This document shows, piece by piece, positions 1 through 64,000 of a stretch of 64,000 nt of DNA. The notes beneath the pieces are model-generated. The model made no database searches, was not told the DNA's origin, and was given only the letters and a program-made list of their open reading frames with translations. Positions within the stretch are counted from its first letter, which is position 1, and the number at the start of each line of letters is the position of its first letter. A program made the translations under genes and the position numbers. Source of the DNA: Betaproteobacteria bacterium (GTDB lineage: Bacteria > Pseudomonadota > Gammaproteobacteria > Burkholderiales > SG8-41); contig OMIN01000144.1 of assembly GCA_900299145.1 (NCBI GenBank), positions 1 through 64,000 of the forward strand. Reading direction: 5' to 3'.

Positions 1-9
1 TAATTATCA

Positions 10-327
10 ATGGCCGCTCTGAAAAGTCAAAAAATCCGTATCCGCCTGAAGGCGTTCGACTATCGCCTGATCGATCAGTCGGCACTGGAAATCGTGGATA
101 CTGCGAAGCGCACCGGCGCCGTGGTCAAGGGGCCCGTGCCTCTGCCGACACGCAAGGAACGCTTCGATTTGTTGCGGTCGCCGCACGTTAACAAGACGTC
201 GCGCGATCAGATGGAAATTCGTACGCATTTGCGTTTGATGGATATTATCGACCCGACGGACAAAACGGTTGATGCGCTGATGAAGTTGGACCTCCCCGCC
301 GGGGTGGATGTAGAAATCAAGTTGTAG
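10..327 (+). CDS. rpsJ: 30S ribosomal protein S10
   Basis: Small-subunit head protein, which also acts as the antitermination factor NusE. The 105-residue product has the S10 core, with [17 protein letters not shown] near the start and the conserved [18 protein letters not shown] segment at about residues 47-65. Family length is about 103. It is the first gene of the S10 operon seen here. Only nine bases precede the ATG, so the promoter, the ribosome binding site and any upstream fusA/tuf genes lie outside the window. Confidence 0.97.
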
Positions 328-414
328 TGTTGTTGCAGTCACAAAAACGAGTTGCCGGTCAATTGTAACCGGCGCCTTTTTGGTAACGCAGTAACTAAAA
401 AAGGTAAATAAATC

Positions 415-1107
415 ATGAACTTAGGACTTGTTGGCCGTAAGGTCGGCATGACCCGTGTTTTCACCGACGATGGCGATACCGTCCCGGTGACCGTGGTCGA
501 TGTGTCGAATAACCGTGTCACACAGCTAAAGACGCCGGAAAGCGATGGCTATGCTGGCGTGCAGGTGACATTTGGCAAGCGGCGCGCGAGCCGCGTCGTG
601 AAATCTGCGGCAGGCCATTTCGCCAAGGCAGGCGCCGAGGCTGGTCATACGCTGCGTGAATTTCGTGTTGCGCCCGACAAACTGGCCGACCTCAAACTTG
701 GTGGGGTCGTTGGCGCGAGCATTTTTCAGGTCGGGCAAATGGTCGATGTGACCGGTGTGTCGCTCGGCAAGGGCTTTCAGGGCGCGATCAAGCGTCACAA
801 CTTTTCGTCCAATCGTGCCAGTCACGGTAACTCGCGTTCGCATAACACCGTGGGTTCGATCAGTATGGCGCAGGATCCTGGCCGTGTATTTCCCGGCAAG
901 AAAATGCCGGGCCACATGGGCGCCGTCAAGCGCACCACGCAAAATCTTCAGATCGTGCGCATCGATGAAGCGCGCCAGTTGCTACTGATACGTGGCGCAA
1001 TTCCCGGCTCGCGTGGTGGTGACGTTATTGTGCTGCCGGCGAAACGCGCGAAAAAGGTTTCCGCTGCCAAACCCGCAACGGCCGCCAAGGCCGATGCCAA
1101 GAAGTAA
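415..1107 (+). CDS. rplC: 50S ribosomal protein L3
   Basis: Early assembly protein of the large subunit whose central loop reaches the peptidyl-transferase centre. The protein opens [16 protein letters not shown]. It carries the conserved loop with [13 protein letters not shown] and [17 protein letters not shown]; the Gln in this loop corresponds to the residue methylated by PrmB in E. coli. At 230 residues it is longer than the usual 209-217 because of a Lys/Ala-rich tail from about residue 209. It lies 87 nt after rpsJ, with an AAGG-type ribosome binding site just before the ATG. Confidence 0.97.
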
Positions 1108-1120
1108 GGGCGGATGAATC

Positions 1121-1741
1121 ATGGAACTAAACCTCATAGATGATCAAGGCAAGGCGACGGCCAAGGTTGCCGCCTCCGACGCGACCTTTGGCCGCGAATA
1201 CAACGAAGCGCTGGTGCACCAGGTGGTGACGGCGTATCTCGCCAATGCGCGTCAGGGAACTCGTGCACAAAAAGATCGTGGTGAAGTCAAGCACTCCACC
1301 AAGAAGCCGTTCCGCCAAAAGGGCACGGGCCGCGCTCGCGCAGGTATGACTTCCAGCCCGCTGTGGCGTGGTGGCGGTCGGATATTTCCGAACCGTCCTG
1401 ACGAAAACTTTAGTCAGAAGGTCAATCGCAAAATGTATCGTGCCGGCGTTTGCGCGATTCTCTCGCAGCTGGCGCGCGAAGACCGGTTGGTGGTGATCGA
1501 CAGTTTTACAGTTAGTGCGCCCAAGACAAAACTGTTGGCGCAAAAACTGAAAGGGATGGGTTTTGACGACGTGCTGATCATTACTGATGCCATTGACGAC
1601 AATTTGCTTTTGTCGTCGCGTAACCTGCACTACGTCAGCGTTGCCTCGGTGAGTGATGCCGATCCGGTGACTTTGATTCGTCACGAAAAAGTCGTGGTGA
1701 CCAAGAGTGCGGTTGCCAAGATTGAGGAGATGCTGGCATGA
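1121..1741 (+). CDS. rplD: 50S ribosomal protein L4
   Basis: Primary 23S rRNA binding protein lining the exit tunnel; in E. coli it also represses its own operon. The 206-residue product carries the tunnel-loop signature [23 protein letters not shown] split across residues about 66-88, and the C-terminal nucleotide-binding-like fold. It starts 13 nt after rplC and its stop overlaps the rplW start in an ATGA arrangement, implying translational coupling. I saw no evidence here for or against L4 autoregulation. Confidence 0.97.
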
Positions 1742-2073
1742 CTCAGCCAAAAATGTACAGCCAGGAGCGGTTGACTCAGGTGCTGCTCGCGCCGGTAGTG
1801 TCCGAGAAGAGCACGTTCGTCGGCGAAAAAAACAATCAGTTTGTGTTTCGAGTCGCGCCCGATGCCACCAAGCCGGAAGTGAAGGCCGCTGTTGAGCTGC
1901 TGTTCAGCCCGAAAGACAAGAAGCTCGAAGTTGAAGGCGTGCGCATCGTCAATGTCGTCGGCAAGGAAAAACGCATGGGCCGTTTTGTCGGCCGCCGCAG
2001 CGGGTGGAAAAAAGCGTATGTCAGCCTGAAAGCCGGGCAGGACATTAACTTCGCCGAAGGGGAGAACAAGTAA
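1738..2073 (+). CDS. rplW: 50S ribosomal protein L23
   Basis: Protein at the tunnel exit that docks signal recognition particle and trigger factor. The 111-residue product has the family core [10 protein letters not shown] followed by [20 protein letters not shown] and the loop ending [21 protein letters not shown]. The chosen ATG overlaps the rplD stop by 4 nt and gives about 12 residues before the core. An internal ATG at 1753 would give a shorter form. Its stop shares one base with the rplB start. Confidence 0.96.
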
Positions 2074-2909
2074 TGTTGATTAAAGTCAAACCCACTTCGC
2101 CGGGCCGGCGCGGTCTGGTCAAGGTTGTAACGCCGGGCCTGCACAAAGGTGCGCCGGTCGCAGCTTTGTTGGACAGCCAATCGAAGAATGCTGGCCGCAA
2201 TCAGCATGGCCGTGTCACCATGCGTCACCAAGGCGGTGGTCACAAGCAGCACTATCGCGTGGTCGATTTCAAGCGTAACGACAAGGACAGTATCGTCGCC
2301 AAGGTCGAGCGCATCGAATATGATCCGAACCGTAGCGCCCATCTCGCACTGCTGTGTTATGCCGACGGTGAGCGCCGCTACATTATTGCCACCAAGGGGT
2401 TGGCAGCCGGCGTGCAGTTGGTCGCAGGGTCCGAGGCACCGATCAAGGCAGGCAACGCCTTGCCGCTGCGCAATATACCGGTGGGTAGCACTATCTGCTG
2501 TGTAGAAATGCTGCCGGGCAAGGGGGCGCAATTGGCGCGGTCGGCGGGCACTTCAGTCCAGTTGCTTGCGCGCGAAGGCGACTACGCGCAACTGCGTTTG
2601 CGTTCGGGCGAGATACGCAAGGTGCACGTGAATTGCCGTGCGACCATCGGGGAAGTCGGCAATGAAGAACATTCGCTGGAATCCATTGGCAAGGCGGGCC
2701 GCGTGCGCTGGCGCGGCGTGCGCCCGACGGTGCGTGGCGTGGCGATGAATCCAATCGACCACCCGCATGGCGGTGGCGAAGGCCGTACGGCAGCCGCGCA
2801 AGCGCCCGTCAGCCCGTGGGGCGTGATGTGCAAAGGCTACAAGACTCGCAAGGTCAAGCGCACCAACAGCATGATTGTGCGTCGGCGTAACTCCAAAGCC
2901 ACGGCCTAA
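2073..2909 (+). CDS. rplB: 50S ribosomal protein L2
   Basis: One of the most conserved large-subunit proteins, needed for subunit association and peptidyl transfer. The 278-residue product contains the OB/SH3-type RNA binding core ([18 protein letters not shown] at about residue 41) and the C-terminal signature [14 protein letters not shown] with the conserved His-Gly-Gly-Gly. The ATG overlaps the last base of the rplW stop, so translation is very likely coupled. Confidence 0.97.
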
Positions 2910-2926
2910 CAGGAGAAAATACTCAA

Positions 2927-3232
2927 ATGGCACGTTCCATTAAAAAAGGCCCGTTCGTCGATCATCACCTGATGCATAAGGTTGAGACGGCGCGCGCGGC
3001 TTCGGACAAGCGTCCGATTAAAACCTGGTCACGCCGTTCTACGGTGCTGCCGGATTTCGTGGGCTTGACGATTGCAGTGCATAACGGCAAACAGCATATC
3101 CCGGTGTATATCACCGAGAACATGGTTGGGCACAAGCTGGGCGAGTTTTCGCACACGCGCACGTTCAAAGGGCACTCCAAGGCGGGTGGGACCGCAGATA
3201 AAAAATCCGCGCCAACGCCGGCGGCGAAGTAA
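2927..3232 (+). CDS. rpsS: 30S ribosomal protein S19
   Basis: Head protein that contacts the A-site tRNA region together with S13. The 101-residue product starts [16 protein letters not shown] and has the signature [19 protein letters not shown] followed by [18 protein letters not shown] Lys/Ala-rich C-terminus makes it about nine residues longer than in E. coli. A good AGGAG ribosome binding site precedes the ATG. Confidence 0.97.
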
Positions 3233-3243
3233 CGGAGAACGCT

Positions 3244-3585
3244 ATGCAAACAACAGCAAAACTTCGTGGTGTTCGCTTGTCGGCTCAAAAGGGCCGGCTG
3301 GTAGCAGACATGGTTCGCGGCCAAAGTGTTGAAAACGCGCTTAATGTGCTCCAATTCTCGCCCAAGAAAGGCGCCACCATCATCCGTAAGGTATTGGAGT
3401 CGGCAATTGCGAACGCCGAGCACAATGACGGCGCAGATATCGATGAATTGAAAATTACCAGCATTTACGTAGAGAAGGGGCCTGTGCTCAAGCGTTTTCA
3501 CGCAAGAGCCAAGGGCCGCGGCATGCGGGTGCTCAAACACTCCTGCCATATCTATCTGACGGTTGGCGACGGAAGGAACAGCTAG
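3244..3585 (+). CDS. rplV: 50S ribosomal protein L22
   Basis: Tunnel-wall protein whose long hairpin is a macrolide-resistance site. The 113-residue product has the conserved [20 protein letters not shown] segment and the hairpin region [20 protein letters not shown] near residues 83-102. Standard length. It lies between rpsS and rpsC in the S10 operon, 11 nt after rpsS with GGAG upstream. Confidence 0.97.
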
Positions 3586-3587
3586 TC

Positions 3588-4328
3588 ATGGGTCAAAAAA
3601 TACATCCGACGGGATTTCGCCTTGCAGTAACGCGTGATTGGTCGTCGCGCTGGTACGCCAATGACAGGGCCTTTCCCGGCATGCTGCTGGAGGATCTGAA
3701 AGTCCGCGATTACCTTAAGCAGAAACTGTCGCACGCTGCAGTGTCGCGCGTGATGATCGAGCGCCCGGCCAAGAATGCGCGTATCACCATTTTCAGTGCG
3801 CGTCCTGGTGTTGTCATCGGAAAAAAGGGCGAGGATATCGAGTCGTTGAAATCCGCGCTGCAGAAAATGCTGCACGTGCCGGTGCATGTGAATATAGAGG
3901 AAGTGCGCAAACCTGAACTGGATGCGCAATTGATTGCGGACTCTATTGCCCAGCAATTGCAAAAGCGCATCATGTTCCGGCGTGCAATGAAGCGTGCGAT
4001 TACAAACGCCATGCGTTTGGGGGCTCAAGGTATCAAGATCATGAGCGCCGGCCGCCTGAACGGCATCGAAATTGCCCGGACTGAGTGGTATCGCGAGGGC
4101 CGTGTGCCACTGCACACACTGCGCGCCGGTATTCAATACGGCGTGTCCGAAGCCAAGACCACCTACGGCATCATCGGTATCAAAGTGTGGGTCTATCAGG
4201 GCGAAATGTTAGGTAAGAATGAACAGCCGGCGGCTGTGCCGGGCGGCGCGCCGTCCGACGCCCCGCCGCCCGCGCGCAAACCGCGCAGCAAGCCAGGAGC
4301 AAAACGTGCTACAGCCAGCCAGACGTAA
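3588..4328 (+). CDS. rpsC: 30S ribosomal protein S3
   Basis: mRNA-entry-channel protein. The 246-residue product has an N-terminal type II KH domain with [15 protein letters not shown] at about residues 65-79, and a C-terminal S3 domain ([19 protein letters not shown] and [10 protein letters not shown]). The last 35 residues are Pro/Ala/Lys-rich, so it is somewhat longer than the E. coli protein. That tail is encoded by the DNA that also holds the rplP ribosome binding site and start, giving a 23-nt overlap. Confidence 0.97.
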
Positions 4329-4722
4329 GTATCGTAAAGAACAAAAGGGCCGCAATAAAGGTATCGCGACCCGCGGCGCCAAGGTTAGCTTCGGCGACTT
4401 TGGGCTGAAAGCGATTGGCCGTGGCCGTTTGACCGCACGCCAGATTGAAGCCGCGCGCCGTGCCATGACACGCCACATCAAGCGTGGTGGTCGTATCTGG
4501 ATACGCATTTTTCCGGATAAGCCGATTTCGCGCAAGCCGGCCGAGGTGCGTATGGGTAACGGCAAAGGTAATCCAGAATACTGGGTTGCCGAGATTCAGC
4601 CGGGCAAGGTGTTGTATGAAATGGATGGTGTCAACGAAGTGACGGCCAAAGAGGCGTTCCGATTGGCGGCCGCAAAACTGCCGATAGCCACCACTTTCGT
4701 GCAGCGTCAGGTAGGGGGCTAG
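4306..4722 (+). CDS. rplP: 50S ribosomal protein L16
   Basis: Large-subunit protein near the A site. The frame is open well upstream, but the family start ([19 protein letters not shown]) maps to a GTG at 4306, preceded by AGGAG at 4294-4298. This gives 138 residues, the normal length. It carries the signature GFGDFGLKA-type segment (here [19 protein letters not shown]) and [22 protein letters not shown]. The start lies inside the 3' end of rpsC, so the two genes overlap by 23 nt. Confidence 0.95.
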
Positions 4723-4725
4723 AAT

Positions 4726-4926
4726 ATGAAAGCAAGCGAATTACGCGGCAAGTCGGTTGAGGAATTGAAGCAAGAGTTGCAATCGCTGCTCAAGGCGCAG
4801 TTTTCCCTGCGTATGCAAAAAGCGACACAGCAGCTTGCCAATACTAGCCAGATCAGCAAAACCCGGCGTGATATCTCACGGGTGCGCACCTTGCTGACGC
4901 AAAAAGAGACGAGTAAATCCGTATGA
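4726..4926 (+). CDS. rpmC: 50S ribosomal protein L29
   Basis: Small two-helix coiled-coil protein near the tunnel exit. The 66-residue product starts [19 protein letters not shown] and has the typical [18 protein letters not shown] second half. It begins 3 nt after rplP and its stop overlaps the rpsQ ATG (ATGA). Confidence 0.96.
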
Positions 4927-5198
4927 GCGAAACCGCCGAAAATCGCGTTAACAAACGCACGCTCACTGGCCGCGTGGTCAGTGACAAAATGAACAAGACT
5001 GTTACGGTTCTGGTGGAACGCCGTGTCAAGCACGCGCTTTACGGGAAGTTTGTAACGCTTTCCAAGAAATATCATGCCCACGATGAGAAGAATGAATTTC
5101 ACGAGGGCGATACCGTAACCATCGAGGAATGCCGTCCAATTGCCAAAACCAAGGCTTGGCGGGTAATCAATCTGGTCGAAAAGGCGCGTACGGTTTAG
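4923..5198 (+). CDS. rpsQ: 30S ribosomal protein S17
   Basis: Primary 16S rRNA binding protein with an OB fold. The 91-residue product has [20 protein letters not shown] and the signature [18 protein letters not shown]. It ends the S10 operon as seen here; a 286-nt gap then separates it from rplN, whereas most other gaps in the cluster are under 60 nt. Confidence 0.96.
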
Positions 5199-5484
5199 TC
5201 AAAGTTGGTTGTGCCTCTTGGCAAAATAGGTATTAGCTGATACACTCGACAGTCTTTGTAGTTGTAGCGCGTGGTGGAATTTTGGCGCGGTGTCCGTGGC
5301 AACGTTGCGCTGGAAGGATGAATCAGCCCGTACGGGCTCCAATACTGGTCTGATGCCTTGGGCGGTAAGTTAGCCCGCTGCCGGATCAAGTTGGGGAAGC
5401 GTCAAAGATGCTGGATACCTTTGATTTTATTGATATTTTTCCAGTGGTCTTTGTGCGACAGTTTTACTCTGGTGAGAAGCGAAC
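5199..5484 (+). promoter_or_regulatory. Gap between S10 and spc operons, probable spc promoter region
   Basis: This 286-nt gap is the largest in the ribosomal cluster and has no credible reading frame. In many proteobacteria the spc operon has its own promoter here, so that is my inference. I could not identify a convincing -35/-10 pair. The stretch ends with a degenerate copy of the window's AT-rich dispersed repeat (about 5412-5440), about 45 nt before the rplN start. No clear terminator is visible after rpsQ. Confidence 0.4.
5412..5440 (+). repeat. Dispersed AT-rich repeat, degenerate copy
   Basis: The second half matches the family well (TTTGATTTTATTG then ATATTTTT, one base shorter than consensus). 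The first half, GGATACC, is poorly matched. It sits upstream of rplN. Confidence 0.5.
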
Positions 5485-5853
5485 ATGATTCAGATGCAAT
5501 CCGTATTGGATGTGGCCGACAACACGGGCGCGCGCGCCGTGATGTGCATAAAGGTCTTGGGTGGCTCGAAGCGGCGCTATGCTGGCATCGGCGACGTCAT
5601 CAAGGTCAGCATCAAAGATGCGGCGCCTCGCGGGCGCGTCAAAAAGGGCGAGGTATACGACGCAGTGGTGGTGCGTACCGCGAAGGGTGTGCGTCGGGCC
5701 GACGGTTCGCTGGTTAAGTTCGATTCGAATGCCGCTGTGTTGTTGAACACCAAACTCGAGCCCATCGGCACGCGTATCTTCGGGCCGGTGACGCGTGAGT
5801 TGCGCACCGAGCGCTTCATGAAAATTGTGTCACTCGCCCCGGAAGTCATTTAA
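5485..5853 (+). CDS. rplN: 50S ribosomal protein L14
   Basis: Beta-barrel protein at the subunit interface. The 122-residue product starts [20 protein letters not shown] and carries the signature [26 protein letters not shown], with the C-terminus [16 protein letters not shown]. Standard length. It is the first gene of the spc operon. Confidence 0.97.
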
Positions 5854-5863
5854 GGAGCGTGGT

Positions 5864-6181
5864 ATGAAGAAAATTAAAAAAGGGGATGACGTCATCGTCA
5901 CCACGGGCCGCGATAACGGCAAGCGTGGCACGGTGTTGCGCTTGGTGGCCGATACGCACGTGGTGGTGGAGGGCGTCAACAAGGTCAAGAAGCATGAGCG
6001 CCCGAATCCAATGAAAAACACCCAGGGCGGCATAGTTGATAAAGAAATGCCGTTGCCTGTGTCCAACGTTGCCTTGTTTAACCCGGCGACAAAAAAGGCC
6101 GACCGCGTGGGCATCAAGGTTGTCGATGGTGGCAAGCGAGTCCGGTATTTCAAGTCCAATGGCGAAGTCATTGACGTATGA
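5864..6181 (+). CDS. rplX: 50S ribosomal protein L24
   Basis: Assembly-initiator protein with a KOW motif. The frame is open upstream into rplN, but the family start is the ATG at 5864, seven bases after AAGGAG. This gives 105 residues starting [20 protein letters not shown], with the KOW glycine in GKRGTVLRL. The stop overlaps the rplE ATG (ATGA). Confidence 0.96.
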
Positions 6182-6858
6182 GCGAACAAAAAGCAGACAA
6201 GAAGGTAAAGCCGGCGCGCGAGCCCAAGGGCAAGCCGTCCAATAAAAAAGGCGCGGATGCCGGTGACGCCGGTGATCAGCCGGTGGCCAAGCGCGCTTCC
6301 AGCGCGAAGCCGGCTGGCCCTGCGCGGTTGCATGCCTATTACCGCGATACCGTGGTCAAAGATTTGACGCAGAAATTCGGCTACAAATCCGTGATGCAGG
6401 TGCCGCGCCTGAACAAGATTGTTCTGAACATGGGAGTGGGCGAAGCGGTGGCAGATAAAAAGATCATGGATCATGCGGTGTCCGACATGACCAAGATTGC
6501 CGGGCAAAAGCCGCTGGTGACCAAGTCACGCAAGGCCATTGCGTCGTTCAAGATCCGCGAGAATTATCCGGTGGGATGCAAGGTCACGCTGCGCGGGTCG
6601 CGTATGTATGACTTTCTCGACCGGCTGGTGAACGTGGCAATGCCGCGTATTCGTGACTTCCGCGGCATTTCCGGACGCAGCTTTGACGGCATGGGTAATT
6701 ACAACATGGGCGTCAAGGAACAGATTATTTTCCCGGAAATCGAGTACGACAAAATCGACGCGATTCGCGGGATGAATATCACTATTTCCACTACGGCCAA
6801 GACGGATGACGAAGCGCGTGCCCTGCTGGCCGCTTTCAAGTTTCCGTTCAGAAATTAA
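6178..6858 (+). CDS. rplE: 50S ribosomal protein L5 with long basic N-terminal extension
   Basis: Central-protuberance protein that binds 5S rRNA. The L5 domain starts at about residue 50 ([13 protein letters not shown], then [18 protein letters not shown]) and runs to the C-terminal [14 protein letters not shown]. The product is 226 residues, against about 179 in the family. The extra 48 or so residues are Lys/Ala/Gly/Pro-rich, low-complexity and probably disordered. The ATG overlaps the rplX stop, so the long form is the one coupled to upstream translation. Confidence 0.95.
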
Positions 6859-6915
6859 GCGCCGAAATTCAGCGAATATTTTAGCGATCAAGCAGCGAGA
6901 AGGCCCGGAAAAACA

Positions 6916-7221
6916 ATGGCTAAACAATCGATCATCAATCGTAATGAGCAGCGCAAGGCAACCGTCAAGAAATTTGCCGCCAAGCGCAAGGCTTTGCAGG
7001 ATGCGGCAAACGATCAGTCGTTGTCGCCGGAAGAGCGTTACGAGGCGCGCCTCAAGTTGCAAAAGCTGCCGCGCAATGCGAGCCCGGTGCGCGTGCGTAA
7101 CCGTTGTGCGCTGACAGGGCGTCCGCGGGGCACCTTCCGCAAATTTGGTTTGGCTCGCGGCAAGCTGCGCGATATCGCGATGCGCGGGGAAATTCCCGGC
7201 ATTATCAAGGCCAGCTGGTAA
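6916..7221 (+). CDS. rpsN: 30S ribosomal protein S14, zinc-independent form
   Basis: Head protein of 101 residues, starting [20 protein letters not shown] and ending with the signature [27 protein letters not shown]...PGIIKASW. It has a single cysteine instead of the four-Cys ribbon of the short form, so it is the C-minus type typical of proteobacteria. It lies 57 nt after rplE; this gap contains GGCCCGGAAAAACA immediately before the start. Confidence 0.96.
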
Positions 7222-7276
7222 CAGTGCGAGCCATCCACGGGTAATGAAATAGGACCAGGAAGCAGGAGAAGATTGC

Positions 7277-7672
7277 ATGAGTATGAGTGATCCGGTCGCC
7301 GATATGCTGACGCGCATTCGCAATGCGCAGCAGTCGGAGAAACAGTCGGTCGCAATGCCGACAAGCAAATTGAAGGCGGCCATAGCCAGTGTGCTTAAGG
7401 ACGAGGGCTATATCGAGGACTACACCGTTCGCAATCAGGACGGCAAGCCGCATCTGGATATCAGTCTGAAGTATTACGCGGGCCGTCCGGTCATTGAAAA
7501 AATCGAGCGTGTGAGCCGTCCTGGTTTGCGCATTTACAAGCCCAGCAAGGATATCCCGGTAGTGATGAACGGTTTGGGTGTTGCGATCGTTTCCACTTCC
7601 AAGGGGGTCATGACCGATCGCAAGGCGCGCGGCATGGGCGTGGGCGGTGAAGTGTTGTGCATCGTCGCCTGA
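7277..7672 (+). CDS. rpsH: 30S ribosomal protein S8
   Basis: 16S rRNA central-domain binding protein and, in E. coli, the spc-operon repressor. The 131-residue product has [17 protein letters not shown] at the start and the signature [20 protein letters not shown] at the end. An AGGAG precedes the first ATG at 7277; a second ATG at 7283 would remove only two residues. Confidence 0.97.
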
Positions 7673-7717
7673 TGAGTGTGATGAGCCTAACGGGAACGAA
7701 GGGAACGAGGTTCTGAC

Positions 7718-8251
7718 ATGTCCAGAGTTGCAAATAATCCGGTTTTGATCCCCGAAAAGGTGGATGTCGCGTTGAGTGGCACCGAAATTTCGGTTAAGGG
7801 TCCGCTGGGCACGCTGTCGAACAAGTTGTCGTCGAGCGTGTCGGTCAGCAAGGTGGAAAATCGCCTGGAATTCAAGGCGAACGATGGTTCGAACCTGGCT
7901 AACGCCATGTCCGGCACTATGCGTGCGCTGGTGTCCAACATGGTGGTTGGCGTTTCCAAGGGTTTCGAGAAGCGGCTGTCACTGGTCGGCGTGGGGTATC
8001 GGGCGCAGGCGCAGGGCGACAAGCTGAATCTCACGCTGGGCTTTTCGCATCCCGTGGTGCATCAGCTGCCCAAGGGCGTTAAGGCTGAAACGCCGACGCA
8101 GACCGAGATCGTTATCAAAGGCGCTGACCGGCAGCAAGTGGGGCAGGTCGCGGCGGACATACGCGCGTATCGTAGTCCCGAGCCGTATAAAGGCAAAGGC
8201 GTGCGTTACGTCGGCGAGCAGATTGTGCTCAAGGAAACCAAGAAGAAGTAG
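7718..8251 (+). CDS. rplF: 50S ribosomal protein L6
   Basis: Two-domain protein near the sarcin-ricin loop. The 177-residue product starts [20 protein letters not shown] and carries the family signature [24 protein letters not shown] at its C-terminus. Standard length. It lies 45 nt after rpsH in the spc operon. Confidence 0.97.
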
Positions 8252-8274
8252 GTGGGTAAGGAGTCAAGTAAGCG

Positions 8275-8631
8275 ATGATCGAGAAAAAACAGTCGCGTTT
8301 GCGCCGTTCACGCCGCACCCGCGCGAAAATTTCGGAATTGAAGGCGGTGCGTCTCACCGTCAATCGTTCCAACACGCACATCTATGCGCAAGTGATCGAT
8401 GCCACCGGCGGCAAGGTGCTCGCCAGTGCGTCGTCAGCCGAGAAGGCCTTGCGCGGCGAGCTTAAAAACGGCGGCAATATTTCGGCGGCCAAAGTGGTGG
8501 GCAAGCTCATCGCCGAGAAAGCCAAAAAAGCAGGCGTCGAGGCCGTGGCGTTCGACCGTTCGGGTTACCGGTTTCATGGCCGAGTGAAGGCGCTGGCTGA
8601 AGCCGCGCGCGAAGCCGGCCTCAAGTTCTAA
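8275..8631 (+). CDS. rplR: 50S ribosomal protein L18
   Basis: 5S rRNA binding protein of 118 residues. It has the basic N-terminus [16 protein letters not shown], then [17 protein letters not shown], and the conserved [21 protein letters not shown] segment near the C-terminus. It lies between rplF and rpsE as expected. Confidence 0.97.
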
Positions 8632-8653
8632 AGCTCCAGTCCAGGATACGTTC

Positions 8654-9181
8654 ATGGCGAAAATGCAAGCATCAAAAATGCAGACCGGTAACGAAGAGCG
8701 CGGCGACGGTTTGCGTGAAAAAATGGTGGCCATCAATCGCGTCACCAAGGTGGTCAAGGGCGGGCGCATCATGGGCTTTGCCGCGTTGACTGTGGTGGGC
8801 GATGGCGACGGCAGCATCGGCATGGGAAAGGGCAAGTCGCGCGAGGTACCGGTGGCCGTGCAAAAGGCGATGGAAGAAGCGCGCCGCAAGATGGTCAAGG
8901 TGCAGTTGAAAAACGGCACGCTGCAGCACACGGTGATTGGCCGTCACGGCGCTGCCAGCGTGTTCATGCAGCCGGCCTCGGAGGGCACGGGCATTATCGC
9001 AGGCGGTCCGGTGCGCGCGGTGCTGGAAGTCATGGGCGTCACCAACATTCTGGCGAAGTGCTTGGGTTCGACCAATCCCTACAACGTGGTGCGCGCCACT
9101 ATTAACGGTCTGACCGCGATGAACACGCCGGCGGAAGTTGCCGCCAAGCGCGGTAAGACCGTCGAAGAAATTACGGGTTAA
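8654..9181 (+). CDS. rpsE: 30S ribosomal protein S5
   Basis: Fidelity protein at the mRNA entry site. The 175-residue product has the signature [19 protein letters not shown] followed by [22 protein letters not shown], and the C-terminal fold with [23 protein letters not shown]. It ends 2 nt before rpmD. Confidence 0.97.
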
Positions 9182-9183
9182 TC

Positions 9184-9366
9184 ATGAGCGACACCAAGAA
9201 AATCAAGATACAGCTGGTGCGTAGTCTCATTGGCACCAAGGGCGATCACCGGCTGTGCGTGCGCGGATTGGGTCTGCGCCGTATTGGCCATACGATTGAA
9301 GTTATTGACACGCCGGCTAACCGCGGCATGATCAATAAAGTGTCGTACATGGTAAAAGTTGTTTAA
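9184..9366 (+). CDS. rpmD: 50S ribosomal protein L30
   Basis: Small ferredoxin-like-fold protein of 60 residues with the family core [28 protein letters not shown] and the C-terminus [13 protein letters not shown]. It starts 2 nt after rpsE. Its stop codon lies at the edge of a copy of the dispersed AT-rich repeat. Confidence 0.95.
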
Positions 9367-9386
9367 AAATAAATAGTTACGGTATT
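9361..9386 (-). repeat. Dispersed AT-rich repeat, inverted copy in the spc operon
   Basis: Read on the minus strand it begins GTAACTATTTATTTTTAAAC, which matches the first 16 or so positions of the family consensus closely. It fills the 22-nt gap between rpmD and rplO and replaces any recognisable ribosome binding site before the rplO ATG at 9389. Confidence 0.55.
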
Positions 9387-9388
9387 TT

Positions 9389-9847
9389 ATGCGACTCAAT
9401 ACGATCAAGCCCGCCAAGGGCGCAAAGCACTCGGTGAAGCGCGTTGGCCGCGGCACTGGTTGCGGCCTCGGTAAGACGGCTGGCCGCGGCCACAAGGGCC
9501 AAAAAGCGCGCGCGGGCGGCTTTCACAAGGTTGGTTTCGAGGGCGGACAAATGCCCTTGCACCGGCGTTTGCCCAAGCGCGGTTTTCGTTCTCCTGTGGC
9601 GGGCGATACCGTCGAAGTGCGGCTGGGCGATGTCGCCAAGTTGCGCGACGAGTCTATCGATCTTGCCGTGCTGAAAAAAGCGGGTCTTGCGCCCATTGGT
9701 GCGCTAAACGCTAAAGTCATCCTCGCGGGTGGCATCGAGCGCAAGGTCGCTATCAAGGGCTTGGGTGTGACCAAGGGTGCGCGCGCCGCGATTGAAAAGG
9801 CGGGCGGCAGCATCGAAGCGCCGGCGGCTGCGTCCGCGCAGGCGTAG
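9389..9847 (+). CDS. rplO: 50S ribosomal protein L15
   Basis: Large-subunit assembly protein of 152 residues. It has the Gly/Lys-rich N-terminus [22 protein letters not shown], the [17 protein letters not shown] signature and a C-terminal Ala-rich tail. No purine-rich ribosome binding site is visible before the ATG; the upstream bases belong to an AT-rich repeat copy. Initiation may therefore depend on coupling to rpmD. Confidence 0.96.
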
Positions 9848-9892
9848 TCTGGACTTGACGGATAAGTTTTAAGCGTAATAGAGGAAAGGGCA

Positions 9893-11227
9893 TTGGCCGT
9901 TAACGATTCACTGCTGGCTTCGGGAAAACTCGGCGATTTGAAGCGCCGTTTCCTGTTTTTGATCGGCGCGTTGATCGTGTTCCGCATTGGCTCGTTCATA
10001 CCTGTGCCGGGCATTGATCAGACCGAGCTTGCCAGTCTGTTTAATCAGCAGCGTGGCGGCATCCTCGACATGTTCAACATGTTCTCGGGGGGGGCTCTGG
10101 AGCGCTTTTCGATATTCGCGCTGGGCATCATGCCGTACATTTCGGCGTCGATTATTATGCAATTGATGACGGTAGCCTCGCCCACGCTGGAAGCCTTGAA
10201 GAAGGAAGGCGAAGCGGGCCGCAGGAAGATCACACAGTACACGCGTTATGCAACGTTGGGACTCGCGCTGTTTCAAAGCATGGCAATTGCCATTGGCTTG
10301 GAAAGCCAGCGCGGACTGGTGATCGACCCCGGCCTGATGTTCCGGTTGACTGCGATGGTCACCTTGACCACCGGCACCATGTTCCTGATGTGGTTGGGTG
10401 AGCAAATCACCGAGCGCGGCATCGGCAACGGCATTTCACTGCTGATTTTTGCTGGTATAGCCGCGGGATTTCCGAACGCCGTAGGCGGTACATTGGAACT
10501 GGTGCGCACTGGGGCCATGTCGATCCCGGTGGTGTTGTTTATTGGTGTACTGGTGGTGGCTGTAACCGCCTTTGTGTGTTTCGTCGAGCGCGGTCAGCGG
10601 AAGATTCTGGTGAACTATGCCAAGCGGCAGGTCGGGCGGAAAGTGTATGGCGGGCAAAGCTCTCATTTACCGTTAAAGCTCAACATGTCCGGTGTGATTC
10701 CGCCGATTTTTGCGTCGTCGATTATTCTGTTTCCGGCCACCATTGTCGGCTGGTTTGGTGAAGGTACATCGACTTCGGTGGGCGTGACGTGGTTGAAGAA
10801 CGTGGCAGCAACGCTGCAGCCGGGGCAACCCATTTACACACTGCTGTATGCGTCGGCGATCGTATTTTTCTGTTTCTTCTATACGGCGCTGGTGTTTAAC
10901 CCAAAGGAAACTGCGGACAATCTGAAGAAAAGTGGCGCTTTCGTGCCTGGTATACGACCTGGTGATCAGACAGCGCGTTACATTGAAAAGATTACCATGC
11001 GCCTGACGATGGTCGGCGCGATTTACGTGACGCTGGTGTGTCTGTTGCCGGAAATGTTGATTGTCTGGAAAAAAGTCCCATTCTATTTTGGCGGTACGTC
11101 GTTGCTGATTATTGTAGTGGTGACCATGGATTTCATGTCACAGGTGCAGGCTTACATTATGTCGCATCAATACGAAAGTCTGCTTAAAAAGGCCAACTTC
11201 AAGGGCGGCATGCTCCCGACTCGCTGA
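9893..11227 (+). CDS. secY: Preprotein translocase subunit SecY
   Basis: Channel subunit of the Sec translocon in the inner membrane, working with SecE/SecG and SecA or the ribosome. The 444-residue product has the usual ten hydrophobic segments. Conserved blocks are [27 protein letters not shown], the cytoplasmic [24 protein letters not shown] and [12 protein letters not shown]. The start is a TTG at 9893, preceded by GAGGAAAGGG at 9881-9890. No in-frame ATG lies at the expected position, so a weak start codon seems real. Confidence 0.96.
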
Positions 11228-11237
11228 TGGTCAGCTG

Positions 11238-11456
11238 ATGGCAAAAGAGGAAACCATACAAATGCAGGGGGAGATCGAAGAAACCCTGCCGAACGCAACA
11301 TTCAGAGTAAAGCTGGAAAACGGCCATGTGGTGCTCGGCCATATCTCCGGCAAGATGCGCATGCACTACATCCGTATTTTGCCCGGCGACAAGGTAACCG
11401 TGGAATTGACGCCGTATGACTTAACCCGTGGGCGCATCGTATTTCGAGCGAAGTAG
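11238..11456 (+). CDS. infA: Translation initiation factor IF-1
   Basis: OB-fold factor that occupies the ribosomal A site during initiation. The 72-residue product starts [19 protein letters not shown] and has [20 protein letters not shown] and [18 protein letters not shown]. It lies 11 nt after secY, in the usual secY-infA-rpmJ order. Confidence 0.97.
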
Positions 11457-11516
11457 CAAGCATCAAAGGCAGCGTAGTCAGCGAAGCAATAGAACCGGAT
11501 TCTCAGGAGCAGCAAA

Positions 11517-11630
11517 ATGAAAGTACAGGCGTCGGTAAAACGGATGTGCCGCAATTGCAAGGTTGTGAAGCGCAAGCGCGTGGTGCGAGTGATCTGCAAG
11601 GATCCGCGGCATAAACAGCGGCAAGGCTAA
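11517..11630 (+). CDS. rpmJ: 50S ribosomal protein L36
   Basis: Small zinc-binding protein of 37 residues: [20 protein letters not shown] followed by [17 protein letters not shown]. The zinc ligands are visible as CRNC, a third Cys (VIC) and a His in DPRHKQRQG. An AGGAG at 11504-11508 precedes the ATG. Length and position between infA and rpsM match the family. Confidence 0.95.
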
Positions 11631-11699
11631 TCAGATTTGCTGCGCTTCGTGGGCCGCGGTAAGGCTGGCCTGTCAGTGAAAGTGGATTGATTGCGTTTT

Positions 11700-11727
11700 T
11701 AAATTATTGTTTAAAAACAAATAGTTA
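11700..11727 (-). repeat. Dispersed AT-rich repeat, inverted copy before rpsM
   Basis: Read on the minus strand it is CTAACTATTTGTTTTTAAAC followed by AATAATTT. The first 15 positions match the family at all but one or two bases. It lies 14 nt before the rpsM start. Confidence 0.6.
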
Positions 11728-11740
11728 GTGGAGTAATAGC

Positions 11741-12118
11741 ATGGCCCGTATTGGTGGCGTAAACATTCCGAATCATCAGCACGCCGAAGTCGCGCTGACG
11801 GCGATCTATGGCGTCGGTCGCAGCCGCGCGCGCAAGATTTGCGTTGCTGCCGGCATCGAAACCAGCCGCAAGATGAAAGACCTGTCCGACAGTGAAATGG
11901 ACAAGCTGCGCGAGCAGGTCGGCAAGTTCGCTACCGAAGGCGATCTGCGCCGCGAAGTGTCGATGAACATCAAGCGTTTGATGGATCTGGGTACCTGGCC
12001 CGGCAAGCGCCATCGTGCCGGCCTGCCGGTGCGCGGCCAGCGCACACGCACCAACGCGCGCACGCGCAAGGGGCCGCGCAAGGCAGCGGTGAAATTGCAA
12101 AAAGGTACGACAGCTTAA
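11741..12118 (+). CDS. rpsM: 30S ribosomal protein S13
   Basis: Head protein contacting P-site tRNA and bridging to L5. The 125-residue product starts [20 protein letters not shown], has [12 protein letters not shown] and the C-terminal signature [20 protein letters not shown]. It opens the alpha operon segment, 110 nt after rpmJ. Confidence 0.97.
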
Positions 12119-12149
12119 TTCAGCAGCAAGTTTTTACGGATAACGACTC

Positions 12150-12539
12150 ATGGCAAAAGCAAGCACGCGAGTGCGCAAGAAGGTCAAGAAGAATGTCGCC
12201 GAGGGCATCGCCCACGTGCACGCGTCATTCAACAACACCATCGTGACCATCACCGACCGGCAGGGCAACGCTCTTGCCTGGGCCACCTCGGGCAGCAACG
12301 GCTTCAAGGGCTCGCGTAAATCCACGCCCTTTGCCGCGCAGATCGCTGCCGAGCAATGCGGCAAGCTGGCGGTTGAGTGTGGCGTTAAGAATCTTGAAGT
12401 TCGCATTAAAGGCCCCGGCCCTGGCCGCGAATCTGCTGTTCGCGCGCTGAATGCCGTGGGTTTCAAAATAACCAGCATTTCGGATGTGACACCGGTGCCG
12501 CATAACGGCTGCCGTCCTCCGAAAAAGCGCCGCGTTTAA
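12150..12539 (+). CDS. rpsK: 30S ribosomal protein S11
   Basis: Platform protein near the Shine-Dalgarno helix. The 129-residue product has [20 protein letters not shown] and the C-terminal signature [21 protein letters not shown]. Standard length, 31 nt after rpsM. Confidence 0.97.
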
Positions 12540-12551
12540 GGAGATCCCAGA

Positions 12552-13178
12552 ATGGCAAGGAATCTCGATCCGAAGTGCAGACAGTGCCGCCGCGAGGGCG
12601 AAAAGTTGTTCCTCAAGGGCGAAAAGTGTTTTACCGACAAGTGCGCGATTGAGCGTCGCAACTATCCGCCGGGGCAGCACGGCCAAAAGCAAGCGCGTCT
12701 GTCAGGCTACGGTGTGCAACTGCGTGAAAAGCAAAAAATCCGCCGTATTTACGGCTTGCTCGAAGGGCAGTTCCGGTTAGTTTATAAAGAGGCTGCGTCG
12801 AGCAAGGGCGTAACGGGTGAAGCTCTGTTGCAAATGCTGGAAAGCCGTCTGGATACCGTTGCCTATCGCATGGGATTCGGTGCCTCGCGCACTGAAGCGC
12901 GGCAGGTGGTGCGCCACAACGGCATACTGGTGAATGGCAAGCGTGTGAACATCCCGTCGTATCAGTGCCGTCCGGGCGACGTGGTGGAAGTTGCGGAGTC
13001 GTCCAAAGCGCAGTTGCGGATAAAATCTGCTGCCGAGGCTGCTGAATCGCGCGGTCGCGCCGAGTGGATCGAAGTCGATACCAAGGCGCTGAAAGGCACG
13101 TTCAAGGCGCGTCCGCAACGCACCGAGCTGCCGTCGTCAATTAATGAATCGCTGGTGGTCGAACTTTACTCGAAGTAA
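12552..13178 (+). CDS. rpsD: 30S ribosomal protein S4
   Basis: Primary 16S 5'-domain binding protein. The 208-residue product has an N-terminal Cys cluster (CRQC near residues 9-12 and two further Cys near 26-31), suggesting the zinc-binding variant. The S4 domain follows at about 98-160 ([23 protein letters not shown]). It lies 12 nt after rpsK with AAGGAG before the ATG. Confidence 0.97.
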
Positions 13179-13296
13179 CCCACTCCAAGCCGCCGCCGGA
13201 ATCTGTATTGTTTGTGGTTTTGATTTTCGGGTGTTTTTGGCGCCGGCAGCACTACCGTATCAGCCTGTAACGTTTTAGCGAAGGGGCACTCCAACC

Positions 13297-14277
13297 ATGT
13301 CCAGCACCGCACTTCTGAAGCCTCGTATCATCGACGTTCAGAATCTTTCCACGCATCATGCGCGGCTCACCATGGAGCCGTTCGAGCGCGGCTATGGCCA
13401 TACGCTCGGCAACGCGCTGCGCCGTACGCTGCTGTCGTCTATGCCGGGATATGCCGCCACCGAAGTGAGCATCGCCGGCGTATTGCACGAATACTCCACG
13501 CTGGACGGCGTGCAGGAAGATGTCGTCGATATACTGTTGAATCTCAAGGGTGTAGTGCTGAAACTGCACAACCGTGACGATGCCACCCTGTCGCTTAAGA
13601 AATCTGGCGAAGGCGTGGTGACCGCCGCCGATATCGAGCAAAACCACGACGTCGAAATCATCAACCCGGATCACGTGATTGCGCATCTGGCGGCCGGCGG
13701 CAAGATCGAGTTGCAAATCAAGGTCGAAAAAGGCCGCGGCTACGTTGCCGCCACCAGCCGCAAGGCCGTGGAAGAAGAAGCGCGAAGCGTCGGCAATATT
13801 CTGCTGGATGCGTCGTTCAGTCCCGTGCGCCGCGTCAGCTATTCGGTGGAATCCGCCCGCGTCGAGCAGCGTACTGATCTCGACAAGCTGGTGATGGACA
13901 TCGAAACCAACGGCGCCATCGATCCCGAAGAAGCCGTGCGTTACGCCGCACGCATCATGGTCGAGCAGCTCTCCGTGTTCTCCGATCTTACCGGCACGCC
14001 GGCAGCGATCGAGGAAAAACGCGCTTCGCAAGTTGATCCGGTGCTGTTGCGTCCGGTGGACGATCTTGAACTCACCGTGCGTTCGGCCAACTGCCTGAAG
14101 GCGGAGAACATTTACTACATCGGTGATTTGATTCAGCGCTCCGAAACCGAGCTTCTGAAAACGCCGAATCTGGGCCGCAAGTCGCTCAACGAAATCAAGG
14201 AAGTGCTCGCCATGCGCGGGCTGACTTTGGGCATGCGGCTGGAAAACTGGCCGCCTGCCGGGCTGGAAAAGCCCTGA
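13297..14277 (+). CDS. rpoA: RNA polymerase subunit alpha
   Basis: Scaffold subunit of RNA polymerase. The 326-residue product has the N-terminal dimerisation domain ([20 protein letters not shown] at about 28-47) and, after a linker near residues 230-245, the C-terminal domain that binds UP elements and activators ([20 protein letters not shown] and [16 protein letters not shown]). A 118-nt T-rich gap separates it from rpsD; I could not identify a promoter in that gap. Confidence 0.97.
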
Positions 14278-14327
14278 TCCGTGGTGTAGGAAACTAAGCA
14301 CCACGGCACAAGAAACGAGGAATCAAA

Positions 14328-14732
14328 ATGCGTCACGGACTGGGATTACGAAAGCTTAACCGCACCAGCAGTCATCGCCTGGCGATGCTGCGCAACATGA
14401 CCAACTCGCTGTTAAAGCACGAGGCCATCAAGACCACGTTGCCGAAGGCTAAGGAATTGCGCCGCGTGGTCGAGCCGATCATTACGCTCGGCAAATCGCC
14501 GACACTCGCCAATCGCCGCTTGGCGTTCAACCGCCTGCGCGACCGCGACAACGTGACCAAACTCTTCGCAGAAATCGGCCCGCGCTACGCCAAGCGTAAC
14601 GGTGGCTATCTGCGCATCCTGAAATTCGGGTTCCGCAAGGGTGACAATGCGCCGATGGCGTACGTGGAGCTCGTGGATCGTCCGGAACCCACGGTCACAA
14701 CAGAAAAAGCCAAGGAGGAGGCTACGGCATAG
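14328..14732 (+). CDS. rplQ: 50S ribosomal protein L17
   Basis: Tunnel-exit protein. The 134-residue product starts [20 protein letters not shown] and has the signature [20 protein letters not shown]. It is the last gene of the ribosomal cluster, 50 nt after rpoA, and is followed by a strong intrinsic terminator. Confidence 0.97.
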
Positions 14733-14752
14733 TGCGCGCACTGTGCTGACTC

Positions 14753-14785
14753 AAACCGGCCTTGGCGACATGGCCGGTTTTTTTA
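14753..14785 (+). terminator. Intrinsic terminator after rplQ
   Basis: Inverted repeat AAACCGGCC (14753-14761) and GGCCGGTTT (14772-14780), followed by a T-run. It lies 20 nt after the rplQ stop and closes the alpha operon. Confidence 0.9.
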
Positions 14786-14810
14786 CGACATCTGCTTCGA
14801 GATGTTTGTT

Positions 14811-14840
14811 GTAAGTATTTGTTTCAATTATATTTTTTAT
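14811..14840 (+). repeat. Dispersed AT-rich repeat
   Basis: GTAAGTATTTGTTTCAATTA followed by TATTTTTTAT. The first 14 bases are identical to the family consensus. It lies just after the rplQ terminator and overlaps the last codon of the convergent glycerate kinase gene. Confidence 0.8.
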
Positions 14841-16135
14841 GTGACGAGAATCACGCGAAAATCGTTCACATTAGTGCGCGTCGGGCCGGTTACCACCAGA
14901 TCATCCAGCGCGCTGAAAAAACCATACCCGTCGTTGATGTCGAGCTGCTTTGCGGCGCTGATGTTTTTTGCCGCCGCGCGTGCCAGGGCATCTGGCGTAA
15001 GAATCGCGCCGGCGTTGTTCTCCGAGCCATCAATGCCGTCAGTGTCGCAGGCGAGGGCATGCATGGCTGCGTCACCGCCAAGATCCAACGCCAGCGATAG
15101 CAAAAATTCCGTGCAACGCCCGCCGCGGCCTGTACCCCTGACGGTCACGGTGCACTCGCCGCCGGAGATCAGCGCTACCGGCGGCCGGAAGGGAGCAGCG
15201 TATTGTCGAATCTCGCGCGCCAGCGCACCGTAAACCTTCGCCACTTCGCGCGCTTCGCCGGTGACGGAATCGCCGAGGATCACCGGCTGCACGCCGTGCA
15301 ACTTGAAGTAAGCCGCTGCAGCCGCCAGAGATGCGTGTGCAGTGGCGATCACTTTGTTTTCCACGCGCTTGAAAATCCCGTCGCCAGGCTTGGGCGTCTC
15401 GGCGATTTCGCCCGCAACGCCCCGCTCGAGGTGGGTGGCGATGGCCTTCGGCGCTTTCACGCCGTGGCGCGCGATAACGTCCAGTGCATCCTGATACGTG
15501 CTGGTGTCAGGCGCGCACGGGCCGGAGGCAATATGCGTCGGATCGTCGCCGGTAACATCGGAAATCACCAACGCGGTCACCGGCGCGCGGCATGCTGCGG
15601 CAAGCCGACCACCCTGAATAGCTGACAAGTGCTTGCGCACTATGTTCATCTCTTGTATGGGTGTGCCTGACGTAAGTAATTGTTTTGTAATAGTTTTTAT
15701 GTCATCGATGCTGATGCCTTCGGCGGGCAGCGTAAGCAGGCTGGAGCCGCCACCGGACACCAGCACCAGCAGCCGGTCGCTGGCCGTCAACGCTTTCACG
15801 CGGCGCAGAATCTCGTGTGCGGCTTTTTCGCCCGCTTCGTCGGGCACCGGATGGCCGGCTTCGATGACTTTGATGCGGTTGGTCAATAGGCCATGCTGGT
15901 AGCGTGTAATCACCAGGCCGTCGAGCGGTGCATCGGCAGGCCAGTGTTGCTCAACGGCCAGCGCCATCGAGGCAGCGGCCTTGCCCGCGCCAACGACGAG
16001 TGCTTTAGCTTTACCCGGCGCGGGCGGCTCCGGCAAATGTGCACCGACGATTTTCAGCGGATCAGCCGCCGCCAGCGCGGCCTGAAAACTGCCGAGCAGC
16101 AATTCGCGCGGAGACAAAGCCGTTTTACCTTTCAT
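14837..16135 (-). CDS. Glycerate 2-kinase, GckA/TtuD (MOFRL) family
   Basis: Predicted to phosphorylate D-glycerate to 2-phosphoglycerate, linking glyoxylate, tartrate or serine breakdown to glycolysis. The 432-residue product has the N-terminal kinase domain with [12 protein letters not shown] near residue 48 and [10 protein letters not shown] at 125-134. A C-terminal MOFRL domain follows ([18 protein letters not shown], then [16 protein letters not shown]). The ATG overlaps the uvrA stop (ATGA), so it is co-transcribed downstream of uvrA. A repeat-like AT-rich patch falls in residues 145-154 without breaking the fold. Substrate specificity is inferred from family only. Confidence 0.9.
15672..15701 (+). 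repeat. Dispersed AT-rich repeat copy inside a coding region
   Basis: GTAAGTAATTGTTTTGTAAT then AGTTTTTATG lies antisense within the glycerate kinase gene and encodes the [10 protein letters not shown] segment. Against the consensus it keeps GTAAGTA, TTGTTTT and the T-rich tail. It is AT-rich against GC-rich surroundings. Confidence 0.6.
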
Positions 16136-19074
16136 TGCAGCACCGGTTTCAGATAACGTGCGGTGTGGCTTTGTGCGTGGCGCGCGACCTCTTCGGGCGT
16201 GCCTTCGATCAGAATATGTCCGCCGCCATTGCCGCCTTCCGGGCCGAGATCGATGATCCAGTCGGCAGTCTTGATTACGTCGAGATTGTGTTCAATCACC
16301 ACCACGGTGTTACCGTGATCGCGTAGCCGGTGCAGCACGTGCAGGAGCAAATCAATGTCGTGAAAATGCAGACCTGTGGTCGGCTCATCAAGGATGTAGA
16401 GCGTGCGGCCGGTATCGCGCTTGGACAGCTCCAGCGCGAGCTTTACGCGCTGCGCCTCGCCGCCGGAGAGCGTGATCGCGCTCTGGCCGAGCTTGATGTA
16501 ACCAAGGCCCACGTCGAGCAGCGTTTGCAGCTTGCGTGAAATCGCGGGCACGGCACTGAAAAACTCAGTGGCGTGTTCCACCGTCATGCCGAGCACATCG
16601 TTGATACTTTTGCCCTTGTAGAGGATTTGCAGCGTCTCGCGGTTGTAGCGCTTGCCCTGGCACACGTCGCACGGCACATAGACGTCGGGCAGAAAGTGCA
16701 TTTCCACCTTGAGCATGCCGTCGCCCTGACACGCCTCGCAACGCCCGCCCTTGACATTGAACGAGAAGCGTCCCGCGCCATAGCCGCGCTCGCGCGCCGC
16801 CGGTACACCTGCGAACAGGTCGCGGATAGGCGTGAACAGGCCCGTGTAAGTGGCCGGGTTGGAGCGAGGTGTGCGGCCGATGGGGCTTTGATCGACGTTG
16901 ACGACCTTGTCGAAAAATTCGAGCCCAGTGATGGCTTCATGTGGCGCGGGCTCAGCTGCACTGCCATACAAATGTTGTGCTGCGGCTGTGTAAAGCGTGT
17001 CGTTGATCAGCGTCGATTTGCCGGAACCGGACACACCGGTGACACACACAAACAGACCCACCGGTATGCCGACGGTCACATTCTTGAGATTGTTGCCAGT
17101 GGCGCCTTGAACCACGAGTTGGCGCTTATCGTTCACCGGGTGGCGCAGTGCTGGCACGGCAATTTTTCGCCGGCCCGACAGATACTGGCCAGTAAGCGAT
17201 TCAGCATGCGCGCTGACTTCGGCGGCCGTGCCCTCGGCAATCACCCGCCCGCCGTGGATGCCCGCGCCCAGTCCCATGTCGAGCACATGGTCGGCGTGCT
17301 TGATCGCTTCCTCGTCGTGTTCGACCACGATCACCGAGTTGCCGATGTCGCGCAGGCGTTTCAGCGTTTCGATGAGCCGCGTGTTATCGCGCTGATGCAG
17401 ACCGATGGACGGTTCATCGAGCACGTACATTACGCCGGTCAGGCCCGATCCGATTTGCGAGGCCAACCGTATGCGCTGTGCTTCGCCACCAGAAAGCGTG
17501 TCGGCGGCGCGGTCGAGCGACAGATAGTCGAGGCCCACGTTCACCAGAAATTGCAGGCGGTTGGAAATCTCATGCACGATCTTGTCGGCGATGGCGCGGC
17601 GCGCGCCGGCGACCTCCAGCCCGGTAAAAAAGGTCGAGGCTTGATCTAACGCCAAGTTGCTGATTTCATGTATGTTTTTATTTCCTACCGTGACGTGCCG
17701 CGCTTCGCGCCGTAAGCGCGTGCCGGCGCAGTCCGGGCAGGTTTTGGTGTTCAGATACTTGGCGAGCTCCTCGCGCACCAGCACGGAGTCGGTCTCGCGA
17801 TAACGCCGTTCGAGATTCGGCAGCACGCCTTCAAACGTGTGTTCACGCACGGTGGGCTTGCCACGCTCGCCAATGTAGGTGAAGGCGATTTTGGTCGAAC
17901 CCGAACCGTTGAGGATCAGATGCTTCACTTCATCGCTTAGCGAATGGTACGGCGCTTCCAGATCAAAGCCGTAGTGCTTGGCGAGGCTTTGCAGCATGTC
18001 GTAAAAAAACTGATTGCGCCGGTCCCAGCCTTTGATCGCGCCGGAGGCGAGTGAAAGATCGGGAAACGCCACCACGCGCTTCGGATCGTAAAAGCTGATG
18101 TGGCCGATGCCGTCGCAGCGCGGGCACGCGCCCAACGGATTGTTGAACGAGAACAGACGAGGTTCGAGTTCCGGCAGCGAATAGCTGCACACCGGACAGG
18201 CAAATTTGGCCGAGAAGAGATGCTCCTTGCCGCTATCCATTTCGACAGCCAGAGCGCGGCCTTCGGCATGGCGCAGTGCGGTTTCGAACGATTCCGCCAT
18301 GCGCTGTTTGGCTTCCTCACGCACGCGCAGCCGGTCGACGATGACATCGACTGTGTGTTTGAAATTCTTCTTGAGCTTGGGTAGCGCATCGATTTCGTAG
18401 ACCTGGCCGTCGATTCGTAAACGCGTGAAACCCTGCGCGCGCAGTTCGTCGAACAAATCGGTCTGCTCGCCCTTGCGGCCCGTGATGAGCGGCGCCACGA
18501 TCATCACGCGCGTGTCCGCGGGTAGAGTCAGCACATGATCGACCATCTGCGACACGGTTTGGGCCTGCAACGGCTTGCCGTGATCCGGGCAGTGTGGATC
18601 GCCCACGCGCGCGAACAAGAGGCGCAGGTAATCGTGGATTTCGGTGATGGTGCCGACGGTGGACCGCGGATTGTGACTGGTTGCTTTTTGCTCGATGGAA
18701 ATGGCAGGCGACAGGCCGTCGATCAAATCGACGTCGGGCTTTTCCATGATCTGCAAAAATTGCCGGGCGTAGGCCGACAGCGATTCGACATAGCGCCGCT
18801 GGCCCTCGGCGTAAAGCGTGTCGAAGGCGAGCGACGATTTGCCGCTACCCGACAGGCCGGTGATCACCACCAGCCGGTTGCGCGGCAAATCGACGTTGAT
18901 GTTCTTTAAATTATGCGTGCGTGCGCCGCGCACGCGGATGTATTCACGCGAGTCACGCGCGTTCTCTGGCGAGAACGCCGGCGCGCGCGTCTCGTTGCGC
19001 GAATCAATATCCGCCGCCACGCCCGGCAGGCGAATCACGTTGGGGCTGTTGCTACTGCTGTTACTGAGAGCCAC
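16132..19074 (-). CDS. uvrA: Excinuclease ABC subunit A
   Basis: Damage-recognition ATPase of nucleotide excision repair. It has two ABC ATPase halves, each with a Walker A (GLSGSGKSS and GVSGSGKST) and an LSGGEAQR signature. Zinc-binding pairs are visible (CPVC/CPRC in the first half, CEAC/CDVC in the second). The usual family start aligns just before [14 protein letters not shown], but no start codon exists there. I chose GTG at 19074 (980 residues), which leaves about 38 extra residues and lies 24 nt or so below a TATATT box. The alternative is ATG 19143, which has GAGGAAG upstream (1003 residues) but overlaps the divergent MFS start. Confidence 0.9.
17668..17690 (+). repeat. Possible degenerate copy of the dispersed repeat in uvrA
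   Basis: ATGTATGTTTTTATTTCCTA lies antisense inside uvrA. It keeps GTAT and GTTTTTATT of the consensus, with two bases missing between them. The match is weak and could be chance. Confidence 0.25.
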
Positions 19075-19097
19075 TTTACGGCCAGTCGTGAAATGTA

Positions 19098-19117
19098 AAC
19101 CTGCTAATATACCCGCC
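19098..19117. promoter_or_regulatory. Divergent promoter region between uvrA and MFS gene
   Basis: The short intergenic region holds CTGCTAATATACCC. Read left to right TAATAT, and right to left TATATT, could both act as -10 boxes for the divergent genes. No good -35 is seen on either side. I looked for a LexA box here and did not find a clear CTGT-N8-ACAG. Confidence 0.4.
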
Positions 19118-19141
19118 TTTCGTGATTCAAGCTGCTTTCCC

Positions 19142-20407
19142 ATGTCTTCCTCTACCCGCATGAGTCCGCTGGAGTTGCGGGCCAGCCTCGCGCTCGCCGG
19201 CGTGTTCGGGTTGCGGCTCTTTGGCATGTTCGTGATCCTGCCGGTATTCGCGATTTACGCGGAAACGCTGCCCGGTGGCGCCAATCTCACGATGGCGGGC
19301 ATTGCCATCGGTGCTTATGGGCTGACACAGGCGATTTTGCAGATCCCGTTTGGCTGGATGTCGGATCGTTATGGCCGCAAGCCGGTGATATACGGCGGCC
19401 TCATTTTGTTTGCGGTGGGCAGCTTTGTTGCCGCTGTGGCGCCGAATATCCATGTCGTGATCGTGGGGCGCGTGCTGCAGGGCGCGGGTGCGATTTCAGC
19501 GGCGGTGATGGCGCTGGCGGCTGATCTGACACGCGAGGAGAACCGCACCAAGTCGATGGCGATGATTGGCTCCACCATTGGGCTGGTGTTTGCGATGTCT
19601 CTGGCAGCCGCGCCGTGGCTTAATCAATTGATCGGCGTGCCGGGCATTTTTGCACTGACCGGCGTGCTGGCGATTGCCGCCATGGGGGTGGTTTGGCGCA
19701 TTGTGCCGGCCAGCCCCCGGGTGGTTGAAGCCCCGGCGGCGCGCGCCTCGAATCTGATGGGCGATTTGAAAAGCGTGTTGGGCGACGCGCAATTGTTGCG
19801 CCTGAACTGGGGCATATTTGCCTTGCACGCGGTGCTGATGGCCCTGTTCATCGCGGTGCCGTTCGCATTGCGCGACGCCGGCATGCCGTTGAATCAGCAC
19901 TGGAAAGTCTATTTGCCGGTGATGCTGGGTTCTTTTGTGCTGATGCTGCCGGCGGTGATGGGCGCGCACGTGCCGGGGCGGCTAAAGCGCTGGTTCGTGG
20001 CGGCGGTGGTGCTGCTGTTGCTGGTGCAAGGGGCGATGCCGTGGATGTTTGGCGGTGTGTTTTATATCTCTTTGTTTTTATTAATATTTTTCACGCCATT
20101 TAATGTGCTCGAAGCGATGCTGCCATCGCTGGTGTCGCGCATCGCACCGCCGCAACTCAAGGGCGCGGCCATCGGCGTTTACAGCAGCGTACAGTTTTTC
20201 GGGGCGTTCGTGGGGTCAGCGGCAGGCGGGTTTTTGTATGGCCGCTGGGGCGTGACGGGGATTGTTGTGCCGTGCGCTGTGTTGCTGGCAATCTGGCTTA
20301 TACTCGCGCTGGGCATGCGCGAGCCGCCGCCGCGTGGCGGCGCAAGCGGCAACGCCATCGCGGGTAGCAGCGCGGCGCCCACGGTGGCGAGCGAGCCGGC
20401 GCGATAA
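19142..20407 (+). CDS. Major facilitator superfamily transporter
   Basis: Inner-membrane secondary transporter, probably a drug/metabolite exporter of unknown substrate. The 421-residue product has 12 hydrophobic segments and the MFS loop 2-3 signature [16 protein letters not shown] at about residues 74-89. Starts at 19142 or 19160 are both possible; the second ([14 protein letters not shown]) fits homologues equally well. It lies between uvrA and ssb, an arrangement I know from Burkholderiales. A TM segment near the end of the first third of the C-terminal half is encoded by an AT-rich patch resembling the dispersed repeat. Confidence 0.88.
20061..20091 (+). repeat. Dispersed-repeat-like patch in an MFS transmembrane segment
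   Basis: TTTGTTTTTATT followed by AATATTTTT matches the core and tail of the family with one base missing. It encodes ISLFLLIFF within a transmembrane helix. Hydrophobic codons alone could produce part of this, so confidence is moderate. Confidence 0.5.
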
Positions 20408-20447
20408 ATTTCAGCCTTCCCGTGTTTCAGCAATTCAGGAGTTCATC

Positions 20448-20924
20448 ATGGCATCAGTGAACAGAGTCATACTCATCGGCAACCTCGGCAAGGATCCGGA
20501 GACGCGTTACCTGCCCAGCGGTGACGCTGTCGCCAATTTCAGCATCGCCACTACTGAAAAATTCAAGGACAAATCCGGCGCACAGCAGGAGCACACCGAG
20601 TGGCATCGCATTTCGTTTTTTGGCCGTCAGGCGGAAATCGCCGGCGAATATCTGAAAAAAGGTTCACCGGTGTATGTCGAAGGCCGCATTCGCACGCGCA
20701 AGTGGCAGGATAAGGAAGGCAACGATCGTTTCACCACCGAAATCGTCGGTGACCGCATGCAGTTGCTGGGTAGCCGGGGCGGCTCGGAGAACATGGCGCG
20801 CGAACCGGAATCGATGGGGTCGTCTGGTGGCGGCGGCAGGAGCAGCGGTGGCGGGGGCGAAAAGCGCGCACCCGCCAAGAAGGGCGGCGGCTTTGACGAA
20901 ATGGACGACGACATTCCGTTTTAA
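20448..20924 (+). CDS. ssb: Single-stranded DNA-binding protein
   Basis: Tetrameric ssDNA binding protein of replication and repair. The true start is the ATG at 20448, with CAGGAG at 20436-20441; the frame is open upstream. The 158-residue product has the OB fold at 1-110 ([20 protein letters not shown], and [19 protein letters not shown]). A Gly/Ser-rich linker and the acidic partner-binding tip DDDIPF follow. It lies next to the uvrA region, as in many proteobacteria. Confidence 0.96.
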
Positions 20925-21054
20925 GCCGGTTTCCTGGTTCCGGGCAGCCGCCCGGACATGCAAACCTGAACCAGCCCCAACCGTTGTCTGGCCGCGCAAC
21001 CGTGCCAGCCGCACCAGCCGCGCCGAGCGCGTGAGGTACTCTAAGCGCTTGGTG

Positions 21055-21060
21055 TATAAT
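21055..21060 (+). promoter_or_regulatory. -10 box upstream of the fmdB-DUF502-aspS genes
   Basis: A perfect TATAAT lies 43 nt before the zinc-ribbon gene start. The -35 position (about 21032) reads AGGTAC, which is poor, so the promoter may be activator-dependent or weak. Confidence 0.45.
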
Positions 21061-21102
21061 GCTTTTTTACCGTTTTAGCGCCTTTTTTGACCCATTTTCA
21101 TC

Positions 21103-21477
21103 ATGCCGATTTACGAATATCGCTGCGATAGCTGCGGCTTCCAAAAGGAATTCATCCAGCGCATGAGTGATGCGCGCCTCACGCAATGCCCTGAGTGCAA
21201 GCAGGAGACATTTAACAAGATGGTGACGGCGGCCGGCTTTCAATTAAAAGGCGGCGGCTGGTACGTGACGGACTTCAAGAATAGCGGTGGCAACACGGGC
21301 TCGGCAAAAAAAACTGAAGAAAAACAAACAGATACGAGCGGAAAGTCCGAGTCTGCCAAAAGCGAATCCAAGGATTCCAGCGCTTCGGCGAGTAGCACTT
21401 TCGGATCGTCCGGCAGCAGTACGACCGCGGCTTCTACGCCTGCTGCCAGCACGGCAGCCACACCCAGCAGCAGTTGA
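21103..21477 (+). CDS. FmdB family zinc-ribbon protein
   Basis: The 124-residue product begins MPIYEYRCDSCG and has two CxxC pairs (CDSC at about 8-11, CPEC at about 31-34), the FmdB-type zinc ribbon. After residue 65 it is Ser/Thr/Ala/Lys-rich and probably disordered. Function of the family is not firmly known. It precedes a DUF502 protein and aspS in an order typical of Burkholderiales. Confidence 0.88.
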   Translation: MPIYEYRCDSCGFQKEFIQRMSDARLTQCPECKQETFNKMVTAAGFQLKGGGWYVTDFKNSGGNTGSAKKTEEKQTDTSGKSESAKSESKDSSASASSTFGSSGSSTTAASTPAASTAATPSSS

Positions 21478-21627
21478 TGGGAACTCTCGCAGGCTTTTTG
21501 TAACGAATCAGGTTGCTGCGCGTTAGCTTTTAGGTGCGGGCAGGTGAGTAGTCCCGGCACTCCACGCGCCGCACCAGCCGTTGTTCATTAAACCCGATTC
21601 GTTGACTGTTCGATACGTACTGTTCCC

Positions 21628-22314
21628 ATGCCCAAAAAGAGTTTTTTCAAACGTTACCTGCTGACCGGCCTGCTGATCTGGGTGCCGTTGGTCATCACCG
21701 TGTGGGTGTTAAACCTGTTGGTGAGCACCATGGATCAAACCCTGCTGCTGCTGCCGCAGGGGTTGCGCACCGAAAGCTGGCTCGGCATGCACATTCCCGG
21801 CCTGGGCGTGATTCTGACGCTGGGTGTGGTGTTTCTAACCGGCGTGCTTGCGGCCAACTTCATCGGTCAAAAACTGGTGCACTGGTGGGAGAAGGTGCTG
21901 CTGCACATTCCCGTGGTGAACTCGATTTACAAGGCGGTGAAGCAGGTCAGCGATACGCTGTTCTCGGGGTCGGGGCAAGCGTTCCGTAAAGTACTGCTGG
22001 TACGTTATCCGCACCCGGAAGCGTGGTCGATTGCGTTTCAAACCAACGTGCCCGTGGAATTAAACAGCCACTTTGCCGACGAACACGTGGCGGTGTTCAT
22101 ACCTACCACGCCCAGTCCGGTGAACGGCTTTTACTTTTACGTCAAGCGCAGCGAAGTGATTGATCTGGACATGAGCGTGGACGAGGCACTGAAATACATT
22201 ATCTCGATGGGCGTGGTGACGTCCGAAGGCAGCGGCAGGGAGCGCAGGATTGCGGCGGTGCAGACGGCGCCGCTCGCTCCGCAGTTGACCACACAGCGCG
22301 CGGCGAACGAATAA
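21628..22314 (+). CDS. DUF502 membrane protein
   Basis: The 228-residue product has two predicted membrane segments near the N-terminus (LLIWVPLVITVWVLNLLV and VILTLGVVFLTGVLAANFI), followed by a soluble domain with IPVVNSIYKAVKQVSDTL and the family signature FIPTTPSPVNGFYF-type segment. The DUF502 family has no established role. It lies 24 nt upstream of aspS. Confidence 0.88.
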   Translation: MPKKSFFKRYLLTGLLIWVPLVITVWVLNLLVSTMDQTLLLLPQGLRTESWLGMHIPGLGVILTLGVVFLTGVLAANFIGQKLVHWWEKVLLHIPVVNSIYKAVKQVSDTLFSGSGQAFRKVLLVRYPHPEAWSIAFQTNVPVELNSHFADEHVAVFIPTTPSPVNGFYFYVKRSEVIDLDMSVDEALKYIISMGVVTSEGSGRERRIAAVQTAPLAPQLTTQRAANE

Positions 22315-22338
22315 GAATAACCTTGGAACAATTGAAAC

Positions 22339-24123
22339 ATGCGTAGCGAATACTGCGGGCTGGTGAGCCGCGATCATCTGGGGAAAGTTGTCACAGTTCA
22401 GGGCTGGGTGCACCGGCGGCGCGATCATGGCGGCGTGATTTTCATTGATTTGCGCGACCGCGAGGGATTATTGCAAGTAGTGGTGGACCCCGACACGCCG
22501 GACACTTTCAAAACGGCGGAAGCGCTGCGAAACGAATTCGTGGTGAGCGTCACCGGCAAGGTTCGTCCCCGTCCGGACGGCACGGTGAACTCCCATCTCG
22601 TCAGCGGTGAAATCGAAGTGTTGGCACAGTCGATTGAAATTCTGAACCCGTCGCTGACGCCGCCGTTTTTGATGGATGACGATACGCTGTCGGAAAACGT
22701 GCGGTTGGAGTATCGCTTTCTTGACCTGCGCCGCCCGGCGATGCAGAAGAATCTGCGGCTGCGCTACCGCACTGCGATGGCGATTCGCAATTATCTCGAC
22801 CGGCTGGGCTTTATCGACATCGAAACGCCGATGCTGACGCGCTCCACGCCGGAAGGCGCACGCGACTATCTGGTGCCCTCGCGCGTGCACAACGGCGAGT
22901 TTTTCGCGCTGCCGCAGTCACCGCAATTGTTCAAGCAGATGCTGATGGTGTCGGGCTTTGACCGTTATTATCAGATCGTCAAGTGCTTCCGCGACGAAGA
23001 TCTGCGTGCCGACCGCCAGCCGGAATTCACGCAAATTGATATCGAGACGTCGTTCCTGACGCAGCTCGAAATCACGGACATGATGGAAAAAATGATCTGC
23101 TCCGTGTTTAAAGAGGTGCTCAATATCGATTTGCCGCAGCCGTTTCCGCGCATGTCGTTCGACGAGGCGATGAATTCCTACGGTTCGGACAAGCCCGACA
23201 TGCGTGTGCCGCTAAAGCTCACCGAGCTGACGGATGCGATGAAGGATGTCGCGTTCAAGGTATTTTCCGGCCCGGCCAACACGCCGGGCGGGCGCGTCGC
23301 GGGCCTGCTGGTGCCGGGCGGCGGGTCGCTCACGCGTGGCGAGATCGACGGTTATACCGAGTTCAGCAAAATTTACGGCGCCAAAGGTTTGGCGTATATC
23401 AAGATCAACGATGTCACGCAGTTGAACGAAACTGGCTTGCAATCGCCCATCGTGAAAAATCTGTCGCCTGCGTCACTGCAAGCAGTGATCGAACGCACGG
23501 GTGCGAAGAATGGCGATTTGGTGTTCTTCGGCGCCGACAAGGCGAAAATTGTCAATGAAGCGCTGGGTGCGTTGCGCGCAAAGATTGGCCACGAAAAGGG
23601 TTTTGCGAGCAAAGACTGGAAGCCGCTGTGGGTGCTCGAGTTTCCGATGTTCGAGTGGGATGAGGAAGAAAAGCGCTGGAACGCCATGCACCATCCGTTC
23701 ACGTCGCCCGCACCGGGGCACGAGGATTTTCTGGCGACTGATCCCGGTAAAGCGCGCGCGGTTGCGCACGATATGGTGTTAAACGGCTGGGAAATCGGCG
23801 GCGGCTCGGTGCGTATTCACCGGCAGGAAGTGCAGTCCAAGGTATTCACCGCTCTTGGCATTAACGCCGAAGAGGCCGAAGCCAAGTTCGGATTCTTGCT
23901 CAAGGCGTTGCAATATGGTGCGCCGCCGCATGGCGGCATTGCGTTCGGGCTGGACCGCATTGTCACCATGATGGCGGGTGCGGAATCGATCCGTGACGTA
24001 ATCGCATTCCCGAAAACCCAGCGCGCGCAGTGTCTGCTGACGCAGGCGCCCAATGTGGTGGATGAAAAGCAGTTGCGCGAACTGCACATCCGCTTGCGCA
24101 AGGTGGAAACCGCAGCAAGCTAG
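22339..24123 (+). CDS. aspS: Aspartyl-tRNA synthetase
   Basis: Class II synthetase that charges tRNA-Asp (and possibly tRNA-Asn, since many betaproteobacterial forms are non-discriminating). The 594-residue product has an N-terminal OB anticodon-binding domain ([21 protein letters not shown] split), class II motif 2 [18 protein letters not shown], the bacterial GAD insertion at about 280-420, and motif 3 GLDRIV. Length is normal. ATG 22339 follows the DUF502 stop by 24 nt. Confidence 0.96.
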
Positions 24124-24227
24124 TTGAGTGCGGGCTTGGGCGCGGTTGTGTGCATGGCTCGAACGCGTCATCGCGAGCCCAAGTGCGTGCGTTGAATTCC
24201 ATGTGAAGGATTGAAGGTCATCGACAC

Positions 24228-24644
24228 GTGAAAATAATATTCAATAAATTCAAATACTTACTGTTGATCTTGGGGCTGATGGCGCTGGTGGGCTCGGCGG
24301 TAGCGCAGCGCGATACTTCGCCAGCGCCTGGGGCGTCTGGTGTCACACGCGAGCGCGTGCAACTCAGTCTGGCCGATGTCAGTGCCAAGGCATTGCCGCC
24401 GGAAGCGCGCGAGACCTTGAAGCTGATCGAAAAAGGCGGCCCGTATCCGTATGACCGCGACGGCATTGTGTTCGGCAATTTCGAGAAGCGGCTGCCGATC
24501 AAGGACCGAGGCTACTATCAGGAATTTACCGTTAAAACGCCGGGCGTCAGTCATCGCGGCGCGCGGCGCATTGTCGCAGGTAAGGGCGGCGAAAAGTACT
24601 ACAGCGACGACCACTATAAAACCTTCAAGCGGATCGTGCCATGA
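24228..24644 (+). CDS. Secreted barnase-like guanyl ribonuclease
   Basis: Predicted extracytoplasmic ribonuclease of the N1/T1/barnase fold. The 138-residue product has a signal peptide (MKIIFNKFKYLLLILGLMAL, cleavage probably after AVAQ at about residue 27) and a C-terminal domain at 75-138. Three catalytic positions can be placed by analogy with barnase: Glu99 in QEFTV, Arg113/114 in GARRIV, and His129 in DDHYKTF. Start is GTG at 24228. The next gene, overlapping by 4 nt, is a barstar-type inhibitor. The signal-peptide codons coincide with an inverted copy of the dispersed AT-rich repeat. Whether it is a toxin or a nutritional RNase is unknown. Confidence 0.88.
   Translation: MKIIFNKFKYLLLILGLMALVGSAVAQRDTSPAPGASGVTRERVQLSLADVSAKALPPEARETLKLIEKGGPYPYDRDGIVFGNFEKRLPIKDRGYYQEFTVKTPGVSHRGARRIVAGKGGEKYYSDDHYKTFKRIVP
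24231..24261 (-). repeat. Dispersed AT-rich repeat, inverted, encoding a signal peptide
   Basis: Read on the minus strand: GTAAGTATTTGAATTTATTG then AATATTATTTT. Only about three positions differ from the consensus. On the plus strand it encodes KIIFNKFKYL, the start of the barnase-like protein's signal peptide. Confidence 0.85.
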
Positions 24645-25087
24645 GCGCCAGCAACGCAGGCGGCGGAAAAGCCGCGCCGGGGATTGATGCCAATCGGTCG
24701 GGCGTTTTCCGTGCGCCGGCCTCTCTGAACAGCGTGCGCGAGTTGGCGAAGAAGGCTGTGTTGGCATGGCTGGAATTGTCCCTCGATGCAGTATCGAACA
24801 AGCTGCAGTTTCTTGACGCGTGCGCGCGCCAGTTGAAGTTGCCCGTGCATTTTGGCGGCAACTGGGACGCGCTGGCTGATTGCCTGCGCGATTTGCCTCC
24901 AGCTCAAAGCGCGGGTTTCGTGCTGCATGTGAGCGGCGCGGCAAAATTCGCCAAGGCATCGCCCGAGGATTATCAGACTGCCTTGGCCGTGTTCGCTGAG
25001 GCGGCAGCATTCTGGAAGGGAAAAGGCAAGACGGGCACGCCGTTCGTGGTTCTGGTGGATGGGGCCAAAGACCTGCCCGCGTTTTAG
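24641..25087 (+). CDS. Barstar family ribonuclease inhibitor
   Basis: Predicted cytoplasmic inhibitor that protects the cell from the ribonuclease encoded just upstream. The 148-residue product has the barstar domain at about 45-140, with FLDACARQLKLPVHFGGNWD and ALADCLRDL matching the family's GxNWDALxDxL signature. The N-terminal 40 residues are extra. Its ATG overlaps the ribonuclease stop (ATGA), so the pair is translationally coupled, as expected for an enzyme and its immunity protein. Confidence 0.88.
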   Translation: MSASNAGGGKAAPGIDANRSGVFRAPASLNSVRELAKKAVLAWLELSLDAVSNKLQFLDACARQLKLPVHFGGNWDALADCLRDLPPAQSAGFVLHVSGAAKFAKASPEDYQTALAVFAEAAAFWKGKGKTGTPFVVLVDGAKDLPAF

Positions 25088-25101
25088 CTTGGGCCGCGCG
25101 C

Positions 25102-25563
25102 GTGGCCTACAAAATCCCCATTTCCGTGCTGGTGGTGATCCACACGCCGGATCTTCAACTGCTGCTGATCGAACGCGCGGGACGGCCGGGTTTCTGGCAA
25201 TCAGTGACCGGCAGTGTCGAGCGCATGGATGAGCCGCTGGAATTGACCGCCGTTCGCGAAGTTGCGGAAGAAACCGGCATCGATGCCACGCAATTTCGGC
25301 TGACCAACTGGCGCAAGCAGAATCTCTTCGAGATTTTTACGCGCTGGAGCTACCGCTTTGCGCCCGGCACCACGCACAATCTGGAACACGTGTTCAGCCT
25401 TGAAGTGCCGGGCCGTGTTCCCGTGACGCTGGCGCCCAATGAACACACGCAATACCAGTGGCTGCCGTGGCAGGAAGCGGCTGAAAAATGTTTCTCGTGG
25501 ACAAACAGTGCGGCGATCCGCGAACTGCCCGGCCGATTGCGCCACGCCAGTTCGTTGAAATAG
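25102..25563 (+). CDS. nudB: Dihydroneopterin triphosphate diphosphatase (Nudix)
   Basis: Removes pyrophosphate from dihydroneopterin triphosphate in folate synthesis. The 153-residue product has a complete Nudix box (GSVERMDEPLELTAV then REVAEETGI) at about residues 36-59, and YRFAPGTTHNLEHVFSLEVP typical of NudB. Start is GTG at 25102, giving MAYKIPISVLVVI. It lies 14 nt after the barstar gene. In Burkholderiales nudB commonly follows aspS, so the ribonuclease-barstar pair looks inserted between them. Confidence 0.88.
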   Translation: MAYKIPISVLVVIHTPDLQLLLIERAGRPGFWQSVTGSVERMDEPLELTAVREVAEETGIDATQFRLTNWRKQNLFEIFTRWSYRFAPGTTHNLEHVFSLEVPGRVPVTLAPNEHTQYQWLPWQEAAEKCFSWTNSAAIRELPGRLRHASSLK

Positions 25564-25615
25564 TGTGTCTTTTTTAACGGTCGCCCAAAAACAGGTGCAA
25601 TGTTCGTACACCGAT

Positions 25616-25629
25616 TGTGCGTACGCACA
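25616..25629. promoter_or_regulatory. Perfect 14-bp palindrome upstream of nadA
   Basis: TGTGCGTACGCACA is a perfect inverted repeat. It lies about 130 nt before nadA and about 40 nt before the putative -35. A second short palindrome ATGCGCAT follows at 25633-25640. It could be an operator; no regulator gene is adjacent. Confidence 0.4.
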
Positions 25630-25667
25630 TTAATGCGCATGCCCTGCCGGGAATTTCGGCATGGAAA

Positions 25668-25695
25668 TTGGGTCTTAGTGTGATATCTTTATAAA
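25668..25695 (+). promoter_or_regulatory. Candidate sigma-70 promoter of nadA
   Basis: TTGGGT at 25668-25673 and TATAAA at 25690-25695, 16 bp apart and 62 nt before the start codon. Confidence 0.5.
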
Positions 25696-25757
25696 TTCCC
25701 CTGCTGGATATTGAAATGCAGCTAACGTAGCCGCATCTGCACACTGGAAAGGGAACC

Positions 25758-26876
25758 ATGGAAAACGCCAGCGCTACCACCACGATCAGTCCAATCAAGT
25801 TCGAGCGCTTTAAACCGCTCGCCGACAGCGATTGCCAGCCGCGCATTCTTGCCGCGAAGCAGGCGCTGGGCAGGCGCTTGCAGATTCTCGGCCATCACTA
25901 TCAGCGTGCTGATGTCTACCGCCATGCCGACCTGACCGGCGATTCATTGGGCTTGTCGAAGCTCGCCTCGCGTACCGAGGCTGACTATCTGGTGTTCTGC
26001 GGCGTGCACTTCATGGCGGAAGTCGCGGACATTCTGTCCAAGCCAACACAAACGGTGATTTTGCCGGACATGAGCGCGGGCTGCTCGATGGCCGACATGG
26101 CCAATCTGGCGAAGGTCGAGCGCGCATGGCGCGAAATCGGCGAAGTGATCGACCCGGACGACAAAATCACGCCGATCACCTATATCAATTCTGCTGCTGA
26201 TCTGAAGGCGTTTTGCGGCGAGCATGGCGGTATCGTGTGCACTTCAAGCAACGCGCGCCAGATTCTGCAATGGGCGTTCGCGCGTCGCGAAAAAGTATTG
26301 TTCTTCCCCGATCAGCATCTGGGACGCTGGACAGGCTATCTGATGGATATTCCGCTGGCTGAAATGCTGGTGTGGGATCCGGATCTGCCGATGGGCGGGC
26401 TGACCGCGCAGCAAATCAAAATGGCCAAGGTGTTGCTGTGGAAGGGACACTGCTCGGTGCATCAGATGTTTCAGGCCTCGCATATCCTGCGCTGGCGACA
26501 GCAGAACCCGACGGGCGCGGTCATCAGCCATCCGGAATGTAATTTTGAGGTGTGCAAGCTGTCCGATTACGTCGGCTCGACCGATTACATTCTGAAGACC
26601 ATCACATCGAGCGCGCCCGGCACGCGTTGGCTGGTCGGCACTGAGCTCAATTTGGTGAATCGCATTGCCGAGGAACAAAAGGCGCATGGCAAGGTGGTGC
26701 AGTTCATGGCTCCGACGGTATGCATGTGTTCAACCATGGCGCGCATCGATCCGCAACATCTCGCCTGGACGCTCGAAAATCTGGTGGCCGGCAAGGTTGT
26801 CAATCAGATCAAGGTGCCGCAGCGCGAGGCCGACCTCGCGCGGGTGGCGCTGGATCGCATGCTGGCGGTGTCCTGA
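25758..26876 (+). CDS. nadA: Quinolinate synthase A
   Basis: Condenses iminoaspartate with dihydroxyacetone phosphate to quinolinate in de novo NAD synthesis; it uses an oxygen-sensitive [4Fe-4S] cluster. The 372-residue product has the family blocks LGHHYQRADVYRHADLTGDS, VFCGVHFMAE, LPDMSAGCSMADM, SHPECNFEV and PTVCMCSTMARI. The Cys residues that ligand the cluster lie in the CGVH segment, the central region and the CMCST segment. It stands alone; nadB and nadC are not adjacent. nadE lies 16 kb downstream. A strong terminator follows. Confidence 0.96.
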   Translation: MENASATTTISPIKFERFKPLADSDCQPRILAAKQALGRRLQILGHHYQRADVYRHADLTGDSLGLSKLASRTEADYLVFCGVHFMAEVADILSKPTQTVILPDMSAGCSMADMANLAKVERAWREIGEVIDPDDKITPITYINSAADLKAFCGEHGGIVCTSSNARQILQWAFARREKVLFFPDQHLGRWTGYLMDIPLAEMLVWDPDLPMGGLTAQQIKMAKVLLWKGHCSVHQMFQASHILRWRQQNPTGAVISHPECNFEVCKLSDYVGSTDYILKTITSSAPGTRWLVGTELNLVNRIAEEQKAHGKVVQFMAPTVCMCSTMARIDPQHLAWTLENLVAGKVVNQIKVPQREADLARVALDRMLAVS

Positions 26877-26900
26877 CAGCCGATCGGATTTGTTCAGTCA

Positions 26901-26932
26901 CGGCGTGCCGTACACCGGCACGCCGTTTTTTT
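26901..26932 (+). terminator. Intrinsic terminator after nadA
   Basis: Ten-base perfect stem CGGCGTGCCG / CGGCACGCCG with a 5-nt loop, followed by seven T residues. Confidence 0.93.
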
Positions 26933-26939
26933 GTTGACC

Positions 26940-27770
26940 ATGAATCATCCGCAAGAAGCCAGCCTGCGCGTTGCCACCTGTAACATCCACAAGGGCCTGT
27001 CTATCTTCAACCAGCGGGTGGTGATACACGCGCTGCGCGACCAATTGCGCTCCCTGAATGCCGATGTGGTGTTTCTGCAGGAAGTGTCTGGCCGTAACGA
27101 CCGGCACGCGCATCGTCATGGCAACTGGCCGGGCGGGCCGCAACACGAGTTTCTGGCAGAAGTGCACCGGCTCGAACAGGAGTTGGGGCAGGAGCAGGAG
27201 CAGGAGCGGGATGGCGCGCGTTCCCAGACGTATTTCCACGTCTACGGTCGCAATGCACAGTACGGCCACGGTGATCATGGCAACGCGATCCTGTCGCGGT
27301 TTCCTGTTCTGCGCTGGGAAAATCAGGACGTATCTGCGCATCGTTTCGAATCGCGTGGATTGCTGCATGCCGAGATTGCCGTACCGTACTGGCCCGGTGC
27401 GCTGCATTGCGTGTGCGTGCATTTGGGGCTGACAGCGCGTGGTCGTGGCCGCCAGCTCGAGCACTTGCGCCAGCGCATCGAGCGCATGGTGCCGGCCGAC
27501 GCGCCGTTGATTGTGGCCGGTGACTTTAACGACTGGCACTGGCGTCATCGCGCCACGCATGAGTTCGCGCATCCGCTCAATATGCATGAGGCGTTTGAAA
27601 GTCACGGCGGGCGGCCCGCGCTGAGTTTTCCGGCGCTCTTGCCTTTCCTGCGCCTTGACCGTATCTATGTCAGAGGTGTGCGGGTGGCGGGTGCGCAGGT
27701 CGAGCGCGCGCGTGGCTGGCGTCATAGTTCCGATCATCGTGCGCTGGTGTGCGATGTGACGGCGTTGTGA
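26940..27770 (+). CDS. Endonuclease/exonuclease/phosphatase family protein
   Basis: Metal-dependent phosphodiesterase fold of unknown substrate (nuclease or phosphatase). The 276-residue product starts MNHPQEASLRVATCNIHKGL and shows the family motifs: FLQEVSGRN (metal-binding Glu), HGNAILSRFPV, VAGDFNDWHWR (Asp/Asn) and SSDHRALV (catalytic His). A Gln/Glu-rich insert (EQELGQEQEQERD) lies at about residue 80. No signal peptide. Its ATG lies only 7 nt after the nadA terminator's T-run. Homologues often sit beside phospholipase D-type cardiolipin synthases, but none is present here. Confidence 0.85.
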   Translation: MNHPQEASLRVATCNIHKGLSIFNQRVVIHALRDQLRSLNADVVFLQEVSGRNDRHAHRHGNWPGGPQHEFLAEVHRLEQELGQEQEQERDGARSQTYFHVYGRNAQYGHGDHGNAILSRFPVLRWENQDVSAHRFESRGLLHAEIAVPYWPGALHCVCVHLGLTARGRGRQLEHLRQRIERMVPADAPLIVAGDFNDWHWRHRATHEFAHPLNMHEAFESHGGRPALSFPALLPFLRLDRIYVRGVRVAGAQVERARGWRHSSDHRALVCDVTAL

Positions 27771-27773
27771 TTC

Positions 27774-27802
27774 ATAAGTATTTGTTTTTATTGAGTATTT
27801 TT
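27774..27802 (+). repeat. Dispersed AT-rich repeat
   Basis: ATAAGTATTTGTTTTTATTG then AGTATTTTT; two or three differences from consensus. It lies 4 nt after the stop of the upstream gene and 35 nt before the ABC exporter start. Confidence 0.9.
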
Positions 27803-27836
27803 GGATGACTTTTCACAAGAATTCAAAAGGTCCAGC

Positions 27837-29678
27837 GTGAGCACGGTGCCTCAAAGTAGTGGCGTCTTAAGCGAACCAGCATCCGTAAACAAGGACGGGC
27901 TCGCTAAACGCAGCGAATGGCGCGTGGTGCCGACGCTGCTGCCGTTTCTGTGGGAATACAAGGGCCGCGTCGCCGTTGCACTGACGTTTTTGGTGACCGC
28001 CAAACTTGCCAACGTCGGCGTGCCGCTGCTGATGAAAGCCATCGTCGACGACTTGACACCCACGCAACAAATCCTGGCAGTGCCGATGCTGCTGCTGGTG
28101 GCGTATGGCTTTTTGCGCTTTGCCAACACGCTGTTCGCTGAACTGCGCGACATGGTGTTCGTGCGCGTGGCGCAGCGCGCCGTGCGGCGAGTCGCACTCA
28201 ACGTGTTTCGCCATTTGCACAGCCTGTCACTGCGCTTTCACCTGAACCGCCAGACGGGCGGCATGACGCGCGACATTGAACGTGGCTCGCGGGGCATTTC
28301 CACGCTGCTCACCTACATGCTGTTTTCCATATTGCCGGTGATCCTGGAATTCGTGCTGGTGGCGATGGTGCTGTTTGCGAAATTTGACTGGCGTTTTGTC
28401 GCGGTGACATTTGGCGCGGTGATCGCCTATATTGCATTTACGATTTCGATCACCGAGTGGCGCACGGCCATCCGCCGTCGAGCCAACGAACTGGATTCGC
28501 GTGCCAACACGCGCGCGGTGGACAGTTTGCTCAATTACGAAACGGTCAAGTATTTCAATAACGAGGAATTCGAGGCCAGGCGCTACGACGCGAACCTGGT
28601 GAGCTACGAGGCGGCAGCGGTTAAGACCGAGGCATCGCTGGGGCTGCTCAACATCGGCCAGAGCGCGATCATTGCCGTTGCCGCGACCACGCTGATGATT
28701 CTGGCTTCGCAAGGCGTCGCAGAGAAGAACCTCACCATCGGTGATCTGGTGCTGGTCAATGCGCTGCTGATTCAGCTCTATATACCGCTCAATTTTCTTG
28801 GCATGGCGTACCGTGAAATCAAGCAGTCGCTGATTGACATGGATCGCATGTTCCGGCTGCTCGAGGAAAACCGGGAGATTCAGGACAAGCCCGGTGCGCA
28901 GCCGCTCGCAAGCGGGCCCGCGACCGTGCGCTTTGATCAGGTAAATTTCAACTACGAACCGGAGCGGCAGATTCTGTTCGACGTGAGCTTTGAAATCCCC
29001 GCAGGGGCCAAGGTGGCTGTGGTGGGGCATAGCGGTTCGGGCAAATCGACTCTGGCGCGGCTCCTATACCGTTTTTACGACGTGGGCGGCGGCGCCATCC
29101 GCATCAACGGTACGGATATCCGTGACGTGCAGCAAGCCAGTTTACGCGCGGCCACCGGCATCGTGCCGCAAGATACGGTGCTCTTTAACGACACGATTTA
29201 CTACAACATTCACTATGGCCGCACAGATGCCAGCAAGGACGAAGTGCTCGACGCCGCGCGTGCCGCACACATCCACGACTTCATTGTCAGCCTGCCCGAA
29301 GGCTACGAATCACCGGTGGGCGAGCGCGGGTTGAAGCTCTCCGGCGGCGAAAAGCAGCGCGTGGCCATCGCGCGCGCAATCCTGAAAAATCCGCGCATTC
29401 TGATTTTCGACGAGGCGACTTCCGCGCTTGACTCCAAGTCCGAGAAGGCGATTCAGGAAGAGCTCACGCGTATCGCCCACGGCCACACCACGCTGGTGAT
29501 CGCACACCGCTTGTCCACGGTGATGGATGCTGATCAGATCCTGGTGATGGATCATGGGCGCATCGCCGAGCGCGGCACGCACCGCGAGCTGCTGGAGCGC
29601 GGCGGGTTGTACGCGCAGATGTGGGCGTTGCAGCAGGAAGAAAGCGAACGATCCGGCGAGAAGTTACCGGCACCGTAG
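27837..29678 (+). CDS. ABC exporter, ATM1/HMT1-like half transporter
   Basis: Inner-membrane ATP-driven exporter fused as TM domain plus ATPase; works as a homodimer. The family exports glutathione-linked or metal-linked compounds. The product is 613 residues. Residues about 30-340 form six hydrophobic helices, and the ATPase has Walker A GHSGSGKS, signature LSGGEKQRVAIARA, Walker B ILIFDEATSALD and the H-loop IAHRLSTV. I chose GTG 27837, which has AAAAGG six bases upstream; an in-frame TTG at 27801 would add 12 residues but starts inside the repeat. Substrate unknown. Confidence 0.9.
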   Translation: MSTVPQSSGVLSEPASVNKDGLAKRSEWRVVPTLLPFLWEYKGRVAVALTFLVTAKLANVGVPLLMKAIVDDLTPTQQILAVPMLLLVAYGFLRFANTLFAELRDMVFVRVAQRAVRRVALNVFRHLHSLSLRFHLNRQTGGMTRDIERGSRGISTLLTYMLFSILPVILEFVLVAMVLFAKFDWRFVAVTFGAVIAYIAFTISITEWRTAIRRRANELDSRANTRAVDSLLNYETVKYFNNEEFEARRYDANLVSYEAAAVKTEASLGLLNIGQSAIIAVAATTLMILASQGVAEKNLTIGDLVLVNALLIQLYIPLNFLGMAYREIKQSLIDMDRMFRLLEENREIQDKPGAQPLASGPATVRFDQVNFNYEPERQILFDVSFEIPAGAKVAVVGHSGSGKSTLARLLYRFYDVGGGAIRINGTDIRDVQQASLRAATGIVPQDTVLFNDTIYYNIHYGRTDASKDEVLDAARAAHIHDFIVSLPEGYESPVGERGLKLSGGEKQRVAIARAILKNPRILIFDEATSALDSKSEKAIQEELTRIAHGHTTLVIAHRLSTVMDADQILVMDHGRIAERGTHRELLERGGLYAQMWALQQEESERSGEKLPAP

Positions 29679-29714
29679 CCATGCAGGGTGGATATCGGGC
29701 ACGCGATGGTGGGC

Positions 29715-31106
29715 CTACGCCGCCGTAGGCAGCGTAACCTGCGCCAGGGTGCCACGTCCCGCTGCTCCAGCCAGCAGACGAATCTGGCCCCGGTGGCGTA
29801 GCACAATTTCGCGTACGATGGCCAATCCAAGGCCGCTTCCCTCGACGCCCGTGCCCAGCACGCGATGAAACCGCTCCAGCACTGCATCGCGTTCGTTTTC
29901 TGGTATTCCCGGGCCGTTGTCTTCCACGGCCAGCGTGATGCTGGTGGGCGAAGCGGTAAGTTTCACCGTGACCTGGCCGCCGTGCGGAGTGTAAAGAATG
30001 GCGTTGTCGATTAGATTGCCCAGCATCTCGCGCAGCAGAAAACGGTCCCCGCTGACACGGGCCGGCGCGTGCTGGCCGTCCGCGTCCTCAAAGCCCAGAT
30101 CAATGCCGCGTTCAAGCGCGTGCGGCACCCAATCCGTGGTGGTGGCACGCGCCAGTTGCGCGAAGTCGAGGATTTCCATCTGCTGTGCGCGTTCGCCCGA
30201 TGGTTCCGCGCGCGCCAGAGACAGCAATTGATTGACCAGATGCGTGCTGTGCTCGGCGGCGGTCTGCAACTGGGTTAGCGTTGCGCGTACCTCCTCCGGA
30301 GAGTTTTGCCGCAGCGCAAGTTCGGTCTGCGTGCGCAGGCCAGCGATGGGGGTGCGCAACTGATGTGCGGCGTCTGCAATAAAGCGTTGTTGCGACGACA
30401 GCGTGGCGCTTAAGCGTTCCAGCAGCGCGTTCATGGATTCGATCAGCGGACGCACTTCCGAGGGCACGCGCGACACGGGTAGCGGCGACAGATCGCGATG
30501 AGAGCGCGTTTCGATTTCCTGCTGCAGCGCGCTTAATGGTGCCAGTGCGCGCCCCACCGAAAACCAGATGACGGCAAAGGCGAGGATGGCGAGCAGCGCC
30601 TGCGGCAACGCAAAGCCTAGCGAAAGCTCGCGTATCAATTCCCGGCGCGCGCGCTGGGTTTCGACCACGTACACCGTGACCTGTCCGCGGATGTCGTCGG
30701 TATCCACGGGCAACTGTATGGCGGCAACCCGCACCATCTGGCTGCGGTAGGTGTCGTCGTAGTACAACGGTTGCCCGGCGTTGGATGGTTGCGCCGGGCG
30801 GATGTCGGGTTCGCCCGTGACGTATTCCCGGTCGGGGCCGGTGACCATGTAATAGAGTTGCCCGGTTTCGCGCGTGCGCAGCATTTGCACCGCGACCTCG
30901 GGCAGATCGACGTAAATGCGCCCGCGCAGCACGCGCACCTGGCGGCCGATATCGAGTGCCGATTCCAGCAGTGCGCGGTCGTAGGCTACCGTGACGTAGC
31001 GTCTGGCGATGTCGTAATCCATGTACGCGCTGATCGCCCACAGTATGCCCAGTGGTATGGAGACCCACGCCAATACCTGCCGGCGCAGCGTCAAGCCGCG
31101 GTTCAT
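29715..31106 (-). CDS. Sensor histidine kinase, TctE-like
   Basis: Membrane sensor of a two-component system. The 463-residue product has TM1 at about 14-32 (LAWVSIPLGILWAISAYM), a periplasmic domain of the 2CSK_N type (residues about 35-160), TM2 at about 170-190, HAMP, and a HisKA domain with the phospho-accepting His in AAHQLRTPIAG. The ATPase domain follows (N box LIDNAILYTP, DNGPGIP, GSGLGLAIV). The ATG at 31106 has AGAAGG upstream and overlaps the regulator's stop. 2CSK_N sensors of the TctE group respond to tricarboxylates; four Bug-type binding proteins lie within this window, so a carboxylate signal is plausible but unproven. Confidence 0.9.
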   Translation of the reverse strand: MNRGLTLRRQVLAWVSIPLGILWAISAYMDYDIARRYVTVAYDRALLESALDIGRQVRVLRGRIYVDLPEVAVQMLRTRETGQLYYMVTGPDREYVTGEPDIRPAQPSNAGQPLYYDDTYRSQMVRVAAIQLPVDTDDIRGQVTVYVVETQRARRELIRELSLGFALPQALLAILAFAVIWFSVGRALAPLSALQQEIETRSHRDLSPLPVSRVPSEVRPLIESMNALLERLSATLSSQQRFIADAAHQLRTPIAGLRTQTELALRQNSPEEVRATLTQLQTAAEHSTHLVNQLLSLARAEPSGERAQQMEILDFAQLARATTTDWVPHALERGIDLGFEDADGQHAPARVSGDRFLLREMLGNLIDNAILYTPHGGQVTVKLTASPTSITLAVEDNGPGIPENERDAVLERFHRVLGTGVEGSGLGLAIVREIVLRHRGQIRLLAGAAGRGTLAQVTLPTAA

Positions 31107-31786
31107 ACGCCTTCTTTTTTGCTGTCTTTTTCCATCAGATAGCCAAGGCCGCGTATAGTGCGTATCGCCACGCCCGACGGTTCGATTTTCTTGCGCAGGC
31201 GGTGCACGCACACTTCAATGGCATTGGCGCCGACGTCTTCGTCCCAGTTGTAGAGCTTTTCGGCGAGCTGGTCTTTACTGACCACGCGTCCGGCGCGCAT
31301 CATCAGCACCTCCAGCACGCCCAGCTCGCGCGCCGACAGATCCAGCGGCTCGCCGTCCACCGTCACCCGCCGGCCGGTGGTGTCGAGGGATAATTTTCCA
31401 TTTAAAAACAGAGCATTACCACCGGCCATGCCACGGCGTATCAACGCCCGCACACGCGCTTCGAGCTCTGGCAATTCAAACGGCTTGGTCATGTAGTCGT
31501 CGGCACCCAAGTCTAGGCCGCGCACGCGATCGGGCAGCGCATCGCGTGCGGTAAGGATCAATACTGGCGGCGTGGGCGAGCGGCGGCGCAGGCGTTTAAG
31601 CACCTCGTAGCCGTCAACGCGTGGCAGGCCCAGATCAAGGATCACCAGATCATAGCTCTGCGTTGACAAGGCATGATCGGCTGCCATGCCGTCAGTCACG
31701 CAATCGACCGCATATTCGCCGCTACGCAGTGATCGGGTCAGCCCGTCGGCCAGTACCGGGTCGTCTTCAGCAATGAGAATACGCAT
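31103..31786 (-). CDS. OmpR-family response regulator, TctD-like
   Basis: DNA-binding partner of the adjacent kinase. The 227-residue product starts MRILIAEDDPVLADGL, with the acidic pocket and phospho-acceptor Asp in LVILDLGLPRVDGYE, the conserved Thr/Lys in LILTAR and MTKPFEL, and a C-terminal winged helix (ELGVLEVLMMRAGRVVSKDQ, NAIEVCVHRLRKKIE). The longer open frame upstream lacks homology, so I used ATG 31786. It is the first gene of the operon. A CTTACG direct repeat with 11-bp spacing lies 65-81 nt upstream, which suggests autoregulation. Confidence 0.92.
   Translation of the reverse strand: MRILIAEDDPVLADGLTRSLRSGEYAVDCVTDGMAADHALSTQSYDLVILDLGLPRVDGYEVLKRLRRRSPTPPVLILTARDALPDRVRGLDLGADDYMTKPFELPELEARVRALIRRGMAGGNALFLNGKLSLDTTGRRVTVDGEPLDLSARELGVLEVLMMRAGRVVSKDQLAEKLYNWDEDVGANAIEVCVHRLRKKIEPSGVAIRTIRGLGYLMEKDSKKEGV
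31389..31419 (-). repeat. Dispersed-repeat-like patch in the response regulator gene
   Basis: Read on the minus strand (the sense strand here): GGTAATGCTCTGTTTTTAAA followed by TGGAAAATTATC. It resembles the rarA copy (CTGTTTTTAAAT shared). It encodes NALFLNGKL in the linker between receiver and DNA-binding domains. Confidence 0.45.
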
Positions 31787-31850
31787 GGGTGCAGGATACC
31801 ACTGCTGGTTGACGGCATTGTGCTGGATAGGGCGGTGTTGCCGGAAAATA

Positions 31851-31867
31851 CGTAAGCATAACGTAAG
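31851..31867 (-). promoter_or_regulatory. Direct-repeat operator upstream of the response regulator
   Basis: On the minus strand: CTTACG, five bases, CTTACG, an 11-bp period (one helical turn). This is the geometry used by OmpR-family regulators such as PmrA and QseB. It is 65-81 nt from the regulator's ATG. Confidence 0.6.
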
Positions 31868-32191
31868 GTGGGGTTGATATTGTGCGTTCGCGAAAAGTTT
31901 GTGAGGTTGCGAGGCGTTTAAGGGGGCGAGGTTTTGGTGTTGCGTAGGCGAGTGCGGTAAGGATCTTGAAGCTTCTGAAGCATTTTGCCGCGTTTTCGGT
32001 TTTTCTGGTTTCCCCGCATTTTCCACCGTGCTGTAAGTGGCTTTAACACGGCGATGGTTTTGGCGTTGAGGCTTGGATTGCGCAAAAAGCCGCGTGTGCC
32101 AGCCAAGTGTTTCCGTTTTCCTGATTTTCCTCCTCGGAGGCCGGTAGTTACAGTAATTTGTGCTGAGCGAATGACTGTATGGCCTCTTTCC

Positions 32192-32228
32192 ACTCCGCCA
32201 GGGCTCGCCCTGTGCGGAGTTTTTTTTG
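32192..32228 (+). terminator. Intrinsic terminator without an upstream gene
   Basis: Stem ACTCCGC (32192-32198) and GCGGAGT (32214-32220) enclosing a second small hairpin CAGGGCTCGCCCTG, followed by eight T residues. Only the plus-strand direction has the T-run. The nearest upstream plus-strand gene is the ABC exporter, 2.5 kb away, so it may end a small RNA. Confidence 0.75.
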
Positions 32229-32319
32229 AGTATTTGGGCCCATAAATCCGGGCTGGCTACGCTGGCAAGCCGGTGCCCCGATCGCGGAAAAGTTCACAAA
32301 TACACTTGAAATAAATCGT

Positions 32320-32350
32320 GTAACCCTGTATTTTTAAGGGATATTTTAAG
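32320..32350 (+). repeat. Possible degenerate copy of the dispersed repeat
   Basis: GTAACCCTGTATTTTTAAGG then GATATTTTAAG. It resembles the variant at 44850 (TAAC, TTG/CTG, TTTTTAA, GGG, T-rich tail). It ends 7 nt before the ribosome binding site of the next gene. Confidence 0.4.
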
Positions 32351-32367
32351 AAATCTTGGAGGGGTGA

Positions 32368-33357
32368 GTGCTGCGATTCTTGGCCATGCTGCTGGTGCTG
32401 TGCGTAACTACGGCTCATGCGGCGGCCAACAAGCAAGGACAGCAGCGCAAAACCGTGCCCAAGGCCGTGGCCGGGGCCAAATCCTCTCACCACGCAAAAG
32501 CACCGGTTAAACCGGTTCAGGTTGCAGCGCGGCAAACTGGTGGCAAACACCGTATTGTGCGGCGCGCCATAGCCCCCGCTCCGGAAGTGTTCAATCCCGA
32601 CGTTTTGGACGTGCAATCGACTGCTGCGCTGGTTGTCAATAACACCAACCACAGTGTTATTTACGAGAAAAATATTACCGGTGTCGCGCCTATTGCATCC
32701 ATCACCAAGTTGATGACCGCCATGGTGGTGCTGGACGCCAAGCTGCCGCTGGATGAACCTATTACGCTCACCGAGGAAGACCTCGATTTCGTCAAGAATA
32801 CCGGCTCGCGCCTGCACATCGGCGCCACGTTGACGCGTGACGACATGCTACGGCTGGCGCTGATGTCCTCCGAAAACCGCGCGGCCTCGGCGCTGGGGCG
32901 GACTTACCCGGGGGGTATAACCGCTTTCGTCAAGGAAATGAACCTCAAGGCGGTGGCGCTGGAAATGACGCGCACCTCGTTTGTTGATTCCACGGGGCTG
33001 TCGAGCAGCAATGTTTCCACAGCGCAGGATCTCGCCAAAATGGTGACGGCCGCGTATCAGTATCCGTTGATACGCCAGTATTCCACGGGTCACGCGCATG
33101 CCGTGCAGGTTCACAATGGCCGCGCCCTGCAATTCGGGAATTCCAATTCTCTGATCGTCAGCCCCGACTGGCAGATCAATCTGTCCAAGACCGGTTATAT
33201 CCGCGAAGCCGGACGCTGCCTGGTCATGCATACCACCATCGCAGGCGAGCCCATCGTGATCGTGCTGCTCGATTCGTGGGGCCGTTTGAGCCGCGTGGGC
33301 GACGCCAATCGCATCAAACGCTGGATCGAGTATCACGCGGGGCGCACCGTCGGTTGA
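32368..33357 (+). CDS. pbpG: D-alanyl-D-alanine endopeptidase, PBP7 family
   Basis: Periplasmic serine peptidase acting on peptidoglycan cross-links. The 329-residue product begins with a signal peptide (LRFLAMLLVLCVTTAHAAA), a Lys/Ala-rich linker, then the penicillin-binding fold with SxxK as SITK (near residue 112), SxN as SEN (near residue 170) and the KTG triad. Start is GTG 32368, preceded by TTGGAGGGG. Length and motif spacing fit PbpG rather than the larger DacA group. Confidence 0.88.
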   Translation: MLRFLAMLLVLCVTTAHAAANKQGQQRKTVPKAVAGAKSSHHAKAPVKPVQVAARQTGGKHRIVRRAIAPAPEVFNPDVLDVQSTAALVVNNTNHSVIYEKNITGVAPIASITKLMTAMVVLDAKLPLDEPITLTEEDLDFVKNTGSRLHIGATLTRDDMLRLALMSSENRAASALGRTYPGGITAFVKEMNLKAVALEMTRTSFVDSTGLSSSNVSTAQDLAKMVTAAYQYPLIRQYSTGHAHAVQVHNGRALQFGNSNSLIVSPDWQINLSKTGYIREAGRCLVMHTTIAGEPIVIVLLDSWGRLSRVGDANRIKRWIEYHAGRTVG

Positions 33358-33415
33358 TTTCACGGCGCTTTACCCGGTAGAGCGCTCAATCATCCCTGCG
33401 TGTCACACACCTTCC

Positions 33416-34387
33416 ATGTCCGGCATCGACTCCCATCAGTTTCATGATTTGCATCCGGACACCGAGAATTTCCGCGCGGACGTGTTAAGCGGCCTTGCGC
33501 AGCCGCGCAAGGCATTGCCGCCGAAATACTTTTACGATGCGCGCGGCAGCGAGTTGTTCGAAGCCATTTGCGATCTGCCGGAGTATTACCCCACGCGCAC
33601 CGAACTCGCGATGATGCAATCGAGTACGCAAGACATGGCGCGGCGGCTGGGGCCAGATTGTTTGTTAATCGAATACGGCGCGGGTTCCGGCCGCAAGACA
33701 CGCGTGTTGATCGAAGCGCTGGCGCCTGCGGCTTATGTAGCGATTGATATTTCGCGCACGGCATTGCGGCAGTGCGCGGCGGAACTGGCGGCGGCTTATC
33801 CGCGCGTCAAGGTGGCGGCAGTGTGCGCAGATTATTCCCGCCCCATGGATTTGCCGCAGATCAGCGGCATAGCGCCCCGGCGGCGCGCGATTTATTTTCC
33901 CGGCTCGACCATCGGCAATTTCACACGGCCCGACGCACAGGCATTTCTGCGCCACGCGCGCGAACTTGCCGGTGCGGGCGGCGCCATGCTGGTGGGTGTT
34001 GATCTGAAAAAAGACCCGGCACGGCTGCATGCCGCGTATAACGATGCGCAAGGCGTTACCGCCGCCTTCAACCTGAATCTGCTGACACGCATCAACCATG
34101 AGCTCGGCGGCGATTTCGATGTGGCCGCGTTCGAGCACCATGCGTTCTACGACCCGGTCGAAGGTCGCATCGAAATGCATCTGCGCAGTCTGCGCGAGCA
34201 ACGCGTGCGCATCGCTGATCAAATATTCACGTTTGCGCGCGGCGAAACCATCCACACCGAAAACTCCTGCAAGTATTCGGTGGAGGAGTTCGCGCAACTG
34301 GCGCGCGCTGCGGGCTTCACGCCGGAACACTGTTGGCGCGACCCGGAAAATTTATTTTCTGTACATTACCTGACCGTCGCCGCCTAG
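33416..34387 (+). CDS. egtD: L-histidine N(alpha)-methyltransferase EgtD
   Basis: Converts histidine to hercynine (trimethyl-histidine) using SAM, the first step toward ergothioneine. The 323-residue product has PPKYFYDARGSELFEAICDL and PEYYPTRTE at the start, the SAM-binding IEYGAGSGRKTRVL, FPGSTIGNF, and a C-terminal HTENSCKYSVEEFAQLA segment typical of EgtD. The usual partner egtB is not next to it; its downstream neighbour is an MFS transporter 26 nt away. It could serve another pathway from hercynine, or egtB may be elsewhere. Confidence 0.88.
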   Translation: MSGIDSHQFHDLHPDTENFRADVLSGLAQPRKALPPKYFYDARGSELFEAICDLPEYYPTRTELAMMQSSTQDMARRLGPDCLLIEYGAGSGRKTRVLIEALAPAAYVAIDISRTALRQCAAELAAAYPRVKVAAVCADYSRPMDLPQISGIAPRRRAIYFPGSTIGNFTRPDAQAFLRHARELAGAGGAMLVGVDLKKDPARLHAAYNDAQGVTAAFNLNLLTRINHELGGDFDVAAFEHHAFYDPVEGRIEMHLRSLREQRVRIADQIFTFARGETIHTENSCKYSVEEFAQLARAAGFTPEHCWRDPENLFSVHYLTVAA

Positions 34388-34413
34388 CCGCGCGCGCGAC
34401 CGGGCATTCCCGC

Positions 34414-35550
34414 ATGGCCATCTATCTTATTGTTTTATTGTGTCTTTTCAACCATATCTGTTTCAGCGGCTGCCGCATGGTGATGTCGCTGTATGCGCTG
34501 GAGCTAGGGGCGAATCCGTTTGCCATTGGCGTCCTGATGGCGCTGTTTGCGATATGTCCGCTGTTTTTCGCCATCTATGCCGGGCGGCTGGCCGACCGGC
34601 TGGGACCGCGCGTGCCGATGATGGTGGGCACGGCGGGCATGGGCGCCGCACTGGCATTGCCGCCGTTATTTCCGGGACTGACCGCGCTGTATGTGTCCGC
34701 ATTGCTCACTGGTTCAGCGTTCCATTTCTTTTTTGTGTCGGTGCACGGCACGGCCGGCGGCGTGGGCGGGCCGGAGCATCGCGCACGCAATTATTCGCTG
34801 GTGAGTCTGGGTTTTTCGGCGGCCGGGCTGATCGGGCCGTTTACCGCGGGCTTGTCCATCGACCATCTGGGCCATCTGAAGGCATTTACGTTGCTCGCCT
34901 CGTGTACCGCTGTGCCGTTTTTGCTGATGTGGTTGAAGCCGGGCTTTCTGCCCAAGGCCGCGAAGTCCGGCGGCGACAAGTCCGGCCAACGGGTGCTGGA
35001 CCTGTGGCGCATGCCGAAACTGCGTGGCGCGTTCATCGCCAGTGGCATATTGTCGGCGGCGTGGGACCTGTTCCAGTTTTACTTTCCGATTTATGGCCAT
35101 TCGCTGGGGCTGTCAGCGTCGGTGATCGGCATAGTGTTGTCGACGTTTGCACTGGCAACCTTCATCGTGCGTCTGATTTTGCCGGCTTGGGCAAAGCGAT
35201 CCGGCGAAGCGCGCATCCTGATTTACGGCGTGTTCATTGCCGCGTTTTCATTCGTGCTGTTTCCGCTGTTTGCCAACCCGTGGCTGCTGGCCGGGGCAGC
35301 GTTTGTTCTCGGTCTGGGTGTGGGCAGTGGCCAGCCGATGTCGATGTCGCTGATTTACGCGCTGTCGCCGCCGGGCCGCTCATCCGAAGCAGCGGGTGTG
35401 CGCGTGATGGTCAACAACGTCGCACACCTTTTCATACCGCTGTTTTTCGGCAGTGTGGGCACCGCGTTTGGCTTTGCGCCGGTGTTTGTCTCCAACGCCT
35501 TTATGCTGGCGGGCGGCGGGTTATTCATGCAACGCAGACACCGGATGTAA
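34414..35550 (+). CDS. Major facilitator superfamily transporter
   Basis: Inner-membrane transporter of 378 residues with 12 hydrophobic segments. It starts MAIYLIVLLCLFNHICFSG, and the loop 2-3 motif is visible as IYAGRLADRLGPR. The frame is open further upstream into egtD, but ATG 34414 places the first helix at the N-terminus. It follows egtD by 26 nt and precedes an ABC permease by 18 nt, so the three may form an operon. Substrate unknown; a role in hercynine or ergothioneine export is only a guess from position. Confidence 0.85.
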   Translation: MAIYLIVLLCLFNHICFSGCRMVMSLYALELGANPFAIGVLMALFAICPLFFAIYAGRLADRLGPRVPMMVGTAGMGAALALPPLFPGLTALYVSALLTGSAFHFFFVSVHGTAGGVGGPEHRARNYSLVSLGFSAAGLIGPFTAGLSIDHLGHLKAFTLLASCTAVPFLLMWLKPGFLPKAAKSGGDKSGQRVLDLWRMPKLRGAFIASGILSAAWDLFQFYFPIYGHSLGLSASVIGIVLSTFALATFIVRLILPAWAKRSGEARILIYGVFIAAFSFVLFPLFANPWLLAGAAFVLGLGVGSGQPMSMSLIYALSPPGRSSEAAGVRVMVNNVAHLFIPLFFGSVGTAFGFAPVFVSNAFMLAGGGLFMQRRHRM

Positions 35551-35568
35551 GGTAACGCACGGGGCGGC

Positions 35569-36735
35569 ATGGTCATACCGCTTAACTACATCGCGCGCAA
35601 TTTGTGGGCTCGCCGCCTGACGACAGCGCTGACCGCCGGCGGGCTGGCGCTGGTGGTGTTTGTATTCGCCACTGTGTTGATGATGGACGAGGGGTTGCGC
35701 CGCACGTTGGTGACCACGGGCGAGCTCGACAACGTGGTGATAATCCGCAAGGGCGCCGAAACGGAAATCCAAAGCGGCATCACGCGCGAACAGGCGGGCA
35801 TAATCGAAATGCATCCGGCCGTCGCCATCGGCGCGCAAGGCGAGCGCCTGGCGTCCAAGGAGCCGGTGGTATTGATCTCGCTACTGCGCGCGGGTGATGG
35901 CAAACCGTCGAATGTGGTAATACGCGGCACATCAAACTTGGGCTTTACGCTGCGCCCGCAGGTGAAAATCCGCGAAGGGCGGCTATTCCGGCCCGGCACG
36001 GCGGAAATCATTGTCGGCCCGAGCATTTCCGCGCGCTTTGCCAATACCGGCATCGGGCAACAGATTCGCTTTGCGCAACGCGAGTGGACGGTGGTCGGCG
36101 TGTTCGACAGCGGCGGTAGCGGCTTTGATTCGGAGGTGTGGGGTGACGCAGAGCAATTGATGCAGGCGTTTCGCCGCAATGTCTATTCGGCCATCGTCGC
36201 GCGCCTGGCGGATGCCGGCCAGTTCGAGCGCTTCCGGGCCGACGTCAATGAAGACCCTCGCCTAGCGCAGGAAATGAAGCGCGAGCAAACCTTTTACAGC
36301 GATCAATCCAAGGCTCTGTCGACCTTCATCAGCGTGCTGGGCATTACGTTGTCGGTGATTTTTTCCATCGGCGCCACCATCGGCGCGATGATCACCATGT
36401 ACGCCTCGGTGGCGAGCCGCGTTAATGAAATCGGCACGCTGCGCGCCTTGGGCTTCCGGCGGGGCGCAGTGCTGTGGGCATTTCTCGCGGAAGCGCTCCT
36501 GCTCGGCGTGGTGGGCGGCGTGATTGGGCTTTTGCTGGCGTCGCTGATGCAACTGGCGTCATTCTCGACCATTAATTTTCAGACCTTCGCCGATCTGTCG
36601 TTCCGCTTTGTTTTGACTGTGGACATTGCCGCCAAAACGTTACTGTTCGCACTGGCGATGGGTTTCGCCGGCGGCTTCCTGCCGGCGTTTCGCGCGTCGC
36701 AAATGAAAATTGTGGATGCGCTGCGGACGGTGTGA
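35569..36735 (+). CDS. ABC transporter permease, FtsX/MacB-like
   Basis: The 388-residue product has an N-terminal TM helix (LTTALTAGGLALVVFVFATVL at about 17-37), a periplasmic MacB-PCD-type domain to about 250, and three C-terminal helices ending in the FtsX-type fold ([23 protein letters not shown]). It must work with a separate ATPase, but no ATPase or second permease gene is adjacent. Family members move lipids, lipoproteins or peptides, or transmit force. A copy of the dispersed repeat follows its stop. Confidence 0.85.
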   Translation: MVIPLNYIARNLWARRLTTALTAGGLALVVFVFATVLMMDEGLRRTLVTTGELDNVVIIRKGAETEIQSGITREQAGIIEMHPAVAIGAQGERLASKEPVVLISLLRAGDGKPSNVVIRGTSNLGFTLRPQVKIREGRLFRPGTAEIIVGPSISARFANTGIGQQIRFAQREWTVVGVFDSGGSGFDSEVWGDAEQLMQAFRRNVYSAIVARLADAGQFERFRADVNEDPRLAQEMKREQTFYSDQSKALSTFISVLGITLSVIFSIGATIGAMITMYASVASRVNEIGTLRALGFRRGAVLWAFLAEALLLGVVGGVIGLLLASLMQLASFSTINFQTFADLSFRFVLTVDIAAKTLLFALAMGFAGGFLPAFRASQMKIVDALRTV

Positions 36736-36756
36736 CACTGTAAAACAAATTCTATC

Positions 36757-36785
36757 GTAAGTATTTGTTTTTATTAATTTTTTAT
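36757..36785 (+). repeat. Dispersed AT-rich repeat between convergent genes
   Basis: GTAAGTATTTGTTTTTATTA then ATTTTTTAT; the first 19 bases equal the consensus. It overlaps the last codon of the convergent Nudix gene. Confidence 0.9.
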
Positions 36786-37324
36786 CTGGCTGGTGGGCGC
36801 TCTATCGTGCCCAGATGAAAACCGAAGTGGTTGCGCGCGCGGTCGCTGAAAAAGTGCGTGAGGGTGTTGCGTACGGTGGCGAACGCGAGTTGATCCCAGG
36901 GGATTTCGTCCTCACGGAACAAGCGCGTTTCGAGCGATTCCTCGCCCGCGTGGAAATCAAGATCCAGCAGTTTGGCGAGAAACAGCAGATAGACCTGATT
37001 CACATGGGGAATGTTGTAGACTGCGTAGAGCGCGCCAATTTCCACACGTGCATTGGCTTCTTCCAGCGTTTCGCGTGCCGCACCCTTATCGAGCGTTTCG
37101 CCGTTTTCCATGAAGCCCGCTGGCACTGTCCACAAGCCGCGGCGTGGTTCGATGGCGCGTTTGCACAGCAGCACTTTGTCTTCCCACACCGGCACGCAGC
37201 CGACAATCATGCGCGGGTTGGTGTAGTGTATTGTGCCGCAGGCGTCGCATACATCACGCGGTAATGAATCACCGGGCGGTATCTTGCGCGTGACGGCCGC
37301 GCCGCAGTTGCTGCAAAATTTCAT
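36782..37324 (-). CDS. Nudix hydrolase with N-terminal zinc ribbon
   Basis: The 180-residue product begins MKFCSNCGAAV and has a second CDACG pair, giving a zinc ribbon like that of NudC NADH pyrophosphatases. A full Nudix box follows (GFMENGETLDKGAARETLEEANA split) at about residues 72-94. Residues outside the box lack the NudC SQPWPFPxS signature, so I call it only a Nudix hydrolase, perhaps of nucleotide sugars or ADP-ribose. It is convergent with the ABC permease. Confidence 0.88.
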   Translation of the reverse strand: MKFCSNCGAAVTRKIPPGDSLPRDVCDACGTIHYTNPRMIVGCVPVWEDKVLLCKRAIEPRRGLWTVPAGFMENGETLDKGAARETLEEANARVEIGALYAVYNIPHVNQVYLLFLAKLLDLDFHAGEESLETRLFREDEIPWDQLAFATVRNTLTHFFSDRARNHFGFHLGTIERPPAR

Positions 37325-37389
37325 GGGTGCTTACGGAGCGTGATTCGCGCGCGGTGGGTCAATGAAGAGAGCATTACTATAGCAGTGTA

Positions 37390-39651
37390 TTAGCCTTCGA
37401 GCTGGTAAATCGTGCGATTTGCGCGCCGCAGCCGGCTGCTCAGTTCCCGCCCCAGATTCGTCATGAGCTTGATGGCGATGGACGGGTGTTCCTCGCTCAG
37501 TTGCCGGAAATGCGCATAGGACATTACGTGGCATACCAGGTCGGTGTCGGCGGCAATGGTGGCCGAACGTGCCTCACGGTCGAGCAGCGCCAGTTCGCCG
37601 AACAGCGTGCCGGGTGAGAACGTCACCAGCCGCACGCTGCGGTTTTCGCCGGGCACATTGAGACGCACGCTGGCAGCGCCCTGTGCAATCAGGAAGAGTT
37701 CGTCTCCCGCGTCGCCCTCGCGAAACACGATGTCTCCCTGTTTCCATTGGCGGCGTTCCAGAACGGTTTGCATGGTGGCCAGTTCCGCCGCGCTCATGCC
37801 GCTGCAAATATCGAAGCGCTGCAGTGGATAGTCGTCCAGCGCTTCGCCGCCGCCGGCTTTCAATGCAAGTACGCGATCTTCGGCCCATTCCAGTGCAGCA
37901 TCGGCGTCGGCGAACAGGTGGTCCTTGCCCAGCGCGGTGTACACGCCCGTGTCGCGCAGCATGCCGGCCACGTCTGCGCGATCATCGGCCCCGCTTAGCA
38001 CCAGACGCTTGCCCGCCTGCAGCAGCCTGTCGTGGCCCTGCAGGATGACGCGCGCGCCGGAACTGTCCATTTCGTTGACACGTTTCACGTCGAGAATGAC
38101 ATACGAGGCGCTGCCGGTGCGCAGCGATTCCAGGCGTGCCGCCAGTGTTTCCGAAGTGCCAAAGAAGAGTGGCCCTTCCAGTTCGATGACGTTGATGCGG
38201 TGGCCACGTTCCGCCAGTGCCGCCATTTGCTCTGGCTCGCGCATTTTGCGTGAATGGATGGCGTCGGCGGTGAAGTCGCGGCGGATCACCGATTTACTGA
38301 TGCGCAACAGGAACATGGCGATGGTGACGACAAAGCCCATCAGTACCGCCAGTCCGATATTGGCAACAATGGCGAGCACCGCAACAATGACCACGATGGC
38401 GAGGTCGGCAGCCACCCCCGCGCGGTTGTCGGCTCGCCCACGTACCACTTTCGCGAACATGTCGAGCGTCCAGCGATCGAACAACTGTATTGCTGCGGCA
38501 ATCATCATGCTGGCGATGACCACGCGCGGGATGATGCCGATCACCGGCAGCAACAGGCCGCTCAGGATCAGCAGAACGTAAAACCCGATGGAAGCCGGCC
38601 CCGTGCCACCACTTTTCTGGTTGGAAAAGCTGGCATTCATGTTGATGCCCGGCAGGATGCCGCCAAAGCCCGATGCCAGCATCCCGGCGAGTCCTTGTGT
38701 GTATAGTTCACGGTTACCTTCGAGCCGCAGCCCGAGCCGGCGCTCGGCATTGCGTGCGCCGAGTAGCGTATCGAGCGAGCTGATGACGGACAGGCTGGCC
38801 GCGCCGGTGAGCACGGGAATAATCATGGCCTGGTATTCGGGCAACGTCAGCGCGGCGGCGAATTTCATGAAGTAGTGCGGCGAGGGAAATGACCAGTTGA
38901 TCGCTCCAATCAGGGGACCAAGCTTTTCACGCAGTCCAAAGCCCGCCAGCAAATAGAACCCGATGGTTCCCGCGATCAGACCGGCGATGTTGGAAGGCAG
39001 CGCCGGTGCGAATTTCGGCACCAGCATCATTGCGATACCGGTGATGACGCCAATGACTATGGTCCATGGCTGAATGGCGTCGAAGTGCCCCGATAGCCCG
39101 GTCAGGCCCATGTTGGCTGGCAGGCCCAGCACCACCGGTATCTGCGCGGCAAAAATCAGCAACGAACCGGCCACCTGGAACCCGGCCAACACCGGCGCCG
39201 GCAGATATTTGGCGAATACGCCGAACTTGAGAATGCCGTACAGCGTTTGCAGCGCGCTGGCGAGAAACACCATCAAAAATACCAGCGCCATCAGCATGAC
39301 AGGGTCGCGGATGCCCGCCTGCCCGTACGCCGTACCGGTGAGATTTTGCGCCACCAGTGCGCTGATCAAAAAGGTGACAATGCCGCGGGGCGAGTAAATC
39401 ACCGTGTTGTCGCGCCCGCCCATCAGCGCCGAAATAATGCCGCCGCAGACTGCTGCGTAGAGGCCCGCGAGTACGCCGTACTGGATGAATTCCGCGCCCA
39501 ACGGCGCCAGCGCGAGTATGCCGAAACCAACACAGGTTGGGACACTCAGCACGGCGGCGGTAACACCGCCCATAAGATTTCCCCGCGCGCGTTCCAGCCG
39601 GGTGGGTGCGGCGCGTGTTTCTGGTTTGGCTGGCGTGGCGGAAGCGGACAT
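37390..39651 (-). CDS. SulP-type anion transporter fused to STAS and cNMP-binding domains
   Basis: Inner-membrane anion permease with two regulatory domains in one chain of 753 residues. Residues about 25-445 hold the SulP transporter core (about 12-14 helices, starting GGVTAAVLSVPTCVGFGILA). Residues about 470-590 are a STAS domain (DVKRVNEMDSSGARVIL). The last 140 residues form a cyclic-nucleotide-binding fold (GDIVFREGDAGDELFLIAQG, GTLFGELALLDREARSATI). The FGELALLDREARSAT core has the phosphate-binding cassette layout, so nucleotide gating is plausible. Substrate (sulfate, bicarbonate, dicarboxylate) cannot be told. Confidence 0.92.
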   Translation of the reverse strand: MSASATPAKPETRAAPTRLERARGNLMGGVTAAVLSVPTCVGFGILALAPLGAEFIQYGVLAGLYAAVCGGIISALMGGRDNTVIYSPRGIVTFLISALVAQNLTGTAYGQAGIRDPVMLMALVFLMVFLASALQTLYGILKFGVFAKYLPAPVLAGFQVAGSLLIFAAQIPVVLGLPANMGLTGLSGHFDAIQPWTIVIGVITGIAMMLVPKFAPALPSNIAGLIAGTIGFYLLAGFGLREKLGPLIGAINWSFPSPHYFMKFAAALTLPEYQAMIIPVLTGAASLSVISSLDTLLGARNAERRLGLRLEGNRELYTQGLAGMLASGFGGILPGINMNASFSNQKSGGTGPASIGFYVLLILSGLLLPVIGIIPRVVIASMMIAAAIQLFDRWTLDMFAKVVRGRADNRAGVAADLAIVVIVAVLAIVANIGLAVLMGFVVTIAMFLLRISKSVIRRDFTADAIHSRKMREPEQMAALAERGHRINVIELEGPLFFGTSETLAARLESLRTGSASYVILDVKRVNEMDSSGARVILQGHDRLLQAGKRLVLSGADDRADVAGMLRDTGVYTALGKDHLFADADAALEWAEDRVLALKAGGGEALDDYPLQRFDICSGMSAAELATMQTVLERRQWKQGDIVFREGDAGDELFLIAQGAASVRLNVPGENRSVRLVTFSPGTLFGELALLDREARSATIAADTDLVCHVMSYAHFRQLSEEHPSIAIKLMTNLGRELSSRLRRANRTIYQLEG

Positions 39652-39660
39652 GGGTTTGTG

Positions 39661-40830
39661 TCAGGACGGTTCGTGCGCGGCGAACGGGGTGCGCTCGCGC
39701 AGCTCGTCCATGTAGTGTTCGATGCCCTTTTGCTCGCGCGCGAGAAAGGCCTCGACGGCTTCGGCGAATTGCGGGTGCGCGAGCCAGTGCACGGACGACG
39801 TTTGTACCGGCAAAAGGCCGCGCGCCATTTTGTGTTCGCCCTGCGCACCTCCCTCGAACACTTCGATGCCCCGCGCGAGACAGTATTCGATGGTCTGGTA
39901 ATAACAGGCCTCGAAGTGCAGCATCGGGTGGTGCTCGATGGCGCCCCAGTAGCGGCCGTACAGGCGGCCACCGTGAGCACCATAGGCGCCATAGGCACCA
40001 TGGGCATAGCCACGCACGTTGAACGACGCGGCTATCGGCTTGCCGGCGCGCTCGGCAACAATCAGCAGCAGATTTTCCGGCATGGTCTTGCCGATACGCT
40101 GAAAGAATGCTTCGCTCAGATACGGCGTGTTGTGGTGTTCGCGGTAGGTGCGCGTGTAGCAGCGCGCGAAAAAGGACCAGTCGTCTTCGCTGATGGCCGG
40201 GCCTTCCAGCCAACGAAAGGTGATGCCAGCCTCCACCACCTTGCGCCGTTCCTGGCGGATTTTTTTGCGCTTGGCGTGATTCATGCACGCGAGATACTGC
40301 TCAAAATCCGCCACACCTTCGCCCGGATGTTGCCAGTGAAACTGCACGCCGTGGCGCACCATCATGCCCTTCTGTTTGAAAAGCTGCGTCTGTTCCGCGG
40401 GCGGAAACAGGCAGTGCAGCGACGACGCGTTGCTCTCGCGTGCGATTTCCAGCACCTTGCAGGCCAGCTCCTCGATCACGTCTGCGGATGCGCCGAGGAT
40501 GCGCGGCCCGCTCACCGGCGTGAACGGAATTGCGCACAGGAGCTTCGGGTAATACTCAAGCCCATGGCGGTGATAGGCATCGGCCCACGCCCAGTCGAAC
40601 ACGTATTCGCCGCGCGAGTGCGATTTGATATACAGAGGCATCGCACCGGTGAGTTCGCTCCGGTCAAATGTGGCGAGATAACGTGGCGTCCAGCCGGTTT
40701 TTTCTGAAGCGCAGCCGGTTTCGTGCAACGCGTGCAAAAATTCATGCCGCAAAAACGGGTTGCCGCCGGTGAGGCGGTTCCATTGCGCGGGGTCGATTTC
40801 GGCCAGCGTGGAAAGAATTTCTACGGTCAA
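39661..40830 (-). CDS. FemAB-like (DUF482) GNAT-fold acyltransferase
   Basis: The 389-residue product matches the peptidogalycan/FemAB-like family: N-terminal NPFLRHEFLHALHETGCAS, central NHAKRKKIRQERRKV, and C-terminal LYGRYWGAIEHHPMLHFEAC with FEGGAQGEHKMARGLLPV. Reaction in this family is not firmly known; a peptidyl or acyl transfer is assumed from the fold. A 9-bp tandem repeat has inserted Gly-Ala-Tyr/His triplets before LYGRYW. It lies 9 nt upstream of the SulP gene on the same strand. Confidence 0.85.
   Translation of the reverse strand: MTVEILSTLAEIDPAQWNRLTGGNPFLRHEFLHALHETGCASEKTGWTPRYLATFDRSELTGAMPLYIKSHSRGEYVFDWAWADAYHRHGLEYYPKLLCAIPFTPVSGPRILGASADVIEELACKVLEIARESNASSLHCLFPPAEQTQLFKQKGMMVRHGVQFHWQHPGEGVADFEQYLACMNHAKRKKIRQERRKVVEAGITFRWLEGPAISEDDWSFFARCYTRTYREHHNTPYLSEAFFQRIGKTMPENLLLIVAERAGKPIAASFNVRGYAHGAYGAYGAHGGRLYGRYWGAIEHHPMLHFEACYYQTIEYCLARGIEVFEGGAQGEHKMARGLLPVQTSSVHWLAHPQFAEAVEAFLAREQKGIEHYMDELRERTPFAAHEPS
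39970..40008 (-). repeat. 9-bp tandem repeat inside the FemAB-like gene
   Basis: About four units of a nonamer (CACCATAGG type on the plus strand), encoding repeated GAY/GAH triplets. The nine-base period keeps the frame. Confidence 0.75.
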
Positions 40831-40922
40831 GGGCGGACGCCGGTTTGCGGTGTGTAAGCCGTGAATTGTACGTCAATCGTTTGCTGCTTAGGCCGTCAAG
40901 GTGACTGCGGGCGGCTTGTGTT

Positions 40923-40962
40923 CTTACATTGGGCTTACCGTGGCCTTACGGTGACATACAAT
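40923..40962 (+). promoter_or_regulatory. Triple CTTAC operator plus -10 box upstream of 41028
   Basis: CTTAC at 40923, 40934 and 40945: three direct repeats with an exact 11-bp period. TACAAT at 40957-40962 is a good -10, placed so that the middle repeat covers the -35 position, as in promoters activated by OmpR-family regulators. It is 66 nt before the start of the small gene. Confidence 0.65.
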
Positions 40963-41027
40963 GAGCCAATAGGTTCAACCCGTGAGCGGCGTCTCCTGTT
41001 AGCACAGAACCAATCGATCAGTCCGCG

Positions 41028-41291
41028 ATGAACGATCCCGTCAAAAGCCGCGATTGGCGCTGTTGCGAGGGCGGCGAGCGAATTTACGTCGCCGACTGTG
41101 GCCACACGCAGGGCGTTGAATTCACACTGCATCGTTGCAGCGTGTGCAGCCGGCACTGGATGAGTCTGTGGTCGGTGGCCTCGTCGTCGGTCAGCTATTC
41201 GAGCGTGGATGAACCCGTGCTTTCGCAGCTGCTCAATATGCCCGAAGGCCGGGCTGCGCGCCGCTTGCTCGAAAAGCTGTATGACCTGTAA
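41028..41291 (+). CDS. Small Cys-rich protein of unknown function
   Basis: An 87-residue protein I do not recognise. It has CC, CGH and CSVC clusters (WRCCEGGERIYVADCGHTQG, then LHRCSVCSRHWM), which look like metal ligands, so a small zinc-binding domain at residues 11-50 is likely. The C-terminal half is helical. It has an upstream promoter with a triple 11-bp direct repeat, and lies 41 nt before another small gene. Confidence 0.7.
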   Translation: MNDPVKSRDWRCCEGGERIYVADCGHTQGVEFTLHRCSVCSRHWMSLWSVASSSVSYSSVDEPVLSQLLNMPEGRAARRLLEKLYDL

Positions 41292-41332
41292 GCTGGCGGC
41301 ACATATGCATCAGACAACCGGAGGAGGCGCAC

Positions 41333-41560
41333 ATGGCATTCGGCATGGGTAACGACATTCACGATACGCTCAACGCGGCGCGGCAGGAAAAGACCAGCGT
41401 CGAACTGCAACTGCGTGGCGGGCAGACCTTCAAGGGCATGGTGCAGACGGTCAATCTGGAATATGCCACCATCGGCCCGCTGGCTGGGCGCGAATATTTC
41501 GACGCGCAGGTACGCATTGCTGATATCTGCGCGGTGTGCGTGCAAGTGCGCGGCAAGTAG
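41333..41560 (+). CDS. Small protein of unknown function, Sm-like pattern
   Basis: A 75-residue protein with AGGAGG directly upstream. After a 20-residue N-terminus the pattern VELQLRGGQTFKGMVQTV, then YATIGPL, and FDAQVRIADICAVCVQV resembles the five-strand Sm/Hfq fold (strand, G-turn, strand), but the usual RNA-binding residues of Hfq are not evident. I infer only a small beta barrel. Probably co-transcribed with the gene at 41028. Confidence 0.7.
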   Translation: MAFGMGNDIHDTLNAARQEKTSVELQLRGGQTFKGMVQTVNLEYATIGPLAGREYFDAQVRIADICAVCVQVRGK

Positions 41561-41565
41561 TGTTT

Positions 41566-41596
41566 TAAAAAAAGTCCATAAAAACAAATACAAAAA
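41566..41596 (-). repeat. Dispersed AT-rich repeat, inverted copy
   Basis: Read on the minus strand: TTTGTATTTGTTTTTATGG then ACTTTTTTT. It keeps GTATTTGTTTTTAT of the consensus exactly. It begins 5 nt after the small gene's stop. Confidence 0.65.
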
Positions 41597-41685
41597 AATA
41601 TTCCGGTTTGGCCTTGATCCGGCGCTGACGGCTGCTTAAGACGGTCAGAAAGCGATGGGCCTTTGACGAACCGGGCGGCTCGGCG

Positions 41686-42675
41686 CTACTCCGCCTTCAA
41701 GTTGAGTGCCCGCACCACCTTGCCCCAGCGCTGCATTTCCGCTTCGATGATGCGGCCGAATTCTTCCGGCGTGCCGAGGGCGATTTCCACGCCAGCGGCT
41801 TTCATTGCTTCGATCATGTCGGCGGCGCGCATGACCTTGTGCGTTTCGGCGTTCAATAAATCGACGATTGGACGTGGGGTGCGTGCGGGGGCGAGCAGAC
41901 CCAGCACCGCATCCGCGCTATAGCCGGGCACGCCCTGCTCGGCGATGGTGGGCATCTCCGGCGAGGACGCCGAACGCTTGGGGCTGGCGAGGCCCAGCGC
42001 GCGCAGGCGGCCGCTCTGGATGTGCGGTTTCACCGTCAGCGCGTTGCCGAACACCAGCGCCACATGGCCCGCCAGTACGGCGGCGAGGCCCGGCCCCGCA
42101 CCCTTGTACGGAATTTCGCGCAGCTTGATGCCGGCCATCTGGTTGAACAACTCGGCGGCGAGGTGTGCCGAACTGCCGGAGCCGCCGGAGGCGTAGTCGA
42201 TCTGGCCCGGCCTGGCTTTCGCCAGTGCGATGAGTTCCTTGATGTTGCGCGCGGGCAGCGAACCGTGCGCCACCAGCACGTAGGGGGAGGTCGCTGTCAT
42301 CGAAATCGGCGCAAAGTCGCGCAACGTGTCGTACGGCAGCTTCGCATACAGGCTGGGGTTGACCGAGTGCGGGCTCGATACAAACAGCAGCGTGTAGCCG
42401 TCGGGAGGCGCGTTGGCGACGTTCTCGGTGCCGATGATGCCGTTGGCGCCCGCGCGGTTGTCGACCACGACTTGCCGCTTGAACGAATCGGTGAGCCGCG
42501 CCGCGAGATGGCGCGCGATCACATCGGTGCCACCGCCGGGCGCGAAGGGCACCACCATGCGTATGGGCTTGACGGGGTAGGTGGCGGGTGTTGTTTGCGC
42601 CTGTGCCAGTGCCGCGCTTGCGGCGACGGCGATCGGTATTGCCACGCTGGCGGCAAGGCTGCCGCGAGTGTCCAT
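41686..42675 (-). CDS. Bug/TctC-family periplasmic binding protein
   Basis: Periplasmic receptor of the tripartite tricarboxylate transport type. With ATG 42675 the product is 329 residues, starting with a signal peptide (MDTRGSLAASVAIPIAVAAS, cleavage after ALAQAQ). The family marks are YPVKPIRMVVPFAPGGGTDV, VVDNRAGANG, PPDGYTLL and IPYKGAGP. Upstream ATGs at 42687 and 42726 are in frame. No TctA/TctB membrane genes are nearby, as is usual for the expanded Bug family. It is divergent from nadE. Confidence 0.88.
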   Translation of the reverse strand: MDTRGSLAASVAIPIAVAASAALAQAQTTPATYPVKPIRMVVPFAPGGGTDVIARHLAARLTDSFKRQVVVDNRAGANGIIGTENVANAPPDGYTLLFVSSPHSVNPSLYAKLPYDTLRDFAPISMTATSPYVLVAHGSLPARNIKELIALAKARPGQIDYASGGSGSSAHLAAELFNQMAGIKLREIPYKGAGPGLAAVLAGHVALVFGNALTVKPHIQSGRLRALGLASPKRSASSPEMPTIAEQGVPGYSADAVLGLLAPARTPRPIVDLLNAETHKVMRAADMIEAMKAAGVEIALGTPEEFGRIIEAEMQRWGKVVRALNLKAE

Positions 42676-42780
42676 CGTGCAAGTCATGTGGCGCAAAGTG
42701 TCCCGCGAATTCACAGCGAGTCTCATGAAGAATCGAACGGAGCAGGCGAAAAAATCCTGCGTCGATGATATATTGCCGCC

Positions 42781-44388
42781 ATGAAAATAGCGATTGCACA
42801 ACTGAATTACACGGTGGGCGATATCGACGGCAACGCCGCGAAAATCGCCGATGCCGCCGCGCGTGCGCGCGAAGGCGGTGCTTCATTGTTGCTGACTACA
42901 GAGCTGGCGATTTGCGGCTATTCGCCGGAAGACCTGCTGCTACGTGATGATTTTTGTGATGCTTGCGCGGCGGCGCTGGCGGCGCTCGCCATCAAGACGA
43001 ACGGTATAACGCTGGTGGTTGGCCATCCGCATCGCGACGGCCGCAAACGTTACAACGCGGCTTCGGTGCTGCGCGGCGGGAAAATCATCGCGACGTATCT
43101 CAAGCGCGAGTTGCCGAATTACAAGGAGTTTGACGAGAAGCGCTATTTTCATTCGGGCAGCGCGCCGTGCGTGTTCGAGCACGAAGGGTTGCGGCTGGGG
43201 GTGAATATCTGCGAAGACGTGTGGGAAGAGCCCGCCGCCATTGCCGCACGGCAGGCGGGCGCGCAACTGTTGCTGGTGTTGAACGGCTCGCCGTATTACA
43301 TGAACAAGCAGCAAACGCGCTATGAAGTCGTGCGCGACCGCGCGGCGGAAACCGGCATTCCGGTCATCTTCGCCAATCAAGTTGGCGGGCAGGATGAGCT
43401 GGTGTTTGACGGCGCGTCGTTTGCCATGGAGGCGTCGGGTAAGCTAGCTTACCTCGCGCCGTCATTTACGGAAGTGATTGATTTCATTGAGATTTTAAAT
43501 GGCGTGCCGCAGCCCGGCAACATCGCGCCGGCGCAGCCGCTGGAAGCCGAGGTGTATCAGGCGCTGGTGTTGGGCGTGCGCGATTACGTTACCAAAAACG
43601 GTTTTCCCGGTGTGCTGCTCGGTTTGTCGGGCGGCATTGATTCGGCGTTGACGCTGGCGGTGGCGGCCGATGCACTCGGCCCGGCGCGCGTGAAGGCCGT
43701 GATGATGCCGTCGCAATACACGGCGAGCATGAGCCGCGAAGATGCCTGCGCCGAAGCCGAAGCGCTCAAGGTGCGTTACACCGAAATCGCCATCAAGCCG
43801 CTGTACGATCTCTTCGTGCAGACGCTGGCGGGGGAATTCAAGGGCCTGAAAGAAGACACTACCGAGGAAAATCTGCAATCGCGGATACGCGGCGTGCTGC
43901 TGATGGCGATGTCCAACAAGACCGGCGCGATTGTGCTGACCACCGGCAACAAAAGCGAAATGGGCACGGGATACGCCACGCTCTACGGCGACATGGCCGG
44001 CGGCTTCGGCGTGCTGAAGGACATCAACAAAATGATGGTGTACCGGTTGTCGAATTACCGCAACAGCCTGTCGCCGGTGATTCCGCAACGCGTGATCGAC
44101 CGCCCGCCGTCGGCGGAATTGCGGCCGGATCAAAAGGATCAGGACAGCCTGCCGCCGTACGACGTGCTCGACGCCATCATGGCGGCGTACGTTGAGCAGG
44201 ATCAAAGCCCGCGAGACATCATTGCCCAGGGTTACGCCCGCGCGGACGTGGAGCGCGTGGTGCGGCTGCTCAGAGTTTCCGAGTACAAGCGCCGCCAGTC
44301 GCCGGTGGGCATTCGCGTCACCGCGCGCGGGTTCGGCAAGGACTGGCGTTACCCGATTACCAACAAGTTTCGGCCGCCTTTTGAATAA
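42781..44388 (+). CDS. nadE: Glutamine-dependent NAD+ synthetase
   Basis: Amidates nicotinic acid adenine dinucleotide to NAD using glutamine-derived ammonia. The 535-residue product fuses an N-terminal nitrilase-type glutaminase with a C-terminal ATP-pyrophosphatase synthetase. The glutaminase Glu/Lys/Cys triad is visible in TTELAICGY, KRELPNYKEF and VNICEDVWEEP; the synthetase P-loop is LSGGIDSAL, with LTTGNKSEMGTGY. It precedes glnB, an order known in Burkholderiales. Start ATG 42781 lies about 106 nt from the divergent Bug gene. Confidence 0.95.
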   Translation: MKIAIAQLNYTVGDIDGNAAKIADAAARAREGGASLLLTTELAICGYSPEDLLLRDDFCDACAAALAALAIKTNGITLVVGHPHRDGRKRYNAASVLRGGKIIATYLKRELPNYKEFDEKRYFHSGSAPCVFEHEGLRLGVNICEDVWEEPAAIAARQAGAQLLLVLNGSPYYMNKQQTRYEVVRDRAAETGIPVIFANQVGGQDELVFDGASFAMEASGKLAYLAPSFTEVIDFIEILNGVPQPGNIAPAQPLEAEVYQALVLGVRDYVTKNGFPGVLLGLSGGIDSALTLAVAADALGPARVKAVMMPSQYTASMSREDACAEAEALKVRYTEIAIKPLYDLFVQTLAGEFKGLKEDTTEENLQSRIRGVLLMAMSNKTGAIVLTTGNKSEMGTGYATLYGDMAGGFGVLKDINKMMVYRLSNYRNSLSPVIPQRVIDRPPSAELRPDQKDQDSLPPYDVLDAIMAAYVEQDQSPRDIIAQGYARADVERVVRLLRVSEYKRRQSPVGIRVTARGFGKDWRYPITNKFRPPFE

Positions 44389-44430
44389 GTAACGGGCGCC
44401 AGGGCGCTGTGCTATTCTGTCAATGTCTGA

Positions 44431-44784
<354 letters not shown>

Positions 44785-44849
44785 GGCGCCGTCGCAATAT
44801 TGTCGTTTTACATTCCGTGTTAAGAGTGGCGGATTTTTGCGATTATCTT

Positions 44850-44880
44850 TTAACTAATTGTTTTTAAAGGGTAATTTTTG
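44850..44880 (+). repeat. Dispersed AT-rich repeat, variant copy
   Basis: TTAACTAATTGTTTTTAAAG then GGTAATTTTTG. It shares TAACTA, TTGTTTTTA and the T-rich tail with other copies. It lies between glnB and the foreign-looking DUF6928 gene. Confidence 0.55.
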
Positions 44881-44977
44881 ACGGCTGTTTTGTGTGTTAG
44901 CTGGCGCATTGGGTTGTTGCCAGGCGGTTTTGGTTGTTGAAACTAGCTGGACCTCTTTAGTGCACAGGAAGTGATCT

Positions 44978-45625
44978 ATGGGCGCAAAGACTTGGATGCT
45001 CGTGCTTGCGGACTCGAATGCACGTGGCGCGCTTGCTGCCAAACGACCCTTGGACCGGGGGGCAACCCAGAACCTCGCCGATACTCTCTTTCCCGGCGAG
45101 AAGCTCAAGCAAATTGGGGACGGTGATCTTTCCTATACCTGTCCGCCTGATGATGAAGTGCATATCGGTTGTTTTCCTGGGGTATCGGTTGTCGCAGCCA
45201 AAGAATTCGGCATTGACTACCCATCAAAGCTGCACCACCGGTTCATCGCCGCTGGCGGCAACGGAACGGTCACGCTCCATGCCATGCACAGCGTGGTAGA
45301 TTGGTTCGCGTATGCGTCGTGGGCAAACGGGAAGCTGGTGCGCTCACTGAGTCTGTCTCCGGACAGCGGCATCATGGAGGACATCGGACAGCGCCTGCCG
45401 TTTGAGGAGCCCTACTGGTCAGGAGCGCATCCCGCCGTCGATAGCGAAGAAGAAAAAGACGCTTACCCATTCCCGTTTCACCCTCTGGAGCTAGGGGAGG
45501 CAACCTTGAAGGATCAGTTCGGCTACCAGCTTGAGGGCTATATCGATGCCTCACTGCTTGAACCTGAGTCGATTCCATTGGTTCGCTACAAGCGTTCTCG
45601 CTCTCCGTGGTGGAAGTTCTGGTAA
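44978..45625 (+). CDS. DUF6928 family protein, probably horizontally acquired
   Basis: The 215-residue product starts MGAKTWMLVLADSNARGALA and has the family blocks GCFPGVSVV, LHAMHSVVDWFAYASW, LVRSLSLSPDSGIMEDIG, LPFEEPYWSGAHP and PFHPLELGEATL. I recognise these from a family I know mainly in actinobacteria. Function unknown; no signal peptide or membrane segment. Its codon use is noticeably less GC-biased than flanking genes, and it has no functional link to its neighbours, so transfer is likely. Confidence 0.8.
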   Translation: MGAKTWMLVLADSNARGALAAKRPLDRGATQNLADTLFPGEKLKQIGDGDLSYTCPPDDEVHIGCFPGVSVVAAKEFGIDYPSKLHHRFIAAGGNGTVTLHAMHSVVDWFAYASWANGKLVRSLSLSPDSGIMEDIGQRLPFEEPYWSGAHPAVDSEEEKDAYPFPFHPLELGEATLKDQFGYQLEGYIDASLLEPESIPLVRYKRSRSPWWKFW

Positions 45626-45748
45626 CGAGGTCCAACTGTGCACTGCACCCGAGCGCCCGGAAGCGGGCTTCTGGTGAGCTTGGGGGGTAGAGCGCTCTTA
45701 GAAAATTAGAGAACTTCGCCTTTGGGGCGTAGCCGCCACCCACATAAC

Positions 45749-46309
45749 TCAAGTCTTTTTTCGCCCCGCGCCGCGCAACAGCACTATCGCAGCACCGCCG
45801 CCGCCCTCCGTACGCCGTGCCTGACAAAACGCGAGGATTTCTTCGCGCTGCATCAGCCAGCTCGACACCTTGCGCTTTAGCACCGGCTCGCCGTTCTTGG
45901 ACCCGAGGCCTTTGCCATGGATGATGCGCACGCAGCGCAGGCCGTCGTGCAGGCATTCGTTCAGAAAGGCCACCAGCGCGGGGCGCGCTTCGGCGACGGT
46001 GAGGCCGTGCAGATCGATCTGGTTTTGAATCAGCCAGTAGCCGCGGCGCAGTTTGCGCAGCGTGTCGCTGGCGAGGCCTTCGCGCAGGAAATTCAGTTCA
46101 TCGCCGGCCTCGAAGCCGGCTTCCCACGGGTCGGTATCGGACAGGCTTTCGTCGAGCACCGCGCGTTCATTGCGCACGCGTTGCGTGGGGGCGGGCGCGG
46201 GTTGCGCTTTGGCGATGCGCGCGCGGTTGGGGCTCGGTAAAGGTGTTACATCAGACAGAAGTTCGTGCAGTGCGTCCGCAGGCTCCTTCGATTGCCGATT
46301 TTGCGTCAT
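45749..46309 (-). CDS. Smr-domain protein
   Basis: The 186-residue product has a C-terminal Smr (MutS2-related) domain at about 95-180 with IDLHGLTVAEARPALVAF (DLHG motif) and the IIHGKGLGSKNG (HGKG) motif, arranged as in YfcN/SmrB proteins, which act as endonucleases on stalled-ribosome mRNA in E. coli. The N-terminal 60 residues are variable. Start ATG 46309; an in-frame start at 46324 would add five residues. It is downstream of trxB on the same strand (40 nt). Confidence 0.85.
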   Translation of the reverse strand: MTQNRQSKEPADALHELLSDVTPLPSPNRARIAKAQPAPAPTQRVRNERAVLDESLSDTDPWEAGFEAGDELNFLREGLASDTLRKLRRGYWLIQNQIDLHGLTVAEARPALVAFLNECLHDGLRCVRIIHGKGLGSKNGEPVLKRKVSSWLMQREEILAFCQARRTEGGGGAAIVLLRGAGRKKT

Positions 46310-46349
46310 GACCACGCACCTCACGCCTCACGCTTCACGCCTCGCGCAA

Positions 46350-47348
<999 letters not shown>

Positions 47349-47462
47349 TCAGGTCGAATGAGGGGGTGTCGAGGCGTACACTCTGCGTTAATCGTGACGC
47401 AAGCCGCCGGTTCTGGCAGACTATAGGGGTTTGCCGGTAGCGCGCACGCGCGACAGGCTGAG

Positions 47463-48194
47463 GTGTCGAGCGCGAATCTGACGCGAAAAACGACGAGGCG
47501 GAATTCCACCATAGCAATAAATTTTAAAATCAATCCGACGGTGTTGAAATCGGTGTCGTTGTTTGCATCGTTTTCCGATCAGCAGATCAATACGCTGCTC
47601 GCTTACGTGCAGCACCGCAGCTTTGCGCGCAATATTTATGTGATGCACGCGGGCGAGGAAACCGATTCGCTCTATGTGATGCTGTCGGGCAAGGCCAAGG
47701 TGGTGCTCACCGACGATCATGGCCGCGAGGTCATCCTTGGCTACATGGGGCCGCAGGATTTCTTCGGCGAAATGGGCATTCTTGACGATTCGCCGCGCTC
47801 GGCCAGCGTGTTTACGCTGGAGCCGTGCGAAATGTTGCGGTTGTCCAAAACCGGCTTCATGTCCTGTGTGCGCGAGCATTCGGAAGTGGCGATGTTGGTG
47901 ATTCGCAATCTGGTCAAGCGCCTGCGCGCCGCGGATCGCAAGATTGAAAGTCTGGCGCTGGTGGATGTGTCGGGGCGCGTGGCGCGGCTGCTGCTGGATC
48001 TGGCGCAGGAAACCGGCGGCAAGCTCATCGTGCAACGCGCGCCGGCGAAGCAGGAAATCGCGCGAATGATCGGCGCGTCGCGCGAAATGGTGAGCCGCGT
48101 TATCAAGGAGCTTGAACAGCGCGCACTGATCCGCGTCGACCGTCGCAGCATTATTATTCTCGACCGCGAGATGACCAAGGCGCTGAAGATGTAA
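47463..48194 (+). CDS. Crp/Fnr family transcriptional regulator
   Basis: The 243-residue product has a cNMP-type sensor domain at about 25-145 (AGEETDSLYVMLSGKAKVV, ILGYMGPQDFFGEMGILDD) and a Crp-type helix-turn-helix at about 190-225 (KQEIARMIGASREMVSRVIK). It lacks the N-terminal Cys cluster of Fnr, so it does not bind an Fe-S cluster of that kind. It resembles the Burkholderiales Crp-like regulators, but targets are unknown. Start is GTG 47463 after GGCTGAG. It is divergent from trxB by 150 nt. Confidence 0.9.
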   Translation: MSSANLTRKTTRRNSTIAINFKINPTVLKSVSLFASFSDQQINTLLAYVQHRSFARNIYVMHAGEETDSLYVMLSGKAKVVLTDDHGREVILGYMGPQDFFGEMGILDDSPRSASVFTLEPCEMLRLSKTGFMSCVREHSEVAMLVIRNLVKRLRAADRKIESLALVDVSGRVARLLLDLAQETGGKLIVQRAPAKQEIARMIGASREMVSRVIKELEQRALIRVDRRSIIILDREMTKALKM

Positions 48195-48227
48195 CGCGGG
48201 TATTGGTTTTTCCGCAGAGCGAGTTTT

Positions 48228-48257
48228 ATAAGTATTTGTTTTTATTGAATATTTTTT
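48228..48257 (+). repeat. Dispersed AT-rich repeat
   Basis: ATAAGTATTTGTTTTTATTG then AATATTTTTTAATG. Apart from the first base it equals the consensus. It lies between the Crp/Fnr gene and the FecR-domain gene. Confidence 0.95.
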
Positions 48258-48356
48258 AATGCCGTGAATTGCTTCACGCCGAAGTATCGGCGTGCTGAAC
48301 ACATCCGGCGGCTGCATGTAAAATTACCGGACATGAACTCACGGGAGTGCAACGCA

Positions 48357-49076
48357 ATGAACCAGTATGTACGGCCAGTAGCTTGGTGGCGGCTCTTCGG
48401 CCTGATGCTGGCGTTGTACTCGGCGGTGTGGAGCGGCACTGCGGCGGCGCAAGCAGCGGGCACCGTCATCCAATTGACGGCTACCCTGTCGGCGCTACGC
48501 GGCGGCGCGACGCGCATTCTGTCGATGAAATCCGAAGTGCAGCGCGGCGACACGCTGGTCACCCAGCGCGACAGCTACGCGCAGGTGCAATTCACCGATA
48601 ACAGCACCATCACCTTGCGCCCCAATACCACGCTGCGCCTCGAAGACTATCAGTTCGATCAAAAAGCGCCGGGGAAGGACGGCATCGTGATGAATCTGGT
48701 AAAGGGCGGTCTGCGTTCGGTCACTGGTCTGATCGGCAAGCGCGGCAATCAGGACGCGTACAAAATTCAAACCAGCACTGCCATCATCGGTATTCGCGGG
48801 TCCGAAGGTGAAACAATGGCGTGCGCCGCCGGCTGCGAAGGCACCACCAGCAAGAGCGGCGGTTTGCCGCCGGGCGTGTATCACGTGACCAACAGCGACA
48901 TGTACATCATGGTGACCAATCAGGGCTCGGTGCTGATCGGCCCCGGACAGTTCGGTTTTTCCAACGACATCAACAAGCCGCCGGTGTTGCTCGGTGGCGA
49001 TCCCGGCCTCGGCATTACGCAAATTCCGTTCTCGCTGGGTTCCAAGGGGTCGGTACAGGAGTGCAGCCCCAGGTAA
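48357..49076 (+). CDS. FecR-domain periplasmic protein
   Basis: The 239-residue product has a signal peptide or anchor (WWRLFGLMLALYSAVWSGTA, cleavage after AAAQA) and a FecR domain (RGDTLVTQRDSYAQVQFTDN, STITLRPNTTLRLEDYQFD, VKGGLRSVTGLIGKR, STAIIGIRGSEGE). FecR-type proteins either bind outer surfaces or regulate an anti-sigma system; no sigma factor is next to it, so the role is unknown. Start ATG 48357 has GGGAG upstream. A strong terminator follows. Confidence 0.85.
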   Translation: MNQYVRPVAWWRLFGLMLALYSAVWSGTAAAQAAGTVIQLTATLSALRGGATRILSMKSEVQRGDTLVTQRDSYAQVQFTDNSTITLRPNTTLRLEDYQFDQKAPGKDGIVMNLVKGGLRSVTGLIGKRGNQDAYKIQTSTAIIGIRGSEGETMACAAGCEGTTSKSGGLPPGVYHVTNSDMYIMVTNQGSVLIGPGQFGFSNDINKPPVLLGGDPGLGITQIPFSLGSKGSVQECSPR

Positions 49077-49094
49077 ACGTGTCGCCAATTCGGC

Positions 49095-49122
49095 AAAAAC
49101 CCCGCATTAGCGGGGTTTTTTT
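49095..49122 (+). terminator. Intrinsic terminator after the FecR-domain gene
   Basis: Stem AAAAACCCCGC / GCGGGGTTTTT with a 4-nt loop and a T-run, 18 nt after the stop. Confidence 0.93.
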
Positions 49123-49147
49123 ATGGCTGAACGGGCGGAAAACCTGC

Positions 49148-49177
49148 TTGGGTTCGGAAAATCTTTTGTATTATAAT
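49148..49177 (+). promoter_or_regulatory. Candidate promoter of ftsK
   Basis: TTGGGT (49148-49153), 18 bp spacer, TATAAT (49172-49177). It sits between the previous terminator and ftsK, 37 nt before the start codon. Confidence 0.6.
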
Positions 49178-49213
49178 CATTAACTTATGGGGTTTTCTTA
49201 AAGTCACGGATTC

Positions 49214-51532
49214 ATGACCACTGCCGAAAGCACGTTGAGCCTTCGCCCCGCGCGCAATCCGCTGCCGCCGCGCATCGGCGCGCTGCTGCGTGAATCGTGG
49301 TGGCTCGCGCTGACTGCGCTGGCGCTGTATTTGCTGATGGTGCTGTTCACCTATCACAAGGGTGATCCAGGCTGGTCGCATTCACTGCGTGAAACCGGCA
49401 TTCGCAACGCTGGTGGCATGGTGGGCGCGTATCTGTCTGACTTGCTTTTGTATCTGCACGGCGTATCGGCGTACTGGTGGGTGCTGTTTTGCGGCGCGCT
49501 GGTGGGCTGGGGCTTTCGCCGGATTGAGAACGTGCCTGAAATAGACCGTCGTTCGTACGCGGTGATCGGTATCGGCTTTCTGGTTATGTTAGTGGCCAGT
49601 TGCGGTATTGAATATTTGCGGTTGCACAGTCTGAAAGCCACGTTGCCGCTTGCGCCCGGCGGCATGATTGGTGCGATTGCCGGTGGTGCCGCGTCGAAGC
49701 TGCTGGGGTTCACTGGCGGCACACTGATTCTGATGCTGGTGTTTGCCGCAGGCTTTTCGCTGTTTACCGGCCTGTCGTGGCTGACCATTATCGAGAAAAT
49801 CGGCACGGGGCTGGAGTTTGCATTTTACTTTGTCGTGCAACGCTGGCGGGAGCGCCAGGACCGCCGTGCGGGCGAACAGGCGACGATCGAGCGCGAAGAG
49901 GTGGTTGAAGAAACGCGCCGCAAGCTGGAAATTCATGAGCCAGTGCGCATCGAGCCGCCGAAGATGGTCGACATTCCCAAGTCGCCGCGCGTGGAGCGCG
50001 AAAAGCAGGTGCCGCTGTTTGAGAACCTGCCCGACACCATGTTGCCGCCGCTGCACTTGCTGGATGAAGCAGCGCCGCATCTGGAAATGATGTCGCCCGA
50101 TACGCTGGAATTCACGTCGCGTCTGATTGAGAAAAAGCTCTCCGACTTCGGCGTGGCGGTGAAGGTAGTGGCGGCGTATCCCGGCCCGGTGGTGACGCGC
50201 TACGAAATCGAGCCGGCGGTGGGCGTGAAGGGCAGCCAGATCATCAACCTCGTGCGCGACTTGGCGCGCGCGCTGTCGGTGATGAGCATCCGCGTGGTTG
50301 AAACCATTCCGGGCAAGAGCTGCATGGGGCTGGAAATTCCGAATCCGAAGCGTCAGACGGTGAAGTTGACCGAAATTTTGAGTTCGCAGGTGTACGCGGA
50401 CATGGGGTCGCCGCTGACGCTGGCGATGGGCAAGGATATTGCCGGCCACGCGGTAGTGGCCGATCTTGCGCGCATGCCGCACCTGCTGGTGGCGGGCACC
50501 ACGGGTTCCGGCAAGTCGGTGGCGATCAACGCGATGATACTGTCGCTGCTCTATAAATCGCCGCCTTCGCAAGTGCGGCTGATACTGATCGATCCGAAAA
50601 TGCTCGAGCTTTCGGTGTACGAAGGCATCCCGCATCTGCTGGCGCCGGTGGTCACCGATATGCGGCAGGCCTCGCATGCGTTGACCTGGTGCGTGGGCGA
50701 AATGGAGCGGCGCTACAAGCTGATGTCGGCAATGGGCGTGCGCAATCTCGCCGGCTTCAATCAAAAAGTGCGTGACGCCGACAAGGCCAAAACCCCGCTT
50801 GCCAATCCGCTGGCGGCGGATGACCCCGAAGCCGAGCCGTTGCATGAAATGCCGCTGATTGTGGTGGTGATCGACGAGCTTGCCGATTTGATGATGGTGG
50901 TTGGCAAGAAAGTCGAGGAACTCATCGCGCGAATTGCTCAGAAAGCGCGTGCCGCGGGCATTCATCTGGTGTTGGCGACACAGCGCCCATCGGTGGATGT
51001 GATTACCGGCCTCATCAAGGCGAACATCCCTTCGCGCGTGGCGTTTCAGGTCGCGGCAAAAGTGGATTCGCGAACCATTCTCGACCAGATGGGCGCTGAG
51101 GCTTTGCTGGGGCAGGGCGACATGCTGTATTTGCCGCCGGGCACTGGCCTGACGCAGCGCGTGCACGGTGCGTTCGTGTCCGATCATGAAGTGCACAAGG
51201 TTGTCGATTACCTGAAGAGCCTTGCCAAGCCGCAGTACATCGATGGCGTGCTCGAGGGCCCCGAGGCCGAAGGCGACGCAGGGGAGTTGCTCGATGGCAA
51301 TGGCGCTGCCGATGGCGAATCCGATCCGCTGTACGATCAGGCGGTGGCCATAGTAATCAAAACGCGCCGGCCATCGATATCGCTGGTGCAGCGCCATTTG
51401 CGCATCGGCTACAACCGCGCCGCTCGGTTGATCGAGCAGATGGAGCGCTCCGGGGTGGTGTCTGCCGTTTCTGGCGGAGGCAATCGCGAAGTGCTGGTTC
51501 CGCCGTCAGCCGCTGACGCCGCCGAACGTTAA
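49214..51532 (+). CDS. ftsK: DNA translocase FtsK
   Basis: Membrane-anchored motor that moves chromosome ends through the septum and activates XerCD. The 772-residue product has four or five N-terminal helices (to about residue 195), a short charged linker, and the RecA-like motor with Walker [10 protein letters not shown] and Walker [14 protein letters not shown]. The C-terminal gamma winged helix, which reads the KOPS sequence, follows ([18 protein letters not shown]). The linker is short compared with E. coli. It starts the ftsK-DUF4124-lolA-rarA block. Confidence 0.95.
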
Positions 51533-51608
51533 ACGCTTCACGCGCTAAACCTCCAGCGCGCACCGCTGTCGAAGCGTTTCCCGGACGTTCCTTGGTAGAG
51601 AGTGGGCG

Positions 51609-52148
51609 ATGAACCCCAAGTATTTGTTTTTATTGAGTATTTTATGCGTCTCCGCGAAGCCGCTGACAGCCGCCGAGATTTACCGCTGGGTGGATGAGCG
51701 TGGCGTTACGCAATACAGCGAGAAGCCGCCGGAGAATCGTCCGTCGAAACTGGTGAATGCGCGTCCGGCAGCGGCGTCCGTGGATGCCGAAGGCAAGCTG
51801 CTGGAACCGCCCAAAGCCGTAACGGCGCCAACTGCAGGCGCCCAGGCGAAGCCTGCAACACCCCCCGCCCCGCAAACCGCGCTGGTGCCACCGGCTGGCT
51901 CCGCGCCAGCAACGCCTGCCGTTCGCGGCATGGATTTCGGCGTCTACATGCATTTGCGCCGGGGCATGACCGAAGGCGAGGTGCTGCTGCGTGCGGGCAA
52001 ACCCGATCAGGAGACCGTCGAGGGCGGCCGGAACTTTGTGGTGAAATCGCTGTATTACTATCCGACCCTGTCCGATCCGTTTATCACGGTGATCACGCTG
52101 CGTGGTGGACGTGTGGCCGAACTTGAACGCAAACAAAAAACCTTTTAA
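51609..52148 (+). CDS. DUF4124-domain exported protein
   Basis: The 179-residue product begins MNPKYLFLLSILCVSAKPLT, a signal peptide whose core KYLFLLSIL is encoded by a copy of the dispersed repeat. The DUF4124 domain follows at about 23-60 (EIYRWVDERGVTQYSEKPPE). A Pro/Ala-rich stretch and a C-terminal region with HLRRGMTEGEVLLRAGKPD, similar to small outer-membrane assembly folds, complete it. Function unknown. Its stop shares a base with the lolA start. Confidence 0.85.
   Translation: MNPKYLFLLSILCVSAKPLTAAEIYRWVDERGVTQYSEKPPENRPSKLVNARPAAASVDAEGKLLEPPKAVTAPTAGAQAKPATPPAPQTALVPPAGSAPATPAVRGMDFGVYMHLRRGMTEGEVLLRAGKPDQETVEGGRNFVVKSLYYYPTLSDPFITVITLRGGRVAELERKQKTF
51618..51645 (+). repeat. 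Dispersed AT-rich repeat serving as signal-peptide codons
   Basis: AAGTATTTGTTTTTATTGAG then TATTTTATG. It is read in frame as K-Y-L-F-L-L-S-I-L. One substitution and one missing T relative to consensus. Confidence 0.92.
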
Positions 52149-52795
52149 TGTCTGGAAACTTCATGCGCACTCATTGGCGTACCCTGTTGCGAACTCTGTG
52201 TTTATCCGTGTTGGTGCTCGCACCGTCTTTGGCTTTTGCCGCCACCACCGAAGCGTTGAAGGGCTTTCTCACCCAAACCACCACCGCGAAGGGCCGGTTT
52301 GCGCAAATGGTGCTGGATAAAAATCTGAAAATGCTCCAGCAATCCACCGGCACCATGCAGTTTTCGCGCCCCGGCAAATTCCGCTGGGAGTACGACAAGC
52401 CCTACGAGCAAACCATCGTTGGTGACGGCGCGAAGCTTTGGGTCTACGACAAGGATCTGAATCAGGTCACAGAGCGCAAACTCGACCGCGCGCTCGGCGC
52501 AAGCCCCGCGGCGCTGCTCGCAGGCAGCAATGAAATCGACAAAAGCTACACGCTCACCAGCATCGGCAATCAGGAAGGGCTCGATTGGCTCGAAGCCGTG
52601 CCCAAGACCAAGGACACCGCATTCGAGCGCATTCGCCTCGGATTCGGCAAGGCCGGCCTCGATGCAATGGAGCTGCGCGATCAGTTCGGGCAAGTGACGG
52701 TGATCCGCTTCGCCGACATTGAGCGCAATCCGAAACTCGCGTCCGATGCGTTCACGTTTGTAATACCCAAGGGCGCGGATGTAATAAGAGAATGA
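52148..52795 (+). CDS. lolA: Outer-membrane lipoprotein carrier LolA
   Basis: Periplasmic chaperone that takes lipoproteins from LolCDE to LolB. The 215-residue product has a signal peptide (TLLRTLCLSVLVLAPSLAFA) and the LolA half-barrel with KGRFAQMVLD, SRPGKFRWEYDKPYEQTIVG and KLWVYDKDLNQVTERKLD. Start ATG 52148 overlaps the previous stop. Order ftsK-lolA-rarA is conserved. Confidence 0.93.
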   Translation: MSGNFMRTHWRTLLRTLCLSVLVLAPSLAFAATTEALKGFLTQTTTAKGRFAQMVLDKNLKMLQQSTGTMQFSRPGKFRWEYDKPYEQTIVGDGAKLWVYDKDLNQVTERKLDRALGASPAALLAGSNEIDKSYTLTSIGNQEGLDWLEAVPKTKDTAFERIRLGFGKAGLDAMELRDQFGQVTVIRFADIERNPKLASDAFTFVIPKGADVIRE

Positions 52796-52831
52796 GCCGC
52801 GAATGACACACGAGCCAGCCGCGAGCCGCTC

Positions 52832-54175
52832 GTGAACGACCTCTTCGGCAAGCGCGAACCGCGCGCACCGCTCGCCGAGCAGTTGCGCCCCAAGACCCTG
52901 GATGATGTCGCCGGGCAAACGCACCTCGTCGGCCCCGGCAAGCCGCTGCGACTTGCGTTCGAGAGCAAAAAGCCGCATTCGATGATTTTGTGGGGGCCGC
53001 CGGGCGTGGGCAAAACCACGCTGGCGCGGCTGATGGCCGATGCGTTTGACGCGGAGTTCATCGCCATCAGCGCGGTGTTTTCCGGGGTGAAGGAAATACG
53101 CGAGGCGGTGACGCGCGCTGAACTCACGTTGCAGCAAAGCGGCCGCCATACGCTGCTGTTCGTCGACGAGGTGCATCGCTTTAACAAGTCGCAGCAGGAT
53201 GCGTTCCTGCCGTACGTCGAGCGCGGGCTGGTGACTTTCATTGGCGCCACCACCGAAAACCCCTCGTTTGAATTGAACAACGCGTTGTTGTCGCGCGCTG
53301 CGGTGTATGTGTTGCAACCGCTGGGCGAAGCGGATCTCGCTGCGTTGTCGCAACGGGCGTTCGGTAAGTATCTGTTTTTAAATAGTATTTCTGATGAGGC
53401 TCGCGAGCGCATCGTGGGTTATGCGGATGGCGATGCGCGCCGTTTGCTGAATCTGATTGAGCAGCTGGCGGATGCTGCGGAGGAAACCAACCGCAGTGAA
53501 ATCGATGCCGCGTTCGTCAAGCAAACGCTGACGCAAAGCCTGCGCCGCTTCGACAAGGGCGGCGATCAGTTCTACGACCAGATTTCAGCGCTGCATAAAA
53601 GCGTGCGCGGCTCGTCGCCCGATGCTGCACTCTATTGGATGGTGCGCATGCTCGACGGCGGCGCCGATCCGCTTTATCTCGGGCGGCGCATTGTGCGCAT
53701 GGCGAGCGAAGACATCGGCCTGGCCGATCCGCGCGCACTGCGCATGGCGCTTGATGCGTGTGAAACCTATGAGCGTCTCGGGTCACCCGAAGGCGAACTC
53801 GCACTCGCGGAAGTGGTGATTTATCTGGCGGTCGCGCCGAAAAGCAACGCGGCTTATACCGCCTATAACGCCGCGCGCGCGCTGTTGCGAGAAGACAAAT
53901 CGCGTCCGGTGCCGGAACACTTGCGTAACGCGCCGACGAAGTTGATGAAGGAATTGGGCTACGGCGCGAATTACCGTTACGCGCACGACGAAGCAGGCGC
54001 GTACGCCGCCGGTGAAAATTATTTTCCTGACGGTATGGCGCCGCCGAGGTTTTACGAGCCGACGGAATTCGGGCTGGAGTCAAAAATACGCGAGAAGCTG
54101 GAATACCTGCGTTCGCTCGATCGCAAGGCCGGGAACGTGGCTAAAGCTGGCAAGGATCGTAAAAATAGTCAATAA
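52832..54175 (+). CDS. rarA: Replication-associated recombination protein A
   Basis: Clamp-loader-like AAA+ ATPase acting at stalled forks. The 447-residue product has Walker A GPPGVGKTT, Walker B LLFVDEVHRF, sensor 1 GATTENPSFE and the C-terminal tetramerisation domain (SALHKSVRGSSPDAALYWM). Start is GTG 52832. Two copies of the dispersed repeat touch it: an in-frame one at 53364-53395, encoding KYLFLNSIS in the variable loop before the DEARERI helix, and an inverted one over its last codons. Confidence 0.94.
   Translation: MNDLFGKREPRAPLAEQLRPKTLDDVAGQTHLVGPGKPLRLAFESKKPHSMILWGPPGVGKTTLARLMADAFDAEFIAISAVFSGVKEIREAVTRAELTLQQSGRHTLLFVDEVHRFNKSQQDAFLPYVERGLVTFIGATTENPSFELNNALLSRAAVYVLQPLGEADLAALSQRAFGKYLFLNSISDEARERIVGYADGDARRLLNLIEQLADAAEETNRSEIDAAFVKQTLTQSLRRFDKGGDQFYDQISALHKSVRGSSPDAALYWMVRMLDGGADPLYLGRRIVRMASEDIGLADPRALRMALDACETYERLGSPEGELALAEVVIYLAVAPKSNAAYTAYNAARALLREDKSRPVPEHLRNAPTKLMKELGYGANYRYAHDEAGAYAAGENYFPDGMAPPRFYEPTEFGLESKIREKLEYLRSLDRKAGNVAKAGKDRKNSQ
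53364..53395 (+). repeat. Dispersed AT-rich repeat inside rarA
   Basis: GGTAAGTATCTGTTTTTAAA then TAGTATTTCTGATG. It matches the consensus at about 22 of 29 positions, against GC-rich flanks, and keeps the frame. Confidence 0.8.
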
Positions 54176-54189
54176 ATACAGATAGTTAC
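54161..54189 (-). repeat. Dispersed AT-rich repeat, inverted, over the rarA 3' end
   Basis: Read on the minus strand: GTAACTATCTGTATTTATTG then ACTATTTTT. It covers the last four codons and the stop of rarA, and lies 15 nt from the convergent MFS stop. Confidence 0.85.
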
Positions 54190-54203
54190 CATAGTTTTAT
54201 GGT

Positions 54204-55451
54204 CTAGTGTGGCGTCCCCACCAGCTTCGATAACCGTAGCCCGCGCAGCGCACTGGATCGCAGCCACGCGACAATCGCGATCATCGCGCCCAGCACCGAC
54301 AACGCCACCACCGCGTGGGAGGGCCCCAGAAAGTCGGCGCAGAGGCCGGTGGAAAGGCCGCCCAGCGCCATCATTGCCGGAAACATCGGTAACAGACTCG
54401 CCACACGCCCGCGCAAGGCTTGCGGCGCGCTCATTTGCAACGCGGTGTGATTGCTGCTCATGTTGACCATTTCGGCGATGCCCGCGATAAACAGGAAAGC
54501 CATCGCCATTGGCATGCTGGTGCTTAACGCAAAGCCGACCAATGCACCGGCAAACGTCAGCACCGCCGTGAGTTGCGTGACGCCGATGCGGTCGATGCGC
54601 GCTGTCCACACCGAGGCAATGCCGCCCAGCACGCCACCCGCGCCCACGGAAGACAACAGCAGTCCGAGTCCTTCCGGACCGGTCTTGAACACCTGCACCG
54701 CGAACACCGGCATCAGCGCGCTCAACGAAGGGATCAGCAGAAATGCCGGCACCATGCCCAGCAGCAGCATGGTGCGCGCCACCGGATCGGTGACGGCGTA
54801 ACGCAGGCCCTCAAGCATGTCGGCGCGCGCGCTCTTTGCCGGCGCGCGGCGCGGTTCTTCATGTGGCGTCACCAGCGTGATGGCCAGCGCCGCCACACAC
54901 AGATACAGAAGCCCTTGCAATGTGAAATTCCAGGCGGCGCCCACCCACGCAATCAGAAAGCCGGCCGCCGCCGGCCCGGCCGTGCGCATCAGGCTGAATG
55001 CGATGCTGTTTAGCGCCACGGCGTTGGCGACGTCCGCGCGCGGTACCGTGCCGAACACCAGCGTATTGCGCATGGTGCGGTCGAACACCATGCCTACGCC
55101 GGCCAGCAGTGTGAACGCGAAAAGATGCCACACCTGCAAACGGTGGAGTGCCAGCCCCAGCGCAATCGCGAATGAAATGAACACTACCACCAGTTGGCTT
55201 AACGCCAGTGCATAGCGCCGGTCGTAACGTTCCGCCACCACGCCCGATACGGGGGCCAATAGCAACATGGGAATTGCGCGCATCGACAGCACCGCGCCGA
55301 GCAGAGCGCTAGATTGGGTCAAATCGTAAACCACCCAGCCAAGCGTTGCACTTTGTACCCATTGCCCGGCGGTCGAGCAAAATGTACCAATCCACAAGCG
55401 TCGGAAATGGGGGTGGCGCAGGGCGGAGAAGTGGGTGGCTAGGAAGGACAC
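54204..55451 (-). CDS. Major facilitator superfamily transporter, MFS_3 type
   Basis: Inner-membrane efflux-type carrier of the EntS-like group. With GTG 55451 the product is 415 residues, beginning SFLATHFSALRHPHFRRLW, with twelve helices and AERYDRRYALALSQ at loop 2-3. A TTG at 55535 extends the frame to 443 residues but lies next to the cspA terminator and lacks homology. Substrate unknown. Convergent with rarA. Confidence 0.8.
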   Translation of the reverse strand: MSFLATHFSALRHPHFRRLWIGTFCSTAGQWVQSATLGWVVYDLTQSSALLGAVLSMRAIPMLLLAPVSGVVAERYDRRYALALSQLVVVFISFAIALGLALHRLQVWHLFAFTLLAGVGMVFDRTMRNTLVFGTVPRADVANAVALNSIAFSLMRTAGPAAAGFLIAWVGAAWNFTLQGLLYLCVAALAITLVTPHEEPRRAPAKSARADMLEGLRYAVTDPVARTMLLLGMVPAFLLIPSLSALMPVFAVQVFKTGPEGLGLLLSSVGAGGVLGGIASVWTARIDRIGVTQLTAVLTFAGALVGFALSTSMPMAMAFLFIAGIAEMVNMSSNHTALQMSAPQALRGRVASLLPMFPAMMALGGLSTGLCADFLGPSHAVVALSVLGAMIAIVAWLRSSALRGLRLSKLVGTPH

Positions 55452-55537
55452 GAGTGGGTGCGCAGGCTGGTGGAGAATGTTAACGGGGCAATTGAATGCG
55501 CAATTCTGCTGTGGGAGAAAAAAGGTGAATTCCAAAG

Positions 55538-55566
55538 AAAAAAGCCGGGCAAAGCCCGGCTTTTTT
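55538..55566 (-). terminator. Bidirectional intrinsic terminator after the cold-shock gene
   Basis: Stem AAAAAAGCCGGGC / GCCCGGCTTTTTT with a 3-nt loop, 16 nt beyond the cold-shock stop on the minus strand. Confidence 0.9.
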
Positions 55567-55581
55567 GCGATGGCTTGACGC

Positions 55582-55788
55582 TTAAACAGCCTGAATGTTG
55601 CTGGCCTGTTTTTTGCCTTTGTTGCCGTCGGTAATGTCGAAGGAGACTTTTTGGCCTTCCTTCAGGCTCTTGAAGCCCGACATGTTGATTGCGGAGAAAT
55701 GCGCGAAGAGATCTTCGCCGCCGCCATCGGGGGTAATGAAGCCGAAGCCTTTAGCATCGTTAAACCACTTGACTGTACCGGTTGCCAT
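55582..55788 (-). CDS. Cold-shock protein, CspA family
   Basis: RNA-binding beta barrel of 68 residues that melts RNA structure. It starts [20 protein letters not shown] with RNP1 (KGFGFI) and RNP2 (DLFAHF) present. Single domain, typical length. It may be constitutive or cold-induced; a long leader is possible (see the region upstream). Confidence 0.95.
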
Positions 55789-56134
55789 TGTTGCGTTCCT
55801 TAAAGATTTGGAGATTTAGAGTTGAGGTAATCGAGGACGTCAAAGTTACATACGGGGAAGAGAAACGAGGAGATAAAAAATCAACTTGCCAACTTGCCGT
55901 TATGGAACTACAGCCCTCTTCAATGTTTAGGTCTCAAAGCTTCCCAAGGACGAACATCCAACAACCACTGAAAATCCAACCCTTTAGTACTGCCCGGATA
56001 CTCGGAAATCTAACACCGTGCAGCATTATACACACAATTGGTTTTGCGGGTATTTGCCTGATTTATGACGATTTTCCGGGGCGGCATGGTGAAGCCTTGC
56101 ACTTTGCTGGCCGCCCGTCGCGTGTTCCGTGCGG
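55789..56134. other. 346-nt gap with possible long leader of the cold-shock gene
   Basis: No believable gene on either strand. On the minus strand a TATAAT lies at 56025-56030, about 236 nt before the cold-shock start. If that is the promoter the leader would be long, as in E. coli cspA. The -35 is weak. No terminator of the upstream FKBP gene was found. Confidence 0.45.
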
Positions 56135-56479
56135 TCAATCCGTGCCTAGCAGCTCCACTTCAAACACCAGCGTGGCATTGGGTGGGATGACGCCGCCGGC
56201 GCCGCGCGCGCCGTAGCCCAGATCGGGCGGGATGGTGAGCTTGCGCTTGCCGCCGATTTTCATGCCCTGCACGCCTTCATCCCAGCCGCGAATGACGCGG
56301 CCGCCGCCAAGCGGGAACACGAACGGATCGTTGCGATCCTTGCTGGAGTCAAACTTTTCACCGTTGGTGAGCCATCCAGTGTAATGCACGGTGACGTCTT
56401 GTCCCGCGCACGCTTCCGCGCCGCTGCCGACGGTAAGGTCTTCAATAATAAGGCCGCTTGCAGTGGTGGTGGACGGCAT
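56135..56479 (-). CDS. FKBP-type peptidyl-prolyl isomerase
   Basis: Proline isomerase of 114 residues with a single FKBP domain and no signal peptide, so probably cytoplasmic. Active-site aromatic and acidic residues are recognisable in [31 protein letters not shown] and [20 protein letters not shown]. It is close to the small single-domain FkpA/Fkb-type proteins common in betaproteobacteria. Confidence 0.93.
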
Positions 56480-56799
56480 GAGAATTCCTTGTGGGTGTGA
56501 GTAAGTGAGGCCGGCATTATGCCCGCATGCGGCGCCAAGAGCGACCCTTCGGGTTGTATTGCGCTTGCACGTAATGTGAACCCGCCAAGGCGATACGGTA
56601 AGAATGCGGTAAGGCGCTTATAGCAAAATTAACAATGGCATCAATGTACCGGTTGCTTGGTGATTGCGACAGGTTACAAACGAGTTGGCGTTTTAGCGGC
56701 CACGTGAGTTTCTTGCGGTCACATGAGTTTCGTTTACGCGCCGGTTCCAGCGGCATTTTGCCTGATGTCGAGTTTGTTTAACTTTTCCTGGAGTAACTG
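56480..56799. other. 320-nt gap between FKBP and a small membrane protein
   Basis: Divergent intergenic region. It holds a GGTAAG direct repeat with 11-bp spacing at 56597-56613 and AT-rich DNA around 56620-56650. I saw no gene. No dispersed-repeat copy is present. Confidence 0.5.
56597..56613 (-). promoter_or_regulatory. CTTACC direct repeat upstream of the FKBP gene
   Basis: On the minus strand: CTTACC, five bases, CTTACC, an 11-bp period. It matches the boxes at 31851 and 40923. It is about 118-134 nt from the FKBP ATG. Confidence 0.5.
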
Positions 56800-57003
56800 G
56801 TGACAAAATTGACTGCGTTTCTTGTTTCGTTATGGATGTTGGGCGTCACGGCAGTTGCCGGCGCAGCAGAAATTCCTGATGCGCCGATTCCCGAGCCGAA
56901 CTATGTGGGCATAATGGTGTTCTTGGGCCTGTTTTTTGGCATTGGTGTCTGGTTCATGTGGCGTGTGATGAGCAACAAGGGCGACGACGACAAGAAGAAG
57001 TAA
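56800..57003 (+). CDS. Small membrane protein of unknown function
   Basis: The 67-residue product has a signal peptide (LTAFLVSLWMLGVTAVAGAA), a short linker EIPDAPIPEPNY, a TM helix (VGIMVFLGLFFGIGVWFMW) and a basic/acidic tail GDDDKKK. I do not recognise a family with confidence. Start is GTG 56800 with TGGAG upstream. A terminator follows. Confidence 0.75.
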   Translation: MTKLTAFLVSLWMLGVTAVAGAAEIPDAPIPEPNYVGIMVFLGLFFGIGVWFMWRVMSNKGDDDKKK

Positions 57004-57029
57004 AGCGACTTGTCACGCGTTAAACAAAG

Positions 57030-57054
57030 CGCGCCTTCCGGGCGCGTTTTTTTT
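57030..57054 (+). terminator. Intrinsic terminator after the small membrane protein
   Basis: CGCGCC / GGCGCG stem with a 5-nt loop and eight T residues. Confidence 0.88.
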
Positions 57055-57153
57055 GCCAGCAAAAGCGCAAACCGTCGCTGATTGAGGTAGGGAGGACGGT
57101 AAAATGATGCTGAAACCCGTGTAGCGCAGTTTGCATCGCGGGAATGGATTTTC

Positions 57154-57184
57154 TATAAGTATTTGTTTTTATTGAATAATTTAT
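57154..57184 (+). repeat. Dispersed AT-rich repeat
   Basis: TATAAGTATTTGTTTTTATT then GAATAATTTAT. It runs directly into the start codon of the GIY-YIG gene. Confidence 0.93.
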
Positions 57185-57497
57185 GCTTGTGCGCTGTTCC
57201 GGGAAGACGCGCCAAAAGCGCGTGAAAGCAGCCAGCCGCCAATGGCACGTGTATCTGGTGCGTTGTGCCGATGGCACGCTGTATACCGGCGTGGCGATTG
57301 ATGTGGCGGCCCGGGTCGCGCAACACAACGGCACGCTAGCCGGCGGTGCGCGTTACACCCGTGCGCGGCGTCCGGTGAAATTGCTGTACCGCGAGCTGGC
57401 CGCCAACCGTTCGGCGGCTTGCAAGCGCGAATACGCAATCAAGCAGCTTACGCGGCGTGAAAAGTTGGCTTTGATCGGTAAAGCGCGCAAGGCGTAG
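57183..57497 (+). CDS. GIY-YIG nuclease superfamily protein, YhbQ-like
   Basis: The 104-residue product has the GIY-YIG core at about 20-95: WHVYLVRCADGTLYTGVAID, QHNGTLAGGARYTRARRPV, LLYRELAANRSAACKREYAI. The first 19 residues before WHVYLVR may be extra. The ATG at 57183 is at the edge of the dispersed repeat and has no ribosome binding site; a GTG at 57221 is an alternative start. Family members are small DNA endonucleases. Confidence 0.85.
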   Translation: MLVRCSGKTRQKRVKAASRQWHVYLVRCADGTLYTGVAIDVAARVAQHNGTLAGGARYTRARRPVKLLYRELAANRSAACKREYAIKQLTRREKLALIGKARKA

Positions 57498-57529
57498 TTT
57501 GGGGAAGCCTTGCTAACGCGCTTCAGTAT

Positions 57530-58459
57530 TCAAGCCTTGCCTATCATCTCGAACGGCGCATGACCAAATTTTTGCCGTGCTTCCTCGTAAAGTGGCTGTA
57601 TGGCACAAGCAAATGCGCGCCGAGCGTCCGGCGTCAGTTCCGTCACTTCGCCGCCAGCGGCTTCGATGGCGGCGCGCGCTAGGCGTTCTTCTTCCACCGC
57701 CAGTTCGCGTTGGGCCAGCACGGCCTTGCGCACGGCGGCGCGCATGCCGTCCTGAAGCGCCTGCGGCCAGTCATCGAACTGTTTGCGGTTCATGTAAATG
57801 CCGCGCGAGTGGTAGCAATGCGCGGTGAGCGTGTGGTAACGGTGGATTTTGTGCGCGTTGTAGTCGACGGTATTGGCGAGCGGGTTTTCCTGCCCGTCCA
57901 CGGCGCCGGAGACAATGGCTTCCAGCCCCGGCTTCAGATCAAGCGGGCAGGGCACGGCGCCCGCCAGTTCAAAACTGCGGCGGTGAATGTCGCCGGGCAT
58001 GATGCGGATTTTCATCGCTTTCATGTCCTCCAGCGTGCGCACGGGACGCAGCCGGTTCGAAATATGGCGGTAGCCGTTTTCAAAAAAGCCCAACACGCGA
58101 TAGCCGGGAATCCGGTCTTCGACGCTGCGCGTGAGCCACGCGCCGAATTCGCCGTCGATGGCGGCGCGTGCCTTGGAAAGATCATCGAATAAAAACAACA
58201 GATCGACAAAATCCAGTTCCGGCACACGGTTCGCGATGTAGCTGGTGGATTGATAGGTGAGCGATAGCACGCCGTCTTCCACCATCCAGAAAAGGTCCGC
58301 CGCGTTGTAGCCAAAATCCATCACGTTCCATACGTAATGCAATTTGATGTCGCTGCCGAATTGCGAGGAGAGCGTGTCGCCAATGACCTTGATGCCGCGG
58401 CTGCACGTGGTGTTTTGCGGGCCGTAACCGCCGAGCGTGATACGGATGGGAGCGCTCAT
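57530..58459 (-). CDS. TRAP-type solute-binding protein (DctP fold) without signal peptide
   Basis: The 309-residue product has DctP-family features (LFLFDDLSKARAAIDGEFGA, HISNRLRPVRTLEDMKAMKI, PGLEAIVSGAVDGQENPLAN). It begins MSAPIRITLGGYGPQNTTCS and lacks a signal peptide; an in-frame TAG lies two codons upstream, so none can be added. No DctQ/DctM genes are adjacent. It may be a cytoplasmic binding protein or a decayed receptor. Confidence 0.85.
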   Translation of the reverse strand: MSAPIRITLGGYGPQNTTCSRGIKVIGDTLSSQFGSDIKLHYVWNVMDFGYNAADLFWMVEDGVLSLTYQSTSYIANRVPELDFVDLLFLFDDLSKARAAIDGEFGAWLTRSVEDRIPGYRVLGFFENGYRHISNRLRPVRTLEDMKAMKIRIMPGDIHRRSFELAGAVPCPLDLKPGLEAIVSGAVDGQENPLANTVDYNAHKIHRYHTLTAHCYHSRGIYMNRKQFDDWPQALQDGMRAAVRKAVLAQRELAVEEERLARAAIEAAGGEVTELTPDARRAFACAIQPLYEEARQKFGHAPFEMIGKA

Positions 58460-58550
58460 GAACTACTCTTGATAAGTTCTGATGAATCGAGCTGGCATTC
58501 TAACCGACAGCGGGCGATGCCGGTGTTACCATAAATCTTTGGAGGACACC

Positions 58551-59246
58551 ATGACTGTTGATTTGAGCAAACCTGCTGCCGATGTTTTCGAGGCCGCGCG
58601 CACGCGCCGCTCCGTGCGCGCCTACAAAGCTGATCCTGTTCCCAAAGGAACCCTGCGTGAGATTGTTGAACTGGGGCGCTGGGCGCCCAGCGGGTCAAAC
58701 ATTCAGCCGTGGCGCGTTCACGTGATGACCGGCGCCACGTTAAAGCGCGTGGGCAACGCGATCCAGCAGGCATTTCTGAATGATGAACCGGGGCATAAAC
58801 GCGATTACAACTATTACACTGATCCCATCGAGGAGCCTTATCTCGCTCGGCGGCGCGCCTGCGGCTGGGGGCTTTACGGCACGCTGGGCATCGGACGTGG
58901 CGATCATGAAAAGTCGAAGGCCTATCGTGCGAGTAACTATGTATTCTTCGGCGCGCCCGCCGGGCTGGTGCTCACCATCGACCGCACGCTGGAAGTTGGC
59001 AGCTGGTTCGACTATGGCCTTTTCGCGCAAACGCTGATGCTGGCGGCGCGCGCGCGCGGCCTGCACACCTGCGCGGAAGCGTCGATTGCGAGTTACCCGG
59101 ATATCGTGCGGCGTGAACTCGGCATCTCGCGCGATTACACCATCATGTGCGGCATTGCCATGGGTTATGCGCTGCCGGACGCCGTGGTCAATACGTTTCA
59201 ACCCGAGCGCATTACGGTGGATGACTATGCCACCTTTTACGATTGA
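58551..59246 (+). CDS. Nitroreductase family protein
   Basis: FMN-dependent oxidoreductase of 231 residues. It has the family segments AARTRRSVRAYKADPVPKGT (FMN phosphate binding), GRWAPSGSNIQPWRVHVMTG, and ASIASYPDIVRRELGISRDY with MCGIAMGY near the end. Start ATG 58551 has GGAGG; the longer frame has no support. It overlaps the next region's TTG by 4 nt but likely couples to the Bug gene at 59255. Confidence 0.88.
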   Translation: MTVDLSKPAADVFEAARTRRSVRAYKADPVPKGTLREIVELGRWAPSGSNIQPWRVHVMTGATLKRVGNAIQQAFLNDEPGHKRDYNYYTDPIEEPYLARRRACGWGLYGTLGIGRGDHEKSKAYRASNYVFFGAPAGLVLTIDRTLEVGSWFDYGLFAQTLMLAARARGLHTCAEASIASYPDIVRRELGISRDYTIMCGIAMGYALPDAVVNTFQPERITVDDYATFYD

Positions 59247-59254
59247 AACCGGTC

Positions 59255-60232
59255 ATGAAAAATCGATTCAAGGCCGCCGCCGGGGTTGCACTTGCGGTAG
59301 GCGCGCCCACGGCGGCATGGGCGCAGGATGCTGCATTTCCCGTGAGGCCGGTGCGCATGGTGATTCACATCGGGCCCGGCAGCAGCATGGACATCATTGG
59401 CCGGGTGCTGGCGCAACGTCTGACGGAAATATGGGGGCAGCAGGTGGTGGTGGACAACCGTGCCGGTGCGGGCGGCAGCATAGGCATGGACGCGGTGGCG
59501 AAGGCGCCGCCCGACGGCCATACCATTTTATTCGGCGCGGCAAGCATGGCGATTGCCCCTTCGTTCTACAAAAAGCTGCCGTTCGACGTGCTGCGTGATT
59601 TTGAGCCGATCACGCAGATCACCTCGCGTTACAACCTGCTGGTGGTGCCGGTGAGTTCGTCGCTCAATTCGGTCAAGGACGTGATCGCCATGGCGAAGGC
59701 CAAGCCGGGGCTGGTGAGTTACGGCTCTGGCGGCGGCACCGGCAGCTCGGACCATCTGGCTGGTGAATATTTTGGTCTGATGGCCGGGCTGCAACTGCTG
59801 CACGTGCCGTATAAAAGCGGCCCGCAGGCGATGACGGATCTGATCGGCGGCCAGCTCACGATTTACATGGGCGGGGTGCCGGTGAGTTTGCCAATGGTGA
59901 AGTCGGGCAAGCTGCGGCCGCTGGGCGTAAGCAGCCTCAAACGCATTGCGCAGTTGCCCGACGTGCCGACCATTGCCGAAGCTGGCGTGCCGAACTTTGA
60001 GGTCAACGTTTGGTATGGGCTGCTCGCGCCGCGTGCTACACCGCCGAAAATCGTCGCAAAAATTTCAGCGGATGTCGCCCGTATCGTTAAATCGCCGGAA
60101 ACGCGCGAGCGTTTCGCCGGCCTCGGTGCGGAAGCCGAGGGCACCACGCCGGAAGCGTTTCGCAATTACTTTCGCGGTGACGTGGAAAAATGGGCCAAGG
60201 TGGTAAAGGCCGCGAAGTTGTCGGCGGAATGA
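59255..60232 (+). CDS. Bug/TctC-family periplasmic binding protein
   Basis: The 325-residue product has a signal peptide (KAAAGVALAVGAPTAAWAQ) and the family marks FPVRPVRMVIHIGPGSSMDI, VVDNRAGAGGSIGMD, PPDGHTILF and VPYKSGPQAMTDLIGG. A TTG at 59243 would add four residues and overlap the nitroreductase stop (likely coupling). No membrane partners nearby. Confidence 0.88.
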   Translation: MKNRFKAAAGVALAVGAPTAAWAQDAAFPVRPVRMVIHIGPGSSMDIIGRVLAQRLTEIWGQQVVVDNRAGAGGSIGMDAVAKAPPDGHTILFGAASMAIAPSFYKKLPFDVLRDFEPITQITSRYNLLVVPVSSSLNSVKDVIAMAKAKPGLVSYGSGGGTGSSDHLAGEYFGLMAGLQLLHVPYKSGPQAMTDLIGGQLTIYMGGVPVSLPMVKSGKLRPLGVSSLKRIAQLPDVPTIAEAGVPNFEVNVWYGLLAPRATPPKIVAKISADVARIVKSPETRERFAGLGAEAEGTTPEAFRNYFRGDVEKWAKVVKAAKLSAE

Positions 60233-60263
60233 GTTTGCGCCGAACCCCTGGCTCAGTGCCGCC

Positions 60264-60755
60264 ATGAAAACCCTGCTCATCGTGTATCACAGCATGACCG
60301 ATGGCGCGCGGCAGATGGCCGAGGCGGCGGCGCGCGGTGCAGCGAGGGAAAGTGACGTTGTGGTGAAGCTGTTGCCCGCGCGCGAAGCGCAGCCGGACGA
60401 CGTGTTGCAGGCTCACGGCTATTTGTTTGTCACGCCGGAAAATCTCGCCGCGATGTCCGGCGTGATGAAAGACTTTTTCGACCGCACTTACTACGCCGCG
60501 CTGGATCAAATCACTGGTCGAGCGTACGCCACGCTGATCTGTGCGGGCAGCGATGGCGAAAACGCCGTGCGGCAGATCGACCGCATCTGCACTGGCTGGA
60601 GATTGCGCAAGGCGGCCGGGGCGGTGATAGTCTGCACGCATGCACAAACGCCGGAGAAAATACTCGCGCGCAAGGTGATCGTTGCGGAAGAATTAGCGCG
60701 TTGCGAGGAGGCTGGCGCGGCGTTGGCGGCGGGGCTGGCGTTGGGGGTGTATTGA
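60264..60755 (+). CDS. Flavodoxin-like protein
   Basis: The 163-residue product has the FMN phosphate loop YHSMTDGARQMAEAAA, a second loop VTPENLAAMSGVMKDFFDRT and a third near LICAGSDGENAVRQIDR. It fits the flavodoxin/NADPH-dependent FMN reductase fold. Cytoplasmic. Its stop lies inside a tandem 11-bp repeat. Confidence 0.85.
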   Translation: MKTLLIVYHSMTDGARQMAEAAARGAARESDVVVKLLPAREAQPDDVLQAHGYLFVTPENLAAMSGVMKDFFDRTYYAALDQITGRAYATLICAGSDGENAVRQIDRICTGWRLRKAAGAVIVCTHAQTPEKILARKVIVAEELARCEEAGAALAAGLALGVY

Positions 60756-60806
60756 AAGTAAGTTGAAAATGAGTTGAAAGCGAGTTGAAGGTGAATTGAA
60801 AGCGAT
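60752..60806 (+). repeat. Five tandem 11-bp units between the flavodoxin and lactonase genes
   Basis: Units are TTGAAAGTAAG, TTGAAAATGAG, TTGAAAGCGAG, TTGAAGGTGAA and TTGAAAGCGAT: five direct repeats of exactly 11 bp. The first contains the flavodoxin stop codon. A dispersed AT-rich repeat follows 6 nt later. Confidence 0.85.
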
Positions 60807-60812
60807 TATGAT

Positions 60813-60842
60813 GTAAGTATCTGTTTTTATTGATTTTTTATT
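60813..60842 (+). repeat. Dispersed AT-rich repeat
   Basis: GTAAGTATCTGTTTTTATTG then ATTTTTTATT. Two or three differences from consensus. It ends 23 nt before the lactonase ATG. Confidence 0.92.
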
Positions 60843-60864
60843 GATGTGATTCAGAGGGAAAACC

Positions 60865-61974
60865 ATGCAGCCGCGACTGATGGCGTACGTGTCCTGCCTT
60901 TACAGCCAGGAAGTTCTCGCTTTCGAGTTTGACGCGGCGAGCGGCAAACCGCGGCTCGCGCAAAGCCAGATCGTCGGCGGCGCGGCGGGGCCGATGGCGT
61001 TAAGCCCGGATCAACGCACCCTCTACGTGGGGTTGCGTTCGGAGCCGTATCGCGTAGCGAGTTTGGCGATTGACGCGCAAAGCGGGCGACTGACGGTGTT
61101 GGGTGAGGCGCCTGCGGCGGGGAGCATGCCGTATCTGTCTGTTGACCGCACGGGACGTTTTTTGTTGACGGTGACCAACCCGTGGCACGGTCCGCAGGGG
61201 CTTGGCAGTCAGATCAGCGTGAGCGCCATTGTTACGAAGGCTGGCAATGGCGTAGTGCAGGCGCCGCATCAGGTGCTGCCGATGCGCAAGAAGGCGCACT
61301 GTGTGTGGGCCACGCCGTCGAATCGCCACGTCTACGCCACCAGTTGTGATGAAGACGTGATTGTCTGTCACGCTTTCGATGCGGAAACCGGCCGGCTGTC
61401 AGAAGACTCGGCGACGTATGACGTGGAACAGGGCGCTGGGCCGCGTCATATGACTTTTCATCCCAACGGGCGGTTTTTGTATTTGCTCAATGAATACGAT
61501 GGCTCGCTGTATGCCTTTGCCCACGATGCGCAAAGCGGACGGCTGGACCGGCTGCAAATTTGCAGCGTGTGGTCGCGCCCGGCGCCCGGAAAGTCGGTGC
61601 GGGCGTCTGATATCCATGTGACGCCGGACGGCAGGTTTCTTTATGCGGCGGAGCGTTGCTCGAATACGCTGGCGGCGTTCAGTATTGATGCCGCGAGCGG
61701 ACGGTTGACGTTCATTGCGTCGTATCCGGCCGAAAACGAGCCGCGCGGATTTCATATGGATCCCACGGGCCGCTACGTATTCGTGGTAGGCCGCCTGTCG
61801 GACGGCGTGACGGTGTATGCCATTGATGCAGCGAGCGGTGCGCTTACCGTGGTTGCGCGGCAACCGGTAGCCCCGGCGCCACCGGCGCAGGGCTTTACCG
61901 ACCTGCCGCCGATGAAGCCGGAAGAGTGTGGCGTGCGCGGCCCGAATTGGGTGGAGTTTGTCCGGCTCGGCTGA
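60865..61974 (+). CDS. Lactonase-type seven-bladed beta-propeller protein
   Basis: The 369-residue product has about seven repeats with SGRL-type turns (AASGKPRLAQ, AQSGRLTVLG, AETGRLSED, AQSGRLDRLQ, AASGRLTFIA, AASGALTVVA). It matches the PGL/lactonase family that hydrolyses sugar lactones. No signal peptide is seen. It could be a 6-phosphogluconolactonase or another lactonase; substrate is unknown. Confidence 0.85.
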   Translation: MQPRLMAYVSCLYSQEVLAFEFDAASGKPRLAQSQIVGGAAGPMALSPDQRTLYVGLRSEPYRVASLAIDAQSGRLTVLGEAPAAGSMPYLSVDRTGRFLLTVTNPWHGPQGLGSQISVSAIVTKAGNGVVQAPHQVLPMRKKAHCVWATPSNRHVYATSCDEDVIVCHAFDAETGRLSEDSATYDVEQGAGPRHMTFHPNGRFLYLLNEYDGSLYAFAHDAQSGRLDRLQICSVWSRPAPGKSVRASDIHVTPDGRFLYAAERCSNTLAAFSIDAASGRLTFIASYPAENEPRGFHMDPTGRYVFVVGRLSDGVTVYAIDAASGALTVVARQPVAPAPPAQGFTDLPPMKPEECGVRGPNWVEFVRLG

Positions 61975-62010
61975 CGCTTTTGCGGCCGGCCCAGTAGAAA
62001 GGAAGCCACA

Positions 62011-62967
62011 TTGAAGATCAGGGGGGCGGGCGTTGTTTTAGCCGTGCTGCTGAGTGCAGTGCCCGGCGGCTTTGTCGCGGCGCAGAATTTCCCCGCCAGG
62101 CTGGTGCGCATCGTCTCCAGTGCACCGGGCAATCTGTCGGACATCATGGCGCGCATCGTCGCGCAGGAATTGACCAAGGCGTGGGGCCAGCCTGTGATTG
62201 TGGAAAACCGCGCCAACGCGATGATCGCCCATGAAGCCGTGGCGAAAGCCGTACCCGACGGTTATACGCTGATGTTCGTCAGTGATTCCTTCGTGGGCTC
62301 GCAGTTCATGGGCGATGCGCGCTTTCGCCCGCTTGAGGAATTCAGCGCAGTGTCCCTGGTGGCCCTGTCGCCGAGCGTACTGGTGGTCAGTTCCACCTTG
62401 CCGGTGAATTCCGTCAAGGCATTGGTGGCGCTGGCGAAGGCACGTCCGGGGCAACTCAATTTTGGCTCCAGCACCAACGGTTCCACATCCCACACGGCGA
62501 TGGAGCTGTTCAATGCGATGGCGGGCGTGAAGATCGTACGGGTGGCGTACCGCGGCAATGCACAGGCGATCAGCGCCGTGATAGGCGGCGAAGTACAGGT
62601 GGCGATGCAGACGGTGCCGATTGCAACGCCGCAAATCAAGGCGGGAAAGGTCAAGGCGCTCGCCGTCACCAGTCCGCAGCCTTCCGCGCTCGCGCCGGGC
62701 CTGCCGACGGTTGCGGCGACACTGCCGGGTTTCGAGGCGCAATCGCTGCTGGGAGTGGTCGCGCCCACCGGCACGCCGGGGCCGGTCGTCAGTCAGATTC
62801 ACCAAGACATTGCGCGTGCGGTGCGCGGTGCGGAAGTGCGCGAGCGCATCATTGCCCTGGGCGCGCAGCCGGTGGGCAACGCGCCCGAGGAATTCACCGC
62901 GGTGCTTAAAATGGCGATTGGCCGGCTGGACAAACTCATCCGGCAAACCGGTCTGAAGCTCGACTAG
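62011..62967 (+). CDS. Bug/TctC-family periplasmic binding protein
   Basis: The 318-residue product has a signal peptide (GAGVVLAVLLSAVPGGFVAA), then FPARLVRIVSSAPGNLSDIM, VIVENRANAMIAHEAVAKA and VPDGYTLMFVSDSFV. Start is TTG at 62011 with AAAGGAAG upstream. It follows the lactonase by 36 nt. Confidence 0.88.
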   Translation: MKIRGAGVVLAVLLSAVPGGFVAAQNFPARLVRIVSSAPGNLSDIMARIVAQELTKAWGQPVIVENRANAMIAHEAVAKAVPDGYTLMFVSDSFVGSQFMGDARFRPLEEFSAVSLVALSPSVLVVSSTLPVNSVKALVALAKARPGQLNFGSSTNGSTSHTAMELFNAMAGVKIVRVAYRGNAQAISAVIGGEVQVAMQTVPIATPQIKAGKVKALAVTSPQPSALAPGLPTVAATLPGFEAQSLLGVVAPTGTPGPVVSQIHQDIARAVRGAEVRERIIALGAQPVGNAPEEFTAVLKMAIGRLDKLIRQTGLKLD

Positions 62968-63007
62968 CGTGGGCGTGCAATCTGTTCGGGTATTATAGGA
63001 GCGTTGA

Positions 63008-63038
63008 TTTAAGTATATGAATTAATTGATTATTTTTA
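63008..63038 (+). repeat. Dispersed AT-rich repeat, diverged copy
   Basis: TTTAAGTATATGAATTAATT then GATTATTTTTA. It keeps TAAGTAT, ATTGAT and the T-rich tail. It lies 36 nt before the AmiD-like start. Confidence 0.6.
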
Positions 63039-63073
63039 AATCCCGCAATGCCCTTGATAAGCTCAATGCCAGA

Positions 63074-63847
63074 ATGAATAGCAGAACTAACCGCAGATTG
63101 AAATGGATTCGACAACTCGTTCCGGCGATTTGGTTGCTGCTGTTAGCTGCCTGCACTACGCCGCCACGCACCACGCTGCCGCAGTATTCGGCGCTCCCGG
63201 CGACGGAACGCCCATCACCCAACTTTGGCGCGCGTCGGCCCAATTTCGTGATTTTGCATCACACCGCAGACGACGCTGCAGAAGACTCGCTGCGCACGTT
63301 GACCAACCCGAAGCTGGAGGTGAGTTCGCACTATCTGATTGCGCGCGACGGTACGCTGTACTACCTCGTGGATGAACTTGCGCGCGCGTGGCACGCCGGC
63401 GAATCGTATTGGGGCGGCACGACGGATCTGAATTCCGCGTCCATTGGCATTGAGCTCGACAACAACGGCAAGGAGCCCTTCGCCGAACCGATGATCGAAT
63501 CCTTGCTGGTGTTGCTCGATGATCTAAAGCGGCGCTACAAAATTCCCGCCGCGAATTTTCTGGGGCACGGCGACGTCATTCCTGGCCGTAAAGTTGACCC
63601 CAGCCGGCTTTTCCCGTGGCAACGGTTGGCGGAACGCGGTTTTGGCGTATGGTGCAATCCACCGTATGCGCCAGCAACCAGCCGTGATGATGCGCTGCTG
63701 CTGGCGGCGCTGGGCTACGATGTGACGCGCATGGATGCCACGCGCGCGGCGTTCCGGCGCCATTATCTGGCGAATGAAAGCACGGCGCCGCTGACGGACA
63801 ACGAACGCGCGTTGTTGCAATGCCTGATCGCGCGCAAGCGAGACTGA
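63074..63847 (+). CDS. amiD: N-acetylmuramoyl-L-alanine amidase, AmiD-like lipoprotein
   Basis: Outer-membrane-anchored zinc amidase predicted to cut anhydromuropeptides. The 257-residue product has a lipobox (WLLLLAACTT), an amidase_2 domain at about 60-200 with FVILHHTADD, SSHYLIARDG, IGIELDNNG and a conserved HGD near the second ligand, and a C-terminal peptidoglycan-binding helical domain (DALLLAALGYDVTRM). ATG 63074 is the first ATG of the frame. Confidence 0.85.
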   Translation: MNSRTNRRLKWIRQLVPAIWLLLLAACTTPPRTTLPQYSALPATERPSPNFGARRPNFVILHHTADDAAEDSLRTLTNPKLEVSSHYLIARDGTLYYLVDELARAWHAGESYWGGTTDLNSASIGIELDNNGKEPFAEPMIESLLVLLDDLKRRYKIPAANFLGHGDVIPGRKVDPSRLFPWQRLAERGFGVWCNPPYAPATSRDDALLLAALGYDVTRMDATRAAFRRHYLANESTAPLTDNERALLQCLIARKRD

Positions 63848-63860
63848 AGAGGGAAAAGGA

Positions 63861-64000
63861 ATGCAATCAATCCGAATCAGTACGGTCGGTGTAGTTGTTG
63901 CGATGGGGGTGTCCACGTTGCTGTTGACGCCATGCGTTGATGCCCAGGACAAGTATCCTTCGCGCCCAGTGCGCCTCGTGGCGCCCTATCCGCCGGGCGG
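63861..64000 (+). CDS. Bug/TctC-family binding protein, cut by window end
   Basis: The first 46 residues are seen: MQSIRISTVGVVVAMGVSTL, then LLTPCVDAQDKYPSRPVRLVAPYPPGG. This is a signal peptide followed by the PxRPVRLVxPxxPGG opening of the family. AAAAGGA precedes the ATG. The gene continues past the window. Confidence 0.85.
   Translation, partial: MQSIRISTVGVVVAMGVSTLLLTPCVDAQDKYPSRPVRLVAPYPPG

Follow-up and report, generated by a model that had tools for sequence, protein, structure and literature searches.

A 29-letter AT-rich word is dispersed through the genome of a Burkholderiales bacterium, and its sequence properties indicate that it is very probably a DNA uptake signal, not described before, that serves natural transformation. 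Such signals are 'self' tags by which some bacteria recognise DNA of their own kind during uptake; they are known from two families, and this one apparently belongs to neither. We analyzed the window, a 64,000-nucleotide stretch of contig OMIN01000144.1, together with a larger sample of its genome and with related genomes. It is likely that the signal evolved independently in a Burkholderiales family known from MAGs and other genomes and converged on the layout known from Haemophilus, in which a core is joined by two AT tracts in helical phase, with dialects in at least three genera. As part of the same reading, genome G009, where comEC and dprA were not found, PilQ is kept and the signal is nearly gone, would represent a natural loss experiment.

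Abundance and make-up of the repeat

The word is a real repeat. Scanned with a weight matrix built from 464 kb of its own genome, the window shows 24 copies at a score of at least 20, 18 of them strong (at least 30), while 22 reached 24 and 28 reached 12. The counts at 30 and 24 agree with the preliminary description, which gave about 18 good copies plus three or four degenerate ones and whose 12 named coordinates are all correct to within 2 bases. The copies scoring at least 20 are as follows.

396..424, minus strand: motif copy, score 26.7; three aligned relatives score 27
5413..5441, plus strand: intergenic copy, score 26.9; missing, with a gap, in 4/4 aligned relatives
9352..9380, minus strand: copy spanning the end of a small called gene, score 31.9
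11700..11728, minus strand: intergenic copy, score 40.4
14811..14839, plus strand: copy at a gene end, score 39.8; alignment gap in 4/6 relatives
15672..15700, plus strand: in-gene copy, score 31.7; 7/7 relatives gap-free
17652..17680, plus strand: weak in-gene copy, score 21.5; 8/8 relatives gap-free
20064..20092, plus strand: in-gene copy, score 37.9; 9/9 relatives gap-free
21307..21335, minus strand: in-gene copy, score 32.5; 11/12 relatives gap-free
24233..24261, minus strand: copy lying over the opening codons of a called gene (24228-24644, plus strand), score 40.6; 12/12 relatives gap-free, scoring 27 to 46
27774..27802, plus strand: intergenic copy, score 46.9; similar-length site without the motif in three relatives
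32320..32348, plus strand: weak intergenic copy, score 24.4
34422..34450, plus strand: weak copy, score 21.5, lying over the opening codons of a called gene; 2/2 relatives gap-free
36757..36785, plus strand: motif copy, score 47.0
41567..41595, minus strand: motif copy, score 32.7
43470..43498, plus strand: in-gene copy, score 27.9
44850..44878, plus strand: motif copy, score 36.2
48228..48256, plus strand: best copy, score 49.3; differs from the unit of the preliminary description by one mismatch
51616..51644, plus strand: motif copy, score 41.6
53364..53392, plus strand: in-gene copy, score 36.7
54161..54189, minus strand: motif copy, score 40.5
57155..57183, plus strand: motif copy, score 47.1
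60813..60841, plus strand: motif copy, score 45.4
63009..63037, plus strand: motif copy, score 38.4

With up to three mismatches allowed, the 29-mer originally proposed matched the window 4 times, against 0 matches in 100 shuffles. The weight-matrix scan suggested as a check, run on the 464-kb sample, gave 158 hits at a score of at least 20 versus 5 in the reversed sequence, and 143 versus 1 at a score of at least 24. This amounts to about one copy every 2.9 kb, close to the initial estimate of roughly one per 3 kb. Across the whole genome, TATTTGTTTTTATTGA with up to two mismatches occurs 383 times forward and 373 times in reverse (756 in all) against 0 and 3 in the reversed control. These scans confirm a dispersed AT-rich repeat of about 29 bp, and its large excess over chance on both strands is typical of DNA uptake signals of the USS or DUS kind.

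The motif consists of a core, TAA[G/C]TATTTG, and two AT tracts about one helical turn apart, with matrix information peaking at positions 2-4, 10-15 and 24-27 and a T-run at one end. Conservation drops off within a few bases beyond the 29 bp, leaving no longer unit in common. Two sub-variants had been proposed; what we found instead is one degenerate position, position 5 (G in 84, C in 49 and A in 8 among 142 copies scoring at least 24), and a tally against positions 17-19 shows no accompanying differences. Measured against a 20-base form, 15, 34, 30, 22 and 23 sites carry zero, one, two, three and four mismatches, respectively, and the consensus is softer than that of the classical uptake signals as described. 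Position 12 differs between genomes, being mostly T in G000 and G018 and mostly A in G019 and G001 (small samples). In a scan of viral contigs, 12 contigs each had one exact 20-mer.

Placement and origin of the copies

Motif copies favour intergenic DNA. In the 464-kb sample, 91 of 138 classified sites are intergenic, in DNA that is 87% coding according to our own gene caller. Copies had been described both between and inside genes; both kinds were seen, the in-gene ones being a minority (47/138). The strands are nearly balanced in this sample (76/82), and orientation has no link to GC skew (74 vs 84, p 0.47). In genome G012, the strand split is 24/56 by probe and 25/34 by matrix in 400 kb. 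Like the repeat, Chi, KOPS and similar words are short and occur hundreds to thousands of times on a chromosome, but they are strand-biased with replication. A replication-oriented word was rejected here for want of a link to GC skew.

Orientation relative to transcription likewise shows no preference. In gaps between tandem genes, 31 copies point with the flanking genes and 30 against them, and in-gene copies occur in both orientations. A terminator, promoter element or UTR motif, which the T-run and the 91 intergenic sites might suggest, is thus most improbable; moreover, just one pair of copies on opposite strands within 120 bp of each other was found in 464 kb.

The copies are also more evenly spaced than random, the coefficient of variation of 153 gaps in the 464-kb sample (0.59) being lower than in every one of the 2000 simulations run for each of two null models. 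This even spacing, the intergenic preference and the lack of orientation bias are together characteristic of uptake signals. The widest motif-free interval between sites of the sample measures 12.1 kb; it contains a serine-recombinase element, which interrupts a yifB/comM-family gene. Because of this interruption, transformation may be impaired at present in the window's genome.

Alignments with relatives indicate how the copies arose. Six in-gene sites yield 50 relative rows, of which 49 are gap-free over the 29 columns, with graded match scores, showing that these copies arose by substitution and not by insertion, as expected of an uptake signal. Sites outside genes are mixed and ambiguous, with gaps in 4/4 relatives at 5413 and in 4/6 at 14811. 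Those gaps, and a copy number that varies among relatives, could be read as traces of a miniature mobile element or other insertion, but this origin is very unlikely given the gap-free in-gene sites with their graded partial matches, the unconserved flanks and the lack of a common unit beyond 29 bp. The replicative miniature element considered in the preliminary description is accordingly contradicted at the in-gene sites, while 5413 and 14811 could be read either way.

A site for a clade-specific chromosome-organising or segregation protein, held at regular intervals by selection, is the main rival to an uptake signal, and we regard it as unlikely. Even spacing, intergenic preference and AT-rich phased tracts would fit such a site, and origin in situ is compatible with it too. 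Unlike KOPS or Chi, however, the repeat has no strand asymmetry with GC skew, and the distribution among relatives adds two further difficulties.

Distribution among genera and the near-absence in G009

Within one Burkholderiales family, the motif is common to genera g1, g6 and g7. Probe matches number 19 to 509 per genome in 13 of 14 g1 genomes, the single g6 genome and all 21 g7 genomes, and 0 to 3 in each of the 35 genomes from g2-g5 and g9. Among carriers of the genus, one-probe counts range from 37 to 509, a more than tenfold variation that counts against a chromosome-organising site. A ComEC match was found in 34 of the 35 carrier genomes, the exception being G062 (91% complete). ComEC does not predict the motif, since 31 of 35 genomes from the motif-less genera also have a match.

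The one g1 genome nearly without the motif is G009 (97% complete), with 2 probe matches and 4 sites reaching a matrix score of 20 in 148 kb. It alone lacks a ComEC match among the 14 g1 genomes, and it alone yielded no DprA among 20 genomes tested. One G009 contig reads lolC, lolD, glycosylase and relA-like gene, with no comEC there. The pilus secretin PilQ and a ComEA-type protein are retained. G009 also differs in GC content (48%), and in an rpoB tree it is nested in a 100/99 clade of motif carriers. The tree has 22 rows: 6 of 30 genomes had no rpoB match, and the G007 fragment and G013, which is in three pieces, were left out; the row for G017 covers one piece of a stop-containing frame. 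The coincidence of motif near-loss with absence of ComEC and DprA is a single event in one genome. A chromosome-organising protein offers no reason for it, so a nucleoid or partition protein site, also among the roles first suggested, is possible yet does not by itself account for G009. The uptake-like signal is the role on that list which the evidence favours.

In natural transformation, PilQ provides entry, ComEC transfers DNA inward and DprA helps recombination. For the repeat as an uptake signal, both binding and uptake are inferred, as are the identity of the receptor and which way cause and effect run. The DNA receptor at the cell surface would probably be one of the minor pilins of the type IV pilus and would bind the core together with both phased T-rich tracts; word-bearing fragments would be pulled in via PilQ and passed inward by ComEC, with DprA aiding recombination. 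Recombination would then build and keep copies through point substitution (molecular drive), without insertion, because better-matching fragments would be taken up more often. GspH-type minor pilins do not follow the motif cleanly, being unmatched in G009 but also in the carriers G008 and G011 (62% and 84% complete), so none is put forward as the receptor.

Comparison with known uptake signals

Genomic uptake signals are described for Pasteurellaceae and Neisseriaceae in the literature surveyed. The words of both were ruled out, as neither is enriched in the 464 kb. The USS core words AAGTGCGGT and ACAAGCGGT occur 4 and 3 times (18 and 13 times reversed), and the DUS word around a CTG core, GCCGTCTGAA, has 0 copies of its 10-mer and 1 of its 9-mer. 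Like the Neisseriaceae DUS, whose receptor is ComP, the repeat is a self-word abundant in both orientations with lineage dialects. It differs in being 29 letters long, the DUS being about 10 bp and without flanking motifs in the passages used from PMC1626085 and PMC3630211. Close opposite-strand pairs, known from both USS and DUS, are nearly missing here.

The closer likeness is to the Pasteurellaceae USS (for example AAGTGCGGT and two AT segments in Haemophilus influenzae), whose core likewise has two AT-rich segments following it on one side. In the part of PMC1626085 drawn on here, the USS segments lie about one helical turn apart, the centre of segment 3 being about 12 bases away from segment 2; measured against that description, the repeat too has two helically phased AT-rich segments 3' of its core. 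The same text reports for the USS no orientation bias, spacing more even than random, intergenic preference and origin by point mutation, all of which the repeat shares, and a weak USS where competence genes are broken. The repeat differs in its core word, its softer consensus, its Burkholderiales hosts and its density, about one per 2.9 kb compared with about one per kb for the USS. The Haemophilus uptake receptor is still a prediction in the text used from PMC12616744, and the repeat, if an uptake signal, would provide an outside comparison for receptor finding. Natural transformation would, moreover, become open to testing in bacteria known from DNA alone. A third, unrelated lineage would then have the same design, which would show that self-tagging by transformation evolves repeatedly.

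Abundance and sequence of the repeat

The 29-bp AT-rich unit exists as the preliminary description had it, with four sites in the window at three or fewer mismatches and none in 100 shuffles. We refined a weight matrix on 464 kb from G000, the genome that contains the window; this sample comprised the window and 20 stretches of 20 kb each. Its consensus is TAA[G/C]TATTTG[T/A]TTT[T/A]ATTGA[A/T]T[A/T]TTTTT. Scanning with the matrix bore out the dispersed repeat: in the 464 kb, 158 sites score at least 20 versus five in the reversed sequence, and 143 score at least 24 versus one. At the lower threshold the density is about one site per 2.9 kb, which extrapolates to about 1,900 sites in the 5.51-Mb genome. 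The window itself has 18 sites at a score of at least 30, 24 at 20 and 28 at 12. Across the whole genome, a 16-base probe with up to two mismatches matched 383 times forward and 373 times reverse (reversed control, 0 and 3).

Information peaks in three blocks, TAA (positions 2-4), a TTGTTTT-like block (10-15) and TTTT (about 24-27), and drops off within a few bases beyond the unit. The centres of the second and third blocks are about 12-13 bases apart. Position 5 is G or C in most sites. At position 12, T prevails in G000 (T 109, A 33) and in a second genome, G018 (T 12, A 5), and A prevails in the small samples from G019 (A 10, T 4) and G001 (A 5, T 3). As usage of this base differs between genomes, the motif may have dialects. 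Other words are also overrepresented in some genomes. In G019 (L175-L179), ACCCGTTCAC was observed 15 times versus 0.2 expected. Those in G021 (L195-L199; AATGGATTCC and CGGGAATGAC) and G015 (L200-L204; TCAATCCTCA and ACCAGTCACG) are perhaps interspersed repeats of other kinds.

Placement, spacing and origin of the copies

Genes were called with our own simple gene caller (458 genes, 87% coding in the 464 kb). By these calls, 91 of the 143 sites scoring at least 24 are intergenic, 20 lie no more than 50 bases from a gene start, seven near a gene end, 20 mid-gene and five at stretch edges. In intergenic gaps between tandem genes, 31 sites are co-oriented with the genes and 30 opposed, and orientation had no association with GC skew in the 464 kb (74 versus 84). 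Strand counts differ per contig (17/7 in the window, 13/27 on contig C90). Adjacent sites share a strand in 80 cases and are on opposite strands in 73, with only one opposite-strand pair 120 bp or less apart in the 464 kb. A strand imbalance was also seen in genome G012, at 24 forward and 56 reverse with the probe; the matrix gave 25 and 34 in 400 kb of it.

Neighbouring sites are on average 2.9 kb apart (153 gaps; CV 0.59), with 2.0% of the gaps below 500 bp. In a null that matched the numbers of genic and intergenic sites, the mean CV was 1.10 (lowest 0.84); in one that allowed each intergenic gap a single site, it was 0.95 (lowest 0.71). The observed value was reached in none of 2000 runs of either. 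In smaller samples, for which no nulls were run, the CV was 0.42 (G004), 0.34 (G019), 0.77 (G018) and 0.66 (G002).

In the 464 kb, the longest interval from one site to the next measures 12.1 kb (C98, 59658-71725). It encodes two serine recombinases (Pfam), with a separate fragment of a YifB-family gene on either side of them, which fits foreign DNA without the motif. The YifB family is that of ComM, and G000 thus has its gene for a helicase linked to transformation interrupted by the recombinase element. The element (L155:1-7100) is about 5.7 kb and also has a ParB-like and a nuclease-like gene, identified by eye. Ordinary-looking genes were found in those of the other motif-free stretches above 6 kb that were inspected, so the majority of such stretches are not islands.

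The preliminary description had considered a replicative miniature element and proposed comparing orthologous sites. We aligned 13 window sites scoring at least 20, from 396 to 34450 (the part of the window covered by relatives' sequences), each with 2-12 rows from same-genus relatives about 67-85% identical in long matches. Within genes no insertion pattern was found: at the six fully genic sites (15672, 17652, 20064, 21307, 24233 and 34422), 49 of 50 relative rows are gap-free over the 29 columns, the sole exception being a single 3-base gap in G006 at 21307. Orthologous matches range by degrees from the full motif to none. The copies at these genic sites thus originated by substitution. Outside genes the comparison was less decisive. 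At 27774, three relatives have an intergenic site of similar length without the motif. The motif is missing with a gap in all four aligned relatives at 5413 and in four of six at 14811, a gene end; because non-genic length varies freely, these gaps are compatible with insertion but do not demonstrate it. A stricter automatic count, which also included gaps in 15-base flanks and had a spanning alignment for 17 of 157 G000 sites, gave 19 gap-free and 14 gapped rows in genes, and one gap-free and 27 gapped rows elsewhere.

Distribution among genomes and transformation genes

We surveyed 74 genomes from a Burkholderiales family (genera g1-g9, g1 being the window's genus) with the probe TATTTGWTTTTATTGA, allowing one mismatch. 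Between 19 and 509 matches per genome were found in 13 of 14 g1 genomes, the one g6 genome and all 21 of g7. Three g8 genomes have 1 to 12, and the 35 genomes of g2, g3, g4, g5 and g9 have 0 to 3 each. The remaining g1 genome, G009, has two. In other families of the order, the T form of the probe alone was absent from 22 of 24 genomes and matched once and twice in the other two. An exact 20-mer matched at least 107 stretches in public genome contigs. The 80 matches listed come almost entirely from MAGs titled Burkholderiales, Betaproteobacteria or the like, and the few unrelated genomes among them have a single match each. Several motif-bearing MAGs among the listed matches are deposited as Bordetella parapertussis (CAMBGJ, CAMDLH, CAMCYP and others), apparently a wrong public name. 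From the MAG titles and the absence of the Neisseriaceae DNA uptake sequence (DUS), we infer that the family is not Neisseriaceae. In an rpoB tree built from 22 genomes, a clade of g6 and g1 (100/99) contains G009, which branches beside the remaining g1 rows, whose fork has 88/76. The placement of g7 is not settled in this tree, on which the motif label takes three changes.

ComEC (PF03772) was matched in 68 of the 74 genomes, the exceptions being G009, G062, G027, G087, G092 and G093. It was matched in 34 of 35 carriers of abundant motif (all but G062, 91% complete) and in 31 of 35 genomes of the motif-less genera; the transformation machinery is therefore no predictor of the motif. The gene order in G000 is lolC, lolD, an ion-channel-like gene, a DNA glycosylase, a DUF-like gene and comEC (TIGR00361). 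On one G009 contig (L274, C49, 5303-10452), lolC, lolD and the glycosylase are followed by a relA-like gene, and the run includes neither comEC nor the channel and DUF-like genes. In both genomes the genes other than comEC were named by eye. G009 is also the sole exception among 20 genomes examined for DprA (19 matched). It retains a ComEA-type protein and PilQ, the latter found in all 20. Its GC content is 48% versus 55-60% in other sampled g1 genomes. In 148 kb of G009, four sites score at least 20. Three of these, degraded and motif-like, cluster at the very AT-rich end of contig C87 (L257 12900-14729; 35-44% GC) and could be relics or chance matches; the same end has a short tandem repeat with a AATAAACCCC-type unit. 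The genome-level evidence, including the single joint loss in G009, is correlational.

Comparison with known uptake sequences

The most economical explanation is that the motif is very probably a DNA uptake signal, for which we infer binding, uptake and a receptor. The literature searched, with most subscription journals outside its scope, held no account of this word or of a Burkholderiales uptake signal outside Neisseriaceae. According to PMC1626085, the Pasteurellaceae uptake signal sequence (USS) and DUS are unbiased in orientation, slightly more regular than random and more frequent in non-coding DNA. USS copies are attributed there to mutation, not insertion; USS has two AT segments roughly in helical phase and is weakened in H. 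ducreyi, whose competence genes are broken. Our motif shares these traits, with its near-absence from G009 as a possible parallel to the last, except for close inverted pairs and a very strong consensus, and its core differs from those of both USS and DUS.
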